The translations under genes and the position numbers were made by a program. The notes beneath the pieces are model-generated. The model had not been told where the DNA came from, did not search any database, and saw only the letters and a list, made by a program, of their open reading frames with translations. Positions 1 to 64,000 of a stretch of 64,000 nt of DNA are shown piece after piece (position 1 is the first letter of the stretch; each line of letters begins with the position of its first letter). Origin of the DNA: Gelidibacter salicanalis (lineage in GTDB: Bacteria; Bacteroidota; Bacteroidia; Flavobacteriales; Flavobacteriaceae). Location: NCBI RefSeq assembly GCF_016469035.1, contig NZ_JAEHJZ010000003.1:139882-203881 (forward strand). The letters are read 5' to 3'.

Positions 1-32
1 GCAACTTTTAAAAATTGAGTTTCACTAATTTA
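1..32 (+). repeat. 3' tail of the 175-bp dispersed repeat (copy 1, cut by window edge)
   Basis: The first 31-32 bases match the last bases of the 175-bp element found complete at 21344, 47258 and 48765. The rest of this copy would lie left of the window. It has the same orientation as the other three and ends about 240 bp before the DUF1206 gene. Confidence 0.8.
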
Positions 33-81
33 CATTTTTGATAATCCGGAACACATCATATTAATTTAGATTGATTGATTA

Positions 82-232
82 CAATAACATGTTTATTTGA
101 TCAAAAAAAAATATTTATTTTTGATCAGCGTAGATCTTCGAGATCAGCGGGATAATTTTTTCATACGCTTATTTTTTTTCTGCTGATTACGGAGATGTTC
201 GCGGGTTTTTACTAGTATGACAAAAACAGATA
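82..232 (+). repeat. Degenerate dispersed repeat, inverted partner near 62.3 kb
   Basis: This stretch resembles the reverse complement of 62258-62405. Shared blocks include the AATAACATGT start, a CAGCG/GATC-rich part, ACGCTTATTTTT, CTGATTACxGAGATG, TTCGCG and CTAGTATGACAAAAA. The match is imperfect, with small gaps. It fills most of the non-coding start of the window. Its function is unknown; it looks like an old intergenic repeat and has no open reading frame. Confidence 0.65.
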
Positions 233-271
233 TAATTACATTTTCTTGAAAATTATACTAAACAATTTTTG

Positions 272-1045
272 ATGAATTTCAATAAAGAAAATATTGCGCG
301 TTTTGGACTAGGCGCCATGGGTTTTGTTTATATTGTAGTTGGTTTTTTAACTGCCATGGCAGCTTTTAATTGGGGTGGACAAAAAACTGGTACCAAAGGC
401 GCTATTGGCTTTATAAACAATCAATATTTAGGAAAACTTCTTTTAATAGTCATTGCATTGGGATTGTTCAGCTACGTATTTTGGCGCCTGTACCAAACAC
501 TATTTGATTCTCGACGTTTAGGGACAGACTTAAATGGTCTATTTGTAAGAGCTGGTTATTTTTCTGGAGCATTATTTTACGGATCTTTAGGTGTTATAGC
601 CATAAAGTTATTTTTTGGAGGAGGATATGATGAAAACCAAGAATTTATAATCAAACTTTTAAATTCAGAATATGGCAGTGCAGTGTCTGTGATTTTAGGA
701 CTAATTTTAGGAGGTAAATGTGTATTTGAAATTTTCTTTATCTTCTCAAATCAATTTAAAAAAAATGTAAAATCTTCTGAAATGCCCCCTAAAGCTAAAA
801 GCATTTTGTTGAAATTTGGCGTTATTGGTCACTTAGCACGGGCTGTGGTTTTTGGAATCATGGCATTTTTAACCATAAGGACAGGGGTTACCTTTAGAAA
901 TGAAGAATTAAGCACCGTGGCCGATGCGTTCCAATTCTTAAACTATCAGTTTGGAGCTTTGGTACTTAGTTTGGTGGCTTTTGGCCTCATATGTTATGGC
1001 TTGTACATGTTTGTAAAAGCACGCTATTTATATATTAATATGTAA
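272..1045 (+). CDS. DUF1206 family membrane protein
   Basis: A 257-residue, strongly hydrophobic protein with about six membrane helices arranged as repeated pairs, as in the DUF1206 family of inner-membrane proteins of unknown role. The first repeat begins near residue 8 with RFGLGAMGFVYIVVG. A related pattern (IGHLARAVVFGIMAF) recurs near residue 185, supporting the internal repeat. The ATG at 272 is chosen over the in-frame TTG one codon upstream. The gene stands alone, with repeat sequence upstream and a convergent peptidase downstream. Family assignment is likely; the biochemical function is unknown. Confidence 0.8.
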   Translation: MNFNKENIARFGLGAMGFVYIVVGFLTAMAAFNWGGQKTGTKGAIGFINNQYLGKLLLIVIALGLFSYVFWRLYQTLFDSRRLGTDLNGLFVRAGYFSGALFYGSLGVIAIKLFFGGGYDENQEFIIKLLNSEYGSAVSVILGLILGGKCVFEIFFIFSNQFKKNVKSSEMPPKAKSILLKFGVIGHLARAVVFGIMAFLTIRTGVTFRNEELSTVADAFQFLNYQFGALVLSLVAFGLICYGLYMFVKARYLYINM

Positions 1046-1133
1046 AATATCCTCTAAGGATTAATTTTGGAGGAGCGATTGCTTTCCGAATCAAATTTGT
1101 AGTCTTTTTCCACTCGAAAACCACAATTTTATT

Positions 1134-2537
1134 CTAATTTTTAGGGGTTCCATTAGGAGTTTCAGCTGATGTGCCATAGGTATCAAAAAGATATACTAAA
1201 GATGCCATAGTCGCTGCCCCCAGTTCAAGCTCTCTTTTGTTAACTGCATCAAAGGTATCACTTGCGGCGTGATGGTAATCAAAATAACGCTGAGAATCTG
1301 GTCTTAATCCTGCCAAAACAATACTATCAGATTTTAACGGGCCAATATCAGCACCGCTGCCCCCTTGTTCAAAATAGTGGATCAAATAAGGTTTAAACAG
1401 ATCTTTCCAACCTAAAACCATATTAAACACAGCATCATTACAGTCAAAAGAAAAGCCTCTTGGTGTAAAGCCACCTGAATCGCTCTCCAAAGCAAAAATG
1501 TGATTTTCGCCTTTAGATTTAGCAACCTCAGCGTATTTTTTGCCCCCTCTAAGTCCGTTTTCTTCATTCATAAACAAGACCACTCGAATGCTTCGTTTGG
1601 GCTTGATACCGCTTTCTTTCAATAAACGTAAGACGTCCATGGATTGTACCACTCCGGCACCATCATCGTGAGAACCATCGCCCAAATCCCATGAATCTAA
1701 ATGCCCACCCACAACAATATATTCATCAGGAAATTCAGATCCTTTAATTTCTCCAATAACGTTGTAGGATTGCACATCTTCCAACTGTTTACAATTCTGC
1801 TTAAAAAAGAAATTTATTGAAGAATCTAGCGACAACATGGTACTTAATAATTCCGCATCATTAGTGCTAATTGCGGCAGAAGGAATACGTTGTGATACAG
1901 GCAAATCCCCATAAGTCATACTACCCGTATGCGGAAAATCGTCCAACCTCAAATTCAAGGACCGTACAATAACGCCAACGGCTCCTAACTTTCCAGCTTC
2001 ATAAGCTCCAGAATATCGCTGGTCTGCACATCCACCGTAGGCTTCAAAAGTGTCTATCAAATGCGCTTGCATGGGCCGATTAAAAAATACAATTTTGCCC
2101 TTCACCTTGTCTTTTCCTAGCGCTTTCAACTCTTCTATCCCCTTCACTTCAACAAGTTGTGCACGTACGCCTCCTTTGGGCGTTTCTACAGACCCGCCCA
2201 GCGCACAAATATTGACATGTGTTGTTTGTCCAGGTAAGGTTTCAATGTAGGCAAATTCAGGTAAACCTCTCACCCATTTTGGCACCATAACAGGTTGCAA
2301 CCACTCCTTATCCAATCCCAGTTTTTCAAGTTCTAACTTTGTATAGGCTACGGCTTGTTCTGCACCAAACGACCCTGAAAGTCGCGAGCCAATGTTGTTT
2401 GATAAATGGCGTAACCATTCATAACTTTTTCCGTTGGTCAACGCGTTGCTGTATATGCTTTTAAGATTCTCCGCATCAGATTGTGCGGAGACCTGAAAAG
2501 AAAAGAGCAAAACTAGTAATGTGCTAAAATATTTCAT
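1134..2537 (-). CDS. Secreted M28 family zinc aminopeptidase
   Basis: A 467-residue exported peptidase. An N-terminal signal peptide (about residues 1-18, ending SAQ) is followed by a PA-like insert around 110-240 and a C-terminal M28 catalytic domain. The metal-site pattern is visible: GGHLDSWD with His279 and Asp281, HDDGAG with Asp291, and MNEENG with Glu325/326. M28 enzymes use two zinc ions to remove N-terminal residues from peptides, and the signal places this one in the periplasm or outside. It is monocistronic and convergent with the DUF1206 gene. The exact substrate (aminopeptidase or carboxypeptidase Q type) cannot be told. Confidence 0.9.
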   Translation of the reverse strand: MKYFSTLLVLLFSFQVSAQSDAENLKSIYSNALTNGKSYEWLRHLSNNIGSRLSGSFGAEQAVAYTKLELEKLGLDKEWLQPVMVPKWVRGLPEFAYIETLPGQTTHVNICALGGSVETPKGGVRAQLVEVKGIEELKALGKDKVKGKIVFFNRPMQAHLIDTFEAYGGCADQRYSGAYEAGKLGAVGVIVRSLNLRLDDFPHTGSMTYGDLPVSQRIPSAAISTNDAELLSTMLSLDSSINFFFKQNCKQLEDVQSYNVIGEIKGSEFPDEYIVVGGHLDSWDLGDGSHDDGAGVVQSMDVLRLLKESGIKPKRSIRVVLFMNEENGLRGGKKYAEVAKSKGENHIFALESDSGGFTPRGFSFDCNDAVFNMVLGWKDLFKPYLIHYFEQGGSGADIGPLKSDSIVLAGLRPDSQRYFDYHHAASDTFDAVNKRELELGAATMASLVYLFDTYGTSAETPNGTPKN

Positions 2538-2642
2538 AAAAACTGGAGGTTAGAGTGGGATTTATATACCTATAAGATAAACAGATTTCCACATGTGCTA
2601 AAAATATAAAAAACTTTAGGCTGAAACCCTGAAAGGTTGAGC

Positions 2643-3521
2643 TTATTCGTTTTTCAATTGCTCTTTGTACAATTCCAAATTAGCCATAATAGCATCATCC
2701 AATTCTGGCTCTTTAATATCTTTATATGTTTTTAATGTATCATACAACACTTTGGCCACTAAATACCGTGATGTTTTTTTGTCATCGCAAGGGATGACAT
2801 ACCACGGCGCATGAGATTTTGAAGTTCTGTTGAGAAGCTCTTCATAACAAGCCATATAATCATTCCAAAGTTTGCGTTCTTCTAAATCTCCAGGAGAAAA
2901 TTTCCAATTTTTATCTTCACGATCCAAACGTCTCAACAATCTGTTTTTTTGTTCCTTTTTGGAGAGGTTTAAGAAAAACTTAAACACTAACGTACCATTC
3001 TCTGCAATGTGCTTCTCAAAATTATTGATAGCTTCATAGCGTTTGTTCCATAAGGCATCGTTAACATCGTCAACGCTATCAATGCCAGGAATGTTTTCAT
3101 TTAAAATATAGGAAGGATGCACTTGGGTTACCAACACATTTTCGTAGTGGGTACGATTAAAGATACCGAATTTACCACGCGCGGGGAGTGCGATATAATG
3201 GCGCCATAAAAAATCATGCTTTAACTCTAAACTGGTGGGCACTTTAAAACTGTGGACCACCACACCCCGCGAATTGAAATCTTTGAAGACTTCACGGATT
3301 AGACTGTCCTTCCCTGCTGTATCCATACCCTGCAAACACACTAAAACCGCATATTTACCATGGGCATACATCTTATCCTGAATTTCACCCAAACCTTTGC
3401 GGATCTCTTTCAGGCCATCTTTAATCTCACCTTTTGAAGCCTCCAAATTGAAAGTGGTTTCAAGATCTTCTATATTAACAGTGTCCTTAATTTTGAAATC
3501 ATCAATATTAATATCTTTCAT
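2643..3521 (-). CDS. ppk2: PPK2 family polyphosphate:nucleotide phosphotransferase
   Basis: A 292-residue cytoplasmic kinase of the PPK2 family, which moves phosphate between inorganic polyphosphate and nucleotides. The P-loop LQGMDTAGKDS lies near residue 65, followed by the family-typical WRHYIALPARGKFGIFNR and HYENVLV blocks, and a lid region rich in Arg/Lys (RLLRRLDREDKNWKFS). The length matches single-domain PPK2 enzymes. Whether AMP, ADP or GDP is preferred cannot be read from sequence. It is the last gene of the minus-strand run that starts at 9269, 42 bp after the membrane protein gene. Confidence 0.9.
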   Translation of the reverse strand: MKDINIDDFKIKDTVNIEDLETTFNLEASKGEIKDGLKEIRKGLGEIQDKMYAHGKYAVLVCLQGMDTAGKDSLIREVFKDFNSRGVVVHSFKVPTSLELKHDFLWRHYIALPARGKFGIFNRTHYENVLVTQVHPSYILNENIPGIDSVDDVNDALWNKRYEAINNFEKHIAENGTLVFKFFLNLSKKEQKNRLLRRLDREDKNWKFSPGDLEERKLWNDYMACYEELLNRTSKSHAPWYVIPCDDKKTSRYLVAKVLYDTLKTYKDIKEPELDDAIMANLELYKEQLKNE

Positions 3522-3563
3522 AAAATTTAAGTTATTTGATTTTATTATATAGTACTCAAATGT

Positions 3564-4115
3564 TTATTGATCTTGATGTTCTTTCTCTTCTTCATCTTCC
3601 TGAATCATTAAAGGATGATCTTTAACTTCCAGACCTATAATTTTAATCATACTGCTTACAGCATTAAAGAGCATTAAAACCACACTTATCAATCCTCCAC
3701 TCAGAACAGATGACAGTCCTAAACTGATGTAATAAATTGAAGTATACCAAGAACTTGGAACATTATCAGCTTCAGTAATTGGAATGTTTAAAAACTGAAA
3801 AAATATAATTGCAAATATAAAAACTGTGGTATCTATTTTTGCAATGAGCAATATATGTGTATAATGTTCTTTGGTGAGCTTCGATTTTGTGCTGGAACTC
3901 ACACTCAGCAGGGTGAGCAAAAGTGCCAAAATAGTGGCAGAAGCCAAGGCTATAGTATTGCATAATGTGTTAATTCCAGGCAGCGATGATTTAATTAACA
4001 CCTTAGCTTCATAACCACTAATGTGACCCATAAAGTATGCTCCAAGCCCCATTATAAGGGTAGAGATGATCCCTCCATAAAGCGCTCTTCTGTTATACTG
4101 GGTCAGTTTGATCAT
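3564..4115 (-). CDS. Small four-helix membrane protein, family not recognised
   Basis: A 183-residue protein with four predicted membrane helices (about residues 14-35, 48-72, 92-112 and 128-152) and a very acidic C-terminal tail containing EDEEEKEHQ. I do not recognise a named family. It starts 6 bp after the stop of the sigma54-type regulator gene and is followed by ppk2, so the three are almost certainly co-transcribed. A role in signalling or membrane stress with its neighbours is only inferred from position. Confidence 0.75.
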   Translation of the reverse strand: MIKLTQYNRRALYGGIISTLIMGLGAYFMGHISGYEAKVLIKSSLPGINTLCNTIALASATILALLLTLLSVSSSTKSKLTKEHYTHILLIAKIDTTVFIFAIIFFQFLNIPITEADNVPSSWYTSIYYISLGLSSVLSGGLISVVLMLFNAVSSMIKIIGLEVKDHPLMIQEDEEEKEHQDQ

Positions 4116-4121
4116 CTCAGA

Positions 4122-5285
4122 TTATTTTGATGCAAATAGATTCACATCATTTTCACTTACTTCCGTTTCACCAAGAATTATAAGACGTTCAACAACATTT
4201 CGCAATTCTCTAATGTTTCCGGTCCAATCATATTCTTGTAATTGTTGAATGGCTTTGTCAGTGAATCTTTTTGCCGCAGTACCATTTTCACTGGCTATTT
4301 TATTCGAAAAATAGTCTATCAATAGTGGAATATCTTCCCTTCTATCGTTTAAAGACGGGACTTGGATAAGGATTACTGCCAACCTATGGTATAGATCTTC
4401 TCTGAATCTTCCTTCTTCTATTTCTTTAGTCAAGTTTTTATTGGTTGCAGCAACAACACGCACATCAACTTTAATATCCTTGTCACTACCCACACGTTGT
4501 ACACGACTCTCCTGCAGAGCTCTCAACACTTTGGCTTGCGCGGAAAGACTCATATCTCCAATTTCATCTAAAAAAAGCGTACCCCCATTGGCTGCTTCAA
4601 ACTTTCCAGCTCTATCTTTTACAGCACTGGTAAAAGCCCCTTTAACATGACCGAACAATTCACTCTCAATCAATTCTGAAGGGATGGCTGCACAGTTGAC
4701 TTCTATTAAGGGACCCTTTGAACGGTCGCTTTTTTGATGAAGCCAATGCGCTACAAGCTCTTTACCTGTACCATTTGGACCCGTAATCAAGACGCGTGCT
4801 TCTGTAGCGGCAACTTTTTCTATCATGTCTTTGATGTGGGAAATAGCTTTACTTTCTCCTATCATCTCATAATTCTTGCCCACCTTTTTCTTGAGCATTT
4901 TGTTTTCAACCACCAGTTCTTTCCGATCTAGAGCTATTCTTACGGTATTGAGTAATCGGTTTAAATCTGGTGGTTTTGAAATATAATCAAAGGCACCAAG
5001 TCTCATGGTATTGACCGCGGTATCCAAATCGCCATGACCTGAAATCATAACCATCGTTGTTTCTGGTTTTATTTTTTTGACCGCTTCTAAAACTTCAACA
5101 CCGTCCATTTTTGGCATTTTAATATCGCATAGCACCAAATCATAGTCTTCGTTTTTTATTTTTTCAATTCCTGCTAGGCCGTCTTCGGCTTCTTCTACTT
5201 TATAGCTATCATTTTCTTCAGAAAGAATTTTAACTAAGACCCTTCTGATGCTTGCTTCGTCTTCTATTACTAATATTTTTGGCAT
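4122..5285 (-). CDS. Sigma54-type response regulator (REC-AAA+) lacking the Fis DNA-binding domain
   Basis: A 387-residue NtrC-family regulator. The receiver domain (1-120) has the phospho-acceptor Asp54 in VLCDIKMPKMDG and Lys104. The AAA+ domain (about 140-370) has Walker A GPNGTGKE (169-176), Walker B GGTLFLDEI (234-242) and the sigma54 loop as GAFTSA (216-221) instead of GAFTGA. The protein ends at residue 387, right after the AAA+ lid, with no Fis-type helix-turn-helix. No histidine kinase is present in the window. It overlaps the run of genes from 9269 to 2643. It may act without direct DNA binding or through a partner. Confidence 0.9.
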   Translation of the reverse strand: MPKILVIEDEASIRRVLVKILSEENDSYKVEEAEDGLAGIEKIKNEDYDLVLCDIKMPKMDGVEVLEAVKKIKPETTMVMISGHGDLDTAVNTMRLGAFDYISKPPDLNRLLNTVRIALDRKELVVENKMLKKKVGKNYEMIGESKAISHIKDMIEKVAATEARVLITGPNGTGKELVAHWLHQKSDRSKGPLIEVNCAAIPSELIESELFGHVKGAFTSAVKDRAGKFEAANGGTLFLDEIGDMSLSAQAKVLRALQESRVQRVGSDKDIKVDVRVVAATNKNLTKEIEEGRFREDLYHRLAVILIQVPSLNDRREDIPLLIDYFSNKIASENGTAAKRFTDKAIQQLQEYDWTGNIRELRNVVERLIILGETEVSENDVNLFASK

Positions 5286-5287
5286 TT

Positions 5288-6172
5288 TTAGTATTTAAAT
5301 TTTATTCCTGTTCTAAAATAGAGTGTATTTTTATCATCTATGGTATAAATATCATCTCTTTTGTTATTTCTCAACCTGTAATCATTGGAAATACTGTAAG
5401 CGGCATACCCGTAGTACAAAAGATGTTCCGCAAAATAATACTCATAACCCAATCCGCCTAAAATTATAGTTTGGGAAATATTTTCAGCGTGCTTTCCATT
5501 AACGGTCTTATTGCCTTGAATGTTGGCGAAAAAATTGTCTAAGGTTACAAAAGCCTGTACATGATTTTTGTTGTTAAACTTGTACCGCAAATTGGTCTTT
5601 GGAACGCCCAAAGTATAGGTCCAATTGGGATGAAACTCTCTATAATAATTCAGAATTGGCAAAGGATAATTGCGTCCTGGAGTAGTTGAATAGTCCAAAC
5701 CCAATATCAACCTATTTGGTTTGTCTGCCGCACCTTCTTTTGTCCGGTCCCGAATGGCATAAGCGGCAACAAGATACAAATAATCGTCAGATATTAACTT
5801 AGACTCAAAATTAGACGCTAAACGCATCCCCACTTTGAAACCGTAAAACCAGTCACTTTCTTTAAGCTTAACTAAATATCCGATAGCGCCTTCAATGGTT
5901 TGAATGGATTGAAGATCATGCGTCTCAAAAGGAACATTTTCCAATTTTAAATCGAGGTAACGATATTCGCCTCCAATCACCAAATAATTCCCTTCTTTTA
6001 TCTTTAAAGGCAATTGGAAAAGTCCTCTAAATCTGTTTACCGAATTTTTGGTGCTGCTGTTAGGAAGGTTTAAATACTCTATGCGCATCAAATCTGAGGT
6101 TTGCGATGTAAGCCTGAAGCTGATAAGCATTATACATAGGGACAAGATTTTAGTCTTTTGTTTTGGGGACAT
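5288..6172 (-). CDS. Outer-membrane beta-barrel protein, DUF6268-like
   Basis: A 294-residue exported protein with a signal peptide (hydrophobic stretch ending near residue 23, LTSQ). It then shows alternating amphipathic strands rich in Tyr/Phe/Asn and a C-terminal strand ending LYFRTGIKFKY, typical of beta-barrels inserted in the outer membrane. The layout resembles DUF6268 family proteins of Bacteroidetes. Its stop codon lies 2 bp before the response regulator start, so the two are in one operon. The cargo or role is unknown. Confidence 0.75.
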   Translation of the reverse strand: MSPKQKTKILSLCIMLISFRLTSQTSDLMRIEYLNLPNSSTKNSVNRFRGLFQLPLKIKEGNYLVIGGEYRYLDLKLENVPFETHDLQSIQTIEGAIGYLVKLKESDWFYGFKVGMRLASNFESKLISDDYLYLVAAYAIRDRTKEGAADKPNRLILGLDYSTTPGRNYPLPILNYYREFHPNWTYTLGVPKTNLRYKFNNKNHVQAFVTLDNFFANIQGNKTVNGKHAENISQTIILGGLGYEYYFAEHLLYYGYAAYSISNDYRLRNNKRDDIYTIDDKNTLYFRTGIKFKY

Positions 6173-6177
6173 AAAAT

Positions 6178-7020
6178 TTATACTTTACTTGAAGATGGGT
6201 TGCCAATAATGTGTATGTCTCTTTGTGGAAAAGGAATGCTTATGTTGTGCTCTCTGAACAAGCGATCAATTTCAAAGCGCATATCACTTTGTGGGAAGCG
6301 CACGTTAAAACTGTCATTTAATGTAAATGCGACTTTAAAATTTAATGAACTTTCACCAAAATCCGTAAATAAAACTGAAGGTTCCGGAGTATCCAATACG
6401 GCTGGATGATTTTTAGCTACTTCTAAAAGAATTTTTTTGACGAGTTGCACATCGCTCCCATAAGCTACCCCTATACTAACGCTTTCCCTGGTTGTGGTCC
6501 CATTTTGGGTCCAATTATAAAGACTATTGGTAAGGTAGAAATGGTTAGGAATAATCAGGACCTTATTATCTACTGTGGTCGCTCTGGTAGTCCGCAATTT
6601 TATTTCATCTACACGTCCTATTTTACCATCCAATTCAATAATATCACCTACATGGACGGTTTGATCTACCAAAATAAAGACCCCTGAAATGATATCCTGA
6701 AACAAGGTTTGAAGTGCCAATCCAATCCCTAACAACAAGGCCGCTGATGCTGCAAAAACTCCAGTAACAGGTACACCGAACGAATGCAGCATGATGAATA
6801 AAATGATCATATAAACCAAGTACCGAAAATATGAAAACACCGTATTGACCTTTCTTTTATTTGGCAATGGAAGGTTGCGTGTTATTATCTTATTGACGAT
6901 TCGAAGAATTATCGTCGCCACGAACAGCACAACCGCCAATATCAAAATATCTCTCACACTTATAACGATCTCATCGCTCAAGTGGATTGATAAATTTAGA
7001 AATTCCTTAATTTCTTTCAT
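6178..7020 (-). CDS. MscS-type mechanosensitive channel
   Basis: A 280-residue small-conductance mechanosensitive channel. There are three membrane helices in the first 120 residues. The pore helix TM3 is seen in GVFAASAALLLGIGLALQTLFQDIISGVFIL, quoted here in two parts: the Ala/Gly-rich pore AASAALLLGIGLALQ and then the DIISG turn. The cytoplasmic beta domain follows with VGDIIELDGKIGRVDEI and PNHFY. Such channels open on membrane tension during osmotic downshock. The gene sits 6 bp after the ABC permease gene and 5 bp before the outer-membrane protein gene, inside the seven-gene run. Confidence 0.92.
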   Translation of the reverse strand: MKEIKEFLNLSIHLSDEIVISVRDILILAVVLFVATIILRIVNKIITRNLPLPNKRKVNTVFSYFRYLVYMIILFIMLHSFGVPVTGVFAASAALLLGIGLALQTLFQDIISGVFILVDQTVHVGDIIELDGKIGRVDEIKLRTTRATTVDNKVLIIPNHFYLTNSLYNWTQNGTTTRESVSIGVAYGSDVQLVKKILLEVAKNHPAVLDTPEPSVLFTDFGESSLNFKVAFTLNDSFNVRFPQSDMRFEIDRLFREHNISIPFPQRDIHIIGNPSSSKV

Positions 7021-7026
7021 GACTTT

Positions 7027-8340
7027 TTAATACTTCAACCATTTAAATAGTTCCTTATATGTGGGTTTCTTTCCGTACATCAAAATTCCAACCCTATAAA
7101 TTTTGGCCGCAAACCATACGGTAAATACAAAGGTACATACGAGTATAGCAAACGATAATAACTGTTGCCATATTGGAACACCAAACGGAATTCTCATTAA
7201 CATAACTACCGGTGAAGTGAACGGTATAAATGAAAACACGGTAGATACAGTGCCATGTGGATCTTCAATAACCGTAAACACACCTACATACACTGCCAAC
7301 ACAAGCGGCATGATAATGGGCATCATAAATTGCTGGGTATCTGTTTCATTATCTACAGCAGCCCCAATAGCGGCATATAGAGAGCTGTATAATAGATAAC
7401 CACCAATAAAGAAAAACAAAAAGGCGACACACAGATTCAAAATTGGCAGATTAATAAAACCAGTGATTAGCTCTTGCGCCATATTTTGGGCGTCTGAAGC
7501 GGTCATGGCTTGATTGATCATCTCTTGCTGTGGCGATTGAATTTGCATTAAATCAACTCCAAAAATTGCAGATACAACTGATAAAAGCACCCCTCCAAGG
7601 ATGATCCATATAACAAACTGTGTCACGCCTGCCAATGAGGTGCCAATAATTTTACCCATCATCAATTGGATGGGTTTTACAGAAGAAATGATGATCTCAA
7701 TAATTCTACTCGTCTTTTCTTCAATAACACTTCGCATGATCATATTACCATAAATAATGATAAACATGAATAATAAATAGCCTGCGGCGCCTCCAAATGC
7801 TAATTTTAAATAACTGTCAATTTTAGATGTTTTCTCTCCCTCAAACGTTTCTTGTGCGATATTAACTCTAGTTTTAGACGCCCTAATTTGTTCTATATCG
7901 ACGCCTTCATTCTGAAGTTTAACGTCAGATAGACGTTTTTCTATGTGGCGTTCCAAACCTGATATGATGGACAGAGATGGCGATTCATCAGAATAAAAAT
8001 TAATCCTTTCTACCAACTTGGTCGTGTCTGCGCTTTTTTTAATGTACAACAATCCAAAATTATTGTTGCCCTTTACAAGTTCTTTTGCAGCATCAAAGGG
8101 TAGGTTATCGAGAAGCGTGTAGGTTGTGTATTCTGAACTTTCAAAAACATCACCTACCAACCCCGTTTCATCTACAATGGAAATGGTGCGCTGTTTATCA
8201 TTACTCATTTGAGACAGATAAGCTACGACAGCAATCAGGGCAATCATAATTATCGGACTTAAGAACGTCATGACAATGAAAGACTTGTTGCGCACTTTAT
8301 TCAAATACTCCCTTTTGATGATCAGCGGTAAATGATTCAT
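7027..8340 (-). CDS. ABC-2 type transporter permease (NatB-like)
   Basis: A 437-residue ABC-2 family permease: one N-terminal helix (about 22-44), a periplasmic region of about 130 residues, then five or six helices from residue 180 to the end. The pattern VIEEKTSRIIEIIISSVKP just after the second helix is the conserved cytoplasmic element of NatB-like Na+/drug exporters. It lies 2 bp after the ATPase gene, so the pair forms one exporter. The substrate is unknown. Confidence 0.9.
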   Translation of the reverse strand: MNHLPLIIKREYLNKVRNKSFIVMTFLSPIIMIALIAVVAYLSQMSNDKQRTISIVDETGLVGDVFESSEYTTYTLLDNLPFDAAKELVKGNNNFGLLYIKKSADTTKLVERINFYSDESPSLSIISGLERHIEKRLSDVKLQNEGVDIEQIRASKTRVNIAQETFEGEKTSKIDSYLKLAFGGAAGYLLFMFIIIYGNMIMRSVIEEKTSRIIEIIISSVKPIQLMMGKIIGTSLAGVTQFVIWIILGGVLLSVVSAIFGVDLMQIQSPQQEMINQAMTASDAQNMAQELITGFINLPILNLCVAFLFFFIGGYLLYSSLYAAIGAAVDNETDTQQFMMPIIMPLVLAVYVGVFTVIEDPHGTVSTVFSFIPFTSPVVMLMRIPFGVPIWQQLLSFAILVCTFVFTVWFAAKIYRVGILMYGKKPTYKELFKWLKY

Positions 8341-8342
8341 TA

Positions 8343-9269
8343 TTAGTTATTTTTTACAGTTTGGATAAAGATGTCGTTGGCACTGGGAATAACTTCAACA
8401 AAATGATGAATTTCAGCCTTTGAAGTTAAAAAGCTTAACAAATCATTAGGAGAGGTGTTTTGAGGCAGTTTGATATTCATTTTAACATCGTCACTCAAAT
8501 TTCTAAACGTTGCCGGGAACACCTCAAATTGCTCCTTAATCAGTCGGGTCACTTCTTCCGGATTTGAAGATTGTAAACCCACTTCAAAGGTATTGGTTTT
8601 AAATTGACGCTTCACATCGGTCAACTTTCCGTCTAGCACTTTATTGGATTTATGGATGAGTGCAATATGATCACATAATTCTTCTACAGATTCCATACGG
8701 TGAGTGGAAAAAATTACGGTGGCGCCTTCATCCCTCAACTGTAAGATTTCATCTTTAATAAGCGAAGCATTTATAGGGTCGAACCCAGAAAAAGGTTCGT
8801 CAAAAATCAACAATTTTGGTCGGTGAAGTACCGTGACTATAAATTGTATTTTTTGAGCCTGTCCTTTACTGAGCTCCTGAATCTTTTTATTCCACCAATC
8901 CCCAATATCCAATTTATCAAACCAGTATTTAAGACGGTCTTTTGCTTCTTGTTTGGTAAGTCCTTTTAATTGTGCCAAATAGATGGCCTGCTCCCCTACT
9001 TTCATGCTCTTATATAACCCACGTTCTTCAGGCAGATAACCAATATCTCTGATATTATGCGGTTTTAACGGAGCACCATCCAACAGAATTTCGCCAGCAT
9101 CTGGCATTGTAATTTGATTGATGATTCTGATAAGCGTTGTTTTACCTGCTCCATTGGGACCAAGGAGTCCGAAAATGCTGCCTTTTGCAACTTCTATAGA
9201 GACATTATTTAGTGCTTTAAAGTCTCCAAAACTCTTGGAAACAGAATTAGCAACCAATAAGTTGTTCAT
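8343..9269 (-). CDS. ABC transporter ATP-binding protein (NatA-like)
   Basis: A 308-residue ATPase partner of the permease that follows. Walker A is GPNGAGKTT near residue 39, the Q-loop is in DIGYLPEERGLY, the signature is LSKGQAQK, Walker B is LLIFDEPFSG and the switch His is in STHRMESVEE. The extra C-terminal domain of about 85 residues is usual in this subfamily. It is the first gene of the seven-gene minus-strand run. Transport cargo is unknown. Confidence 0.92.
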   Translation of the reverse strand: MNNLLVANSVSKSFGDFKALNNVSIEVAKGSIFGLLGPNGAGKTTLIRIINQITMPDAGEILLDGAPLKPHNIRDIGYLPEERGLYKSMKVGEQAIYLAQLKGLTKQEAKDRLKYWFDKLDIGDWWNKKIQELSKGQAQKIQFIVTVLHRPKLLIFDEPFSGFDPINASLIKDEILQLRDEGATVIFSTHRMESVEELCDHIALIHKSNKVLDGKLTDVKRQFKTNTFEVGLQSSNPEEVTRLIKEQFEVFPATFRNLSDDVKMNIKLPQNTSPNDLLSFLTSKAEIHHFVEVIPSANDIFIQTVKNN

Positions 9270-9413
9270 AAATGAGGGTTTGAATAGTTCAGTTAAAAGA
9301 TTTGTAAATATATTAAATGTTAGAGTTCAGGACTGGTTATACACTTTAATTTTTGATTAAAACCGCATATTATTTTCACTATTTACAAAATCAAAACGGT
9401 CTAAAAAACAAAA

Positions 9414-9439
9414 CCCACCCTTAAAAAATTAAGGATGGG
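9414..9439 (-). terminator. Terminator after dnaJ
   Basis: An 11-bp stem, CCCACCCTTAA against TTAAGGATGGG with one mismatch, and a 4-base loop. Read on the minus strand it is followed by a T-rich stretch. It separates grpE-dnaJ from the ABC transporter run. Confidence 0.75.
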
Positions 9440-9524
9440 AAAAAATTGCTATGAAAAAGAAAAATTATCACTAAATATAGTAGTGATATCCAAATATAGT
9501 CATTTTTATCAAAATACGCCGTGG

Positions 9525-10652
9525 TTATGAAAACATATCTTTGACTTTTTCAAAAAACGATTTATCAGAACTTTCCGGTTTAGGCTGGAAATGCTCATCA
9601 TTCCTCATACTCTCGAAGAAATCTTTTTGCTCTTTATTCAAGGTTTTTGGCGTCCACACATTAATGTGCACCAATAGATCACCTTTTCCGTAGCCATTGA
9701 TACTAGGGATTCCTTTACCTCTTAAACGCAGTATTTTACCAGATTGAACGCCTGGCTCAATCTTGATTCTTACTTTGCCCGTAACGGTGTCTATTTCTTG
9801 ACTGTTACCTAAAACTGCATCTGGTAAACTCACATACAAATCATAATGCAAGTTGTCTCCTTCGCGTTTTAACGTGCTGTGCTCTTCTTCTTGAATGGCA
9901 ACCAGTAAATCTCCAGAAATCCCATTTCCTGGTGCCTCATTCCCTTTTCCTGTTACTTTTAACTGCATACCATCCACAACACCGGCTGGAATCTTAACAG
10001 AAACCGTTTCTTCTTGTAGTACCAAGCCTTGTGCATCTGCATCAGCTGGCTTTTTATCAATCATCTCTCCCGCACCACCACATGTAGGACATGGCGAAGA
10101 TGTTTGCATACGCCCCAATATGGTATTGGTGACTCGCATCACCTGTCCAGAACCATTACAACTTGTACAGGTTTTATAAGTTGTGCCTGAAGCCTGAACT
10201 TTACGCTTCACTTTTAATTTCTTCTCAACGCCGTTGGCTATTTCTTCTAAGGTTAAGGTAATTCTAATTCGTAAATTACTGCCCTTAACACGTCTTTGCT
10301 GACCGCCAAAGCCACCACCAAAACCTGAAAATCCGCCACCGCCGCCAAAGCCGCCACCAAAAATATCACCAAACTGACTAAAGATGTCGTCCATATTCAT
10401 GCCGCCACCGTTAAAACCACCCGCACCCCCTTGGAATGCTTGATGACCAAATTGGTCATAACGAGCCTTCTTTTCAGGATTGCTCAGCACTTCATAAGCT
10501 TCAGCAGCTTTTTTGAACATGTCTTCTGCCGCCTTATCGTCTGGATTTTTGTCTGGATGATACTTTATAGCCTTCTTTCTATACGCTTTTTTAATGTCGC
10601 TAGCCGAAGCACTTTTGTCTATTTTCAGTATGTCGTAATAATCTTCCTTCAT
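9525..10652 (-). CDS. dnaJ: Chaperone DnaJ with a reduced zinc-binding region
   Basis: A 375-residue Hsp40 co-chaperone that stimulates DnaK. The J domain (1-70) carries the HPD motif at 32-34, and a long Gly/Phe-rich linker follows (about 75-120). The central region has only two CxxCxGxG motifs, CTSCNGSG and CPTCGGAG, instead of the canonical four, so at most one zinc centre can form. The C-terminal substrate-binding domains are intact. It follows grpE by 44 bp, giving a grpE-dnaJ operon. From memory, other flavobacterial DnaJ proteins share this short form. Confidence 0.95.
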
Positions 10653-10696
10653 TGTATAGTATTTCTAATCTATTCCTAAATAATCACTCGCTTGGT

Positions 10697-11227
10697 TTAA
10701 GACCCTGTAATTACCTTAGGAAAACGAATCACTTTATCGCCCATTTTATAGCCTTTTTCAATAACATCTATAATCTTACCCTTCAAATCATCAGAAGGCG
10801 CCGGAATTTGGGTAATGGCCTCGTGCAAATCTGCATTAAAAACGTCTCCCTTTTCTACAGCTACCTCTTCAAGACCTTTAATTTCTAGAGTATTCTTAAA
10901 TTTGTTGCGTATCAATTCCACCCCTTTTAAGAGTTCATTTTCATCTGACTTTGAAATCTCATTAAGAGCTCTATCAAAATCGTCCAATACCGGTAAAAGT
11001 GACACTATTACATCTTGACCTGCCGTTTTGAATAAATCCATTCGTTCTTTGGTCGTGCGTTTTTTATAATTTTCAAATTCTGCAAACAGCCGTAAAAACT
11101 TATCTTTTTCTTTACCTAAGTCTTCTTGCAACTGCTCTTCAACACTTAACTCTTCAGTTTGTGGAGTCTCATGTATAGGATCCTCAACGTTTGTTTCAAC
11201 GTCTTCTACTTTATCTTTTTTGCTCAT
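10697..11227 (-). CDS. grpE: Nucleotide exchange factor GrpE
   Basis: A 176-residue cytoplasmic nucleotide exchange factor for DnaK. An acidic, disordered N-terminus of about 30 residues leads into a long coiled coil (LGKEKDKFLRLFAEFENYKKR) and a C-terminal beta domain with the family pattern KGYKMGDKVIRFPKVITG. The start at 11227 (MSKKDK) is preferred; an in-frame ATG five codons upstream (11242) is also possible. A consensus promoter lies 40 bp upstream. First gene of grpE-dnaJ. Confidence 0.95.
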   Translation of the reverse strand: MSKKDKVEDVETNVEDPIHETPQTEELSVEEQLQEDLGKEKDKFLRLFAEFENYKKRTTKERMDLFKTAGQDVIVSLLPVLDDFDRALNEISKSDENELLKGVELIRNKFKNTLEIKGLEEVAVEKGDVFNADLHEAITQIPAPSDDLKGKIIDVIEKGYKMGDKVIRFPKVITGS

Positions 11228-11266
11228 AATTTTGAACTTCATTTTAAATCTTCATTTTTCAATTGG

Positions 11267-11298
11267 CAAAAGTACTGCCATTATTCATAAAATGTCAA
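11267..11298 (-). promoter_or_regulatory. Promoter of grpE-dnaJ
   Basis: On the minus strand there is a TTG (-33 element, 11296-11298), a 21-base spacer and TACTTTTG (-7 element, 11267-11274). This fits the Bacteroidetes primary sigma consensus TTG-N17..23-TAnnTTTG. No CIRCE-type inverted repeat is visible beside it. The rest of the 11243-11576 gap shows no other feature I can support. Confidence 0.65.
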
Positions 11299-11576
11299 AA
11301 TGTCATAGATTAATTTATCATTTGTTAACTTATAAGGTTCTACAAAAGTTTCAACTCAAGGCAATTCATAAACTTTGGTAAGTTTATCTGAATTTTGATG
11401 CTGCTGCATTACCGTATTATAAGTCTTTTAAGAGGGTCATATTTTGAATGAGAGACCCAAGGTTGATTTCCTTCACCTTAAAAGTGTGCATTGTGAAAAA
11501 ATCCAAAATTTTATTTCATATGACGTCATGTGTAAAGGATATTTCCTACTTTTCATTACTAAAAAATCAGACACCT

Positions 11577-12167
11577 ATGAAACATTACAATTTAAGCTTT
11601 TTAGCCATTTTATTCACCCTTTCCACAATGGCACAAAAACCCCTTCTCATTGAAGGCCAATGGAAATCTTTGACCTCAATTGAAAAATTTGATCTCGAAT
11701 TTGACTATTCAGACATTGAAATTCCAGATTTTGACAAGGAAGAAGATTATATCGCAGTAAAGATGAAGGAGAAAGAGGAATCTAATCCTGGAGACGGTCT
11801 AATTTGGAAAGAGAAGTATTATTCCGATAGAGACGTGCATTATGAACCTCGATTTGTGGAATCATTTAACAAAAGAGGTGACGAAAAGTCGAGTGAAGAT
11901 TATAACGATTCTGAGTATGTTTTAAAGGTGCATACTACAAAGCTCTATCATGGTTGGAACGTAGGGGTTATGCGAAAACCAGCGCGTATTGACGCTATTA
12001 TTTCCATTTACAAACGCGGTGAGGAGACGGCAATTTTTAAAGTAAAATATGAAGATGTTAAAGGTGCCGATGCAATGGGTTATGATTTCTCAATCCATAG
12101 CAGAGTGGCTGAGGCCTACGCCAAGTTAGCTAAATCATTTTTGAGAGATTTAAAGAGGAAGGCATAA
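11577..12167 (+). CDS. Exported protein of unknown function
   Basis: A 196-residue protein not assigned to a family. The ATG at 11577 is chosen because it begins a clean signal peptide (MKHYNLSFLAILFTLSTMAQ); the longer reading frame from 11448 adds 43 residues with no export character. The mature part is charged, with an acidic stretch around residues 45-75 (DFDKEEDY, KMKEKEES) and no cysteine motif. It is convergent with the epimerase gene and has a terminator after it. Likely periplasmic; function unknown. Confidence 0.7.
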   Translation: MKHYNLSFLAILFTLSTMAQKPLLIEGQWKSLTSIEKFDLEFDYSDIEIPDFDKEEDYIAVKMKEKEESNPGDGLIWKEKYYSDRDVHYEPRFVESFNKRGDEKSSEDYNDSEYVLKVHTTKLYHGWNVGVMRKPARIDAIISIYKRGEETAIFKVKYEDVKGADAMGYDFSIHSRVAEAYAKLAKSFLRDLKRKA

Positions 12168-12196
12168 TTGCTTACCACAATTAACATACAGTTTAC

Positions 12197-12228
12197 GAAG
12201 CCATCTACATCTAAGATGGTTTCTTTTT
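12197..12228 (+). terminator. Terminator after the exported protein gene
   Basis: A 10-bp stem, GAAGCCATCT against AGATGGTTTC with one G-T pair, followed by TTTTT. It lies between convergent genes. Confidence 0.75.
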
Positions 12229-12259
12229 ACTAAAATTCAAGAAACCGTAAGCCATATCA

Positions 12260-13174
12260 CTATTCCTTTTGAAGCAAATCTTCTAGAGCGGGCTGAAGAT
12301 TGGAATACGTAAACCCAAAGCCGTTCTCTTCTATTTTTTTTGAACTCACACGCTGACTTTCATAAAGCAGAATGTGCATCTCACCCAAGACCAACTTCAT
12401 AGCAAATTCAGGTATATTTGGTAAGAATAAGGGTTTATGCAGCGCCTTTGCAACCCCTTTGGTAAGTTCTGTATTAGTAATGGGGTTTGGCGCCACGCCG
12501 TTATAAACACCTTCCAGTTCTTGTTGAATGACATAAACAAATATTCTAGAAAGGTCATACACATGAATCCAGGATTGCCATTGATCTCCAGACCCGAAAG
12601 CTGCTCCAAACCCTAAGGCGGTAGGTTTTACAATTTGTGGCAGTGCCCCTTCTGTATCATCGAGCACCAATCCTATTCTTACTTTGGAGACCACTAACCC
12701 TAATTCTGAAAACTCATCTACTGCGTTTTCCCAGGCTGATACTACCTTACCTAAAAACGTAGGCGATACTCTGCCACAGGACTCTTCATAGTATTTTGTA
12801 AAGGAATGTGGATAAAGCCCAATAGCACTTGCGGAAAGGATGTGTTTAACTTGATGACTTTTCACCTCTGACAGCGCCTTTTTAAGACATTGAAGGGTAT
12901 TGATGCGGCTTTCCATAATGGTTCTTTTATTACTGTCAGTCCATCGCTGCGCTATGTTGGAACCTGCTAGATTAATTATGGCATCAACGTCTTCAAAACA
13001 TTTGGAATCTATAACCCCTTCTTTCGGATTCCAATAGAACCCTTTATAATTATCCTGAGATTCGATTTTTTCTTTTGATGTGGTCAAGTAATGGACTGAA
13101 ATATCCTCCTCATGGCAGCGCTTTACAATCTCCTTCCCTATCAAACCTGTCGCTCCCGTAATTAATATGATCAT
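12260..13174 (-). CDS. TIGR01777-type NAD-dependent epimerase
   Basis: A 304-residue extended short-chain dehydrogenase of the TIGR01777 (YfcH-like) group. The nucleotide-binding GATGLIG motif sits at residues 7-13, AIINLAGSNIAQRW follows near 65, and a C-terminal DUF1731-type region begins about residue 250 with LPNIPEFAMKLVLGEM. These proteins are predicted sugar-nucleotide epimerases, but the reaction is not established. The gene is convergent with the preceding one and stands alone. Confidence 0.88.
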   Translation of the reverse strand: MIILITGATGLIGKEIVKRCHEEDISVHYLTTSKEKIESQDNYKGFYWNPKEGVIDSKCFEDVDAIINLAGSNIAQRWTDSNKRTIMESRINTLQCLKKALSEVKSHQVKHILSASAIGLYPHSFTKYYEESCGRVSPTFLGKVVSAWENAVDEFSELGLVVSKVRIGLVLDDTEGALPQIVKPTALGFGAAFGSGDQWQSWIHVYDLSRIFVYVIQQELEGVYNGVAPNPITNTELTKGVAKALHKPLFLPNIPEFAMKLVLGEMHILLYESQRVSSKKIEENGFGFTYSNLQPALEDLLQKE

Positions 13175-13342
13175 CTATAATTATGCTTTTCATAAAGTTA
13201 ATAAATGCACCTCTCATTAATGATCAATTTACGGTAGGTTTAACACAATTAACATATAATTAGTCCCGGGAAGCTTCAGCCACTACCAATTACTTTCTTT
13301 AAGTTTTATGTACTTCCCATTCTTTTTCTTTGAATGCGTTCT

Positions 13343-14077
13343 TCAAAAAGGCAGGTCATCGCCTTTCGTGGCTCTTAGCATCTCCCTCTTTCCTGGAGGT
13401 CCCGGCAATTTTTCCACACTAAAACCAACATCCTGCATCGCACGGCGCACACTGCCTTTGGCGGCATAGGTTACTAAAACACCTTTTGTTTTTAAAGCAT
13501 CAAACATGATACGGAATATAGATTCTGTCCATAACTCAGGTTGTACACGGGCTCCAAAAGCATCAAAATAAATCAGATCAAACTGGTTTTTTGCAGTAAT
13601 ATCCTTGAACAACTTTTGCTGTTTCTGAAGTTTAAAATGTGGCGTTAATGGAACGTCATGCTCCCATGCACTAAGGTGCAATTGGTCAAACACATGTTTT
13701 CTTTCATTAACCTGAAGTTCTTCAACATAGTTTAGCGCTTCCATTTCTTCAGCAGAAATAGGAAATGCCTCCACGCCACAGTATTGGATATCCACCGTGT
13801 GTTTTTCTGCTTCCAATAAAGTCAAAAAACAATTTAAACCGGTACCAAAACCAATTTCTAAAACAGAAAGATTTCGAGAGTTTTCATTTAAAGAATCTTC
13901 AGATTTCAAAACAGGTCTAAGACCCGCAAGAATATCAAAGCAAAAAAGCAAACCATGTTTGATATACACGTGGTTTGCTTCTTGTATAGCACCATGAATA
14001 GAATGGTACTGTTCATTCCATTCTTCTATCTGAATGGTTTTTGAACCATCTGCGGTAGTAATAATTTTTCGTTGCAA
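13343..14077 (-). CDS. mnmD: tRNA U34 methyltransferase MnmD
   Basis: A 244-residue S-adenosylmethionine-dependent methyltransferase that completes the mnm5s2U modification at the wobble base of several tRNAs. The SAM-binding motif LEIGFGTGLNCFLTLLEA lies near residue 73. The typical IYFDAFGARVQPELWTE and VTYAAKGSVRRAMQDVGF blocks follow. The FAD oxidoreductase half found in the fused MnmC of enterobacteria is absent, as usual in Bacteroidetes. It follows the DUF4920 lipoprotein gene by 3 bp and is probably co-transcribed with it. Confidence 0.93.
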   Translation of the reverse strand: MQRKIITTADGSKTIQIEEWNEQYHSIHGAIQEANHVYIKHGLLFCFDILAGLRPVLKSEDSLNENSRNLSVLEIGFGTGLNCFLTLLEAEKHTVDIQYCGVEAFPISAEEMEALNYVEELQVNERKHVFDQLHLSAWEHDVPLTPHFKLQKQQKLFKDITAKNQFDLIYFDAFGARVQPELWTESIFRIMFDALKTKGVLVTYAAKGSVRRAMQDVGFSVEKLPGPPGKREMLRATKGDDLPF

Positions 14078-14080
14078 GGA

Positions 14081-14587
14081 TTATTCGGATTTTAACAGTA
14101 CGCCATCCGCCTCAAAAGAAAATGTTTTCTTAGGCTCAATTATCGCTTCAATTTCCTCAGCAGATTGGCCTGCATCTTCAGCATAATGACGTTGCTCCTC
14201 TACCGGCACTTCATTTACATACGCCTTTCCGTTAAGCACCACCTCTTGTCCCGCAATATCTTTAGGCATGAAAAACCCATAATCTTTAAATTTTACCATA
14301 ACCTGATTCCCATCTTCAAGATTAAGTTTCAACCAACAACCTTTAGACTGGCACACCTCATCTACTGTACCAACCATTTTGGCATTAATAGTGTCTCCAA
14401 TACGCATTGCTGTGTAAGCATCGGCCATATCTGATGTCGATTTTGCAGCGTCAGCGGTAAAATTTGTTCCTATGGATGTATAATTTCCATTGGTCTGTTC
14501 AACGGCTTTTATCGCTGTATTTTTATCCACAGTTTTACAGGCGACTACCGACAATAAAACTCCGAAAACTATAAGCAATTTTCTCAT
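14081..14587 (-). CDS. DUF4920 family lipoprotein
   Basis: A 168-residue lipoprotein. The start at 14587 gives a lipoprotein signal (MRKLLIVFGVLLSVVAC) with Cys at residue 17; the open frame extends 26 codons further upstream without export character. The mature part has the DUF4920 pattern, including DEVCQSKGCWLKLNLEDG and MVKFKDYGFFMPKDIAG. A TATATTTG (-7 like) motif lies 32 bp upstream of this start. The next gene, mnmD, begins 3 bp after the stop. Function unknown. Confidence 0.85.
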   Translation of the reverse strand: MRKLLIVFGVLLSVVACKTVDKNTAIKAVEQTNGNYTSIGTNFTADAAKSTSDMADAYTAMRIGDTINAKMVGTVDEVCQSKGCWLKLNLEDGNQVMVKFKDYGFFMPKDIAGQEVVLNGKAYVNEVPVEEQRHYAEDAGQSAEEIEAIIEPKKTFSFEADGVLLKSE

Positions 14588-14700
14588 AATAAGTTGATTT
14601 CTATAAAAATAATCGTGACAAATATAACTTTTTTTAAAACAATTTTTTGGTTTTTTATACTGCAAGAAATGACTAAATTTGCAGCATCAAACAAAATAAG

Positions 14701-15774
14701 ATGACAAAACTTACTACATACGAAATCGATATCGTAAAATCAGACACTTCGAAAATTAACGCTGTTGATTTTGATAATTTGATATTTGGGAGAATTTTCA
14801 CCGACCATATGTTTATATGTGACTTTGAAAACAATGCCTGGCAAACGCCAAGGATCATACCTTACCAGGCGATGACCCTAGACCCATCTGCACGCGTATT
14901 TCATTACGGACAGGCTGTTTTTGAAGGTATGAAAGCTTATAAGGATGATGACGGCAAGTTGTGGATGTTCAGACCAGAAGACAACTTCAACCGAATCAAT
15001 AAATCCGCAGCGCGTTTAGCAATGCCGGAATTCCCTAAAGAGTATTTCTTTGAGGGCATCACCAAATTGCTACAAATGGATAGTGAATGGGTAAAACCGG
15101 GCAAAGGCAATTCTTTATATCTGAGACCTTTTATTATTGCTACCGATCCTGCTATTTCGGCTTCGCCGTCAAGCAATTACAGATTTATGATTATTTGCTC
15201 TCCAGCAAAAGCATACTACAGTGATAAAATTAAGGTATTAGTTGCTGAAAAATTCAGTAGATCAGCTAATGGTGGTGTAGGTTTTGCTAAAGCAGCAGGA
15301 AATTATGCCGCTCAATTTTACCCTACAAGTCTTGCACAAAAAAGAGGATTTCAGCAAATTATATGGACCGATGCTGACACTCATGAAAAATTGGAAGAAG
15401 CAGGCACCATGAATGTGTTTTTTAGAGTAAATGACGCTCTGATTACTGCTCCGGTAAGCGATCGAATTTTAGATGGTGTGACACGAAAAAGCATCATTCA
15501 ATTAGCTGAAGACAATGGCATTGATGTAGAAATACGACCAATAACGGTGACGGAACTTAAGAAGGCCTCAAGAAATGGTTCGTTAAAAGAAATTTTCGGA
15601 ACAGGAACTGCTGCAGTTATCAGTCCTATTTCAGCATTTGAACATGCAGAAGAGCTGTTTGAGCTTCCAAATATTGAAAATTCATACGCTGATACTCTCA
15701 AAGATAAAATGCTTAACATTCAGCACAATTTGGCTGAAGATAAGCACGGTTGGAGATACGAGGTAAAATCCTGA
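14701..15774 (+). CDS. ilvE: Branched-chain amino acid aminotransferase
   Basis: A 357-residue class IV PLP-dependent aminotransferase, which interconverts Leu/Ile/Val and their 2-keto acids with glutamate. The length and the GGVGFAKAAGNYAAQ block fit the BCAT2-type subgroup, with Lys197 the expected PLP-binding lysine. RVFHYGQAVFEGMKAY near residue 65 and EEAGTMNVFF near 240 are also conserved. A TAAATTTG (-7 like) element lies at 14674-14681, 19 bp upstream of the start. It is monocistronic, ending in a terminator shared with the convergent MazG-like gene. Confidence 0.95.
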   Translation: MTKLTTYEIDIVKSDTSKINAVDFDNLIFGRIFTDHMFICDFENNAWQTPRIIPYQAMTLDPSARVFHYGQAVFEGMKAYKDDDGKLWMFRPEDNFNRINKSAARLAMPEFPKEYFFEGITKLLQMDSEWVKPGKGNSLYLRPFIIATDPAISASPSSNYRFMIICSPAKAYYSDKIKVLVAEKFSRSANGGVGFAKAAGNYAAQFYPTSLAQKRGFQQIIWTDADTHEKLEEAGTMNVFFRVNDALITAPVSDRILDGVTRKSIIQLAEDNGIDVEIRPITVTELKKASRNGSLKEIFGTGTAAVISPISAFEHAEELFELPNIENSYADTLKDKMLNIQHNLAEDKHGWRYEVKS

Positions 15775-15790
15775 AACAGGAACTCAATTT

Positions 15791-15833
15791 AAAACCCCAA
15801 TTATAATAGATCAGCTATGGAAATTGGGGTTTT
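15791..15833. terminator. Bidirectional terminator between ilvE and the MazG-like gene
   Basis: A 12-bp perfect stem, AAAACCCCAATT against AATTGGGGTTTT, with a 19-base loop. It serves both convergent genes. Confidence 0.85.
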
Positions 15834-15839
15834 AATGTT

Positions 15840-16226
15840 TTAAGGATTGAGTATTTTATCAATATTTGGGACAAAATAATTGGGGCCTTTCAGCACTTTT
15901 CCGTCTTCGCGATAAATTGGTTCCCCATCTGCGCCTAGTTTGCTCATATTGCTCTTTTGGATCTCGTCAAAGACCTCTTCAATTTTATGTTGTAAACCAT
16001 GTTCAATGATGGTGCCACATAAAATGTAGAGCATATCTCCTAAAGCATCCGCCACTTCAACCAGATCATTAGCATTGGCAGCGTCCAAATATTCCTCATT
16101 TTCCTCTCGCATCAGTTTGTAACGCAGCATATTTTTCTCTATCCCCAAATTGGCTTTTGGCGTTTCTCTATGGCCAATCTTAAAGGCGGTATGAAAAGCT
16201 TTAACGGCTTCAATTTTCTTTTTCAT
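15840..16226 (-). CDS. MazG-like nucleotide pyrophosphohydrolase
   Basis: A 128-residue all-alpha NTP pyrophosphatase of the MazG/phosphoribosyl-ATP pyrophosphohydrolase-like fold. The metal-binding pattern EENEEYLDA, then EVADALGDMLYIL, is visible at about residues 38-72. Such enzymes split nucleoside triphosphates, often non-canonical ones, into monophosphate and pyrophosphate. The precise substrate is not known. Monocistronic, convergent with ilvE. Confidence 0.85.
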   Translation of the reverse strand: MKKKIEAVKAFHTAFKIGHRETPKANLGIEKNMLRYKLMREENEEYLDAANANDLVEVADALGDMLYILCGTIIEHGLQHKIEEVFDEIQKSNMSKLGADGEPIYREDGKVLKGPNYFVPNIDKILNP

Positions 16227-16603
16227 AGGGAGATCATTTTTATAATTTATTTCATTATTGTCCGATAAAGAATAAAGATCGCTGCGCTTATAGTCCCGAT
16301 AACTATCGGGAAAAGAACAGAGATTTGATTATAACTGACTGATAAACAATCGTTATTCTAAATTAAATTTACCCAATCTCTCTAAGTGAAATTGGTTTTA
16401 AATAGCAAGGTACCATTTTTAATATCTCTTACCAGGTCTTACTTTAATGGACTTTGTAAACTTTCTACTTATTTTACCGGACACTCATGAATTTATTTTA
16501 AAGTGAATAAAAACTAAAAGATATTTATGGCAAATCCACCATTTTTAAGACATCCATGTCTCGGATTACAATAGTTTGAGTAATTTTGCATAAAAATAGC
16601 GAT
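16227..16603. other. Non-coding gap with one short palindrome
   Basis: 377 bp without a gene. It holds an 18-bp inverted repeat, TCCCGATAACTATCGGGA, at about 16293-16310 and, near its end, TAATTTTG (16581-16588), a -7 element for the small membrane protein gene. A shorter related palindrome occurs near 50509. I see nothing else. Confidence 0.6.
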
Positions 16604-16789
16604 ATGTTTACAAATGGTCAATTGGTTTTTGGAGGTTTATTTGCAATTGTCTTTGCTGTTGTATTGTTTTACACCTATCGTAAAGACTTAAAACTACACC
16701 GAAAATATTACAAAGGAAGTCTCTGGATTCTACTTGCTTTTATTGGATTTATTGTAATGCTTAGTCTGGTGAAGTATGTCATTGTATGA
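16604..16789 (+). CDS. Small two-helix membrane protein
   Basis: A 61-residue protein with two membrane helices (about residues 8-24 and 39-58) separated by a basic loop, YRKDLKLHRKYYKG. The start at 16604 is preferred over one six codons upstream because a TAATTTTG -7 element overlaps the longer version. No family is recognised with certainty, but small proteins of this shape are common in flavobacteria. It ends before a strong bidirectional terminator. Confidence 0.65.
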   Translation: MFTNGQLVFGGLFAIVFAVVLFYTYRKDLKLHRKYYKGSLWILLAFIGFIVMLSLVKYVIV

Positions 16790-16863
16790 TTAACTCATCT
16801 TTGACCTCTGTTTGCTAAGCAGCATATTTCTTAATTTTACTCCTTAAGAATGACTTGAAATAA

Positions 16864-16894
16864 AAAAGCAGGATATTTTAAATATCCTGCTTTT
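16864..16894. terminator. Strong bidirectional terminator
   Basis: A 15-bp perfect stem (AAAAGCAGGATATTT and its complement) around a single base, flanked by A and T runs. It lies between the small membrane protein gene and the convergent DPP III gene. Confidence 0.9.
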
Positions 16895-16917
16895 ACATTT
16901 ATCAACTTCTTTAGAAA

Positions 16918-18969
16918 TTAATTATCGCCTTTTAGAAAGCTATACGTTTTACTGTATTCTAACATTTGGATAGGAAAAGATTCTGGTTGGGTTACTTTAA
17001 TAGCTGTAATCTCACCAGTATCATCCATCTCTGGTACTAATACAGGATTTACAAAACCGCTATAAGGCGCACCGGTAAATTGCTCATTTCTTTTCAAAAT
17101 TTCTGTATGCAATTTCTGATCGACCTTTACCCCATAATTTTCCACTAAATTCTCCACGGCTTTATAATCTCCTTCTGATTTGATACGTTGTGTTTCACGT
17201 AACAATTGTCCGAAAAGCTCATGTAATTGATCATAGTCATTGATGTTGTAATAGGTTTTACCGTCACGCGTTACTTTTTCGATGACGTTATCCTTTTGCC
17301 CTTTTTCAAAAACCCAAGCACTCACCCATTGTCTGTTTCTCATATGGGACTCTTCAACATCATCGCCTATATTCAAACGGATCAGCTGTGTCATCAATCC
17401 GTTACGGATATAACCATCATAGGCAGCCATTCCCATTTTTTTCCAGTCGTCTACCAATCCTAATTCTTGTAATTTTGGATTGTACAAATAGTAAAGCCCA
17501 ACCAAATCCGCTCGTCCTTCCTCTAAGGTTGATGCATAGGTTTTAAGGGTTTCTTTAGTCTCGCCAATACCAGGATTTAATTGTCCTGAGGCATGACCAA
17601 TAACTTCGTGTAAGGCCGTGTGCAACTTGTCGGCTATTTGACCATACTGCTCTTCCAATTGCAATTCTTCATCATCATGAACAAATTCTTTCAATCGGTC
17701 TGTGCTCCCCGCATTGTTATAGGCGTTGATAATGTTTCCAAGAGAAACCGATTTACTTCCTACTGCAGCACGGATCCAGTTAGCGTTGGGCAAGTTGACC
17801 CCAATAGGCGTGCTAGGAGACGCATCGCCAGCTTCGCCAGCCACATTGACCACTTTATAGGTCACCCCAACTACATTTTTCTTTTTATGCGCATCCATTA
17901 AAGGTGAATTATCTTCAAACCACTGTGCGTTATCAGACAAAACCTTCATTTTTTGCGACATGTCAAAATCGTTGATTTGCACAATACTTTCATAAGAACC
18001 TGTGTATCCCAATGGGTCATTATAGACTTCAATAAAACTATTGATATAATCTACATTACCAGAAGTTGCAGCGGTCCAAGCTACATTATAGTCGTCCCAT
18101 GTTTGTAAATCGCCGGTATTATAATAGTCTATCAATAATCCCAAAGCGTCACCTTGCTCTTTGTTTTCAGCAACTCCTTGCGCCAGCTTCAACCATTTAA
18201 CAATTTCGTCGATTGCTGATCCGTAGAGTCCTCCTGATTTGTACACCAATTCTTTTACCTCACCATTTTCTTTCACCAATTTAGAATTCAGTCCATGAGA
18301 TAGTGGTTTTTTTTGATTAGGTGATTTTTTATTTTTGTAGAATTTCTCCACATCAGCAGTGGTCACATCTGGACCATAGAAATTAACCGCTGATTGTGCC
18401 ACATTATCCACACCTTTTGCCTGATTGACTTTCTTAGCATCCTTATCGTTAAAAATAACTTCAAAGGCTTCTCCCTCTAGTGTAGCATTGGTTTCAGCTA
18501 ACAAAGTTTTCAAAAATTCCTTGGAGAATTCAGGCTTTATTTTATCGTTGGAATAATGGTGATGAATCCCATTCCCGAACCAAACACGTTTTAAATAGGT
18601 TTCAAAAGCTTTCCAATCGTCTGACGATTTATCACCGTTGTAATTGGAATAGACTGTTTCTAATGCCGTTCTGATTTTGAGGTTATGACGGTAATTTTGA
18701 TCCCACATAATGTCGCGACCCACTAATCCTGCCTGCGTTAAATAGTAGACTAATTTTTGTTCTTTTAAGGTCAAGTTCTCCCAGCCTGGAATTTGGTAAC
18801 GCAGAATTTTAATATCAGCAAACTGCTCCACATTATAATCAAATGACGCTTTGCTGTCTTTGTACGCCACGGTATCCGCTTGTGCGTCAGTATTTGTTTT
18901 TGATTCGTTCTTGCAGGAATAAGTCAAGCTCATTGCCAATGCAATTCCGAAAATCATTTTTAAGTTCAT
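16918..18969 (-). CDS. Dipeptidyl peptidase III family zinc peptidase (M49), lipoprotein
   Basis: A 683-residue M49 peptidase. The hallmark zinc motif appears as HEVIGH near residue 453, and EEGRADLVGLYYLY near 480 supplies the third ligand region. DPP III enzymes remove dipeptides from the N-terminus of short peptides. The N-terminal signal ends in a lipobox-like LTYSC (Cys at about residue 19), so the enzyme is probably membrane-anchored facing the periplasm, unlike cytosolic eukaryotic DPP III. Monocistronic. Confidence 0.92.
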   Translation of the reverse strand: MNLKMIFGIALAMSLTYSCKNESKTNTDAQADTVAYKDSKASFDYNVEQFADIKILRYQIPGWENLTLKEQKLVYYLTQAGLVGRDIMWDQNYRHNLKIRTALETVYSNYNGDKSSDDWKAFETYLKRVWFGNGIHHHYSNDKIKPEFSKEFLKTLLAETNATLEGEAFEVIFNDKDAKKVNQAKGVDNVAQSAVNFYGPDVTTADVEKFYKNKKSPNQKKPLSHGLNSKLVKENGEVKELVYKSGGLYGSAIDEIVKWLKLAQGVAENKEQGDALGLLIDYYNTGDLQTWDDYNVAWTAATSGNVDYINSFIEVYNDPLGYTGSYESIVQINDFDMSQKMKVLSDNAQWFEDNSPLMDAHKKKNVVGVTYKVVNVAGEAGDASPSTPIGVNLPNANWIRAAVGSKSVSLGNIINAYNNAGSTDRLKEFVHDDEELQLEEQYGQIADKLHTALHEVIGHASGQLNPGIGETKETLKTYASTLEEGRADLVGLYYLYNPKLQELGLVDDWKKMGMAAYDGYIRNGLMTQLIRLNIGDDVEESHMRNRQWVSAWVFEKGQKDNVIEKVTRDGKTYYNINDYDQLHELFGQLLRETQRIKSEGDYKAVENLVENYGVKVDQKLHTEILKRNEQFTGAPYSGFVNPVLVPEMDDTGEITAIKVTQPESFPIQMLEYSKTYSFLKGDN

Positions 18970-19061
18970 CAGTTAAATTTTAAATTATTATACAACAAAT
19001 GTAATATTTATTAAGATACTATAAAATTGTCTATCTTTGATTAACATTACAAAAACCGCGG

Positions 19062-20018
19062 ATGAAATTTTTAAAATATCTCTTATTTTTACTGTTAATT
19101 GCATTTATTGGAATGGCTATTTACGTGGCTGTCCAACCTAATTCCTTTACAATTTCAGAAAGCACGACCATCAATGCTCCAAAAACTGTTGTTTTTAAAG
19201 CTGTTGATGATTCCATAAAAAATGATCGGTCTTCATTTTGGAAATCCTCCGAGACATTACAAACAGAAAATACGCATCCTACAGATTCCATCATTCAAAC
19301 CTATACAAGCGGACGCATTAAACAATCAGATTTGAAGTGGATCTTTCAATCCAACCGCGACGGTTCTACAAATGTAACACGTACCCTTATTGCCGATAGA
19401 TTATCTTTTATGACCAAAGCCAAATTCGCTCTGTTCGGAGATAATGTAGAAGAACTTACACATCAATTCAAAACCGATCTTGAAAATTTAGATAGCGAGG
19501 TTATTGAAAGTATGTCGGTTTATACCATTACTGTAGATGGGCTGACGGATTATGGCGGTGGATTTTATATGTATAAAACCATTTCATCTACTGGCAGTAA
19601 CAAAAGTGCCTCTATGGTAAAACAATTTAAAGAAATTTCGGCTTTTATGGATCGTCATAATGTAACTGCTAGCGGGATGCCAATGAGTATTTATATTGAA
19701 ATGAACGCTGAAAATGGCAACGTCATCATGAGTAATGCCATTCCTGTAAGCGAAAATGTTTTGGTTGCCGAAAACAGTAATGTCCTCAGTGGCTATATGG
19801 AGCGTACTGGAGCAGTCAAGGTGACCCTAAAAGGAAACTATTCTCATGTCATGGAAGCTTGGGCAGCTGCCAGAAAACATCTACAAGATAAAAATCTGGA
19901 AGCTTCAGAAATGAGTCCTTTTGAGGTCTATAAAAATGATCATGCCAGTCTCCCCAACCCTGCCGATTGGATTACTGAAATCTATATTCCAATTAAGGAA
20001 AATGCTGAAGCCCTGTGA
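19062..20018 (+). CDS. SRPBCC/GyrI-like domain membrane-anchored protein
   Basis: A 318-residue protein with one N-terminal membrane helix (about 5-24), an SRPBCC-like lipid-binding domain (about 30-150, starting ISESTTINAPKTVVFKAV) and a C-terminal GyrI-like effector-binding domain (about 160-310). This two-domain layout is common in Bacteroidetes. It probably binds a small ligand, but none is known. It overlaps the crcB start by 4 bp, so translation of the two is probably coupled. A TATCTTTG -7 element lies at 19032-19039. Confidence 0.75.
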   Translation: MKFLKYLLFLLLIAFIGMAIYVAVQPNSFTISESTTINAPKTVVFKAVDDSIKNDRSSFWKSSETLQTENTHPTDSIIQTYTSGRIKQSDLKWIFQSNRDGSTNVTRTLIADRLSFMTKAKFALFGDNVEELTHQFKTDLENLDSEVIESMSVYTITVDGLTDYGGGFYMYKTISSTGSNKSASMVKQFKEISAFMDRHNVTASGMPMSIYIEMNAENGNVIMSNAIPVSENVLVAENSNVLSGYMERTGAVKVTLKGNYSHVMEAWAAARKHLQDKNLEASEMSPFEVYKNDHASLPNPADWITEIYIPIKENAEAL

Positions 20019-20383
20019 AACAATTAGTATTAGTTTTTGTGGGCGGTGGCATTGGGAGCGTTCTTAGATTTATAATCGGAAGATACCTCAACAGTCCTAC
20101 CACAGGCATTCCTTATGGCACTTTTGCCGCTAACATCTTAGGAAGTTTACTTATTGGGATCATTCTTGGTTTAGCCATGAAAAACAATACACTGTCAGAA
20201 AATCAAATTTTATTTCTCGCTACAGGATTTTGTGGCGGTTTCACCACATTCTCAACCTTTGCTTATGAAAACCACGTGTTTTTAAAATCGGGCGATTTTA
20301 TGAGCTTTGCTGTGTATACAATTGCAAGTTTTGTTGTTGGGTTTATGGCTGTTTTTGGAGGCATGTACTTAGTGAAGAGCTGA
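20015..20383 (+). CDS. crcB: Fluoride ion channel CrcB/Fluc
   Basis: A 122-residue inner-membrane protein with four helices. The family motifs are clear: GGGIGSVLRFIIGRY at the N-terminus, GTFAANILGSLLIG with the conserved Asn, and GFCGGFTTFSTFAYE with the phenylalanine-box/TFSTF region. Fluc channels export fluoride as antiparallel dimers. Only one crcB is present here. It starts with GTG inside the stop of the preceding gene. No fluoride riboswitch is visible before the operon. Confidence 0.95.
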   Translation: MKQLVLVFVGGGIGSVLRFIIGRYLNSPTTGIPYGTFAANILGSLLIGIILGLAMKNNTLSENQILFLATGFCGGFTTFSTFAYENHVFLKSGDFMSFAVYTIASFVVGFMAVFGGMYLVKS

Positions 20384-20489
20384 ATGGATAAGATTGTCAG
20401 ATGCCAGAAGACCGATGGTCTCATTTTGAAGAGTGAAGACAGCTAACTGCATACTGCCAACTGCCAACTAAAGACTCCCCGCTGGAGAC

Positions 20490-21101
20490 TTACTCAACCA
20501 ATGTCTTATAATCCTTCACCCCTGCCCTAACCTCAGTATCCACATAATTTTCTCGGGGTACAATTGGGCAAGAATATTTTTCGTTATACGCACAATAGGG
20601 GTTATAAGCGGTATTAAAATCGATGGTTATCTGATTATCTGCCGGAATTTTCAAATCGATATAACGTCCGGCACCATAACTTTCCTCTCCGTTGGTATCA
20701 TCCAAAAATGGCAAAAACAAGTAATCTTCAAATTCTTCTTCGTTTAATAAATCCTGATCTTGATACACATTCAATTGAAAATTATCATTATTTAAAGTGA
20801 AGCTGACCTCACCATATTTCACGTAGGTAGCTAACCTATCTGTGGTGGTTTTCATTTTGAAAGGCTTTTCATCTTCGGTTCTTTTAAAGCTGGCGCTGAC
20901 TACATAAGTAGAATCGAATTCGAAAAATTCCAACCCCTTAAAATCCCTTCGATCTTTATCTTTTAAAGGCGATTTGGAAGCATCTTTGAACTCTGCATTA
21001 AGTTCTCTTTGAAACTCTGTATCACCCTGAAGTTGTTGTTTTTTTTGAGTACAACTCCAGAGAAATATAAATCCTAATATAACTGATAGTAACGTCTTCA
21101 T
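20490..21101 (-). CDS. DUF1684 family lipoprotein
   Basis: A 203-residue lipoprotein. The start at 21101 gives MKTLLSVILGFIFLWSC, a lipoprotein signal with Cys at residue 17; the frame is open 25 codons further upstream without a signal. The mature domain shows the DUF1684 hallmarks: GRYIDLKIP, then IDFNTAYNPYCAYNEKYSCPIVP near the C-terminus. Function is unknown. It is divergent from the MFS leader region. Confidence 0.9.
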   Translation of the reverse strand: MKTLLSVILGFIFLWSCTQKKQQLQGDTEFQRELNAEFKDASKSPLKDKDRRDFKGLEFFEFDSTYVVSASFKRTEDEKPFKMKTTTDRLATYVKYGEVSFTLNNDNFQLNVYQDQDLLNEEEFEDYLFLPFLDDTNGEESYGAGRYIDLKIPADNQITIDFNTAYNPYCAYNEKYSCPIVPRENYVDTEVRAGVKDYKTLVE

Positions 21102-21148
21102 AAAAAAAATAATTGATTTGCAAAAATACAACTTTAACTTATTTTCCC

Positions 21149-21307
21149 TAGCTTTGAGCGACAATAAAAACAACAATCATGCTTTATAATACCGTCTCCT
21201 ATTCACAAATTAGGACCTCTTTCAAAAGGCGTTTGACGTATTATATGCTCTGATGTAAACAACCATTTGATCACTATAAAAAAGTCTGACACAACGTCGG
21301 ACTTTTT
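21149..21307 (+). promoter_or_regulatory. Possible leader: -7 element, 24-codon ORF and terminator before the MFS gene
   Basis: A TAGCTTTG -7 element (21149-21156) precedes a 24-codon ORF from ATG 21180 to TGA at 21252-21254 (peptide MLYNTVSYSQIRTSFKRRLT and four more residues). A terminator follows: a 12-bp stem AAAAAGTCTGAC/GTCGGACTTTTT with one T-G pair, at 21279-21307. TTTGACGT (21232-21239, inside the ORF) can pair with ACGTCGGA (21294-21301, terminator 3' arm) using two G-T pairs. This is the shape of an attenuator, but no -33 box is seen and the pairing may be chance. Confidence 0.4.
21279..21307 (+). terminator. Terminator upstream of the MFS gene
   Basis: A 12-bp stem with a 5-base loop (ACAAC) ending in TTTTT. 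No annotated plus-strand gene precedes it, so the transcript it ends must begin in the short leader region. Confidence 0.75.
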
Positions 21308-21343
21308 ACTTTTGTGATGGTAATTTCATTTTTTATTGATCGT

Positions 21344-21518
21344 AATGAACAACCTCGACCCAAGGATACGAGGTATCAAGTAGAAGTTCCTTTTTTATTT
21401 CGACGCAGAGCGTCGGGGAATAAAACCCAAGGATCCCGCTAAAAAGCGGGATTAGTTCAACTAACAATTTTTAATTCATTGCTTCGCAACTTTTAAAAAT
21501 TGAGTTTCACTAATTTAA
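21344..21518 (+). repeat. 175-bp structured repeat (copy 2)
   Basis: It differs from copies 3 and 4 by one base (A for G at position 22 of the element). Four inverted repeats are present at element positions 9-31, 58-72, 90-109 and 108-171. It ends 11 bp before the start codon of the MFS transporter gene. Confidence 0.95.
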
Positions 21519-21529
21519 CCAAACCAACA

Positions 21530-22762
21530 ATGAAAATTTTTAATTTCTTTTATTATTCTGTGGGGCAAGCTTATCTGAACACCTTCAGAGGACTGTCTAA
21601 AGAAGTCTGGTGGTTGGCGTTTATAACGCTTGTTAATAGAGCGGGCACCATGGTCATTCCATTTTTATCACTGTACCTCACCACTGACCTTAATTTTTCC
21701 TTGGATGATGTGGCTTGGATTATGACCGCCTTCGGTTTTGGCTCCTTAGTAGGGTCATGGATTGGTGGAAAACTAACAGATGTTATTGGATACTACAAGG
21801 TCATGGTTCTCAGTTTGGTGCTGAGCGGTGTACTGTTTCTGGGCATGCAATATCTTGAGACTTTTAATATGGTTTGTCTGGGTATTTTCGTCTTAATGGC
21901 TGTTGCGGACATGTTTAGACCAGCAATGTTTGTGGCGCTTAACGCGTATAGCAAACCAGAAAATAAAACCCGAAGCATCACATTAATACGGTTGGCCATC
22001 AATTTAGGATTTTCTGCAGGACCTGCGGTTGGCGGACTCATTATTACCACCATGAGTTATGGCGCCTTATTCTGGATAGATGGATTTTCGTGTATGATTG
22101 CTGGGTTTTTACTCCTGAAAGTTCTACATCCTAAAAAATCAAAAACCTTGGATACGGAGGTCAGTTCCAGTCCGCTATCGGCTTACACCGACAAATCTTT
22201 TATTATTTTTCTGGCAGCCATGGTGATCTTCGGAATTGTATTTTTACAATTAATTTCCACCATTCCATATTTTTACAAGGAAGGTGTCGGACTTACGGAA
22301 TTTGAGATCGGGCTACTCATGGCCATGAATGGACTTTTGATTTTTATCTTTGAAATGCCACTCATTAAATGGTTTGAAAACAAATCATATACTAAAATCG
22401 GATTGATGGTTTTTGGACTGATTTTGATTTGCATCAGTTTTCTATTTTTAATTATCGATCCATGGCTTGGTTTTGTTATTATTAGTATGATTTTATTGAC
22501 CTTTGGCGAAATGATTGTATTTCCGTTCTCAAATTCTTTTGCCTTAGATAGAGCAAAACGAGGATTGAAAGGAGAGTATATGGCATTGTATAGCATTGCC
22601 TTTTCAATAGCGCATATATTTGCACATAATGTGGGGTTTCATTTAATAGATGCATTAGGCTTTCATAAAACTTGGATCATCATGAGTGTTTTTGGACTGC
22701 TAGGCTTGGGACTTTTAATGTATCTTAAAAAACAAATAATCTCCACAAAACAGATAATTTAA
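21530..22762 (+). CDS. MFS transporter
   Basis: A 410-residue major facilitator with about 12 helices. The loop 2-3 signature appears as GSWIGGKLTDVIGYYKVM (near residue 71), matching the GxxxDRxGxR/K-type motif, and a related pattern recurs in the second half. Members export drugs or metabolites; the substrate is not predictable. The ATG at 21530 is chosen; the frame upstream runs into the 175-bp repeat and would add only residues encoded by the repeat tail. It is followed directly by the ypdA-like gene and is probably co-transcribed with it. Confidence 0.88.
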   Translation: MKIFNFFYYSVGQAYLNTFRGLSKEVWWLAFITLVNRAGTMVIPFLSLYLTTDLNFSLDDVAWIMTAFGFGSLVGSWIGGKLTDVIGYYKVMVLSLVLSGVLFLGMQYLETFNMVCLGIFVLMAVADMFRPAMFVALNAYSKPENKTRSITLIRLAINLGFSAGPAVGGLIITTMSYGALFWIDGFSCMIAGFLLLKVLHPKKSKTLDTEVSSSPLSAYTDKSFIIFLAAMVIFGIVFLQLISTIPYFYKEGVGLTEFEIGLLMAMNGLLIFIFEMPLIKWFENKSYTKIGLMVFGLILICISFLFLIIDPWLGFVIISMILLTFGEMIVFPFSNSFALDRAKRGLKGEYMALYSIAFSIAHIFAHNVGFHLIDALGFHKTWIIMSVFGLLGLGLLMYLKKQIISTKQII

Positions 22763-22763
22763 C

Positions 22764-23735
22764 ATGACAACAACATATAAAGTATTAATTATTGGCGCAG
22801 GACCTATTGGAATTGCCTGTGCCTTAGAGTGTAAAAAACAAAATTGGGACTATGTTGTGCTTGAAAAAGGGGCCTTGACCAATTCTCTTTTTAATTACCC
22901 GAAGAACATGACCTTCTTTTCTACATCAGAAAAGCTGGAAATTGACAACGTCCCTTTTATCAGTAACAATCCGAAGCCCAATAGAGATGAAGCGCTGGAA
23001 TACTACAGACGTGTTGCCACCTCAAATACGCTAAACATTCACTTGTACGAAGAGGTTAAATCTATTAAAAAGGTAGCGCATCAATTTGAAGTTACCTCTT
23101 CAAAATCCTCCTATCACGCTGACAAAGTTGTTATTGCCTCAGGCTTTTATGATATTCCGAAACTGTTGGATGTTCCTGGAGAATCGTTGCCAAAAGTGAC
23201 GCACTATTACAATGAAGCACACCCTTACGCTATGCAAGATGTGGTTGTGGTGGGTGCTAGCAATTCGGCAGTAGATGCAGCGCTTGAGATTTGGAGAAAG
23301 GGAGGACAAGTTACGATGGTTATAAGGGGGTCAGAAATTGGAGACCGTGTTAAATATTGGGTAAGACCGGATATTATTAACAGGATTAAGGAAGGAAGTA
23401 TTACTGCCCATTACAATGCAGAAATTGTCAAAGTTACAGAAAAAGACATCACCATCAACACACCAAAAGGTGAGCTTATCTTTGCCAATAGTTTTGTTGT
23501 GGCCTTGACTGGGTATCAACCCAATTTTAAGTTTTTAGTAGATGCAGGCATACACTTATCAGAAGACGAAGCGCAATTACCTCAATACAATCCAGAAACC
23601 ATGGAAACAAATGTACCAGGGTTATATTTGGCGGGTGTTATTTGTGGAGGTACAGAAACGCATAAGTGGTTTATTGAAAACTCAAGAATTCATGCAAAGT
23701 TAATTGCTGCGCATATTAAAAAGACAAACTCCTGA
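22764..23735 (+). CDS. ypdA: YpdA-family FAD/NADPH disulfide reductase
   Basis: A 323-residue flavoprotein. The FAD dinucleotide fold GAGPIGIACALE begins near residue 10 and the NADPH fold VVVGASNSAVDAALEIWRKG near residue 160. The pattern FNYPKNMTFFSTSEKLEID is typical of the YpdA (bacillithiol disulfide reductase) family. There is no CxxC redox motif, as in YpdA. The enzyme recycles low-molecular-weight disulfides in Firmicutes; Bacteroidetes members likely do the same for bacillithiol, which is inferred. It starts 1 bp after the MFS stop. Confidence 0.88.
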   Translation: MTTTYKVLIIGAGPIGIACALECKKQNWDYVVLEKGALTNSLFNYPKNMTFFSTSEKLEIDNVPFISNNPKPNRDEALEYYRRVATSNTLNIHLYEEVKSIKKVAHQFEVTSSKSSYHADKVVIASGFYDIPKLLDVPGESLPKVTHYYNEAHPYAMQDVVVVGASNSAVDAALEIWRKGGQVTMVIRGSEIGDRVKYWVRPDIINRIKEGSITAHYNAEIVKVTEKDITINTPKGELIFANSFVVALTGYQPNFKFLVDAGIHLSEDEAQLPQYNPETMETNVPGLYLAGVICGGTETHKWFIENSRIHAKLIAAHIKKTNS

Positions 23736-23754
23736 AAACCTGAGTTCTAAAAAA

Positions 23755-24198
23755 TTATTTTATTGGCCGGACTTCATTGTATTTGATCACATGGGATAAT
23801 ACAATCTGAGTTTTTGTTTCGCCATATACAATCAGTTGATCAATAAAGCTTTCTAAATGTTTCTGATTTTTCAGAACCACTTCCATAACGATGTTTTCAT
23901 TTCCCGTTATGCGATAGCAATTCAAGACTTCATCATAAGTCTTTACTTTTTCCAAAAATGGTTTGAGCATACCCATAAATGCCCTTAGAGTGATAATAGC
24001 CTTGAGTTGGTATCCTGCTTCGAACGGCGACACAAAAGCGTGATATCCTTGAATGATACCTGCATCTTCCATTTTTTTAATACGTTCAGAAACTGCAGGT
24101 GAACTCACACCTACTTGTCTTCCAATTTCAGCATTGGATTGACGCGCATTATTCTGTAAACACTTTAAAATCTTCCAACTAAGGGCATCTATACTCAT
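23755..24198 (-). CDS. Lrp/AsnC family transcriptional regulator
   Basis: A 147-residue regulator: an N-terminal helix-turn-helix (about 8-55, with NAEIGRQVGVSSPAVSERIKKME) and a C-terminal RAM ligand-binding domain (about 65-140). Lrp-like proteins bind amino acids and regulate their metabolism, often repressing themselves. A TATATTTG -7 element (24237-24244, minus strand) and a perfect 8-3-8 palindrome lie 38-65 bp upstream. The gene is convergent with ypdA and divergent from the four-helix-bundle-like gene. Confidence 0.93.
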   Translation of the reverse strand: MSIDALSWKILKCLQNNARQSNAEIGRQVGVSSPAVSERIKKMEDAGIIQGYHAFVSPFEAGYQLKAIITLRAFMGMLKPFLEKVKTYDEVLNCYRITGNENIVMEVVLKNQKHLESFIDQLIVYGETKTQIVLSHVIKYNEVRPIK

Positions 24199-24236
24199 TT
24201 TAAATAAAATTAACTAAAATGTTTTAATTATTAAAG

Positions 24237-24263
24237 CAAATATACGGTTTTACTTTAAAACCG
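24237..24263 (-). promoter_or_regulatory. Lrp-gene promoter -7 element with adjoining palindrome
   Basis: TATATTTG (24237-24244, minus strand) directly abuts the perfect inverted repeat CGGTTTTA-CTT-TAAAACCG (24245-24263). Its position between -7 and -33 fits an operator that blocks the promoter, possibly for autoregulation by the Lrp-like protein. No TTG -33 box is seen. Confidence 0.55.
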
Positions 24264-24317
24264 ATTATAATAGGTCTGAATTTGTCTGTAAATTTGATAA
24301 AATTGCTTTTCATAAAA

Positions 24318-24713
24318 ATGGTATACCCAATTCCATCGCATCTATCAGATTTGCCTATTTACAAAAAGGCCATGGATATTATTACCCTTTCCAGAAATAT
24401 ATCTACATATCTAAACCAAGATTTATCTTACTTAAAGCCAGACGGTTCTGAAGATCATCACATTTATTTCTCTGGTGATATCGTACAACAATCCACATCA
24501 TTGGCTCCAGAAATTGTCAATGCTGAACTAGAACGTCATTCTGATAAAAAATACAAACACATCGCTTCTTTGGAACGTTTGACGACCCTACTTTATAAAA
24601 ATTGCCGACGTTTAGAGAAAAGTCATAGTAATGGAAGAGATTATCTGCCCATTTTAAGAAGTGAATTGAAAAAATTCCGCCGATTACAGCATACGTGGAT
24701 GATGACGTTATAA
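24318..24713 (+). CDS. Hypothetical helical protein, distantly four-helix-bundle-like
   Basis: A 131-residue protein predicted to be nearly all helix. The opening LPIYKKAMDIITLSRNIS resembles the start of the S23/four-helix-bundle family (xVWQKAMxLxxxxY), and LAPEIVNAE sits where that family has IPSNIAEG, but the match is weak. The ATG at 24318 is used rather than the TTG at 24282. No reverse transcriptase or rRNA insertion is nearby, so a link to retroelements is not supported. Function unknown. Confidence 0.65.
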   Translation: MVYPIPSHLSDLPIYKKAMDIITLSRNISTYLNQDLSYLKPDGSEDHHIYFSGDIVQQSTSLAPEIVNAELERHSDKKYKHIASLERLTTLLYKNCRRLEKSHSNGRDYLPILRSELKKFRRLQHTWMMTL

Positions 24714-24761
24714 GATTCAAGAAATAAACACCACCTTTCAATATCTTGACTATGGGTTTGC

Positions 24762-25301
24762 TTAATGGCACACTTTACATTCCTCGCGTTCTTTCAACTC
24801 TCCTACCAAATATCCATCATTATTTATTTTAAAATCACAACATTCCACAAAGCCTTGTGAAATTAGTTTTCTACCACGTTGAATTTGAGATTTGACGGTT
24901 GGTAACGGCAGTTTTAAACGTTCAGATATTTGTGCTTGTTTGAGTCCTTGAATATCCGCTAGAATTAAAGGATTTCTGTATTTTTTAGGCAGGCTTTTAA
25001 TAATGCCACGCAAACAGTCTTCCTTAGTATGCTCGGCGGGCGCGTTGTCAGCAGGAATATGGTCTTCTGCTTGACTGCTAATGGACTGATGGTTTCTAAA
25101 ATAATCCATCACTGTGTGTCGTGCAATAGCAAATACCCAAGGTTTTAACTTAGTCTCATCGTGTAAGGTGTCTAATTTTACATGCACTTTGAGGAATGTT
25201 TCTTGGAGTAAATCATCAGTAGCCACATCGTCCTTGACCTTACCTAAAATAAAGTGTTTGATGTCTTCCGAATATAAATTCCATACCGCTTTTGTTTTCA
25301 T
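24762..25301 (-). CDS. SigZ-like RNA polymerase sigma factor with Cys-rich C-terminus
   Basis: A 179-residue group 4-like sigma factor. Region 2 is at about 10-75 (DDLLQETFLKVHVKLDTL, FAIARHTVMDYFRN) and region 4 at about 100-155 (SLPKKYRNPLILADIQGLKQ, LPLPTVKSQIQRGRKLI). The C-terminal tail of 25 residues has CC, then GELKEREECKVCH, a possible metal site of the kind seen in SigZ proteins. The start codon lies only 12 bases after the T-run of a strong terminator that ends the Cys-rich peptide gene upstream, so expression probably depends on read-through. Confidence 0.85.
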   Translation of the reverse strand: MKTKAVWNLYSEDIKHFILGKVKDDVATDDLLQETFLKVHVKLDTLHDETKLKPWVFAIARHTVMDYFRNHQSISSQAEDHIPADNAPAEHTKEDCLRGIIKSLPKKYRNPLILADIQGLKQAQISERLKLPLPTVKSQIQRGRKLISQGFVECCDFKINNDGYLVGELKEREECKVCH

Positions 25302-25316
25302 AAGAATGCATTAAAA

Positions 25317-25356
25317 AAGAGTCTACTTTAGTATAAAATTACTAAAATAGACTCTT
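25317..25356 (-). terminator. Strong terminator between the Cys-rich peptide and sigma factor genes
   Basis: A 17-bp stem (AAGAGTCTACTTTAGTA against TACTAAAATAGACTCTT, one mismatch) with a 6-base loop. On the minus strand it is followed by TTTTTT. The sigma factor ATG comes 12 bases later, which makes this a candidate control point. Confidence 0.85.
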
Positions 25357-25379
25357 ATTATTAACATTTTAAACTAAGC

Positions 25380-25481
25380 TTAACAGTTGCAGTTGTTGCA
25401 GGTACAATTTTCACAAGTACAAGCTGCACAATTTCCTTTTTGACAACTGTCGCAATTACATGCGCATTGGTTATTATTCAT
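25380..25481 (-). CDS. 33-residue Cys-rich metallothionein-like peptide
   Basis: A small gene easily missed by ORF callers. The product is 33 residues with 11 cysteines, arranged as repeated CxC and CxxC units (residues 6, 8, 10, 13, 18, 21, 23, 26, 28, 31, 33). It begins MNNNQCACNCDSCQ and ends CTCNNCNC. There is no signal peptide. The spacing is like that of metallothioneins, so it could bind zinc, copper or cadmium, but no known family is assigned with certainty. It ends 24 bases before the terminator and lies just upstream of the SigZ-like gene. Confidence 0.75.
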   Translation of the reverse strand: MNNNQCACNCDSCQKGNCAACTCENCTCNNCNC

Positions 25482-25507
25482 GATGTTTATTTTTTAGGTT
25501 CACCTAA

Positions 25508-25537
25508 TAGACGTGAAAAACTTAAAAAAGATGCATT
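25508..25537 (-). promoter_or_regulatory. Possible ECF-type promoter of the Cys-rich peptide gene
   Basis: On the minus strand, TGCATC is followed by 16 bases and CGTC, about 30 bases before the ATG at 25481. A CGTC -10 is typical of ECF sigma promoters, and the spacing equals that of the better-supported pair at 50.3-50.6 kb. The -35 does not match, so this is tentative. If real, the SigZ-like factor may drive its own operon. Confidence 0.3.
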
Positions 25538-25607
25538 TTGAATGGGTTTATTTTTTATTTGTGAAATTCTTGAAGATTTCGCTATTTAAATTAAGGTTAG
25601 AAATCTT

Positions 25608-25842
25608 GAGATCCCTTGATGTGGTGCGAGCAACTCACACCAGTTTTGCGGAATTTATATTCGGTTAAATATTTTACTTATCTTTCATGAGATCCTGCTG
25701 AAGGGCGGGATAAGCGACTCACACAAGTTTTGCGAAAAGGAAAATGTGGTTAAATGTGTCACTGATCTTTCATGAGATCCCGCTGAAGGGCGGGATAAGC
25801 GACTCACACAAGTTTTGCGAAAAGCAAAACTTGGTTCGCTGC
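25608..25842. repeat. Three imperfect tandem repeats of about 81-85 bp after icmF
   Basis: Units begin near 25608 (GAGATCC, degenerate), 25681 (TCTTTCATGAGATCCTGCTG) and 25766 (TCTTTCATGAGATCCCGCTG). The last two share long identical stretches, including AGGGCGGGATAAGCGACTCA and ACAAGTTTTGCGAAAAG, at a period of 85. The array runs to within a few bases of the icmF stop. Unit 3 contains a small GC stem (ATCCCGC/GCGGGAT). The remaining 25482-25607 is AT-rich non-coding DNA. Confidence 0.85.
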
Positions 25843-28800
25843 TTACATATTTCTCCTATACTGTCCTCCGACTTCAAAAAGCGCCCCTGTTATTTGACCC
25901 AATGAACATACTTTACTCACCTCCATTAAGGCTTCAAAAATATTCTCGTTATGGATGGCTTTATGCTGTAATTCTTGGAGTAAGTGGCCCGTATCATTTC
26001 CTTTATGCAGATTTTCAAGTGTGGCAATCTGGAATTGCTTCTCCTCCTCCGTTGCTCTAATCACTTCTTTCGGAATGACCGTTGGTGAGCCTTTACTGCT
26101 TAAAAATGTATTTACGCCAATAATAGGGAATTCACCATTATGCTTTAAGGTCTCATAATACAGGCTTTCTTCCTGTATTTTACTACGTTGGTACATCGTT
26201 TCCATTGCCCCAAGTACACCGCCTCTTTCTGTAATACGATCAAACTCCAATAACACCGCTTCTTCTACCAAATCGGTTAATTCTTCAATGATGAATGAGC
26301 CTTGGATTGGGTTTTCGTTCTTCGCCAAGCCTAATTCCTTATTAATAATCAATTGAATGGCCATGGCACGACGCACAGACTCCTCTGTAGGCGTTGTAAT
26401 GGCTTCATCATAAGCGTTTGTATGTAATGAGTTGCAGTTGTCATAAATAGCGTATAACGCTTGAAGCGTGGTGCGAATATCATTAAAATCAATCTCCTGC
26501 GCATGTAAACTACGCCCTGAAGTTTGGATATGGTATTTCAACATCTGCGCTCTCGGATCTGCATTATATTTATTTTTCATTGCTTTTGCCCATATCTTAC
26601 GGGCAACACGGCCAATAACCGCATATTCTGGATCGATACCATTTGAGAAGAAGAACGATAGATTGGGACCAAATTTATTGATATCCATCCCTCTGCTCAA
26701 ATAATACTCTACATAGGTAAATCCGTTGGATAAGGTCAATGCCAATTGGGTAATTGGATTCGCGCCTGCCTCGGCAATATGGTAGCCTGAAATAGACACT
26801 GAGTAGAAATTACGTACATTATTCTCAATAAAGTATTCCTGAACATCTCCCATCAATCGCAGAGCGAATTCAGTTGAAAAAATACAGGTATTTTGTGCTT
26901 GATCTTCTTTTAAAATATCCGCTTGAACCGTACCTCGTACTTGAGCGATCGTTTTGGTTTTGATGTCTTGGTACACGTCGTCTGGCAAAACTTGATCACC
27001 AGTAACCCCGAGCAACATCAATCCTAGTCCATCATTGGTTTCTGGCAAGTCGCCTTTATAGGTTGGACGCTCAACACCTTTCTCTTTATAGATTTTGGCA
27101 ATCTTTGCCTCCACCTCTTTTTCCAGTCCGTTTTCTTTGATATACAACTCACATTGTTGATCTATGGCAGCATTCATAAAGAAGCCTAACAACATTGGTG
27201 CAGGACCATTGATGGTCATACTTACCGAGGTCATGGCATGTGACAGATTGAATCCTGAGTACAATTTCTTAGCGTCGTCCAAACAGCAAATGCTGACACC
27301 TGCATTTCCTATCTTCCCATAAATATCAGGTCGTAAATCTGGGTCATTCCCATAAAGCGTTACACTGTCAAATGCTGTCGATAAGCGTTTGGCCGGCAAG
27401 CCCATGCTCACATAATGGAAACGTCTGTTGGTTCGTTCTGGTCCACCTTCGCCAGCAAACATACGCGCAGGATCTTCACCCGTGCGTTTAAAAGGATACA
27501 GTCCTGAGGTAAACGGAAATTCCCCAGGTACATTTTCTTGCAGGATCCATCTTAAAATATCGCCCCAAGCCTGGTATTTGGGCAATGCTACTTTAGGAAT
27601 CTTAGTATGGGAAAGTGACTCCGTATGGGTTTCAATTTTTATCTCTTTACCTCTGACCTTAAACGAATATATAGGATTTTTATACGTGTTGACCTTTTCA
27701 TCCCAGCCCGTTATAACCGCCCAATTGTAAGGATCAAGATTTAATTTAACACGATCAAATTCGCCCACCAATAACTTGACAAAATCCTTATGGGCATCGG
27801 CAACAGACGCGATTGAATTACTATCTATCCCTGCTTTATCCAATTCTGGCGTTTTGCCAAGTACAGATTCTAATGTTTTATAAATGCCGTAGAGTTTTTG
27901 TGCTACTTCTACTTGGTCGTTTGCAGTTTTATCGTAAGCGCGGTTGCTCTCTGCTATTTCAGAAAGGTAACGTGTTCTAGCTGGTGGAATGACGAAAATC
28001 TTTTCGCTCATTTCTTTCGAAATGGTAAAGGTCGATTTTAAATCGGCGTTTGTTTTTTCAACAATCCCATCCATGATCGCTTTGTAAAGCGTGTTCATTC
28101 CTGGATCATTAAATTGTGAGGCAATCGTTCCAAAAACCGGTAAATCACTCTGATCGACATCCCACAGTTGGTGGTTGCGCATGTATTGTTTTTTAACATC
28201 GCGCAAAGCATCCAAAGAACCGCGTTTATCAAATTTGTTAATGGCTACCAAATCGGCAAAATCGAGCATGTCAATTTTTTCCAATTGGGTGGCAGCACCA
28301 AATTCTGGTGTCATCACGTAAAGAGAGACATCAGAATGTTCTATAATTTCAGTATCTGACTGACCAATACCTGAAGTTTCTAAAATGATCAAATCGTATT
28401 CCGCAGCTTTCAACACCTGAATAGCTTCGTTCACATATTTAGAAAGAGCCAAATTGGACTGACGGGTTGCCAAACTACGCATATAGACCCGCGGACTATT
28501 GATGGCATTCATACGAATACGATCGCCAAGTAGTGCTCCACCTGTTTTACGTTTTGAAGGATCCACAGAAATTAAACCGACAGTCTTTTCTGGGAAATCA
28601 ATCAAAAATCGACGAACCAATTCATCTACTAATGACGATTTACCAGCACCTCCAGTTCCTGTAATTCCGAGTACAGGCGTTTTAGAGTCTTTATTTTTTA
28701 TGTGAATTTTATCAAGTGTAGCTTTTGCAACCTCTGGAAAGTTTTCTGCGGAAGAAATGATTCTTCCTATAGCTTTGGGATTTTTTTTCTCTAAATCTCC

Positions 28801-29265
28801 AAACTCATTGTTAAGGACATCTCCAAGCGCATAATCTGAAGTTTCTACTAAATCATTGATCATGCCTTGCAATCCCAATTCCCTTCCATCATCAGGCGCA
28901 TAAATCCTGGTAATGCCATAATCCATGAGTTCTTTGATTTCCTCAGGAAGAATCACACCGCCACCGCCACCAAAAATCTTGATATGGCCAGCCCCTTTTT
29001 CCTGCAACAAATCATACATGTATTTGAAATACTCATTATGACCACCTTGGTAAGATGTTAAAGCAATTGCGTTCGCATCTTCTTGAATGGCTGTATTGAC
29101 AACCTCTTCTACACTTCTATCGTGCCCCAAGTGAATCACCTCAACGCCTGTGGATTGAATGATGCGTCGCATAATATTTATGGCAGCATCATGACCGTCA
29201 AAAAGAGATGCGGCAGTTACGATTCTAACTTTATGTTTGGGTTTATAGGGTGTTACTTGTATCAT
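25843..29265 (-). CDS. icmF: Fused isobutyryl-CoA mutase IcmF
   Basis: A 1140-residue adenosylcobalamin enzyme that interconverts isobutyryl-CoA and n-butyryl-CoA. The B12-binding domain (1-140) carries Asp23 and His25 in SLFDGHDAA, then SYQGG and GGGGG. A MeaB-like G-protein chaperone domain (about 190-420) has the P-loop GTGGAGKSS at 203-211. The mutase barrel fills about 560-1110. Phe in [16 protein letters not shown], where methylmalonyl-CoA mutases have Tyr, favours isobutyryl-CoA. It is monocistronic. Known IcmF enzymes work in branched-chain or polymer catabolism; its pathway here is inferred. Confidence 0.93.
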
Positions 29266-29531
29266 ATGTAAAAATTGAATTTATACCTCTCGCAAATTTA
29301 CAGATTTTATAAAAGAAGTACACATATATTGTGAATAGTTTAGAGAACGCAAGATTGTCCTAAAGGTATTTTAGTCACGGTCTCAGGATGTTACTTTTGC
29401 GCATTTTTAATAATGACAAGTCTCCTCTCCTTTTTTGTATGGTCAACTACCAATGATCTTAAAGGTTTACTAAACCATCGTAATTAAAACTATTTGATTT
29501 ATTTTTGAATCCACTAAAAAATAAAATTGTT

Positions 29532-30236
29532 ATGAAAAAATCTCTACTAATATTAGTTACCATCTTTACCATGAATTCTTGTGCAGAATTACAAAGCGTG
29601 GTAGACTCCTTACCTCAAGGCGGTGTTTTAAGTAATACAGATATTGCGAATGGATTAAGACAGGCGCTCGATTTGGGTATTGAAAAACAAGTGACCAAAC
29701 TGACACAAACTGACGGTTTTTACAGAAATGAACTTGTAAAAATTCTTCTTCCTGCAGAATTACAAAGAGTTGACAAAGGCTTACGTGATATCGGCTTGAG
29801 CAATTTGGCAGATGAAGGCATCAAAGCGTTAAACAGAGCTGCTGAGGATGCAGTTAAGGAAGCCACACCAATTTTTGTAGGTGCGGTTAAGGAAATCACT
29901 TTTACTGACGCAAGAAACATCCTCTTAGGAACAGATGATGCCGCAACACAATACCTTTCCACTAAAACCCGAACCTCTTTATACGATAAGTTTCACCCTG
30001 TAATCAACGCTTCTTTTGCAAAGGTGGGCGCTGATCAAATTTGGGAAAATTTAATCAATAGATATAATGCCATCCCATTTACTACCAATGTCAACCCTGA
30101 TTTGACGGATTATGTTACAGAAGAGGCTTTGAAAGGCGTCTATACCATGATTGCGGTTGAAGAAAAAGAAATCAGAACTAAAGTTGGCGCGCGAACAACG
30201 GATGTATTGAGAAGAGTTTTTGCACTACAAGATTAA
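29532..30236 (+). CDS. DUF4197 family lipoprotein
   Basis: A 234-residue protein with a lipoprotein signal (MKKSLLILVTIFTMNSC, Cys 17) and the DUF4197 domain across most of its length: SNTDIANGLRQALDLGIEKQV near residue 36, then LLPAELQRVDKGLRDIGLS and DARNILLGTDDAATQYL. It is predicted to face the periplasm; function is unknown. The ATG at 29532 is used because it begins the signal. It is followed by its own terminator. Confidence 0.9.
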   Translation: MKKSLLILVTIFTMNSCAELQSVVDSLPQGGVLSNTDIANGLRQALDLGIEKQVTKLTQTDGFYRNELVKILLPAELQRVDKGLRDIGLSNLADEGIKALNRAAEDAVKEATPIFVGAVKEITFTDARNILLGTDDAATQYLSTKTRTSLYDKFHPVINASFAKVGADQIWENLINRYNAIPFTTNVNPDLTDYVTEEALKGVYTMIAVEEKEIRTKVGARTTDVLRRVFALQD

Positions 30237-30360
30237 GGGATTCTTAATGTAAAGATTTCCTAATACTGGACATATCTTCAAATACATCAGAACATGCAGT
30301 GTTGCCTTAGCTCTTTAAAATACTATGCTTATTTTAATAGGGTCAAAAGGGAGTCAGTTA

Positions 30361-30393
30361 AAAGCCGGTTAATAAAATAAATCGGCTTTTTTT
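30361..30393 (+). terminator. Terminator after the DUF4197 gene
   Basis: AAAGCCG pairs with CGGCTTT (30361-30367 and 30383-30389) with a T run to 30393. Confidence 0.8.
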
Positions 30394-30465
30394 AAATGTT
30401 TTTGGGTTTTTAACATACTGCGTATCACAATTTTAGATATATTTAACTTTCAAACTTTTGTAGTC

Positions 30466-30666
30466 ATGAAAAAGTCATTAGAAATTAAATCCCATCAAAT
30501 TAAACTACAAACACGTTATAAACAACTTGTTGAACAAGCCTATAACCTGCGTCAAACAGATCATGCCTTAAGCGATATTTCAGAATATAAAGCGATAAAG
30601 CTTTTAAATAAATTGAATCGTTTAAATTATTTGAGTCGGGAATCTTCACGTCCCAGGACAATCTGA
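30466..30666 (+). CDS. Small helical protein (Lacal_2735-like), first of a pair
   Basis: A 66-residue, charged, probably coiled protein. The core LQTRYKQLVEQAYNLRQTDHALSDISEYKA is similar to the 75-residue product 80 bp downstream, sharing Y, EAYN, QTD, LSD and EA-KL positions. It resembles the small Lacal_2735 family common in flavobacteria, although the N-terminal part differs. Function is unknown. The two genes are probably a tandem duplication. Confidence 0.65.
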   Translation: MKKSLEIKSHQIKLQTRYKQLVEQAYNLRQTDHALSDISEYKAIKLLNKLNRLNYLSRESSRPRTI

Positions 30667-30747
30667 TAATTTACCATAAATTTAACTTTAAACACATATC
30701 TTTAAATAGTTACACAAACGTATCTATAGTTTAAAATCTTAACCTAT

Positions 30748-30975
30748 ATGAATACACAGTTTTGTAAAGTCGGAAAAATTAAATTTAGCCTCAATGAGGT
30801 ATTGAATTTAGACGAAGTGGAAAACAATTATTTAAAATTTACGGAAGAAGCCTACAACATGCTGCAAACCGATGCGAGTTTAAGCGATTTTTTATACCAC
30901 GAAGCCTCCAAATTGAGAAAGATTATTTTGAATTTGAAAAATTCTAATTCAGCGGATGTTGATGCAGCGTTTTAA
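30748..30975 (+). CDS. Small helical protein (Lacal_2735-like), second of a pair
   Basis: A 75-residue paralogue of the preceding gene. The conserved core is VENNYLKFTEEAYNMLQTDASLSDFLYHEASKL, extended at the N-terminus by about 20 residues. Its last 32 bp overlap the end of the convergent BtuF-like gene, so both C-termini are read from the same DNA. Cytoplasmic location is inferred from the lack of a signal; function is unknown. Confidence 0.65.
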   Translation: MNTQFCKVGKIKFSLNEVLNLDEVENNYLKFTEEAYNMLQTDASLSDFLYHEASKLRKIILNLKNSNSADVDAAF

Positions 30976-31720
30976 AATAATCAAAGGCTTTTACTAACCG
31001 AGAGCCATACCAAGAGAACATTTCTCCATCCACTATTAAAATGGTTGCGTTGGGAAAGTAAGCTTGCACTTCCGCTTTATGTTCTTCCTTAAACGGAAAC
31101 GGCTCGCTTGATAACAGAACGAGTTCTGCAGATTCCGGCTGATCTCTGCTCAGATCAACTTCCGGGTCCTCAAAATAATTGAGAAATCCATTGCCTCGCA
31201 TAATCTCATTGATAAAGGTGTTTTTTGCTGCCACCATCCACGGATGTTTCCAGATAAAATAGGCTGTGGTTTTTTTGGGTTGATCTTTTACAAAGTCAGC
31301 AAACTCCTGTCTTTTCTCAGCTATTTCCCTAATCATTGCCCTAGCACGTTCCTCTTTTGAAAAAAGCAGACCGTATTTTTCTATCAACTCTAGAGCATCT
31401 TCAACAGTATTAACATCACTGATATGTACTGGCGCTATTTTCTCCAGCTCCTGAATCATCTCCTTAGTATTCTCTTCTTTGTTGCACAGAATAATATCGG
31501 GTTGCACCGCTATTATTCTATCGTAATGGACTTGTTTTGTACCACCAACAATGGTTTTGTTTTTGAGGAGATGAATGGGATGGACGCAAAATTTGGTAAT
31601 GCCCACAAGAGCTTCTTCAAGACCTAAATCAACCAACAGTTCCGTTTGTGACGGCACCAAGGAAACAATCCGTTTTGGAGTGTTTTCTAAATTGATTGGT
31701 CTATGCAGTTGATCTCTCAT
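30944..31720 (-). CDS. BtuF-like helical-backbone metal receptor without signal peptide
   Basis: A 258-residue protein of the periplasmic-binding-protein-like superfamily used for cobalamin or iron chelates. PKRIVSLVPSQTELLVDLGLEEALVGI near residue 16 and VQPDIILCNKEEN near 75 are typical. No signal peptide or lipobox is visible, although the family normally acts in the periplasm. The upstream frame is not open to a better start. It is the last gene after pyrF, 36 bp away. Two B12-dependent enzymes are encoded nearby, which fits a role in cobalamin handling, but this is inference. Confidence 0.8.
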   Translation of the reverse strand: MRDQLHRPINLENTPKRIVSLVPSQTELLVDLGLEEALVGITKFCVHPIHLLKNKTIVGGTKQVHYDRIIAVQPDIILCNKEENTKEMIQELEKIAPVHISDVNTVEDALELIEKYGLLFSKEERARAMIREIAEKRQEFADFVKDQPKKTTAYFIWKHPWMVAAKNTFINEIMRGNGFLNYFEDPEVDLSRDQPESAELVLLSSEPFPFKEEHKAEVQAYFPNATILIVDGEMFSWYGSRLVKAFDYFKTLHQHPLN

Positions 31721-31756
31721 TTTTTGATTGCAGGAAGTATTTGAGATATTCTCTAA

Positions 31757-32572
31757 TTACTGATTTAAGATGAATGCCATTTCTTGTTGCAATTCCTTTG
31801 CTTTTTGAGCAGCAGCTTCAGCATAGTGCTCATCACTGGACGCATATATAATGCCTCGTGACGAATTGATCAACAATCCAATAGTACTAGTCATTCCATA
31901 CTTACACACATCTTGAAGATTACCGCCCTGTGCTCCAACCCCTGGCACCAGCAAGAAGCTGTTTGGAATAATGCTTCTAATGTCTACCAAATATTCTGCT
32001 TTAGTCGCCCCCACAACATACATGAGGTTTTCAGAATTTTCCCAAGATTTCGAGGTTTCTAAGACATGCTTATAAACTTCTTTGCCATCAATGTTTTTGG
32101 TTTGAAAATCGAAAGCGCCCTGATTGGAAGTCAATGCTAAAAGTATGGTGTGCTTGTCTTTAAAATCTAAAAAAGGCTCCACCGAATCTTTACCCATATA
32201 AGGCGCTACCGTAACACTATCAAACCCTAAATCTTCGAGAAATGCTTTCGCGTACATCCGGCTGGTATTACCGATATCGCCGCGTTTTGCATCGGCAATG
32301 GTAAACATTTCAGGATGGTGTTGATTGAGGTAATGAATTGTTTTTTCGAGTGCTTTCCATCCTTTTAACCCGTAGGCTTCATAAAAGGCCGTATTCGGTT
32401 TATAGGCTACACACAAGTGATGGGTCGCATCAATTATGGCTTTATTGAAGGCGAAAATCGGATCTTCTTCAGATAGCAAATGCGGCGGAATTTTTTCTAA
32501 ATCGACGTCCAATCCTATACAAAGAAAGGAGTTCTTTTTTCTAATTTGTGTAACGAGGTCTTGTGTTGTCAT
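31757..32572 (-). CDS. pyrF: Orotidine-5'-phosphate decarboxylase (type 2)
   Basis: A 271-residue enzyme for the last step of UMP synthesis, releasing CO2 from OMP. It is the longer subfamily 2 form: [14 protein letters not shown] at residue 14, [19 protein letters not shown] with the catalytic Asp-Lys-Asp set near residue 85, and [10 protein letters not shown] near 200. The start at 32572 is chosen because the in-frame ATG at 32590 lies inside a terminator hairpin. That hairpin separates it from prfA, so pyrF appears to rely on read-through from prfA or on an unseen promoter. Confidence 0.95.
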
Positions 32573-32581
32573 ACCAAAAAA

Positions 32582-32600
32582 AAGCCTCAAAAAGAGGCTT
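32582..32600 (-). terminator. Terminator between prfA and pyrF
   Basis: A 7-bp perfect stem (AAGCCTC/GAGGCTT) with an AAAAA loop. On the minus strand it is followed by eight T residues, and the pyrF ATG follows 3 bases after that T-run. Confidence 0.8.
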
Positions 32601-32605
32601 GTTAT

Positions 32606-33682
32606 TTAAATTACATCAGTGTTTGCTTTTAATTTCTGGGTGTTTTCTGCCAATTGCAGCTCGTCAATGATACGTTGTATATCTCCATTGACAATATTGC
32701 CTAAATCGTATAGGGTTAAACCAATTCTATGATCAGTTACCCGTCCTTGAGAATAGTTATAGGTTCTAATCTTGGCACTTCTATCTCCAGACGTGACCAT
32801 AGAACCACGCTTTTCAGCATCTTCTGCGTTTTTCTTGGCAAGTTCCATATCGTATAAACGTGAACGCAATACTTTAAAGGCTTTCTCTTTATTTTTATGT
32901 TGTGATTTTTGATCTTGACACTGGGCTACCAATCCGGTTGGAATATGCGTTAAACGTACCGCAGAATAGGTGGTATTTACAGATTGACCACCTGGACCTG
33001 AAGAACAGAAAAAGTCAATACGTACATCTTTTGGATTAATTTCCACATCAAACTCTTCAGCCTCTGGGAACACCATTACCGTTGCGGCACTGGTATGCAC
33101 ACGCCCTTGGGTTTCCGTTTGTGGCACACGTTGCACGCGGTGTACGCCAGCTTCAAATTTTAAGGTGCCGTAAACATCATCTCCAGAAACCTCAAATTGA
33201 ATTTCCTTGTAGCCACCGTTGGTACCTTCACTATAATCTACCACATCAACTTTCCAGCCTTTACTTTCACAATACTTAGAGTACATTCTAAACAAATCTC
33301 CAGCAAAAATACTGGCTTCATCACCACCTGTACCGGCGCGAAGTTCCATAACGGCATTTTTCGTATCCTCAGGATCTCTTGGAATCAACATAAAACGAAT
33401 GGCATCTTCCAATTTGGGGATCCCTTCTTTGGCTTCATCATATTGCATTTTGGCCATTTCTACCATTTCTGGATCGCTGCCATCATCTAAAATTTCCTGT
33501 GCTTCAGTCAAATTGTTAGTCAACTCTAAATACTCCTCGCGCTTATCCATGAGTTTGCGCAATTCTTTGTACTCTTTATTCAGATCAACATAACGCTTTT
33601 GGTCTGTCATGATATCTGGCTGAATAATTAAGTCACTGACCTCATCAAAACGCTGCTTTACTATTTGTAATTTGTCTAACAT
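32606..33682 (-). CDS. prfA: Peptide chain release factor 1
   Basis: A 358-residue RF1, which ends translation at UAA and UAG. The stop-codon recognition tripeptide is PQT in [13 protein letters not shown], matching the RF1 PxT pattern rather than the SPF of RF2. The peptidyl-tRNA hydrolysis motif GGQ is in [19 protein letters not shown]. The start at 33682 (MLDKL) is preferred: a -7 promoter element at 33702-33709 rules out the longer frame from 33712. First gene of the prfA-pyrF-BtuF-like run. Confidence 0.95.
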
Positions 33683-33701
33683 GTATGGTTTAATTGTGAC
33701 G

Positions 33702-33709
33702 CAAAAGTA
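33702..33709 (-). promoter_or_regulatory. -7 promoter element of prfA
   Basis: TACTTTTG on the minus strand, 19 bp upstream of the prfA start. It matches TAnnTTTG; no TTG box lies at the right distance. It decides the start codon of prfA. Confidence 0.5.
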
Positions 33710-33908
33710 CAATAATTTCTCAATTTTAATTAGGAATTTTTAGTACGGACTAAAGAAAATCATGATGAAATAGCCGCTTTCATCTGCTGGTTATAAATTA
33801 AAGCCAGTGTTCCTAAAACACGTTTTTAGGTTATATTTGAAAGAAAGTAACGCAATTGGGTTTTATATTGAGCTCGATAAAAGGTTGAGAATACCATAAC
33901 AATTCGTT

Positions 33909-34274
33909 ATGAATGCGCTACTTAGCCTCTTTTCAAAATGGAGTATCACTAAAATAAATGTTCAAAAATTTCGTTTTGTCGTTATGATACACCGCTTGGG
34001 AGCCATCTTCTTATTTTATAGACCCTATTTTGTATGGTCCATGACGATCAATATTTTGATTGTCATTTTCAATCCCTATATTTTACCGAGTATCATTACA
34101 AAACTTCTTTTGACCTTTTTTGTATGGTATTTGGTGCACGAAACCGGCGCCAAACGCAAATTGCTTTTTTATAAAAATTTAGGCATTTCGACATGGCGGT
34201 TATTTACAACACTTTTTTTTATTGACATTACTATAACCATTACCTTTCTGCTCCTAATGAAAGTGTTTGTATGA
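33909..34274 (+). CDS. Small membrane protein paired with an ABC ATPase
   Basis: A 121-residue protein with three or four hydrophobic segments (about 20-40, 45-62, 64-82 and 97-119) separated by basic residues. I recognise no family. It overlaps the next gene, an orphan ABC ATPase, by 4 bp, so translation is probably coupled. It is too short to be a normal ABC permease half. It may be a membrane anchor or partner for the ATPase; this is inference. Confidence 0.65.
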   Translation: MNALLSLFSKWSITKINVQKFRFVVMIHRLGAIFLFYRPYFVWSMTINILIVIFNPYILPSIITKLLLTFFVWYLVHETGAKRKLLFYKNLGISTWRLFTTLFFIDITITITFLLLMKVFV

Positions 34275-34930
34275 TTATTGAATTGGATAGTGTTGAATTA
34301 TATTTCAACACCCGACGCATCTTAAACGGTGTGTATCTCAAAGCCGAAACTGGAACTATTGTGGGGCTTTTGGGACGGAATGGCAGCGGAAAGAGCTGTT
34401 TGTTACAGATCTTGTTTGGAGCCTTAACACCCAAATACAAATTTGTAAAGATTGACGGAAAGCCACTCTTAAAACCTTTATATTCTAAAAAGAATACCGT
34501 TTACCTACCCCAACATCAGCTTGCTCCAAACCATCTAAAAATCAAAACACTTTTTAAGCTTTTGCAATTGGATTGGAATGAATTCATAAGTTATTTTGAT
34601 AATTTTTCGCCGTATTACAACGCCAAATTGACTACTATCTCTGGAGGTGAACGGCGTGTGATTGAAACCTATGCTGTTTTAAAACAAGCAAGTGCATTGG
34701 TTTTGCTGGATGAACCCTTTTCTCATATCGCACCGTTATATGTAGAAAAAATCAAACAACTTATCACCGCTGAAAAACCTAATAAAGCCATTATTATTAC
34801 GGATCATTATTATAAAGATGTTATTGACATTAGCGATGCGCTCTATCTTTTAAAAAATGGGTGCACCAAAAAGATTGAGGATATTGAAGAACTCAACGAC
34901 TATGACCATCTCAATGTTGACCATCTATAA
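34271..34930 (+). CDS. Orphan ABC ATPase
   Basis: A 219-residue ABC ATPase. Walker A is GLLGRNGSGKSC (near residue 32), the signature is TISGGERRVIE, Walker B is ALVLLDEPFSH and the switch His is in IIITDHYYKDV. All elements needed for ATP hydrolysis are present. It has no permease domain and no normal permease gene beside it; the only partner is the 121-residue membrane protein it overlaps. It may power an unusual exporter or a non-transport process. A terminator follows. Confidence 0.85.
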   Translation: MIIELDSVELYFNTRRILNGVYLKAETGTIVGLLGRNGSGKSCLLQILFGALTPKYKFVKIDGKPLLKPLYSKKNTVYLPQHQLAPNHLKIKTLFKLLQLDWNEFISYFDNFSPYYNAKLTTISGGERRVIETYAVLKQASALVLLDEPFSHIAPLYVEKIKQLITAEKPNKAIIITDHYYKDVIDISDALYLLKNGCTKKIEDIEELNDYDHLNVDHL

Positions 34931-34935
34931 ACAGA

Positions 34936-34960
34936 AAAAGGAAGCCATAAGCTTCCTTTT
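34936..34960. terminator. Bidirectional terminator between the ABC ATPase and nrdJ
   Basis: A 10-bp perfect stem, AAAAGGAAGC/GCTTCCTTTT, with a 5-base loop. Confidence 0.85.
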
Positions 34961-34975
34961 ATAATATTCAAACTG

Positions 34976-37528
34976 TTATCCACATTTAGAAGATCCACAA
35001 TCCTTACAGGTCAAACACCCTTCTTGATAAATTAGATTTTCAGAGCTGCAGTTACTACACGCCTGTCCTTTAACCTGCGTTCCATCTTCAACATAACGTT
35101 TTAAGGCTCTCACCACACCATTTTTCCAGGTATTGATAGATTCTGTATCCAATTGCAAACTATTGATTAAGTCCACAATTTTATCAATTGGCATGCCGTG
35201 ACGCAAAGTACTAGAGATCAATTTCGCATAGTTCCAGTATTCAGGATCAAATTTGTGCGATAGCCCTTCAATAGTTGTTTTATAGCCTCTAATGTTTTTG
35301 TATTGGAAGTCATAACGCGACGTACCATCTTCATTTCTATTTTTGATGATCACCCCTTCGTTTGCCCAACGCGGAATCAAAATACCATCCTCATCATCAG
35401 CAAGACCCGTAAAAATCTCGTAAGGCTTCCCATCAATCAATCCGATAAAGGCAATCCATTTTTCTTTATTATTTTGGAATCGTACCACGTCAGCTTTCAA
35501 CACTTGCGGACGTTTTGTAGGGAACGTGGTCAACGTATCCGTATCTTCTTCCTTCTTTTCTTCATTTGAAATCAAGACTCCTGATCTTGAACCGTCTCTA
35601 TACACCGTAACACCTTTGCATCCTGCTTCCCAAGCTTCCATATACAATTTCCCAACCAAATCTTCAGTAGCGTCATTTGGCAAGTTGATGGTGACACTGA
35701 TAGAGTGATCCACCCACTTTTGAACAGCACCTTGCATAGACACTTTGCTCATCCAATCCACATCATTAGACGTTGCTTTGTAATATGGCGATTTTTTAAT
35801 CAACTGATCCAATTCCTTTTGCGCATAATTTTTGGTCAGATCAAAACCATTCACTTCCATCCATTGTTTGAATCGGTGATGGAATACCACGTATTCTTCC
35901 CAAGAATCGCCAACCTCATCTACAAAATCAATACGCGCTTCCTTATCATTAGGATTTACTTTACGACGTCTTTTATACACTGGCATAAATACAGGTTCAA
36001 TTCCTGAAGATGTTTGTGTCATCAAACTTGTTGTCCCGGTTGGAGCAATGGTCAACAGGGCAATGTTACGACGACCATATTCTGTCATGTCATAATAAAG
36101 CTGTTCATCAGCCTCTTTTAGACGCCCAATAAACGGATTGTTTTTCTCACGCTCAGCATCAAAAAAGGCAAAAGCACCACGCTCCTTTGCTAAGTCTACT
36201 GAAGAACGATAAGCTGCAAGTGCCAAGGTTTTATGAACCTCTACAGAAAACGCATTGCCTTGTTTACTACCGTATTGAATGCCTAAAGCGGCCAACATAT
36301 CTCCTTCTGCAGTAATACCTACACCAGTTCTTCTACCCTCTTTTGCTTTTGTTTTGATGTTTACCCATAAATTTCTTTCGGTTGCCTTAACCTGATCACC
36401 TTCTGGGTCTGCATCAATTTTTTGTAAAATGACATCAATTTTCTCTAATTCAAGATCAATAATATCATCCATAATACGCTGTGCAAAGCCCACATGTTTT
36501 TTGAAAAGTTCAAAATTGAATTTGGCGTCTTTCGTAAACGGTTGCTCTACATAAGAGAATAAATTGATGGCCAATAACCTACAGGAATCATAAGGACATA
36601 ACGGAATCTCGCCACACGGGTTTGTAGACACTGTTTTATAACCTAAATCAGCATAACAATCTGGCACAGATTCATTGATAATGGTATCCCAAAATAAGAT
36701 GCCAGGTTCAGCCGATTTCCAGGCATTATGAACAATTTTTTTCCAGATGCCATTTGCTTCTATCGTTTTAGAAAACTTAGGATCCTCACTAAAAATAGGA
36801 TATTTTTGAGTGTATTGTCTATCTAATTTTACAGCCTTCATAAACGCGTCATCAATTCTTACTGAAACGTTAGCCCCGGTAACTTTACCTTGTTCTAATT
36901 TGGCATCAATAAAATCTTCAGCATCCGGATGATTGATAGACACTGATAACATTAAAGCACCTCTACGCCCATCTTGAGCAACTTCTCTTGTAGAATTTGA
37001 ATACCGCTCCATAAACGGAACAATACCAGTAGACGTTAATGCTGAATTTTTAACTGGAGAACTTTTTGGACGTATATGTGATAAATCATGACCCACACCG
37101 CCACGACGCTTCATTAACTGAACTTGTTCTTGATCAATTTTCATAATCCCGCCATACGAATCAGAATCGCCAGAATTACCAATTACAAAACAGTTGGACA
37201 ATGAAGCAATTTGAAATGGGTTCCCAATCCCTGCCATAGGGCTGCCTTGTGGTACAATATATTTAAAATCCTTGATGAGATCAAAAACCTCTTGTTCTGT
37301 CATCGGATTTTTATATTTAGATTCTACACGAGCAATTTCTTTTGCAATTCGCGTATGCATGTCATTTGGTGTCGATTCATAAATATTGCCCTGTGAATCT
37401 TTAAGGGCATATTTATTTAACCAGACTCTTGCGGCCAGGTCATCTCCTTTAAAGTAGTTTAAAGCAGCTTCAAAAGCTTGTTCTTGGGTGTAGAGGGATG
37501 TTGGAGCGATAGGGGTGTCAACTTTCAT
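34976..37528 (-). CDS. nrdJ: Adenosylcobalamin-dependent ribonucleotide reductase (class II)
   Basis: An 850-residue class II reductase that makes deoxyribonucleotides using adenosylcobalamin instead of oxygen or a metal radical cofactor. SLSNCFVIGNSGDSDSYGG near residue 109 has the first active-site Cys. NPCGEIPLCPYDSCRLLAIN near 304 has the radical Cys and the catalytic Asn/Glu set. LLTIAPTGTTSLMT marks the substrate loop. The C-terminus, with CSNC, CLTC, CKDC and KCG, is a zinc-type and redox-relay Cys cluster. Single gene; regulation is not visible. Confidence 0.95.
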   Translation of the reverse strand: MKVDTPIAPTSLYTQEQAFEAALNYFKGDDLAARVWLNKYALKDSQGNIYESTPNDMHTRIAKEIARVESKYKNPMTEQEVFDLIKDFKYIVPQGSPMAGIGNPFQIASLSNCFVIGNSGDSDSYGGIMKIDQEQVQLMKRRGGVGHDLSHIRPKSSPVKNSALTSTGIVPFMERYSNSTREVAQDGRRGALMLSVSINHPDAEDFIDAKLEQGKVTGANVSVRIDDAFMKAVKLDRQYTQKYPIFSEDPKFSKTIEANGIWKKIVHNAWKSAEPGILFWDTIINESVPDCYADLGYKTVSTNPCGEIPLCPYDSCRLLAINLFSYVEQPFTKDAKFNFELFKKHVGFAQRIMDDIIDLELEKIDVILQKIDADPEGDQVKATERNLWVNIKTKAKEGRRTGVGITAEGDMLAALGIQYGSKQGNAFSVEVHKTLALAAYRSSVDLAKERGAFAFFDAEREKNNPFIGRLKEADEQLYYDMTEYGRRNIALLTIAPTGTTSLMTQTSSGIEPVFMPVYKRRRKVNPNDKEARIDFVDEVGDSWEEYVVFHHRFKQWMEVNGFDLTKNYAQKELDQLIKKSPYYKATSNDVDWMSKVSMQGAVQKWVDHSISVTINLPNDATEDLVGKLYMEAWEAGCKGVTVYRDGSRSGVLISNEEKKEEDTDTLTTFPTKRPQVLKADVVRFQNNKEKWIAFIGLIDGKPYEIFTGLADDEDGILIPRWANEGVIIKNRNEDGTSRYDFQYKNIRGYKTTIEGLSHKFDPEYWNYAKLISSTLRHGMPIDKIVDLINSLQLDTESINTWKNGVVRALKRYVEDGTQVKGQACSNCSSENLIYQEGCLTCKDCGSSKCG

Positions 37529-37724
37529 TTAATTTTAGGCTTTAGTAGGTTGTGAAAAATATCTTTTGAAAATGTAAAGTAACAAAAAATAAACAACTTA
37601 CACCATGACCTCAATCATAAAGTTTACAACAAAATAGACTTAAAATACTAACAACCAGATAGTTATTTATTTATTAACATCTAAAAGTTAACAAATTTAA
37701 ATAATACTAGTTGTTACATTCAAT

Positions 37725-38825
37725 TTAGAAATCAAGGGCCACTCCAATGCCTAGAATTTGCTTCCATTGCACCTTGGCACCACTCTGAACATACTTATCT
37801 TTAACGTCTGTGGGGGTCAAAATCTTGATATCGTCATCATATTTTATATGAGATCCTAATGATGCTTTTACGAATTGATTCACTTTAAAATCGAAATTTA
37901 CGAGCCAATCTATATCAACATTTCCAAAACTATTTATATAATCGGTATACAAACTCGTTTTACTGGACACATTAATATTCTCAAAAACTCCAGTTTCGAA
38001 ATAATTAGTGACTAAAATTCCAACTTCGTTTCTAGAAGTTCTTCCTCTTCTAAGCATATTTCCTGCCTCATCATAAACCGCTGGATCTACACCAAAAGCG
38101 CCCTTATTGGCCAAGGTCTGATCTAAAACATAGGTTGTTTTGACGGTCAACGGCGAAAAATAAAATGCAAACTTCTCCATATCTTTACCATATTCAGCAC
38201 CTACTCCAACAAACATGTAACCGGGCGCCATAAACTTGGAGATGGCCCGTTTACGATCGGGATATTTATAACCATTGGTAAATTGGGTTTTGAAATTGAA
38301 CTGCGCAGAAAAAAACCAATTTGTCAAAGAGTCCTGTCGATAACCTACATTAGAGTCCAACTCAATAATATCTTCAGTTTTTCTCAACTTCTGATCCTCT
38401 TGTTTATGGAGACCATAGCGAATCTTACCTTTATTAGACCAGTAGAAATCCTTGTACTTATAGTTTAAACTAGAGTTAAGACCCAATAACGCAGATATCG
38501 AATTACTTCCTCCGGAGTTCCAGTTCACAAAAGTGACCTCACTAATATCTACACCGGCTCTATTATTTTGTACCCATTTGGGCTTCTCTATAGCCGCGAG
38601 AGAGTCTGCTTTATATTTAGCAATGATCTTAGCTTTTGCCACAGCTAGGTCAATAGCTAAGGCATTGGCCTTTGCAGCGGCCTTTTCAGCTGCCTTCAAC
38701 CTAGCCTTTGCCGCCACCAAAGAGTCGACCTTTGCCACAGCAACGGAGTCCTTTTCTTGGCCAGTGGTCTGACCGTTTAAAAATTGGCACAGTAAAACTG
38801 AGCATAATATAAAAATCTTTCTCAT
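37725..38825 (-). CDS. DUF3078 exported outer-membrane-type protein
   Basis: A 366-residue protein with a signal peptide ending near FLNGQ (residue 19). A striking Ala/Lys-rich predicted helix of about 50 residues follows (from about 25 to 80, with AKARLKAAEKAAAKANALA). The DUF3078 domain comes next, starting WVQNNRAGVDISEVTFVNWNSGGSNSI, and looks like a beta-barrel. The last residues (LGIGVALDF) fit an outer-membrane C-terminal strand. It follows the purM-like gene by 31 bp. Function unknown. Confidence 0.85.
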   Translation of the reverse strand: MRKIFILCSVLLCQFLNGQTTGQEKDSVAVAKVDSLVAAKARLKAAEKAAAKANALAIDLAVAKAKIIAKYKADSLAAIEKPKWVQNNRAGVDISEVTFVNWNSGGSNSISALLGLNSSLNYKYKDFYWSNKGKIRYGLHKQEDQKLRKTEDIIELDSNVGYRQDSLTNWFFSAQFNFKTQFTNGYKYPDRKRAISKFMAPGYMFVGVGAEYGKDMEKFAFYFSPLTVKTTYVLDQTLANKGAFGVDPAVYDEAGNMLRRGRTSRNEVGILVTNYFETGVFENINVSSKTSLYTDYINSFGNVDIDWLVNFDFKVNQFVKASLGSHIKYDDDIKILTPTDVKDKYVQSGAKVQWKQILGIGVALDF

Positions 38826-38856
38826 TAAGCGGGCTTTTAACGGTTTAGACTAGGTG

Positions 38857-40035
38857 TTAATAGTTAAATTCTCCAAATTCGCTTGTGATGGTCAACTGCT
38901 TATTAGCGGCATTTTCCACCCTACCCACTATTTGCGCTTCCACATTAAAAGATTTTGATATGGCAATCAAATCTTCAGCAATGCTAGGGGACACATATAG
39001 CTCCATACGGTGGCCACAGTTGAACACTTGATACATTTCCTTCCACGAGGTGTTGGATTGCTCTTGAATCAATTTAAATAACGGAGGAATAGGAAATAAA
39101 TTATCTTTTATGATATGGAGATGCTCCACAAAATGAAGAATCTTAGTTTGGGCGCCACCACTACAGTGAACCATTCCATGAATATCCTCTGGCGTATATT
39201 TGGATAAAATTTTACGAATTATTGGCGCATACGTACGTGTTGGTGACAGCACTAGCTTGCCTGCGTCTATAGGCGCACCTTCAATAGCATCAGTCAATTT
39301 TATGTTTCCAGAATACACCAAATTCTTTGGTACTGCGGCATCAAAACTTTCTGGAAACTTTTCAGCCAAATAGTTGTGAAAAACATCATGGCGTGCAGAC
39401 GTCAGTCCGTTACTGCCCATGCCACCATTGTATTCCGTTTCATAGCTTGCCTGCCCTGAAGAAGCCAATCCTACAATAACATCACCTGCCTTAATATTGG
39501 CGTTGTCAATTACATCAGAACGTTTCATACGTGCCGTAACTGTAGAATCTACAATGATGGTGCGGACCAAGTCTCCCACATCGGCAGTTTCACCACCTGT
39601 AGAATGAATGGTTACACCAAAAGTTTTTAATTCAGCGATTAATTCTTCTGTACCATTTATGATAGCAGAAATAACTTCGCCAGGAATTAAATTTTTATTT
39701 CTGCCAATTGTAGAGGACAGCATAATATTATCAGTAGCGCCCACACACAGTAAGTCGTCAATATTCATGATTAATGCGTCTTGAGCAATGCCTTTCCATA
39801 CAGAGACATCTCCCGTTTCTTTCCAGTACATATACGCCAAAGACGATTTGGTACCGGCACCGTCCGCATGCATAATCAAACAATAGGCGTCATCATTGGT
39901 GAGATAATCTGGAACAATTTTACAAAACGCCTGTGGGAATAGGCCTTTATCAATGTTTTTTATAGCATTGTGAACATCCTCTTTAGACGCTGAAACACCC
40001 CTTTGGGCATACCTTTTACTTATGTCTTGGCTCAT
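38857..40035 (-). CDS. purM: PurM-like phosphoribosylformylglycinamidine cyclo-ligase
   Basis: A 392-residue AIR synthase-related protein, the form that serves as PurM in Bacteroidetes (ATP-dependent ring closure of FGAM to AIR in purine synthesis). The N-terminal domain has MHADGAGTKSSLAYMYWKET and the IHSTGGETADVGDLVRT loop. The C-terminal domain has GDVIVGLASSGQASYETEYNGGMGSNGLT. The match to textbook PurM is partial, so an AIR synthase-related role cannot be excluded. A TATTTTTG -7 element (40053-40060) lies 17 bp upstream. Confidence 0.85.
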   Translation of the reverse strand: MSQDISKRYAQRGVSASKEDVHNAIKNIDKGLFPQAFCKIVPDYLTNDDAYCLIMHADGAGTKSSLAYMYWKETGDVSVWKGIAQDALIMNIDDLLCVGATDNIMLSSTIGRNKNLIPGEVISAIINGTEELIAELKTFGVTIHSTGGETADVGDLVRTIIVDSTVTARMKRSDVIDNANIKAGDVIVGLASSGQASYETEYNGGMGSNGLTSARHDVFHNYLAEKFPESFDAAVPKNLVYSGNIKLTDAIEGAPIDAGKLVLSPTRTYAPIIRKILSKYTPEDIHGMVHCSGGAQTKILHFVEHLHIIKDNLFPIPPLFKLIQEQSNTSWKEMYQVFNCGHRMELYVSPSIAEDLIAISKSFNVEAQIVGRVENAANKQLTITSEFGEFNY

Positions 40036-40239
40036 AACTTTTATTGGATTTACAAAAATAGGGATTGTATTTTAGTTTTCCCTGATATTCGGATTTGAAT
40101 TGCCCCTGATTTAGGAAAAAGAACCAATTAAAAAGCTAAACTGGCCATTGATACATTCCAAGTAATTTTAAAACCTTCTCCCAAGTTAAAATTATGAAAA
40201 CGCATCAAAGCGCTAGACCTCATAATAATCCAAAAAAAA

Positions 40240-40270
40240 AGGACAACTAATTTCTAAAATTAGTTGTCCT
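40240..40270 (-). terminator. Strong terminator before the purM-like gene
   Basis: A 13-bp perfect stem GGACAACTAATTT/AAATTAGTTGTCC around a 3-base loop. On the minus strand it runs into nine T residues. It ends transcription of the 49-residue peptide gene upstream. Confidence 0.9.
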
Positions 40271-40329
40271 TCACACAGTTTTCTTAATAAGATGAAAACA
40301 GATAAAAGCTTGTTAGTAGATTCTTCTCT

Positions 40330-40479
40330 TTAATTTGGAAGTTTAGTAACATTTTGAAATCCATCTTGAGTAATAACCTCAGAGTATTGATTTATTTCTG
40401 TAGCATTATCTGAACCGTCTTGAGAAAACAAATAGGTAGCAAATGCCAAAGCCGCAAAGCTTATGATAAGTTTTTTCAT
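40330..40479 (-). CDS. 49-residue exported peptide
   Basis: A small gene found by reading the minus strand. The product starts MKKLIISFAALAFATYLFSQ, a good signal peptide with likely cleavage after residue 20, leaving a mature peptide of about 29 residues rich in Asn, Asp, Gln and Thr (ending FQNVTKLPN). A TACATTTG -7 element lies at 40507-40514 and a strong terminator follows the stop, so it is a complete transcription unit. I recognise no family. Confidence 0.6.
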   Translation of the reverse strand: MKKLIISFAALAFATYLFSQDGSDNATEINQYSEVITQDGFQNVTKLPN

Positions 40480-40625
40480 TTTAATAATTATTGATTAATA
40501 GCATGACAAATGTAAGAAAATAAGACTCTGAACATTAGTGTTTAAGGATCTATTTTTGCTATTTTTCAATAATTTCGATTAGATGCATTATACTTAGACG
40601 AACTACAGTTATATGAGCGATACAG

Positions 40626-40641
40626 TACGTAGTACTACGTA
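40626..40641. repeat. 16-bp perfect palindrome TACGTAGTACTACGTA
   Basis: A perfect self-complementary 16-mer between the glnA terminator and the 49-residue peptide gene, about 112 bp upstream of the -7 element of that gene. It could be an operator or chance sequence. Confidence 0.5.
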
Positions 40642-40676
40642 TAACGCGCATTTAAAGAACCTATAAAACGCAAAAA

Positions 40677-40696
40677 AACCTCTAATAAAAGAGGTT
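40677..40696 (-). terminator. Terminator after the glutamine synthetase gene
   Basis: A 7-bp perfect stem AACCTCT/AGAGGTT with a 6-base loop and seven A residues on the plus strand, i.e. a T run on the minus strand. Confidence 0.8.
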
Positions 40697-40727
40697 CTCC
40701 TGCGATTTGTAAATTTAATTCTTAAAA

Positions 40728-42914
40728 CTAGTTTGTAAACAACAATTCACGGTATTTTGTCATTGGCCAAATTTCATCATCGACCAACAATTCTAATTTA
40801 TCACAATGGTAACGGATGCTATCAAAAAGCGGTTTTACCTTAAAACAATAGTCATGTGCTTTTTGCTCAAAATCCTCCAACAGGTTCGCTGTTCTTCTCT
40901 CATCTGTCATTCTAGTGACATCAGAATTTATGGATGAGATATGCCCTGAAATGTCTTCAATCAAATTCAGCTGCTCTTGTGCGAATTTTTTGAATCCTGC
41001 ACCGTATATTTCTTTTAGGCCCACTACATTTTTAATCAATCTATTTTGGTACTGCACCGCAATTGGTACAATGTGATTACGAGCTATATCTCCCAACACA
41101 CGCCCTTCAATTTGAATGCGCATAACGTAATCTTCCATTTCAATCTCGTAACGCGCTTCAGATTCTACCTTATTCATAACGCCCATATCTTCAAAAAGCT
41201 TAATTGATTTTTTAGACACCTTAGCTTTTAAAGCTTCAGGAGTTGTTCTATGATTGCTTAATCCACGCTTTTTAGCTTCCTTTTCCCAAGCCTCACCATA
41301 ACCATTGCCTTCAAATAAGATTTTTTTGGAATTTTTGATGTATTCTCTCAAAACATTGAAAATGGCATCATCTTTTTTCATTTCCTTTTTCTTGATCAAC
41401 TGATCCACTTCAACTTTAAAATCAGTCAATTGTTTTGCTACGATGGTATTTAAAACGGTCATCGGATTCCCGCAATTGGCAGTCGACCCTACAGCTCGAA
41501 ATTCAAATTTATTCCCTGTAAAGGCAAAAGGAGAAGTTCTGTTTCTATCTGTATTATCCAATAAAACATCCGGAATTTTGCCAACCACGTTTAACTTTAG
41601 ATCGGTTTTTTCCTGTGGTGATAATTTTCCGTTGGTTACATTTTCCAATTCATTCAATACGTTGGTCAATTGTTCACCTATAAAAATCGACATAATGGCG
41701 GGCGGTGCTTCATTTGCTCCCAATCTATGATCATTGCCCGCAGAGGCTATTGCAGCCCTTAGCAGCTCTTCGTTGTCATTTACCGCTTTAATTGTGTTGA
41801 TAAAGAAGGTCAAGAACTGTAAGTTGCTCATTGGCGTTTTTCCCGGACCTAATAAATTGATCCCCGTATCCGTACTCAAACTCCAGTTATTGTGCTTCCC
41901 TGAACCATTGACACCGGCAAATGGTTTTTCGTGGAATAACACTTTAAAATTGTGACGTTCTGAAACTTTGTCCATCACATCCATTAACAGCGAATTATGA
42001 TCTACCGCTAAATTAGCTTCATCAAAAATAGGTGCCAATTCAAATTGGTTTGGAGCTACTTCATTATGTCTCGTTTTTACTGGTATCCCCAAAAGCATAC
42101 ACTCCGTTTCAAGATCCCTCATATAGGCTAAAGCTCTTGCTGGAATAGATCCAAAATAATGGTCGTCCAACTGCTGTCCTTTGGCTGCAGAATGCCCCAA
42201 CAGGGTGCGCCCAGTTTGTACGATATCAGGTCTTGAAGCTGCAAGGGCACTGTCAATTAAGAAATATTCTTGCTCCCAACCCAAAGAAGTGTTCACTTTT
42301 TTTACATTTTTGTCAAAATACTTACACACGGCAACCGCTGCAGTATCCATAGCAAATAGCGCTCTTAGTAGAGGTGTTTTAAAATCTAAAGCTTCTCCGG
42401 TATAGGAGACAAAAACTGTTGGAATGCACAATGCTGTCCCGTATATAAACGCTGGAGATGTTGGATCCCATGCGGTATATCCACGTGCTTCAAAGGTATT
42501 TCGGATCCCACCATTAGGAAAACTTGAAGCATCAGGTTCTTGTTGAACTAATTGAGAACCTCCAAATTTTTCTATAGCCAATCCGTTTCCTATTGTTTCA
42601 AAAAACGCATCGTGCTTTTCAGCAGTAGAACCTGTTAAAGGCTGAAACCAGTGCGTGTAATGTGTAGCGCCTTTTGAAATGGCCCATTCTTTCATTCCTG
42701 TAGAAATATGATCGGCAACAGAGCGGTCTATTTTTGTTCCATTCTGCATGGCAGCCATAACGCTGTTAAACGCTTCTTTTGTAAGAAACTGACGCATGGT
42801 TGCCTCATTGAAGACATTTCTTCCAAACAGTTCTGAGCGCCGTTCTTTTTCTTCAATATGAACAGGTTTACGATCAAGAGTTTTTTTAATTGCGTGGAAA
42901 CGTAGAGTTGACAT
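40728..42914 (-). CDS. glnN: Glutamine synthetase type III
   Basis: A 728-residue GSIII, the large glutamine synthetase of Bacteroidetes and cyanobacteria; it condenses glutamate and ammonia using ATP. The N-terminal GSIII-specific domain leads to the catalytic part. FAGVNGSGKHNNWSLSTD near residue 325 and GNDHRLGANEAPPAIMSIF near 390 are the expected glutamate and ATP-site segments. NRTSPFAFTGNKFEFRAVGS near 460 follows. The C-terminal helical part is typical. It has a full promoter and a palindrome just upstream. Monocistronic. Confidence 0.95.
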   Translation of the reverse strand: MSTLRFHAIKKTLDRKPVHIEEKERRSELFGRNVFNEATMRQFLTKEAFNSVMAAMQNGTKIDRSVADHISTGMKEWAISKGATHYTHWFQPLTGSTAEKHDAFFETIGNGLAIEKFGGSQLVQQEPDASSFPNGGIRNTFEARGYTAWDPTSPAFIYGTALCIPTVFVSYTGEALDFKTPLLRALFAMDTAAVAVCKYFDKNVKKVNTSLGWEQEYFLIDSALAASRPDIVQTGRTLLGHSAAKGQQLDDHYFGSIPARALAYMRDLETECMLLGIPVKTRHNEVAPNQFELAPIFDEANLAVDHNSLLMDVMDKVSERHNFKVLFHEKPFAGVNGSGKHNNWSLSTDTGINLLGPGKTPMSNLQFLTFFINTIKAVNDNEELLRAAIASAGNDHRLGANEAPPAIMSIFIGEQLTNVLNELENVTNGKLSPQEKTDLKLNVVGKIPDVLLDNTDRNRTSPFAFTGNKFEFRAVGSTANCGNPMTVLNTIVAKQLTDFKVEVDQLIKKKEMKKDDAIFNVLREYIKNSKKILFEGNGYGEAWEKEAKKRGLSNHRTTPEALKAKVSKKSIKLFEDMGVMNKVESEARYEIEMEDYVMRIQIEGRVLGDIARNHIVPIAVQYQNRLIKNVVGLKEIYGAGFKKFAQEQLNLIEDISGHISSINSDVTRMTDERRTANLLEDFEQKAHDYCFKVKPLFDSIRYHCDKLELLVDDEIWPMTKYRELLFTN

Positions 42915-42942
42915 AATTATATATTTTAATTAAATTATGCCT

Positions 42943-42996
42943 CAAAAGTATAAAAAAATGATTTAAAACAAGATCATACCCTAAAAAATTTAGGGT
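42943..42996 (-). promoter_or_regulatory. Promoter of the glutamine synthetase gene with upstream palindrome
   Basis: On the minus strand there is a TTG at 42969-42971, an 18-base spacer and TACTTTTG at 42943-42950. Just upstream lies the perfect dyad ACCCTAAA-AAA-TTTAGGGT (42978-42996), well placed for a nitrogen-status regulator. The regulator is unknown. Confidence 0.7.
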
Positions 42997-43035
42997 GTTG
43001 TCACAATAATTATGATATTCGCAACAATACCCCCT

Positions 43036-43989
43036 CTAATTTTCGATATAGAACGCTAAAAATATAAAAACGAGATAGCCGGATAATAATATAAACCCCT
43101 TTAACCTTCCTATCTCAAATTTTTTAGGCAATAAAATCATTGGAATTAAAATAAAGGCAAAAGCAATCATCCAAAGCATATCACTGCCCAAAATTTGAGG
43201 ATTATTGACGGCTATGGGTTGTATCATGGCAGTAATACCAAGTACGGAGGCGATATTAAATATATTGGATCCTATTAAATTCCCCAAAGAAATGGCTTTC
43301 TCTTTCTTAAGTGCTGCAATAACAGATGCCGCCAACTCAGGAACACTGGTGCCAATAGCTACCATAGTTACCGAAATTACCCGTTCACTGACCCCAAAAG
43401 AAAGGGCCATCTCTTTAGCCCCAAAAACCAACCATTCACTTCCAAAATAAAGTGCTGCACCCCCAATCAATAACCAAACTGTAATTTTAAACCCTGAGGT
43501 TACCTGCAAGGTGTCGTCAACATCATCAATTCCCGTTTCTGGCGCATTCCTTGAACGTCTGATCAATACCACAAGAAAAATAATAATGGAAACAAACAAC
43601 GCGGCCCCTTCCCATCGGTCAAGAATGTTGCCACTTTGCAGCATAAAATAAAGCACAATAGAGAGCAACATCATCATTGGCCAATTTATTTTATAAAAAT
43701 TCTTATCCACTCCCAATGGCGAAATAAGCGCCGTAATACCCAATACCAAACCAATATTGGCAATATTTGACCCAATTACATTACCTAAAGAAATATCTGA
43801 CGCCCCATCCAAAGCTGCTTGTAAACTCACCAAGAGTTCTGGTGCAGAGGTCGCGAAAGATACCACTGTCATACCTATGACGAGTTTGGAGATATTAAAT
43901 TTAAACGATAGCGCCACAGAAGAACGTACTAAAAATTCGCCACCTACTACCAAGAGAATTAAACCTAAAAGGACCCAGACAATACTCAT
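43036..43989 (-). CDS. Calcium/sodium antiporter (YrbG family)
   Basis: A 317-residue membrane protein with about ten helices and the two inverted alpha-repeat motifs of the CaCA family: SFATSAPELLVSL and GNVIGSNIANIGLVLG in the first half, GTSVPELAASV and GNLIGSNIFNIASVLG in the second. These exchange cytoplasmic Ca2+ for Na+ or H+. The start at 43989 (MSIVWVLLGLILLVVGG) is used; the longer frame from 44085 has no membrane character. Monocistronic. Confidence 0.92.
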   Translation of the reverse strand: MSIVWVLLGLILLVVGGEFLVRSSVALSFKFNISKLVIGMTVVSFATSAPELLVSLQAALDGASDISLGNVIGSNIANIGLVLGITALISPLGVDKNFYKINWPMMMLLSIVLYFMLQSGNILDRWEGAALFVSIIIFLVVLIRRSRNAPETGIDDVDDTLQVTSGFKITVWLLIGGAALYFGSEWLVFGAKEMALSFGVSERVISVTMVAIGTSVPELAASVIAALKKEKAISLGNLIGSNIFNIASVLGITAMIQPIAVNNPQILGSDMLWMIAFAFILIPMILLPKKFEIGRLKGFILLSGYLVFIFLAFYIEN

Positions 43990-44179
43990 AAATATTTTTT
44001 TTTGCGAAGATACTATATTCGAATTATGTGGGATGCATTGTGGTTTAGGAATCTTTAAAATTCTTAGTACCGACAAAAACAACACGCTAACCGTGGTCCT
44101 ATGGCGTGCTATAATACTTATGCAACCTCAACACATCTGTATTACAACTATTATTTAAGTTAAATAACTAGAATGACAG

Positions 44180-44208
44180 TTGTATAACTACAAAAATAGT
44201 TATATTTG
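44180..44208 (+). promoter_or_regulatory. Promoter and operator dyads of the BlaI/BlaR1-like operon
   Basis: A TTG (44180-44182) plus 18 bases and TATATTTG (44201-44208) form a consensus promoter. Two overlapping dyads cover it: TTGTA-TAAC-TACAA (44180-44193), with the TGTA/TACA elements known for BlaI/MecI operators, and TATAACTA-N6-TAGTTATA (44183-44204). Self-repression by the BlaI-like product is the likely use. A half-site (TAACTA) lies at 44165-44170. Confidence 0.75.
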
Positions 44209-44256
44209 AATTTCATTAGAGTATTAAGGTATCCATTGCAACTTAAAAAATTGACC

Positions 44257-44652
44257 ATGCAGAAGCTCACCAACAAAGAAGAAGAAATTATGCACATTAT
44301 ATGGAGGCTGGAAAAAGCCTTCGTAAAAGATGTGCTCGCAGCAATCACAGACGATCAGCCACACTATAACACCTTATCAACCATCATCAGGAATTTGGAG
44401 GATAAAGGCTATGTCAGTTATCATGCCTATGGAAAAACCCATCAGTACTACCCTGTTATTAGTAAAGAAGCCTATAAAAAGCGATTTATGAGCACCGCAA
44501 TTGAGAATTACTTTAATAATTCTTATAAAAATGTGGTTTCATTTTTTGCTAAGGAAGAAAAAATAAGTGTTGATGAACTTAAAGAAATCATAGCGCTTAT
44601 TGAAACAAAAAATCGTGACGACGCCAAGTCCGAAAAATCCAACACCCTCTAA
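44257..44652 (+). CDS. BlaI/MecI-family transcriptional repressor
   Basis: A 131-residue winged helix-turn-helix repressor. LTNKEEEIMHIIWRLEKAFVKDV opens the DNA-binding domain, and HYNTLSTIIRNLEDKGYVSYHAYGK is the recognition helix and wing. The rest (about 80-131) is the dimerisation part. The start at 44257 is chosen because the -7 element at 44201-44208 overlaps the longer frame. It is followed 2 bp later by a BlaR1-like peptidase gene, the classic sensor/repressor pair, and its promoter carries BlaI-like dyads. Confidence 0.92.
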   Translation: MQKLTNKEEEIMHIIWRLEKAFVKDVLAAITDDQPHYNTLSTIIRNLEDKGYVSYHAYGKTHQYYPVISKEAYKKRFMSTAIENYFNNSYKNVVSFFAKEEKISVDELKEIIALIETKNRDDAKSEKSNTL

Positions 44653-44654
44653 TT

Positions 44655-46424
44655 ATGGAATACGTATTTAAAGCAAGCGCCATATTGTCCATATTTTACA
44701 TCTGTTACCGCTTGTTTTTACAGCGGGAAACCTTTTATGATGCCAACCGATGGTTTTTATTATTAGGATTAATGACTTCTGCCCTATTGCCATTGATGGT
44801 GATTCCTGTGTATATAGAGGTTCCAATGACGCCCAACACTGGCTTTGCGGCTGTGGCCACCACCACGCAACATCGTCCTGAAGTTTTTGATGTGACTTCA
44901 CTATTTATTTGGGGGTATGCCATTGGTGCAAGTTTTTTTTTAGGGAGATTTATTCTTCAGCTCTTTTCAATAACTACCCTTATCAAAAAACATAATAAGA
45001 AAAAAACAGCCCCTTATACCTTTATCGAAACTGCGCAAGTCAGCACTCCATTTTCGTTCTTTAACTGGATTGTTTATAATCCAACCCAATTTGATGCCCA
45101 AGAACTTGATCTCATTTTACAGCACGAAAAAGTACATGCAGAACAAAAGCACAGTGTGGATGTTCTCCTTATTGATTTAACAACCGCTCTGTTTTGGTGC
45201 AACCCCTTGATATGGCTGTACAGAAAATCACTTAAGCAAAATTTGGAATTTATTGCCGATCACCAAACCCAGAAACAATCGCGCTGTAAAGAACGCTATC
45301 AAAAATTACTGCTTAAAACCAGCGTGCCTGAAGAGAAATTAATCAGCATTAATCCTTTTTATAATTCAACAATCAAAAAACGAATCGTTATGTTACACAA
45401 ATCAAAATCAAACCTTATGAACACTTGGAAATACAGTATTATTGTGCCATTATTGGCCATCTTCGCCCTCACATTCAATACCGAAACAATTGCCCAGACC
45501 ACTTCTGAGAAAGACCCATCAACTACTACCAGTGATCAACAGAACATCTTAAAATTTGTCGTTACAAAAGACACTAAGGACAAACAGTTGGATTTTATAA
45601 AGGAAAAACTTGCCGAAAAAGAGGCGGTCATTTCTTTTGACGACCTGGAGAGAAACGCCAAAGATGAGATTACCGGTATCAAAATTAAGTATGACTATAA
45701 AGACAAAGTTGTAACGTATTCAAAGAAGCTATCGCATCCTATTCCGTCTATTGAGATTTCAATGAACCCCTCAAACCATAGTATTAACATAGGTGATCAG
45801 ACATCAGCATTAAGTCAAATTTTTGATGTTGAAACGGATGAAAAAGAACACACTAAACTGTCAAAGTCCAATTCTGACCCTAAAGAAGATTCTTTCCTTA
45901 TTATTGCCAATAAACTTAACAATAATACGGGAAGTAAAGACACGGTATTTATTCAAAACACAACCGATAAAGTCAACAACATCTACACCATTGACGATGA
46001 CGGTAAAGTAAAAGGAGTTAGAAAATCAGATCATAAAACTCAGGTATTCAACAATCAGAAAAACAAACCATTAATCATTGTTAATGGCAAGGAAATTACA
46101 GACCAGCAAATGAAGGCTATCGACCCCAACACTATTGCCTCTGTAAACGTGCTAAAGGATGACAAGGTCACAAAAAACTATGGCAAAAAAGGTGAATACG
46201 GCGTCATTATAATTAAACTTAAAAACACCACCGCAACTTCTGATCTAAAAAAAGAACCACTATACATTCTAGATGGTAAAGAAATTAGCAAAGAAAAAAT
46301 GGAGGCTGTCAGCCCAGATAGCATTGAATATATTGATATCTTAAAAGACAACGATGCTACAAAAAAATATGGTGCTAAGGGTGAAAATGGCGTCGTCATC
46401 ATCAGCACAAAAAAGACAGACTAA
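44655..46424 (+). CDS. BlaR1-like M56 membrane metallopeptidase with two TonB-plug-like repeats
   Basis: A 589-residue sensor peptidase. The N-terminus has three or four membrane helices and the zinc-peptidase motif HEKVH (157-161); LEFIADHQTQ follows, with the possible third ligand. A further helix lies near 254-272 (STEIAQ end). The C-terminal half is not a beta-lactamase-type sensor. It holds a charged linker, then two copies of a plug-like unit: PLIIVNGKEITDQQMKAIDP with KNYGKKGEYGVIII (about 478-528), and PLYILDGKEISKEKMEAVSP with KKYGAKGENGVVII (about 538-587). Confidence 0.85.
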   Translation: MEYVFKASAILSIFYICYRLFLQRETFYDANRWFLLLGLMTSALLPLMVIPVYIEVPMTPNTGFAAVATTTQHRPEVFDVTSLFIWGYAIGASFFLGRFILQLFSITTLIKKHNKKKTAPYTFIETAQVSTPFSFFNWIVYNPTQFDAQELDLILQHEKVHAEQKHSVDVLLIDLTTALFWCNPLIWLYRKSLKQNLEFIADHQTQKQSRCKERYQKLLLKTSVPEEKLISINPFYNSTIKKRIVMLHKSKSNLMNTWKYSIIVPLLAIFALTFNTETIAQTTSEKDPSTTTSDQQNILKFVVTKDTKDKQLDFIKEKLAEKEAVISFDDLERNAKDEITGIKIKYDYKDKVVTYSKKLSHPIPSIEISMNPSNHSINIGDQTSALSQIFDVETDEKEHTKLSKSNSDPKEDSFLIIANKLNNNTGSKDTVFIQNTTDKVNNIYTIDDDGKVKGVRKSDHKTQVFNNQKNKPLIIVNGKEITDQQMKAIDPNTIASVNVLKDDKVTKNYGKKGEYGVIIIKLKNTTATSDLKKEPLYILDGKEISKEKMEAVSPDSIEYIDILKDNDATKKYGAKGENGVVIISTKKTD

Positions 46425-46444
46425 GAGATTTTTAATCTGGTATT

Positions 46445-46506
46445 CTGAGCGGAGCGAAAGCATCAATTTAGTATAAATGATGTTTCTGACTCCGCTCAAT
46501 TTTTTA
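46445..46506 (+). terminator. Terminator after the BlaR1-like gene
   Basis: A long imperfect hairpin: TGAGCGGAG...CATCA against TGATG...CTCCGCTCA, followed by TTTTTT. The GAGCGGAG arms belong to a common flavobacterial intergenic repeat. Confidence 0.65.
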
Positions 46507-47109
46507 CTGAGAAATCGGATGTTATTTCAGTATCAATTGCGCTGCAGGGCATTAACTAAATCTACCCTCTTGTGGATCAATCGTTATCTGTTCTTTCACC
46601 AGATAAATCCGTCTTTAAAAGTTTATAAAAAAGACGAAATTGTCAATTTTCGCAACTTTACAAACAAAAACAGCCTAAGAATTTTAAAAGCCCTCAAAAT
46701 AAGCCCTTAGATTATTACACAATTAAAGCTATATAACCATTTATAATTTCAATTTATTATAATATTATAGAGACATCTATAAATTCTGAAACAATTATTA
46801 TTGTTTTAGTTATAAATTTAAAGTCAAATTCATTAATAACGTCCTAAGTATTTGGATTATAGTTTACAAATCATATATCTTGAAAGAACAATTGCAATTT
46901 AGCACTATATATGAACCTTTTAAACACTACGCTCATGATCACAATTGTCAAAATTATAATCGATATTATTTTCTCGATTAGCTAAATCAAAACACTAAGT
47001 AAAACTCAGTTCTAGAATGAGTTTTAGCTTAGTATTAGCATTCGTCTATAATTGTCAATTTTAGAGCGTTAAATTTTTATCTTTGTTGTTCACGCAATTA
47101 AGGATCTTC
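46507..47109. other. AT-rich non-coding gap
   Basis: About 600 bp without a supported gene. It has a short stem, AAAACTCA/TGAGTTTT, at 47001-47025 and the promoter of the next gene near its right end. A 77-codon frame at 46477-46710 has no coding character and begins inside the terminator hairpin, so it is rejected. Otherwise I see nothing. Confidence 0.6.
47052..47085 (+). promoter_or_regulatory. Promoter of the 50-residue protein gene
   Basis: TTG (47052-47054), a 23-base spacer, then TATCTTTG (47078-47085), 24 bp before the ATG at 47110. It fits the Bacteroidetes consensus at the long end of the spacer range. Confidence 0.55.
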
Positions 47110-47262
47110 ATGAAAACAAACTTCTTCAAATTTTTGGCAAAGATCAATAAGGCAGTACTACCAAGTTATTCAAAGAAAGGCCTAGATCTCTCTAAAGCCT
47201 CCAAATTAGAAATGGCCATTATTGGATGGCGGGTATTTGTTACCAAACAAGCTCTCGAATGA
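47110..47262 (+). CDS. 50-residue conserved flavobacterial protein (often called SsrA-binding protein)
   Basis: A small basic protein, MKTNFFKFLAKINKAVLPSY at the start and IIGWRVFVTKQALE at the end. Short proteins of this pattern (LPSYSKKGLDLSKASK, then AIIGWR) are common in flavobacteria; from memory they are often labelled SsrA-binding protein, although they lack the SmpB fold. True function is unknown. Its TGA stop overlaps the first bases of the 175-bp repeat (copy 3). A consensus promoter lies upstream. Confidence 0.75.
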   Translation: MKTNFFKFLAKINKAVLPSYSKKGLDLSKASKLEMAIIGWRVFVTKQALE

Positions 47263-47432
47263 ACAACCTCGACCCAAGGGTACGAGGTATCAAGTAGAAG
47301 TTCCTTTTTTATTTCGACGCAGAGCGTCGGGGAATAAAACCCAAGGATCCCGCTAAAAAGCGGGATTAGTTCAACTAACAATTTTTAATTCATTGCTTCG
47401 CAACTTTTAAAAATTGAGTTTCACTAATTTAA
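47258..47432 (+). repeat. 175-bp structured repeat (copy 3)
   Basis: Identical to copy 4. It begins within the stop of the 50-residue gene (AATGAAC contains the TGA). Stems: ACCTCG/CGAGGT (9-31), CGACGC/GCGTCG (58-72), ATCCCGC/GCGGGAT (90-109), and a nested 3' stem ATTAGT/ACTAAT with CAATTTTTAA/TTAAAAATTG and TTGC/GCAA inside. It ends 62 bp before the DEAD-box start. Confidence 0.95.
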
Positions 47433-47451
47433 ACCTAAACCCATCTACAAA

Positions 47452-47478
47452 TTGCCACTATATTTTCTGCTATCTTTG
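47452..47478 (+). promoter_or_regulatory. Promoter of the DEAD-box helicase gene
   Basis: TTG (47452-47454), a 16-base spacer, then TATCTTTG (47471-47478), 17 bp before the start codon. It lies just after repeat copy 3 and independently of it. Confidence 0.65.
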
Positions 47479-47494
47479 CAAAAAATTATTAACA

Positions 47495-48736
47495 ATGTCA
47501 TTTAAGGACTTACAGCTCAACAAACCTATTTTAAAAGCAGTGGCCGAATCTGGTTACGACACCCCTACCTTAGTACAAGAACAAACCATCCCGTTAGTTT
47601 TGGCAGGGAAAGATGTTATTGCTTCAGCACAAACCGGTACCGGAAAAACGGCTGCATTTGCACTACCCATTTTGCAACTTCTTTTTGATAAGCAAGAGGG
47701 ATCAAAAAAAGGCAAAAAAATAAGAGCCCTGATTATCAGTCCCACCCGAGAACTTGCCATTCAAATTGCCCAGAATTTTAAAACCTACAGTGCGCATACC
47801 AATTTGCAAACCATGGTTGTTTTTGGAGGTGCATCTATTGAACCTCAAATTGATCTTCTTAAAAAAGGTGTCGATATTGTAATTGCCACCCCAGGACGTC
47901 TACTGGATTTGCATAAACAAGATCTCATTAATTTAGATTATATCGAAACCTTGGTATTGGATGAAGCTGATTTGATGCTTGATATGGGTTTTATTGATGA
48001 AGTGACAAAAATTGTACGCTTGTGTCCTGAAGGCAAACAGACCTTATTATTTTCGGCAACCATGCCTTTTAAAGTGGAACAATTGGCGACTTCCATATTA
48101 AAATCTGCAGAGCGTGTTGAAGTAACTCCTACCTCATCTGCCGCCAAAAACGTGAGCCAAGTATTGTATTATGTTCCAAAACAAAATAAGATTGAGCTGT
48201 GTCTACATCTTTTAAGAAATACCATTAAAGGCAATATCTTAATTTTTAGGCGGACGAAGTTTGGCGTAGACAAATTAGAACAAACCTTACTCAAAAATGG
48301 CTATAAAGTAGAAAGCTTTCATGGCGATAAAACCCAAAGCGACCGACAGGCGGCTTTAGGCAAATTCAAACACGGCGAAGCTAATATTTTAATTGCTACA
48401 GATGTTGCGGCAAGAGGTATTGATATTGAGGAGTTGGATGCCGTGGTTAATTTTGATATGCCCAACGTCCCTGAAACCTATGTGCACCGTATTGGTAGAA
48501 CCGGACGTGCGGAACATTTTGGCAACTCCTTCTCTTTTTGTTCTGCCGATGAAAAACCATATGTAAAAAGTATACAGCAACTGATCAACACACAAATTCC
48601 TGTAGAAGATGATCACCCTTACCCATTGGATCCACATGCGAAACCTATAATTCACACCTCTAAAAAAACGGGCAGTAAACACAAAAAAGGACGTAAAGGG
48701 CAAGGTTCTAAAAGCAATAAAAAGCGTTGGTACTAA
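47495..48736 (+). CDS. DEAD-box RNA helicase
   Basis: A 413-residue ATP-dependent RNA helicase. The motifs are complete: Q-motif near residue 22, AQTGTGKT (motif I), PTRELAIQ (Ia), TPGR (Ib), VLDEADLML (II), SATMP (III), LIFRRTKFGVD (IV), TDVAARGIDIEEL (V) and VHRIGRTGR (VI). The C-terminus is short and basic (KKTGSKHKKGRKGQ), as in RhlE-type enzymes that act on rRNA or mRNA. The start at 47495 is chosen because the promoter -7 element overlaps the longer frame. The gene lies between two direct copies of the 175-bp repeat. Confidence 0.95.
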   Translation: MSFKDLQLNKPILKAVAESGYDTPTLVQEQTIPLVLAGKDVIASAQTGTGKTAAFALPILQLLFDKQEGSKKGKKIRALIISPTRELAIQIAQNFKTYSAHTNLQTMVVFGGASIEPQIDLLKKGVDIVIATPGRLLDLHKQDLINLDYIETLVLDEADLMLDMGFIDEVTKIVRLCPEGKQTLLFSATMPFKVEQLATSILKSAERVEVTPTSSAAKNVSQVLYYVPKQNKIELCLHLLRNTIKGNILIFRRTKFGVDKLEQTLLKNGYKVESFHGDKTQSDRQAALGKFKHGEANILIATDVAARGIDIEELDAVVNFDMPNVPETYVHRIGRTGRAEHFGNSFSFCSADEKPYVKSIQQLINTQIPVEDDHPYPLDPHAKPIIHTSKKTGSKHKKGRKGQGSKSNKKRWY

Positions 48737-48764
48737 AACGCTTGCTGTTTGGGGTTATACGTAG

Positions 48765-48939
48765 AATGAACAACCTCGACCCAAGGGTACGAGGTATCAA
48801 GTAGAAGTTCCTTTTTTATTTCGACGCAGAGCGTCGGGGAATAAAACCCAAGGATCCCGCTAAAAAGCGGGATTAGTTCAACTAACAATTTTTAATTCAT
48901 TGCTTCGCAACTTTTAAAAATTGAGTTTCACTAATTTAA
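48765..48939 (+). repeat. 175-bp structured repeat (copy 4)
   Basis: Identical to copy 3 over all 175 bases, same orientation, 1507 bp apart. It ends 12 bp before the start codon of the SMR exporter gene. Confidence 0.95.
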
Positions 48940-48951
48940 GAATAAGGGGTT

Positions 48952-49278
48952 ATGAATTGGATTCTATTAATCATTGGGGGTTTGTTTGAAGTTGGGTTTG
49001 CAGCATGCTTGGGTAAAGCAAAATATGCAACGGGTACTGTAGCAACGTGGTGGTATATTGGTTTTATCGTATGTCTGACCATTAGCATGCTCCTCTTAAT
49101 TAAGGCTACCGAGACTTTGCCAATTGGGACGGCGTACGCGGTATGGACAGGAATTGGTGCCGTTGGAACTGTATTGGTGGGTATATTTATCTTTAAAGAA
49201 TCGGCTGACTTTTGGAGGGTTTTTTTCCTGGCAACCCTTATTCTTTCAATTGTAGGCTTAAAATTTGTTTCTAATTAA
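48952..49278 (+). CDS. SMR family exporter, SugE/Gdx-like
   Basis: A 108-residue protein with four membrane helices. The essential membrane Glu is at residue 13 in GGLFEVGFAACLG. LPIGTAYAVWTGIGAVGTVLVG is the segment typical of the SugE/Gdx (guanidinium exporter) branch rather than the EmrE branch. It most likely exports guanidinium or small cations. The ATG comes 12 bp after the 175-bp repeat. Its stop overlaps the end of the convergent sigma-partner gene. Confidence 0.9.
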   Translation: MNWILLIIGGLFEVGFAACLGKAKYATGTVATWWYIGFIVCLTISMLLLIKATETLPIGTAYAVWTGIGAVGTVLVGIFIFKESADFWRVFFLATLILSIVGLKFVSN

Positions 49279-49688
49279 GAGAAATTCCTTTGTCTTTTAT
49301 CAATAAAGTATTTTAATATAGGAATTTGTGCGCAGAGCATCAATCCAAAAACAAGCATTGCATAAGACGTTACCTGTTCCAACTTCAGTTTAGAAAATAA
49401 ATTGGTGATGTCAGTGGTTGCAATCACATTAAAATCGATAGTTTCAAACCATTTGCTGGTATCAGTTCCCGTAATCATATAAATATAAATTACAAAAGCA
49501 ATCACACCGCTAAAAACAATTAGCCAACCTGTTTTGGAAATTAACGGTTGATATACTGTCGCGGTACTTTTAGTGTTGACATGTGCCATGACCCTCTTCG
49601 TAAAATCGCTTGACGGAGATTCAATGTGTGACGATTTCATCACCTTTTCTACAACACTCTCCAATAATCTATCTGCGTTGTCCTTCAT
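49275..49688 (-). CDS. Membrane protein, putative anti-sigma partner of the ECF sigma factor
   Basis: A 137-residue protein with a cytoplasmic N-terminus of about 50 residues and two membrane helices (about 53-72 and 107-126). It overlaps the ECF sigma gene by 20 bp, the usual arrangement for an anti-sigma factor. No zinc-type HxxxCxxC motif is visible, so it would be a non-classical anti-sigma. I assign this role by position only. Convergent with the SMR gene. Confidence 0.65.
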   Translation of the reverse strand: MKDNADRLLESVVEKVMKSSHIESPSSDFTKRVMAHVNTKSTATVYQPLISKTGWLIVFSGVIAFVIYIYMITGTDTSKWFETIDFNVIATTDITNLFSKLKLEQVTSYAMLVFGLMLCAQIPILKYFIDKRQRNFS

Positions 49689-50259
49689 AATAAGCTATAA
49701 TTTCTGGTTCCAATCGTTCTTTAAAAATAGTCATTAATTTTTTTCGACTTCTAAATAGTTTCACTTTAATAGTGTTTGCTTCCAAATTAACCACAGTTGC
49801 TATTTCAGTTAAAGATAAGTCCTCAAAGTAATATAAGGTAAGGAGAAAGCCGTCCATCTCTGGCAACAGGGCAATGCAATCTTTAATCGATTTTTGGTAT
49901 TCCGTCTCGGTCAAAGTATTTAAAGCATTATCAATAGTCATGACCTGATGCTCGGTAAATTCATCAATCGCTACATCGTTCTGATGTTTTTTATTCTTTT
50001 TGATTCTATCAAGACAGGTGTTGTACGCTACCCTATAAATATAAGTTGAAAACTTTGACTCCCCTTTAAAACTATGTAGCGACTTAAAAACCTTTATAAA
50101 AGTATCTTGGGAAGCTTCTTCAGCTTCCTCCCTATTTTTAAGCATTCTTAGCGTTAATGTAAACACCAGATTTTTATACCTATCTACCACAATGGCAAAT
50201 GCATTGGCATCACCATTCAAAATTTGGTCAATATATATGTGATCGTCCTTGGTGGTCAT
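49669..50259 (-). CDS. ECF RNA polymerase sigma factor
   Basis: A 196-residue group 4 sigma factor. Region 2 is near 25-95 (VDRYKNLVFTLTLRMLKN, EEASQDTFIKVFKSLHSF, YIYRVAYNTCLDRIKK). Region 4 is near 130-185 (ALLPEMDGFLLTLYYFEDLS, LEANTIKVKLFRSRKKLM). Its upstream region holds an ECF-type promoter, GTAACC-16 bp-CGTC. The same pattern lies before the divergent DUF6249 gene, so it probably controls both. The downstream partner gene overlaps it by 20 bp. Confidence 0.93.
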   Translation of the reverse strand: MTTKDDHIYIDQILNGDANAFAIVVDRYKNLVFTLTLRMLKNREEAEEASQDTFIKVFKSLHSFKGESKFSTYIYRVAYNTCLDRIKKNKKHQNDVAIDEFTEHQVMTIDNALNTLTETEYQKSIKDCIALLPEMDGFLLTLYYFEDLSLTEIATVVNLEANTIKVKLFRSRKKLMTIFKERLEPEIIAYYEGQRR

Positions 50260-50269
50260 TTTAAGGTAA

Positions 50270-50295
50270 GACGATTAAAGTTGAGATTAGGTTAC
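50270..50295 (-). promoter_or_regulatory. ECF-type promoter of the ECF sigma gene
   Basis: On the minus strand, GTAACC (50290-50295), 16 bases, then CGTC (50270-50273), 10 bp before the ATG at 50259. It matches the promoter at 50563-50588 in both boxes and spacing. Confidence 0.7.
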
Positions 50296-50562
50296 AAGGA
50301 AGTTAAAAATAAATAAACCACTTTGGATTTCCAATCCATAGTTTTAAACAAAAGAATGAAATTCTTTTCTGAAAATAGTTTGTCATTCCGAATGAGGCAC
50401 GAAGAGGAATCATATTATTATAAAATTTCTCGTTACTCGTTCCTCGCTCTGTCGAAATGACAACATACTCTTAAAAGTTTATATAAACTAAAGTAACTGC
50501 AATGAATCCCGATATCGGGAGCAAGGTTTTAACCTTTAACTTGAAAATAAAATGAATTTTAT
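50296..50562. other. Non-coding region with common flavobacterial repeat
   Basis: Between the two ECF promoters there is a repeat with TCATTCCGAATGAGGCACGA and, 50 bp on, CTCGCTCTGTCGAAATGACA (about 50383-50462), and a short palindrome TCCCGATATCGGGA at about 50509-50522. No gene is seen. Confidence 0.6.
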
Positions 50563-50588
50563 GTAACCTAAATCCAAAACCGGTCGTC
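50563..50588 (+). promoter_or_regulatory. ECF-type promoter of the DUF6249 gene
   Basis: GTAACC (50563-50568), a 16-base spacer, then CGTC (50585-50588), about 46 bp before the ATG at 50635. Identical in both boxes and spacing to the promoter of the sigma gene. Confidence 0.7.
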
Positions 50589-50634
50589 ATAAGTAATGAA
50601 CAAACTAAAATTAATCAATTAAAATCGAACAGCT

Positions 50635-50976
50635 ATGGAACCAGTTATAATCATGACATTAATTACCGCTGCTATTTTTGGTATTTTCTATCTTTTTTTT
50701 TCAACACGTAACAAAGAACGTTTGGCTCTGATTGAAAAAGGCGCTGATGCCAGTATTTTTATGAGAGGCAAGCAAGCAACAGCTCCTATTTGGAAAGTCC
50801 TCATTCTTAATTTGGCATTGCTTCTTATGGGTATTGGATTGGGAATTTTTATAGCCTTGATCCTTGAAAATTACACCACACTTAATGGTGCCATTTACCC
50901 AGCTACCATTTTTCTTATGGCAGGACTTGGATTATTAATAGGTTTCAATATGACAAAAAACCTCGAAAAGGAATAA
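50635..50976 (+). CDS. DUF6249-like membrane protein
   Basis: A 113-residue protein with three membrane helices (about 4-22, 54-76 and 87-106) and a short cytoplasmic RNKERLALIEKGADASIF after the first helix, the pattern of DUF6249 proteins. Its promoter carries the same ECF-type boxes as the neighbouring sigma gene, so it is probably a member of that regulon. Function unknown. Confidence 0.85.
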   Translation: MEPVIIMTLITAAIFGIFYLFFSTRNKERLALIEKGADASIFMRGKQATAPIWKVLILNLALLLMGIGLGIFIALILENYTTLNGAIYPATIFLMAGLGLLIGFNMTKNLEKE

Positions 50977-51155
50977 TTCCGGGTAATTTAAAATTTTCTT
51001 CATCTAACGGTTAACATTTTGTTGTCCGTTTTTTTTATTAATAAATGTATCTTTAAAGTCTTAAGTGCTAATTTATAATTCAGCATAAAAAATTATATTT
51101 CATTTTTGCCACCTGCTAACCTGAACCATTAGAAAAATTAGATACAACGGGATCG

Positions 51156-52154
51156 ATGACCATACTTCAAACAGCTTTTAAATCTACGTTCATTTTACTG
51201 AGCTTATTGTGCGCTACATTCAGTTTTTCACAAACAAAAATTACAGACGCACAATCTCAATACCCAGTGTCTTACGCCACGGTTTCCTTCAACAATGGCA
51301 ACGGATTGTTTGCCAATGATGAAGGCGAATTTATTTTCACCAAAAAATTGTATCCAGATATTGACACCCTTTATATTTCGGCGCTAGGTTATCAAGATCT
51401 AAAAATAGCTACCATGAATTTACCTACTGCCATACAGATGCAAACGGAAACGAATGCGCTGGATGAAGTCTTGATTACGGCAAAAACGGATCGTAAATTT
51501 AAAGTGGAAGACATCAAACCTTATTTAGATGACGACTACTACCATTGCTGGTTGCCCACCGTAGAATCTGAAATTGCAGTGTATTTCAACAATCCTGATG
51601 AGGCTCAAAAGAAAATTACTAAAGTGTACTTTCCCATCACCCTAGAGTCTAAAGATTGGGAGAGACGCAAACGATCCAATGCCGATAAAAAACCATTTTC
51701 CACCTTATTTAAGGTGAAATTTTACACTAATCAAAACGGCTATCCAGGACAGGAAATCATTTATAAAACCCTTGTGGTCAGAGCGACAGAAAAAGATGGT
51801 GATGCCGTAATTTTTGATGTGTCTGATGAAGCTATTTTCATTCCACAAACAGGCATATTTGTATCCCTCCAAGTTTTGGGTTACACAGATGCCAATGGTA
51901 AATTATTATCTAATAAGAAATACAAAGAAATCAAATCTAGAGGTGGCAGTGTGGTTAAAATACCCACAAATTTTAGACCCTTACTTCCCTTCACAGATAA
52001 AATTTCACAAAACAGAACTTACATCAAACGTGTGTTCGTCAATGGAAATAAATGGACCCGATTTGAAGCTGGCAGCGATTTTCAATCTACATTACTCCAA
52101 TCAGGACTCAATAATTACGGGATGGGATTAACCTATAACGTTTATAAAGATTAA
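51156..52154 (+). CDS. Exported protein with carboxypeptidase-like regulatory domain
   Basis: A 332-residue protein with a signal peptide (about 1-26, ATFSFSQ) and a CarboxypepD_reg-like domain (about 28-110, with YATVSFNNGNGLFANDEGEF and YISALGYQDLKI). A domain without a recognised family follows (about 115-332, with KVYFPITLE and FEAGSDFQST). There is no TonB-dependent barrel, so it is a periplasmic or surface protein rather than a transporter. It is followed 5 bp later by a small DoxX-like gene, probably in one transcript. Confidence 0.75.
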   Translation: MTILQTAFKSTFILLSLLCATFSFSQTKITDAQSQYPVSYATVSFNNGNGLFANDEGEFIFTKKLYPDIDTLYISALGYQDLKIATMNLPTAIQMQTETNALDEVLITAKTDRKFKVEDIKPYLDDDYYHCWLPTVESEIAVYFNNPDEAQKKITKVYFPITLESKDWERRKRSNADKKPFSTLFKVKFYTNQNGYPGQEIIYKTLVVRATEKDGDAVIFDVSDEAIFIPQTGIFVSLQVLGYTDANGKLLSNKKYKEIKSRGGSVVKIPTNFRPLLPFTDKISQNRTYIKRVFVNGNKWTRFEAGSDFQSTLLQSGLNNYGMGLTYNVYKD

Positions 52155-52159
52155 ATTTT

Positions 52160-52519
52160 ATGATGTACCCTTGGCACCTTTATCTCATGGCAGCACTATA
52201 TGTTTTAGCGGGGATGATGCATTTTATCAAGCCTAAAATGTATTTACGGATCATGCCAAGATATCTGCCCAAACCTAAACTTTTGGTCACGTTAAGCGGT
52301 ATTGCCGAAATTATGTTAGGGGTGGGATTGTGTTTTCCTTCCACAAAAAACGGTGCCATATCAGGTATTATTGCTATGCTTATGGTATTTTTATTAGTCC
52401 ATTTTTACATGTTGTCCAATAAAAAAGCAGCAGCAGGAATTCCGCAATGGGCATTACTCCTGCGCCTCCCTTTGCAATTTGCTCTCATGTATTGGGCCTA
52501 CTTGTATTTACCGCTTTAA
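52160..52519 (+). CDS. DoxX-like membrane protein
   Basis: A 119-residue protein with four hydrophobic segments and the DoxX-family style start AALYVLAGMMHFIKPKMYLRIMP, then SGIAEIMLGVGLCFP. The family contains quinol or redox-related and uncharacterised members; no reaction can be assigned here. It starts 5 bp after the stop of the preceding gene. Confidence 0.75.
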   Translation: MMYPWHLYLMAALYVLAGMMHFIKPKMYLRIMPRYLPKPKLLVTLSGIAEIMLGVGLCFPSTKNGAISGIIAMLMVFLLVHFYMLSNKKAAAGIPQWALLLRLPLQFALMYWAYLYLPL

Positions 52520-52569
52520 TTTCTTCCATTAATATAGTATCTTCGAAATCTTAATTGTAAAAAATTAGT

Positions 52570-54453
52570 ATGAAAACGTCAACTTCAATAATTTATCTCC
52601 TCCTTCTCATCATGACAAGTTGTGCACAACCTAAAGCAGAAGAACCAGTAGTGTATATTTATGTAGAAGAACCGCATTCTTATGCAAAGCCAAATAATGC
52701 CTTTATCAAGCATCTTAAATTAGATCTTACGGTCGATTTTAAAACCGAAGTGATCAGCGGAAAGGCCACCTATGATATTAAAAACAACAACAGTACACAA
52801 ATCATATTAGATTCCAAATTTCTAGATATTGAAGCTGTTAACGCTGACGGAAAAGAAACCGAGTTTTCATTGGGCGCCAATGATAAGATCCTAGGCCAGC
52901 CCTTAACCATTACCATTAGCAGAGACACCAAACAAATTGAAATCATCTATAAAACCACCAAAGACACCGAAGCTTTGCAGTGGTTAAAAGCCCAACAAAC
53001 GGCTGATAAGACTGATCCTTTTCTATTTACACAAGGACAGGCCATTTTAACACGAACATGGATCCCCATTCAAGACAGTCCACAAATCCGCTTAACCTAT
53101 GAAGCAAATGTTCAGGTTCCGAAAGGTCTAATGGCGGTGATGAGTGCTGAAAATCCGAAGGAGAAAACTGAAAATGGCATGTATCATTTTAAAATGCAGC
53201 AACCCATTCCGGCCTATCTCATTGCCTTGGCCGTGGGTAATTTTGACTATAAAGCAATTAGTGATCGCACGGGCGTGTATGCCGAAAAATCTATGTTAAC
53301 AAAGGTGCATGATGAATTTTCAGACATGGAAAAAATGGTCACCGCTGCTGAGCAACTTTATGGCGACTACGATTGGGATCAATTTGATGTGATTGTATTA
53401 CCACCAAGCTTCCCATTTGGCGGCATGGAAAATCCACGGTTAACGTTTGCAACCCCAACGGTTATTGCGGGCGATAAAAGTTTAACCTCATTGATAGCGC
53501 ATGAATTGGCACACTCCTGGTCCGGAAACTTGGTCACCAATGCTACATGGAATGACTTTTGGCTCAACGAAGGATTTACAGTCTATTTTGAAATGCGCAT
53601 TATGGAAGCCCTTTATGGCAAAGAACGTGCTAACATGCTCGCTGCAATAAGTCGCCAGGATTTGAACGATGAATTGGAAAATCTTAAAGACACGCCTAGC
53701 GCCACCAAATTAAAATTAGATTTAAAAGGCAAAAATCCGGATGATGGCATGAACAGTATTGCTTATGATAAAGGCTATCTCTTATTAAGGACTTTGGAAG
53801 AAACCGTTGGTCGTGAAAAATTTGATGCCTTTTTAAAACAATACTTTAAAGAGCATGCCTTTTCTACCATCACTACAGATAAGTTTGTGACTTACCTTAC
53901 CACCAATTTGCTGCAAAAAAACAAACTGACTTTTAACATTGATGAATGGATCAACCAACCGGGAGTTCCTCAAAACCAAGCCATCATAAACTCTGATAAA
54001 TTCAAAATTGTTGAACAGACCTTAGAAGAGTTTATTGCTACTGATAAAATAGACAAAGACATGACTAAAGAATGGACCTCTCAAGAATGGGTGCATTTTA
54101 TTAGAAATTTCCCAAACACGATGACCGCAGATCAAATGAAAGCTTTGGACACGGTGTTTAATTTTACAAATTCTACCAATTCGTATATTCAAATGGTCTG
54201 GTATGAACAAGCTTTAAACTATGATTATCATGGAAAAAACGTAGATAAAAAAATTGAAACATTTTTAACCACTGTGGGACGCCGATGGTATGTAGAAACT
54301 ATTTTCAAAGCCTATAAGAGAAATGACAGAATGGAAGATGCCCTGAAGATTTATGAAAAATCACGTCCAAATTATCATTCGGTTACGGCAAATACGATAG
54401 ATATGTTACTGGGCTATGAACCTGAGCCAGAAGTCGTAATCTTAGAAAAGTAA
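52570..54453 (+). CDS. M1 family aminopeptidase, lipoprotein
   Basis: A 627-residue zinc aminopeptidase of the leukotriene-A4-hydrolase type. The substrate loop FGGMENPRLTF and the zinc motif HELAHSWSGNLVTN with NEGFTVYFE (Glu) lie around residues 280-340. The C-terminal helical domain is complete. The signal ends in a lipobox (LIMTSC, Cys 18), so it is anchored facing the periplasm. It removes N-terminal residues from peptides. It starts 51 bp after the DoxX-like gene. Confidence 0.93.
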   Translation: MKTSTSIIYLLLLIMTSCAQPKAEEPVVYIYVEEPHSYAKPNNAFIKHLKLDLTVDFKTEVISGKATYDIKNNNSTQIILDSKFLDIEAVNADGKETEFSLGANDKILGQPLTITISRDTKQIEIIYKTTKDTEALQWLKAQQTADKTDPFLFTQGQAILTRTWIPIQDSPQIRLTYEANVQVPKGLMAVMSAENPKEKTENGMYHFKMQQPIPAYLIALAVGNFDYKAISDRTGVYAEKSMLTKVHDEFSDMEKMVTAAEQLYGDYDWDQFDVIVLPPSFPFGGMENPRLTFATPTVIAGDKSLTSLIAHELAHSWSGNLVTNATWNDFWLNEGFTVYFEMRIMEALYGKERANMLAAISRQDLNDELENLKDTPSATKLKLDLKGKNPDDGMNSIAYDKGYLLLRTLEETVGREKFDAFLKQYFKEHAFSTITTDKFVTYLTTNLLQKNKLTFNIDEWINQPGVPQNQAIINSDKFKIVEQTLEEFIATDKIDKDMTKEWTSQEWVHFIRNFPNTMTADQMKALDTVFNFTNSTNSYIQMVWYEQALNYDYHGKNVDKKIETFLTTVGRRWYVETIFKAYKRNDRMEDALKIYEKSRPNYHSVTANTIDMLLGYEPEPEVVILEK

Positions 54454-54464
54454 TTTTATGAGGG

Positions 54465-55148
54465 TTATTCTACAGGAAAATCGAAATACGTATCAGGAAA
54501 AGGCTCCCATCTTAGGGTGAAGTGCCACCATTCTTTAGGATAATTTCTAAAGTTGTTATCTTGCATGACCGTTTGCAGAATCTCACGATTTTGCTGTTGT
54601 GCTGCTGTGAGATCTTTATAAGACAACCACGATTGTTCTCCAAAAAAATCATAGGTGCCACCCATATCCAACGGTTCGCCCGTATTGCCATCAGTAATCG
54701 TCAAATCTAAGGTACTACCTCTGCTATGGCCTGACTTGGAAGCAATATACCCTTCACTGAACAAATTTTGTTTCTCAACTTCAGGATAAAACTCGCGTTT
54801 GTTGATAGTGTCTGCCAAATCTTTGGCCCAAGTTACAAAATGGTTCACGGCACGCTGTGGACGATAGCCATCGTAAACTTTTAAGCACAGATTCTGATTT
54901 CTAAGTGCTTCTTGAACTTTTTTCAAAGCCTCTACAGCATCTTTTGTAAGAATCAATGTGTTGGCATGGTACCCTATAATAGGCTTTCCTACAAAGTTAT
55001 GATCTGTTAAATAGCGTAATTCTACATCCAAATCTGGAATACACTCTTTAACATACACAAATCCTTTTGGCAATTGCGCTGTAGGCGATTTTACAAACCC
55101 AAATCCTAAAATTATCAGCACCAAAAGCAATACTTTGTTTTTCTTCAT
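54465..55148 (-). CDS. D-alanyl-D-alanine dipeptidase (VanX-like, M15)
   Basis: A 227-residue exported zinc peptidase. After a signal peptide (about 1-24) the family motifs appear: YDGYRPQRAVNHFVTWA, SGHSRGSTLDLTI (the HxxxxxxD zinc ligands) and EWWHFTL (catalytic Glu and third His). VanX/DdpX enzymes hydrolyse D-Ala-D-Ala, here most likely for peptidoglycan turnover because no van cluster is nearby. Convergent with the M1 gene and divergent from alkB. Confidence 0.92.
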   Translation of the reverse strand: MKKNKVLLLVLIILGFGFVKSPTAQLPKGFVYVKECIPDLDVELRYLTDHNFVGKPIIGYHANTLILTKDAVEALKKVQEALRNQNLCLKVYDGYRPQRAVNHFVTWAKDLADTINKREFYPEVEKQNLFSEGYIASKSGHSRGSTLDLTITDGNTGEPLDMGGTYDFFGEQSWLSYKDLTAAQQQNREILQTVMQDNNFRNYPKEWWHFTLRWEPFPDTYFDFPVE

Positions 55149-55178
55149 AGTTATGCTAATTTAGATAAAATTTATGCC

Positions 55179-55775
55179 ATGGACTTATTTTCAACTGAAA
55201 AAACACATCTACATCTTCCCAATGCTGAAGTGCTCTATATTCCTAATTTTTATAATCCAGATAAGGCGGATGCGTATTTTCAACACTTAAAAGCCACAAT
55301 TCCGTGGCAGCAGGACGACATCACAATTTTTGGCAAAACCTATCCACAACCACGGTTAACCGCATTATTTGCAACTAACACAAAACCATATAGTTATTCT
55401 AACATTACAATGGTGCCTAAAAACCTGACTGAGGAACTGAAGCTGATCAAAACAGATATTGAAGACTTCTGCAATCATGAATTTACAACCATACTCCTTA
55501 ATTTATATAGAAACGGAGCGGATAGTAATGGCTGGCATGCCGATAATGAAAAGACATTGGGCACAAACCCAGTCATTGCTTCCTTGAGCTTTGGTGCTAT
55601 ACGAACATTTCATTTTAAACACCGTAACATTTCAGATGAAAAATACAAACTTAATTTAGAATCGGGAAGCTTGCTAATTATGAAAGGAGAAATGCAACAC
55701 TTTTGGCTGCACCAAATTGCAAAAACAAAAAGAACCGTAAACGAGCGTATTAATCTCACGTTTAGAACCCTTTAA
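55179..55775 (+). CDS. alkB: AlkB-like 2-oxoglutarate dioxygenase
   Basis: A 198-residue Fe(II)/2-oxoglutarate dioxygenase. The metal pair is in NGWHADNE (His and Asp), the third His is probably in MQHFWLHQIAKT, and the 2-oxoglutarate Arg residues are in RTVNERINLTFR at the C-terminus. AlkB proteins remove alkyl groups from DNA or RNA bases. The short form resembles AlkB homologues found widely in Bacteroidetes. Monocistronic with a strong terminator. Confidence 0.92.
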   Translation: MDLFSTEKTHLHLPNAEVLYIPNFYNPDKADAYFQHLKATIPWQQDDITIFGKTYPQPRLTALFATNTKPYSYSNITMVPKNLTEELKLIKTDIEDFCNHEFTTILLNLYRNGADSNGWHADNEKTLGTNPVIASLSFGAIRTFHFKHRNISDEKYKLNLESGSLLIMKGEMQHFWLHQIAKTKRTVNERINLTFRTL

Positions 55776-55781
55776 AAAAGA

Positions 55782-55811
55782 AAGAACCGAGGTCCCTCAA
55801 CCTCGGTTCTT
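55782..55811 (+). terminator. Terminator after alkB
   Basis: An 11-bp perfect stem, AAGAACCGAGG/CCTCGGTTCTT, with an 8-base loop. The following gap to 56142 (about 330 bp) holds nothing else I can support. Confidence 0.85.
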
Positions 55812-56142
55812 CTAATTTGCGTTTTTTATAATGTGTAGATTAGGGTTACTAAGTCAACAACATGTGCAAATACTAATTAATTAATCCATCGTACAAAAAC
55901 CTAAGTTTTAGTACATTTCAAATATAGAGTTTTTACCCAAAGCTTCAGCTCAAATACACAATAAATCGATGAAATACATGTAATTTTAACAATTAAGGCT
56001 AATAAGGTACATTTCAACCACAAGATCCAAATTAAATTTGAGAGAATTCATATAACATCTGTATCATATTTTTGACATTCTAACGTTCAACTGTACATCT
56101 TGAAAGCGAGTACTGTATCTTCGTTTCTATAAAATTAGATTT

Positions 56143-57063
56143 ATGAAAAACTTATTGTTTCTTTTCAGCTTCATCTCTGCCCTAACCTTTGGTCAGGAAA
56201 CTAAATATGCCGAAACAGACCTCAACATTTCGAAATGGATTGACGGCAGTCTCGTCGTTCCAAATACTGGTGCTGATCAACTCGTCATTATTATTGCTGG
56301 TTCTGGACCTACGGACAGAAATGGCAATCAGAATTTCCTAAAAACAAATAATCTTAAAAAACTTGCACAAGAACTGGCTCTAAATGGCATTGCCTCCTTT
56401 AGGTATGACAAGCGTATTGTGAAGCAGATTAAAATGAAAGCTGTGAATCCGAACATCAAATTCGATGATTTTGTATCAGATGCCATTACTGTTGTCAATT
56501 ACTTTAAGACCCAGCAAGAGTTTAAACACCTCTATATTATTGGACATAGTCAAGGCAGTTTAATTGGCATGTTGGCAGCTCAGGAAGGTGTGGATGGATT
56601 TATTTCTTTGGCGGGTGCCGGACAATCTATTGATGCGGTCATTGTGGAACAGGTGCAAAAAACGGCACCCATGTTTACTGAAGACACCAAGCGTGCCTTT
56701 GAAGTTTTAAAATCCGGAAGAACAACCACAGACTATCCTCCTGCGCTGGCTTCCATATTTGACAGTAGTGTACAAGAGTTTATGATGAGTTGGATGAGAT
56801 ATGACCCTGCTGTGGTGATCAAATCCTTGGATATTCCTATTTTACTTATTAATGGCACCAAAGATTTACAGGTCAGCACGGCAGAAGCGGAGCTTTTGCA
56901 TAATGCTTCTAAACAGGCAGAATTAAAACTTATTGATCATATGAACCACGTTCTCTTTATCATAACTGGAGACGACCAAGAAAATGCGAAGTCTTACAAT
57001 GACCCTAACGGAAAAATAGCGGAAGCATTGGTCACGTCTATAGTTGATTTTATTAAAAACTAA
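56143..57063 (+). CDS. Secreted alpha/beta hydrolase
   Basis: A 306-residue esterase-like protein with a signal peptide (about 1-18, SALTFGQ). The oxyanion-region GSGPTDRNGNQ lies near residue 50, the nucleophile elbow GHSQGS near 142, an Asp in LINGTKDLQVS near 240 and His in HMNHVLF near 268, which complete a Ser-His-Asp triad. The substrate is unknown. It stands alone with its own terminator. Confidence 0.9.
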   Translation: MKNLLFLFSFISALTFGQETKYAETDLNISKWIDGSLVVPNTGADQLVIIIAGSGPTDRNGNQNFLKTNNLKKLAQELALNGIASFRYDKRIVKQIKMKAVNPNIKFDDFVSDAITVVNYFKTQQEFKHLYIIGHSQGSLIGMLAAQEGVDGFISLAGAGQSIDAVIVEQVQKTAPMFTEDTKRAFEVLKSGRTTTDYPPALASIFDSSVQEFMMSWMRYDPAVVIKSLDIPILLINGTKDLQVSTAEAELLHNASKQAELKLIDHMNHVLFIITGDDQENAKSYNDPNGKIAEALVTSIVDFIKN

Positions 57064-57087
57064 AACTTTTAAAACATCCCATAACTA

Positions 57088-57115
57088 AAAAAGCACCTCT
57101 TTCAAGGTGCTTTTT
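57088..57115 (+). terminator. Terminator after the alpha/beta hydrolase gene
   Basis: An 11-bp perfect stem AAAAAGCACCT/AGGTGCTTTTT with a 6-base loop. Confidence 0.9.
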
Positions 57116-57285
57116 AACTAACTAACCAACCAAAATGTAATATTAACGTCTCCAAAAGGTTAACTACTCCTTTTTTGTAATATGGAGCATAATTATATAC
57201 ATGTATAGTCTTTTCAAATTCCGTGCCATATTTATGTTTGTCATCATAATAATTATCCTTATTTTGCGACTCAAAATCACCATAA

Positions 57286-58995
57286 ATGCGTCCATATTTT
57301 AAATTCCTACTTTTTTTTGGTTTAATCATTTCTTCAACTGCAGCAATCAATGCCCAAACTTTAATTGTTGACAAGGCTAATGATAATTATTCAGAAAACT
57401 TTGATGTTCCTGTATCCGTTGATTCTATCAAATTTAACAGTTTCCAAATTAAACTTTCAACAAGTGATCCTTCGCTCGTTATCGATCAAGTTGTCCTCAA
57501 TAAAAAAATCTCGAAAGGCACCCTAAAATTCTCCTCTACGGGTTCTATTTACACAATTGACTATTCCAACCCAGACCCTATTGCTATAGCAAAAAAAGAA
57601 AAGTTATTCGATTTAAAATTGAATACCACCAATCGTTTTTCAGAAAAGAAACTCATTGTTATCAACGACAGTAAATTTTATAACAACGCCAACGTGCTCA
57701 GTGTTTCTGAGACAGTCAAACCATCAACAGTCAATCAATTTGTACTTTTTAAAAATGATGCTATAGTTTTTGGACTCTTAATGTTAGCGCTTGGTTTTGT
57801 ATTTTATACCGAATCTAAAAAGGGAGGCTTTTGGCCAAAATTCTACAAATACATCCCAGGTCTTTTAATGTGCTATATGATTCCTGCTATTTTCAATTCG
57901 TTGGGATTAATCTCTGCCGACGTTTCAGAAACCTACTATATTGCGAGTCGTTACCTATTGCCGGCATCTTTGGTATTACTCACGATTAGTATCGATTTAA
58001 AAGCGGTGTTCAATTTAGGATGGAAAGCTTTGGTAATGTTCTTTACGGGAACCATTGGTATTATTATTGGTGGCCCAATTGCCATTCTGATCATCTCTAC
58101 CTTCTCTCCAGAAACCGTTGGAGGTGCTGGATTTGATGCCGTATGGCGCGGATTGGCAACCTTAGCAGGAAGTTGGATTGGAGGCGGCGCCAATCAAGCA
58201 GCCATGTTAGAGATTTACGGTTTTAATCAAGAACTTTACGGAGGAATGGTTTTGGTTGATATTGTCGTGGCCAATATTTGGATGGCGGTTCTTTTATTAG
58301 GGATTGGAAAACGTGAAAAAATAGACAATTGGCTGAAAGCCGATAATACAGCCATCAACGAATTGCAAAAAAAAGTACAGAATTTCAGCGAAAAAATTAC
58401 GCGTATTCCAACCTTAACAGATTTACTGATCATTTTAACCTTCGCCTTTGTCGCGGTGGGGATTGCCCACTACGGTGCCGATGTTATTTCTACCTACCTT
58501 TCTAATAATTTTGAAGCGGTAAGCAATCCTAGAAGCGCATTATCATCTTTTGGAAGCCAATTCTTTTGGTTGATTTCAATTGCAACGTTAATAGGCATCC
58601 TACTGTCCTTTACTCCCGCTAAAAATTACGAAGGTGCGGGTGCCAGTAAAATTGGAAGTATTTTTATCTATATCTTGGTGGCCACCATTGGTATGAAAAT
58701 GGATTTAGGCAAAATTTTCGAAAACCCAGGCCTCATTTTAATTGGATTGGTATGGATGACCATTCACGCAGTTCTGCTTATTGTAATTGCCAAACTTATT
58801 AGAGCTCCGTACTTTTTCTTGGCTGTTGGCAGTCAGGCAAACGTAGGTGGCGCGGCTTCTGCTCCTGTTGTTGCAGCTGCTTTCCATCCGTCATTAGCAA
58901 CAGTTGGTGCGCTCTTAGCAGTGTTTGGTTATGTGGTAGGAACTTATGGTGCATTATTGTGCGCTGAACTCATGAGAATAGTTGCTGTAGGTTAG
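57286..58995 (+). CDS. DUF819 family membrane protein with an exported N-terminal domain
   Basis: A 569-residue fusion. Residues 1-24 form a signal peptide (AAINAQ). Residues 25-150 make a soluble beta-rich domain resembling a cohesin-type fold (DPSLVIDQVVL, TIDYSNPDP), to be on the periplasmic side. From about 152 a DUF819 membrane domain follows with about 11 helices: FYKYIPGLLMCYMIPAIFNS, AGSWIGGGANQAAMLEIYG and GSQANVGGAASAPVVAAAFH. DUF819 proteins are putative transporters; function unknown. The usual DUF819 protein is about 400 residues, so the extension is unusual. Confidence 0.85.
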   Translation: MRPYFKFLLFFGLIISSTAAINAQTLIVDKANDNYSENFDVPVSVDSIKFNSFQIKLSTSDPSLVIDQVVLNKKISKGTLKFSSTGSIYTIDYSNPDPIAIAKKEKLFDLKLNTTNRFSEKKLIVINDSKFYNNANVLSVSETVKPSTVNQFVLFKNDAIVFGLLMLALGFVFYTESKKGGFWPKFYKYIPGLLMCYMIPAIFNSLGLISADVSETYYIASRYLLPASLVLLTISIDLKAVFNLGWKALVMFFTGTIGIIIGGPIAILIISTFSPETVGGAGFDAVWRGLATLAGSWIGGGANQAAMLEIYGFNQELYGGMVLVDIVVANIWMAVLLLGIGKREKIDNWLKADNTAINELQKKVQNFSEKITRIPTLTDLLIILTFAFVAVGIAHYGADVISTYLSNNFEAVSNPRSALSSFGSQFFWLISIATLIGILLSFTPAKNYEGAGASKIGSIFIYILVATIGMKMDLGKIFENPGLILIGLVWMTIHAVLLIVIAKLIRAPYFFLAVGSQANVGGAASAPVVAAAFHPSLATVGALLAVFGYVVGTYGALLCAELMRIVAVG

Positions 58996-59047
58996 TTTTT
59001 AAAGGAATTTTATAAGATATTTGCCCACCAAAAATTAAAAAATTTCA

Positions 59048-59740
59048 ATGAAAAAATTAGCGTTTATCCTCAGTTTACTAATTGTGTCGTCTTGTGCTAA
59101 AGACAATTCAAATTTCACACTTAAAGGGTCTATCAAAGATTTAAAAAAAGGCACCGTCTATCTTCAAAGAGTAGATGACACCTTACTTGTATCTATTGAT
59201 TCCTTACAAATAAACGGCGAAGCGCAATTTGAACTTCACACCGATTTAGAAGGACCAGAAGTGTTGTATCTCAAATTAGATAAAAATGGCCAGGAATCTG
59301 GTGTGATTCCTTTTTTTGCTGATCAGGGCATCACGGAAATCAATACGACTTTAAAAAATTTCTATGTCGACGCCAAAATTAAAGGCTCTAAACAACAAGA
59401 AAGATTAGAAGAGTACAACATGATGATGGACAAGTTTAAAGACAAAAATCTTGATCTCATCAAAAATAATTTAGAAGCCCGCAAAAGTCAAGATTCACTT
59501 TTAATCGACTCTAGTTACAAGGAGTACAACAATTTAATCCTCAGAAAGTATTTATACACGATAAATTTCGCAATGAACAATAAGGATAGTGAAATTGCAC
59601 CTTATTTGGCTGTATCAGAAATCTCAGATGCCAACGTGAGATATTTAGACACTATTAATAATGCTTTAACGCCAGAAATTAAATCGTCTAAATACGGCAA
59701 AGTATTACAAGAGTTGATTGCAGAAAGAAAAAAACAATAG
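59048..59740 (+). CDS. DUF4369 family lipoprotein
   Basis: A 230-residue lipoprotein: signal MKKLAFILSLLIVSSC (Cys 16) and a DUF4369 domain (about 24-125, FTLKGSIKDLKKGTVYLQRV). The second half is helical and lacks the thioredoxin domain often fused to DUF4369, so it is a short member. It begins 52 bp after the DUF819 gene. Function unknown. Confidence 0.85.
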   Translation: MKKLAFILSLLIVSSCAKDNSNFTLKGSIKDLKKGTVYLQRVDDTLLVSIDSLQINGEAQFELHTDLEGPEVLYLKLDKNGQESGVIPFFADQGITEINTTLKNFYVDAKIKGSKQQERLEEYNMMMDKFKDKNLDLIKNNLEARKSQDSLLIDSSYKEYNNLILRKYLYTINFAMNNKDSEIAPYLAVSEISDANVRYLDTINNALTPEIKSSKYGKVLQELIAERKKQ

Positions 59741-59841
59741 GCGTTTTATAACTTGGCGCTGTTTGCCATAACACAATAGCGACCCTAACATTGAAATACT
59801 TAACAAGGATATCCGTTCTTGTGTAAAGACTTTTTAAACTA

Positions 59842-62169
59842 ATGACTATCAACAAAGTTAACGTTATCAAATGGGCTAAGAGAATAAGCTACGGCTTAGG
59901 CATTCTCTTAGCCCTTTTTATTTGTTTTTATGCCAGTATACATTTTGGGCTGTGGGGGAAAATTCCTGACAAAGAACAATTGGCGCGCTTAAAACAGAGT
60001 CAGGCAACACAAGTACTTGATGCCCATACTGATTTAATTGGTAAAATTTACGTGTACGATAGACAGTCCATTAAATACGACGATTTTCCACAACATTTAA
60101 TTAACGCCCTCGTGGCTACAGAAGACGTTCGGTTTTATGAACATAGCGGTATTGACAGTAAAAGTCTGCTTCGGGTGTTCTTCAAAAGCATCCTCATGTC
60201 TGATGATTCTTCTGGTGGTGGTAGCACCATTACCTTACAATTGGCTAAAAACCTCTTCGGAAGAAAAAATTATGGGCCCTTTGGAATAGTGGTCAATAAA
60301 ATTAGAGAAAGTATTGTTGCTAGGCGTATTGAAGATCTTTATTCCAAAGAGGAAATTCTTACGTTGTATCTCAACACCGTTCCGTTTCCTGATAACACCT
60401 ATGGTATTGAAAGTGCTTCCGAAAAGTTTTTTAATGTTCGCACCAAAGATCTGACCCTAGTGCAATCCGCCACTTTAGTCGGCTCATTGAAGGCTAATAC
60501 AAGTTACAATCCGCGTCGTTACCCTGAAAAATCAGGCGCACGTAAAAATGTAGTCATCCATCAGATGGAGAAATATGGCTTTCTCTCTGAAATGGAGGCC
60601 AACAAAGCCACCACGGATAGTATTGTTATTGATTATCAAAATTACTCACCCAATGAAGGTTTAGCACCCTACTTTAGAGCTGAAATCAAAAAACAATTGG
60701 ACAGTTTGCTAAAGCAGAAAAAGTACCGAAAACCCGATGGCGAAATGTATAATATTTACCATGACGGTTTAAAGATCCACACCACTTTAGACAATACCAT
60801 GCAGCGTTACGCTGAAGCCGCTATGGCCGAGCACATGAGCGATTTGCAGCGGCAATTTGAAAAAGCCTACGGGCAGAATGCGCCGTGGCTCAAAGGCAAG
60901 TCGGCTTTTGAAGCGGCAAAAAAGCGTCTAAAATCTTATAAAAAATTTAAGGCTCAAGGTCTGGATGATAAAGCGATTGAAGACTCCTTAAAACGCACCC
61001 ACCAAATTGATCTCTTTTCTTGGGATGAAACCACCGTAGCATCGATGTCCACCTTAGACAGTTTAGAGTACTACTCCAAGTTTCTGAATGCCGGACTTGT
61101 TTCTTTAGATCCGTCTAATGGCGCTATAAAAGCCTATGTTGGAGGCATTGACTATAGCTTTTTCCAATTTGACCATATTGTACAAAGCAAACGTCAGGTA
61201 GGCTCTACCTTTAAACCTTTTGTTTACACAGCAGCTTTAGAAAATGGTATGGATCCGTGCACGTACATCCCAATCAAAGCCATAACCTATACTGATGTTA
61301 ACAATTGGCGTCCGACCAACGCGGGCAGTCTTGATGATGAAGACTTAAATTATTCACTTCAAAAAGCATTGAGCAATTCTATTAATACTATTGCTGTTAA
61401 AGTACTCTATGAAACTGGTCTTGGCAATGTAATCACACAGGCCAAAAAAATGGGAATCACGAGCAACATTGAAGCCGTACCGTCTATAGCGTTGGGATCT
61501 TCAAATCTTTCAGTGTTGGAGTTGGCCAAAGCCTACACATCTTACGTTAATGGTAGCAAGCCTTCAAACCCAATGTTTATTACTAAAATAGAAGATAAAG
61601 ACGGGAATATTGTTGCGTCTTTTAAGGATCTCTATCCTGAAAGATCGGAGTCGGATATGGCCTTTAGTAATGACACCAGACAGGTGATGTTAGAGTTTTT
61701 GAAAGCTACCGTTAATGAAGGTACTGCCACCCGGTTACGCTCCACCTATCAATTGCCTAATGCACTTGCGGGTAAGACCGGAACTACGCAGGATAATAAA
61801 GACGGTTGGTTTGTTGGGATTATGCCAAAATTGGTAACGGTAACTTGGGTTGGTAATGACAATCAGCAAATCGGATTTAGTTCTACAGGATTAGGACAAG
61901 GTGCAAATTCTGCACTTCCCATCTTTGCCAAATACCTTCAAAAATTGAATGCCGATTCCAATTACAACAGCATTACAAAAGCTTCTTTTGAGAGCCCTTC
62001 TGAAGCGGTCCTAAGTTCACTGAACTGCGATCCAACAAAAACCGATGGCTTCTTTAAGCGCCTCTTTGGTGGCAATAAAGATGAACGTCAATTTAAAAAG
62101 AAAGAGGAGAAGAAAAAGAAAGGTGGCGGGATCTTTGGTTGGTTAAAGAAGAAGGATAAAGACAGGTAA
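59842..62169 (+). CDS. Class A penicillin-binding protein (PBP1A-like)
   Basis: A 775-residue bifunctional peptidoglycan synthase. A membrane anchor (about 15-36) precedes the GT51 glycosyltransferase, with ATEDVRFYEHSGID (catalytic Glu94) and GGSTITLQLAKNLFG near 126. The transpeptidase has SxxK as STFK (Ser455, Lys458), SxN near 513 (SIN) and KTG at 645-647. The C-terminal tail is highly basic (KKEEKKKKGGG). The start at 59842 places the anchor correctly. It probably builds the cell wall during growth. Confidence 0.93.
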   Translation: MTINKVNVIKWAKRISYGLGILLALFICFYASIHFGLWGKIPDKEQLARLKQSQATQVLDAHTDLIGKIYVYDRQSIKYDDFPQHLINALVATEDVRFYEHSGIDSKSLLRVFFKSILMSDDSSGGGSTITLQLAKNLFGRKNYGPFGIVVNKIRESIVARRIEDLYSKEEILTLYLNTVPFPDNTYGIESASEKFFNVRTKDLTLVQSATLVGSLKANTSYNPRRYPEKSGARKNVVIHQMEKYGFLSEMEANKATTDSIVIDYQNYSPNEGLAPYFRAEIKKQLDSLLKQKKYRKPDGEMYNIYHDGLKIHTTLDNTMQRYAEAAMAEHMSDLQRQFEKAYGQNAPWLKGKSAFEAAKKRLKSYKKFKAQGLDDKAIEDSLKRTHQIDLFSWDETTVASMSTLDSLEYYSKFLNAGLVSLDPSNGAIKAYVGGIDYSFFQFDHIVQSKRQVGSTFKPFVYTAALENGMDPCTYIPIKAITYTDVNNWRPTNAGSLDDEDLNYSLQKALSNSINTIAVKVLYETGLGNVITQAKKMGITSNIEAVPSIALGSSNLSVLELAKAYTSYVNGSKPSNPMFITKIEDKDGNIVASFKDLYPERSESDMAFSNDTRQVMLEFLKATVNEGTATRLRSTYQLPNALAGKTGTTQDNKDGWFVGIMPKLVTVTWVGNDNQQIGFSSTGLGQGANSALPIFAKYLQKLNADSNYNSITKASFESPSEAVLSSLNCDPTKTDGFFKRLFGGNKDERQFKKKEEKKKKGGGIFGWLKKKDKDR

Positions 62170-62257
62170 TCTCCTTTTCATTAAGGCCGATTCCAATTGT
62201 TACAAAGTTTCTAAAGTCAGTGTTCTCAAATTTACACATTACGACTATTTATGTAGA

Positions 62258-62405
62258 TCCGTTTTTTGTCATACTAGGGAAAAATTCGCGACCATCTCTG
62301 TAATCAGTGGGAAATAAAAATAAGCGTACGGATGATTCTCCCGCAGATCCCACAGATCCCGCAGATTTACGCTGAACAATTGTTGATGACATAGACATGT
62401 TATTA
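62258..62405 (-). repeat. Degenerate dispersed repeat, inverted partner of 82-232
   Basis: Its reverse complement resembles 82-232 over about 145 bp, with gaps. It also contains AGATCCCACAGATCCCGCAGAT, a tandem CAGATCC motif common in Bacteroidetes intergenic DNA. The gap from 62170 to 62800 holds only this and the tandem array below; no gene is seen. Confidence 0.65.
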
Positions 62406-62471
62406 TAATAAAATAATGTCTACCATTATGATGTTTTATTGACGATCAATACTATTTCAAGGAGCATCTAA

Positions 62472-62800
62472 AACAAACAAAAGCACCTCTTAAATGGGAG
62501 GGTTTATTGATCAGGAAGAAGAGCTTCCTTCAACTACGCTCAGGATAAAACTTCTCGTCCCTAATTAATGGAAACAAAAAACCTCTCGAAAAGAGAGGTT
62601 TTTTGAAGAGCCGATGGAGGACTTCCTTCGACTGCGCTCAGGATAAACTTCTCGTCGCTAATTAATTGAAACAAAAAACCTCTCGAAAAGAGAGGTTTTT
62701 TTAGAGCCGATAGAGGGACTCCCTTCGACTGCGCTCAGGATAAACTTCTCGTCCCTAATTAATGGAAACAAAAAACCTCTCGAAAAGAGAGGTTTTTTAG
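62472..62800. repeat. 97-bp tandem array carrying copies of the tRNA-Thr 3' end
   Basis: A diverged unit (62472-62570) is followed by units at 62571, 62668 and 62765, with a period of 97. Each unit has a terminator stem (ACCTCTC/GAGAGG), then a copy of the last 17 bases of the tRNA-Thr gene (62609-62625, diverged, and 62705-62721, exact), then CTTCGACTGCGCTCAGGATA. The third unit merges into the true tRNA gene at 62801. Confidence 0.9.
62776..62798 (-). terminator. Terminator just after tRNA-Thr
   Basis: Perfect stem ACCTCTC/GAGAGGT with an AAAA-containing loop, flanked by A and T runs. On the minus strand it lies immediately after the tRNA gene. The same hairpin recurs in each of the upstream 97-bp units. 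Confidence 0.8.
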
Positions 62801-62874
62801 AGCCGATAGAGGGACTCGAACCCACGACCTGCTGATTACAAATCAGCTGCTCTAGCCAGCTGAGCTACATCGGC
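62801..62874 (-). tRNA. tRNA-Thr, anticodon TGT
   Basis: 74 bases on the minus strand. The acceptor stem GCCGATG pairs with TATCGGC (last pair G-T). The D arm is GCTCAGCTGGCTAGAGC, the anticodon arm CTGATTTGTAATCAG holds TGT, and the T arm has GGTTCGAGTCC. CCA is not encoded. It is followed by an array that repeats its last 17 bases. Confidence 0.95.
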
Positions 62875-62933
62875 CTAAGAGACTGCAAATATAATCTCGG
62901 AAGTTATATCTGCAAATCTTTTGAAATAAAAAA

Positions 62934-63203
62934 TTAACCTAAGGCGTTGATTTTTTCAATCAGCGCGCGGCCTTTAGTTTCAAGTTCAGCGTTAACTTTC
63001 TTAAAGTGAGCTTTTTTGTTTTCAACAGTTTTATCGTTCACTTTAGCAATTAACTCATCAAACGTAAGGATAGCTTCATCAACTATTGCTTCAGTTTTTT
63101 TTGTGTCTTTACCAGAATGCGTATATTCCCAAACATATGCTGCTTCAATAATATCTCCTAAAACATAATTAATATCTTTTTTTAGGTCTCTAACATTTGC
63201 CAT
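62934..63203 (-). CDS. Small helical protein, family not recognised
   Basis: An 89-residue, mostly helical, lysine- and glutamate-rich protein. The start at 63203 (MANVRDLKKDINYVLGDIIE) is preferred over one twelve codons upstream, whose extra residues look non-coding. It lies between tRNA-Thr and manA. I recognise no family name. Small proteins of this kind are often conserved in flavobacteria; function unknown. Confidence 0.7.
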   Translation of the reverse strand: MANVRDLKKDINYVLGDIIEAAYVWEYTHSGKDTKKTEAIVDEAILTFDELIAKVNDKTVENKKAHFKKVNAELETKGRALIEKINALG

Positions 63204-63278
63204 TTTTCTTGATTTTAAAATTTTTACAAAAGTAGTCAATTAAACCATGTCTTTTATAATGGATTCCGTAAATTTTAA

Positions 63279-64000
63279 CTACACGTAAACTTCCAACAGT
63301 GTGGCATCTTCTGCAACAATCTGAAACGTAGTGATCGCTGCAGGAATCAATATGGTTTCTCCTTTCTTAATGATTTGAGTTACCTCTCCTATCTTGATTT
63401 CAGCTTCGCCGTCAACACAAATGTAAATCATAAAGGAATCATACGTATTCTCCCTTGCAAGTTCAGTATCCACCTTTAAATAGTTGGTTGTAAAGTACGG
63501 ACAACTCACCAGAGCGTTAGATTGATTGAAAGTGGTGTCATAGGACACTCTAAAATTATCTGGCATATCAAAACCAATGGCATCAATAGCCAATTCTGTA
63601 TGCAATTCTCGTGCATTACCAGCATCGTCCGTTCGGTCCCAATCGTAAATACGATAGGTAATATCACTTGTTTGCTGAATTTCTGCCAATAACACACCTG
63701 CCCCAATGGCATGTACACGTCCTACTTCAATAAAATAGGTGTCACCTGTTTTAACCTTATCAAAATTGAGAATTTCTGTAAGCGAATTATTGTTGAGATG
63801 TTCTAAGTACAGTTCAGGGGTCATTTTTTGATTGAAATCTACAATCAAATTGGCATCTTTATCCGCTTGCATCACATACCACATTTCTGTTTTCCCAAAA
63901 GAATTGTGACGTTTCGCCGCCAATTCGTCGTTGGGATGCAACTGAATGGACAAATCCTCTTTAGCGTCTATAAACTTTATGAGCAATGGGAATTTATCAC
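63279..64000 (-). CDS. manA: Mannose-6-phosphate isomerase, class I (5' part outside window)
   Basis: A partial gene: at least 240 residues of the C-terminal part are visible, and the frame remains open to the window end (reading ...DKFPLLIKFIDA, the TTG at 63986 being an internal Leu codon). The zinc-site region LSIQLHPNDELA and GKTEMWYVMQ, then RVHAIGAGVLLAEIQQTSD, identify a type I phosphomannose isomerase of the short, cupin-like form. It interconverts mannose-6-phosphate and fructose-6-phosphate. The full start lies right of the window. Confidence 0.9.
   Translation of the reverse strand, partial: DKFPLLIKFIDAKEDLSIQLHPNDELAAKRHNSFGKTEMWYVMQADKDANLIVDFNQKMTPELYLEHLNNNSLTEILNFDKVKTGDTYFIEVGRVHAIGAGVLLAEIQQTSDITYRIYDWDRTDDAGNARELHTELAIDAIGFDMPDNFRVSYDTTFNQSNALVSCPYFTTNYLKVDTELARENTYDSFMIYICVDGEAEIKIGEVTQIIKKGETILIPAAITTFQIVAEDATLLEVYV

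Follow-up and report, generated by a model that had tools for sequence, protein, structure and literature searches.

A 175-bp hairpin repeat of Gelidibacter salicanalis is most probably a non-autonomous IS200/IS605-family element with a replaced left end

The 175-bp, hairpin-rich repeat found in the window, i.e., the whole 64,000-nucleotide stretch of Gelidibacter salicanalis DNA that was analyzed, is in our judgment (probability of about 0.9) a non-autonomous, palindrome-only IS200/IS605-family element, classed as a homogeneous palindrome-associated transposable element (PATE), with a left end that appears to have been replaced by an independent repeat, module B. This reading is based on features taken from the sequence: the boundaries of the element, its target, empty sites in relatives, autonomous homologs, a strand bias and a chimeric make-up. 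The original prediction had left the choice between a mobile non-coding element and a 5'-UTR control element; it is the former that we favor. Throughout, the top strand denotes the minus strand, which is the reverse complement of the strand as printed.

Three complete copies and part of a fourth lie in the window:
1..32, plus strand: only the 3' end of the fourth copy, which runs across the start of the window; remainder at C220:139734-139881
21344..21518, plus strand: complete 175-bp element including the TTTAA target; followed at 11 nt by an MFS ORF
47258..47432, plus strand: complete 175-bp element, used as the reference copy; no element at the orthologous place in 9 of 9 same-genus genomes
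48765..48939, plus strand: complete 175-bp element, same sequence as the 47258 copy; ends 12 nt before an SMR ORF

Sequence comparison agreed with the description of these copies in the original prediction, in that the 47258 and 48765 copies are identical and the 21344 copy differs from them at one base. The tail that it listed at 1..32 is the end of a further copy begun before the window, which starts at C220:139882; that copy occupies C220:139734-139913, contains an internal 'NN' assembly gap and has TTTAC, not TTTAA, after CTAA. The two ORFs identified as exporters behind the 21344 and 48765 copies match MFS_1 and Multi_Drug_Res (SMR), respectively, in Pfam, and a DEAD-box helicase ORF starts 62 nt beyond the end of the 47258 copy. 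As RNA or DNA the element folded far better than its shuffled versions (z -6.6 and -7.0; none of 200 shuffles folded as well); the fold has about four stem-loops per copy, as had been proposed. Its 175 bp could encode at most 58 codons, too few for a transposase, and the longest stop-free runs, with one frame per strand checked, were 32 and 42 codons. Among titles and the starts of abstracts in open-licence PMC literature, no description of the 175-bp element or of module B was found.

A BLAST search of the draft genome returned 43 rows, of which 32 were at 97% identity or more and 18 were full length at 99-100%. Once split rows had been merged and gap-broken copies added, the element was known from 45 places. 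Large internal length variants were considered as deletion derivatives and rejected, because these apparent deletions adjoin 'NN', i.e., scaffold gaps. At least six contigs of the draft genome end within a copy; the element thus breaks assemblies.

Among 35 distinct right junctions the sequence was TTTAA in 31, TTAAA in three and TTTAC in one; 39 distinct left flanks had nothing in common except A or T as the last base (35/39). Empty orthologous sites could be resolved for three insertion sites, in five relative genomes in all, and in each the target-like string was present once and the element absent. For the 47258 copy this string was TTAAA in G007 and G002; for the copy L094a it was TTTAA in G003, G008 and G009; and for the copy L094b it was TTTAA in G008 and ATTAA in G003 and G009. 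At the 47258 site, all nine same-genus genomes lacked the element, the two flank matches overlapping or lying no more than 34 bp apart, with the exact junction too diverged to be resolved in G005 and G008. ATTTAA was seen near the place of the 48765 insertion in G005 alone, G007 and G008 being too diverged, and the 21344 locus had no match among the relative loci compared. Insertion is apparently without target duplication. The L094a insertion is common to G001, where the element is 95% like the reference copy and the flanks are 83% alike; under simple vertical descent more divergence would be predicted.

Autonomous relatives were recognized by their right ends. One relative of the right end, 86% alike over 36 nt, adjoins an IS200-like tnpA in G015; the product of this gene (P0001) matches Pfam Y1_Tnp (E 6e-34) as well as the ISDra2 and ISHp608 TnpA structures in PDB. 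Its motifs are DHVH, FWTSG and YVQGQ, to be compared with the class motifs DH[VI]H, W[TS] and Y[IV]ENQ given in the excerpts of PMC6006769; the third fits in part. In Algibacter, an IS200 element that is intact and encodes a Y1 transposase has the same right end as the repeat over 34 of 34 nt. Scanning the named genomes for this Algibacter-type right end yielded 38 places in 36 stretches, six with a full-length tnpA match (two in Tenacibaculum and one each in Algibacter, Lutibacter, Lacinutrix and a Flavobacteriaceae bin), ten with part of one, mostly at contig ends, and 22 without. In these relatives, the chimera excluded, TTTAA stood at 23 of the 26 readable left junctions, the rest being CTTAA, ATTAA and TTTAG. 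An intact TnpA of the matching subfamily was not found in this draft genome, in which the three TnpA matches were two pieces of one degenerate copy (five stops, C325:199228-199632) and one gene of 30% identity.

Comparison with these relatives separates the element into two parts, set out here for the reference copy, together with one further module-B-like stretch:
47258..47342, minus strand: module A, 85 nt that align at 89% with a two-hairpin PATE from other Flavobacteriaceae; bears the right end (RE)
47267..47287, minus strand: hairpin 1, the IS200-subfamily right-end hairpin, followed on the top strand by TTGTTCATT, the 3' end of the element
47315..47329, minus strand: hairpin 2, remnant of the original IS200 left-end hairpin, top strand CCCCGACGC..GCGTCG
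47344..47427, plus strand: module B with hairpins 3 and 4, the present left end; match to model R1 at 99.8 bits
47347..47366, plus strand: hairpin 3, ATCCCGC..GCGGGAT
47379..47416, plus strand: hairpin 4, 11 nt from the target, a spacing also seen for the left-end hairpin of intact IS200
47428..47432, plus strand: target TTTAA (TTAAA on the top strand), kept in a single copy; relatives with an empty site have a TTTAA-like string there
33870..33952, plus strand: tentative, a stretch weakly resembling module B (29.8 bits, E 0.002) and lacking module A

Over 85 nt, top-strand positions 91-175 align at 89% with the 99-nt two-hairpin PATE, from which the outer 90 nt differ. Hairpin 4, at the left end, is unrelated in sequence to the IS200 left-end hairpin, whose remnant lies inside. 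By these alignments the element is chimeric, half two-hairpin PATE and half the independent repeat module B. By inspection it has no terminal inverted repeats, the ends AATGAACAACC... and ...GTTTCACTAA not being inverted copies of one another; its palindromes are near-terminal, hairpins 1 and 4 lying about 9 nt and about 11 nt, respectively, from opposite ends. Covariation in the stems, to which the original prediction had pointed as a check, was detected in the outer helix of hairpin 4, where 8 of 8 pairs carried changes on both sides among 14 module B relatives. In the covariation test, four of five measures were better than in all 500 shuffles, while the count of further pair types was not above chance (313/500 shuffles as high).

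The copies are also biased as to strand. Whether raw skew or gene-balanced third-position skew was used, the printed strand lay on the side of negative GC skew in 32 of 40 copies and on the opposite side in eight; the 40 values are not fully independent, since copies in one stretch have one common value. Three contig-end copies that have a flank in common with another copy may be assembly duplicates, and without them the counts were 30/37 (raw) and 29/37 (gene-balanced). Pairs of copies on the same contig agreed in orientation in 30 of 35 cases (permutation p 0.001). On the assumption that positive GC skew marks the leading strand, the bias fits insertion into the lagging-strand template.

Taken together, these features suggest the following course of events, in which movement in trans, the use of hairpin 4 by TnpA and the joining of module B are steps that we infer. 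A Y1 (HUH) TnpA made elsewhere would bind the end hairpins on single-stranded DNA and excise the top strand of the element, movement proceeding via single-stranded DNA at replication. The top strand would then be inserted 3' of a TTAAA or TTTAA target on the lagging-strand template, with no target duplication, so that the target stays at the left end only. The element probably originated as a two-hairpin PATE, hairpins 1 and 2 deriving from the right and left ends of IS200, respectively, and its outermost left end would later have been replaced by module B, whose hairpin 4 may now act as the left-end hairpin, its distance of 11 nt from the target being that of intact IS200 elements. The argument from this spacing is not absolute, given that the top-strand target is usually TTAAA in the chimera as against TTTAA in intact IS200 elements, and that the target-to-hairpin distance in the two-hairpin PATE is 19 nt, not 11.

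A portable leader, i.e., a cis-regulatory 5'-UTR element spread for control of the genes behind it, would account for the strong folding and for the position of copies close to start codons. Six of the 32 examined copies (of 40) with a downstream ORF in the sequence examined ended 10-15 nt before a codirectional start, compared with 89 of 2643 background sites (3.4%); the excess is modest and post hoc, the distance window having been chosen after the data were seen, and the spacing arises in part from the target, since TTTAA alone is most frequent 10-12 nt before starts. The impression gained from the window, that the 3' end faces a plus-strand gene, did not survive genome-wide tabulation: 20 copies were codirectional with the gene and 12 opposed, which is near the 56% codirectionality of the 2643 intergenic TTTAA/TTAAA sites, and orientation followed GC skew (32/40) instead. 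Tested against this background, a role as a 5'-UTR control element is not supported, with the modest excess before start codons remaining. The motif TAnnTTTG, reported as missing from the element, was indeed absent on both strands. At gathering score, Rfam gave no match on the element and only a tRNA in the window; a permissive search of five other loci gave three matches, every one below its gathering score, and one of them, to BSnc120 (E 0.00054; 32.4 bits, the cut-off being 114), lay partly on module B of the locus L048. Transposition accounts for both sequence and junctions, and a regulatory origin of the repeat is very improbable. We give equally little credence to a REP/REPIN-type element mobilized by a domesticated TnpA-REP (RAYT) and not by an IS200 transposase. 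REPs too are hairpin repeats tied to Y1 enzymes, and several Y1 genes in the genus are flanked by REP-like hairpins, but the repeat shares its right end, base for base, with an intact IS200 element that has its own tnpA. The other Y1 genes examined in the genome and genus belong to other subfamilies, and no genus Y1 locus scanned bears the ends of the element, save for chance one-mismatch partial strings (flanks inspected for 18 of these loci). According to the excerpts of PMC6006769, the REP/RAYT rule places GTAG or GTGG 0-2 nt 5' of the foot of the hairpin; by inspection, both are absent from the top strand, and the GTAG that occurs once on the other strand lies away from the feet of hairpins 1-4.

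Module B also occurs in its own right, with matches in 25 of 149 family genomes. In this genus it mostly abuts terminators, and different B subtypes were found at the same terminator in different species. The lone B sites examined are for the most part situated at A-runs and terminator-like folds and not at TTTAA. Perfect inverted repeats were present at 12/37 sites (background 6/349) and an A-run at 30/37 (background 37/349). Detection of terminators by perfect inverted repeats proved too strict, and folding energy was used instead; loci without a B end recognizable by pattern were left out of both counts (3/40 for inverted repeats, 5/60 for folding energy). By eye, module B is joined to right-end-like hairpins in other genera too (G059 and G169). 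These junctions and the wide distribution of module B would be expected if the four-hairpin unit were not a fusion at all, module B being the true left end of an unseen autonomous element and the two-hairpin PATEs its deletion derivatives. All six full-length elements with a matching right end, however, have a left end of the CCCCGA(C/T)GC type, not module B, and TTTAA is not the usual setting of the lone B sites examined. A Y1 partner for module B was not found with the Y1 model among 9702 ORFs of at least 40 codons (from L041-L067, L083-L122, L251-L338 and the window; L339-L378 left out), where the model hit only L057's IS200 gene and, weakly, one long ORF of L122. We therefore regard such an ancestry as unlikely and retain the replacement of an IS200-derived left end by module B.

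The PATEs of Haloquadratum walsbyi are among the closest known systems. As presented in the excerpts of PMC3119063, they likewise lack terminal inverted repeats, target duplication and room for a transposase, have near-terminal palindromes, and include one type expanded to many near-identical copies. Their palindromes are related to IS605-type elements, a relationship that the present repeat shows at its right end. The present repeat differs in its host, a flavobacterium, in deriving from an IS200 element, and in having four hairpins, two of them from an unrelated repeat that replaces the left end. With IS200/IS605 elements such as IS608 and ISDra2 (excerpts of PMC7290912 and PMC6006769) it has in common subterminal hairpins, a Y1 TnpA in relatives, a short fixed target that stays at the left end, with insertion on its 3' side, and a preference for the lagging-strand template, whereas it contains no gene and its left-end hairpin is unrelated to that of intact relatives. 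REP/REPIN sequences with TnpA-REP (RAYT) resemble it as short hairpin repeats in many copies linked to Y1 enzymes; unlike them, it has no top-strand GTAG/GTGG guide and has defined transposon-like ends, with a right end identical to that of IS200.

An unexplained hairpin repeat thereby becomes a defined mobile element, with boundaries, a target, a strand preference and named transposase-bearing relatives. If TnpA accepts the chimeric left end, the left-end hairpin of IS200 would be replaceable by an unrelated one. Beyond this, we tentatively suggest, as a possibility somewhat short of even odds, that module B may be a hairpin repeat of ~82 nt, mobile or homing throughout the Flavobacteriaceae and without a known transposase, which settles directly behind the T-tracts of intrinsic terminators and which IS200-derived PATEs can take up as an exchangeable left end; the PATEs would thus evolve by end-swapping.

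In the window, the original prediction of three complete 175-bp copies of the four-hairpin element was confirmed, as was its short tail at the window start, which proved to be the end of a fourth copy:

21344: complete copy, one base different from the other two
47258 and 48765: complete copies, identical to each other
1-32: element 3' end, fourth copy truncated by the window border

The hairpin-rich structure was likewise borne out, with the element folding far better than shuffles both as RNA and as DNA. A search of the source strain's draft genome (5.16 Mb, 682 contigs) returned 43 BLAST rows, of which 18 spanned the full length at 99-100%, and 45 places were known once split rows had been merged and gap-broken copies added. 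Strongly shortened copies were rejected as genuine variants, being scaffold gaps with 'NN' at the point of loss. Three contig-end copies, each with a flank common to another copy, may be assembly duplicates.

The last base of the left flank was A or T in 35 of 39 distinct flanks, which had nothing else in common. Amongst 35 distinct right junctions, the target read TTTAA in 31, TTAAA in three and TTTAC in one, the next base was A in 23, and nothing was fixed farther out. The 47258 insertion was missing in 9/9 same-genus relatives, where the two flank matches overlapped or lay no more than 34 bp apart; the empty site carried the target-like string TTAAA once in G007 and G002, and was too diverged to read at the junction in G005 and G008. 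The 48765 junction was similarly unreadable in G007 and G008, with ATTTAA near the insertion place in G005, and the 21344 site had no match among the loci compared. At locus L094, the site of insertion L094a was empty in G003, G008 and G009, with TTTAA once, and that of L094b, aligned against its two flanks joined with the target, read TTTAA in G008 and ATTAA in G003 and G009. Taken together, the empty sites and junction reads indicate that there is no target duplication and no terminal inverted repeat, and that the target is kept on one side only.

The L094a insertion (L094 9692-9849) is common to two species, its counterpart being G001:C19:191482-191656. The G001 copy is less diverged than its surroundings (95% like reference copy 47258-47432, versus 83% for the flanks), which suggests homogenisation between copies or an independent insertion at the same target.

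Relatives of the element are associated with an IS200-type transposase. In genome G015, a sequence related to the element's end (86% over 36 nt) adjoins the 3' end of a gene whose 148-aa product matches Y1_Tnp and the ISDra2 and ISHp608 TnpA structures. Of 199 family genomes searched with this protein, 14 gave matches with an E value of 1e-15 or lower; in the source strain's draft genome, the three matches were two pieces of one degenerate copy (five stops) and a 30%-identical gene. Scanning the named genomes for the right-end pattern gave 38 places in 36 stretches. A full-length tnpA match was present at six (two in Tenacibaculum and one each in Algibacter, Lutibacter, Lacinutrix and a Flavobacteriaceae bin), a partial one at ten, mostly contig ends, and none at 22. 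Of the latter, 16 were derivatives with two hairpins and a length of about 99 nt, five were somewhat longer forms, likewise without the gene, and one was the four-hairpin chimera of G. salicanalis. The one Tenacibaculum full-length element measured was 544 bp with its target, and the Algibacter right end was identical to that of our element over 34/34 nt. Left junctions other than the chimera's read TTTAA in 23 of 26 readable cases and CTTAA, ATTAA and TTTAG in the other three.

Other Y1 matches were observed in the genus. Loci L162-L165 hold another Y1 transposase subfamily with GCCCTGAAAGGGC REP-like hairpins on the flanks and DHVH/WQ/YIxxQKEHH; it resembles subclass 1.2 of PMC6006769, where a table appears to list no associated hairpins for that subclass. 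At L174 (G004:C8:138053-138382), a Y1_Tnp match lies within a 1276-aa open frame.

The two-hairpin derivative aligned with top-strand positions 91-175 of the element, the similarity being 89% over 85 nt. Judged by sequence, hairpin 1 corresponds to the right-end hairpin and hairpin 2 to the old left-end hairpin. The outer 90 nt consist of the target and module B, which on the printed strand runs hairpin 3, TAGTTCAACTA, hairpin 4, GTTTCACTAA. Hairpin 4 stands 11 nt from the target, as does the left-end hairpin of intact IS200 elements, compared with 19 nt in the two-hairpin derivative.

Module B also occurs on its own, outside the chimera. Every one of the genus's 10 genomes matched its model, with between 3 and 71 matches per genome when composites are counted, and so, at E 1e-4, did at least 25 of the 149 family genomes searched, both counts being lower bounds given the limited candidates scored per genome. 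When 14 relatives were aligned, each of the 8 pairs in hairpin 4's outer helix proved to have changed on both sides. Of five covariation measures, four exceeded every one of 500 shuffles; the remaining one, further pair types, did not. Tandem arrays occur, and in one that was fully read GTTTCACTAA closes the last unit only. Other tandem repeats, one of them beside a tRNA gene, were seen in the window:

25608-25840: 85-bp repeats, GATCCCGC hairpin and second hairpin (AAGTTTTGCGAAAAGCAAAACTT); same build as module B arrays, but different sequence
62522-62798: 97-bp unit, three in tandem, with TTCGACTGCGCTCAGGATAAACTTC and AAAAAACCTCTCGAAAAGAGAGGTTTTTT terminator-like hairpin
62801-62874, minus strand: tRNA gene adjoining the 97-bp units

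At L282, L286, L289 and other loci, the covarying repeat of about 82 nt (module B) lies right behind the T-tract of terminator-like hairpins, in orthologous places across the genus. Of 60 loci picked from the module B matches listed for the genus, five lacked a recognisable end and one led into a TTTAA/TTAAA target; these six were set aside. A stretch of four or more A began no more than 3 nt after module B in 45 of the 54 sites counted. Read towards module B, the 50 nt beyond it folded terminator-like, the median being -14.8 kcal/mol, compared with -4.9 kcal/mol for unrelated CACTAA sites in the source strain's genome (Mann-Whitney p 1e-20, the sites not being independent). By downstream flank, the 54 sites reduce to 31 loci, some common to up to six species, and one terminator can bear different module B subtypes in different species.

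The proposal that the element is a 5'-UTR leader was not upheld. A codirectional downstream ORF followed 20/32 copies, compared with 56% of 2643 intergenic TTTAA/TTAAA sites. Six of the 32 copies, versus 89 of the 2643 sites, lay 10-15 nt before a codirectional start, start positions being approximate since ORFs came from a simple script; the target string alone peaks 10-12 nt before starts. A mild excess of copies just before starts, noticed post hoc, remains.

Strand was analyzed for 40 of the 45 places. The printed strand was on the negative-GC-skew side in 32/40 copies by raw skew, the remaining eight having the opposite skew. Gene-balanced third-position skew likewise gave 32/40, though for a different set of copies; leaving out the three possible duplicates gave 30/37 and 29/37, respectively. 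Orientation agreed in 30/35 same-contig copy pairs (permutation p 0.001). The top strand, which codes for tnpA in intact relatives, thus lies on the lagging-strand template. This bias is unlike the result of another IS605 survey, reported in PMC7290912, which saw none in its genome (10/22 on the leading strand). It is like that of IS608 and ISDra2, for which PMC6006769 and PMC7290912 give the lagging-strand template as the preferred substrate.
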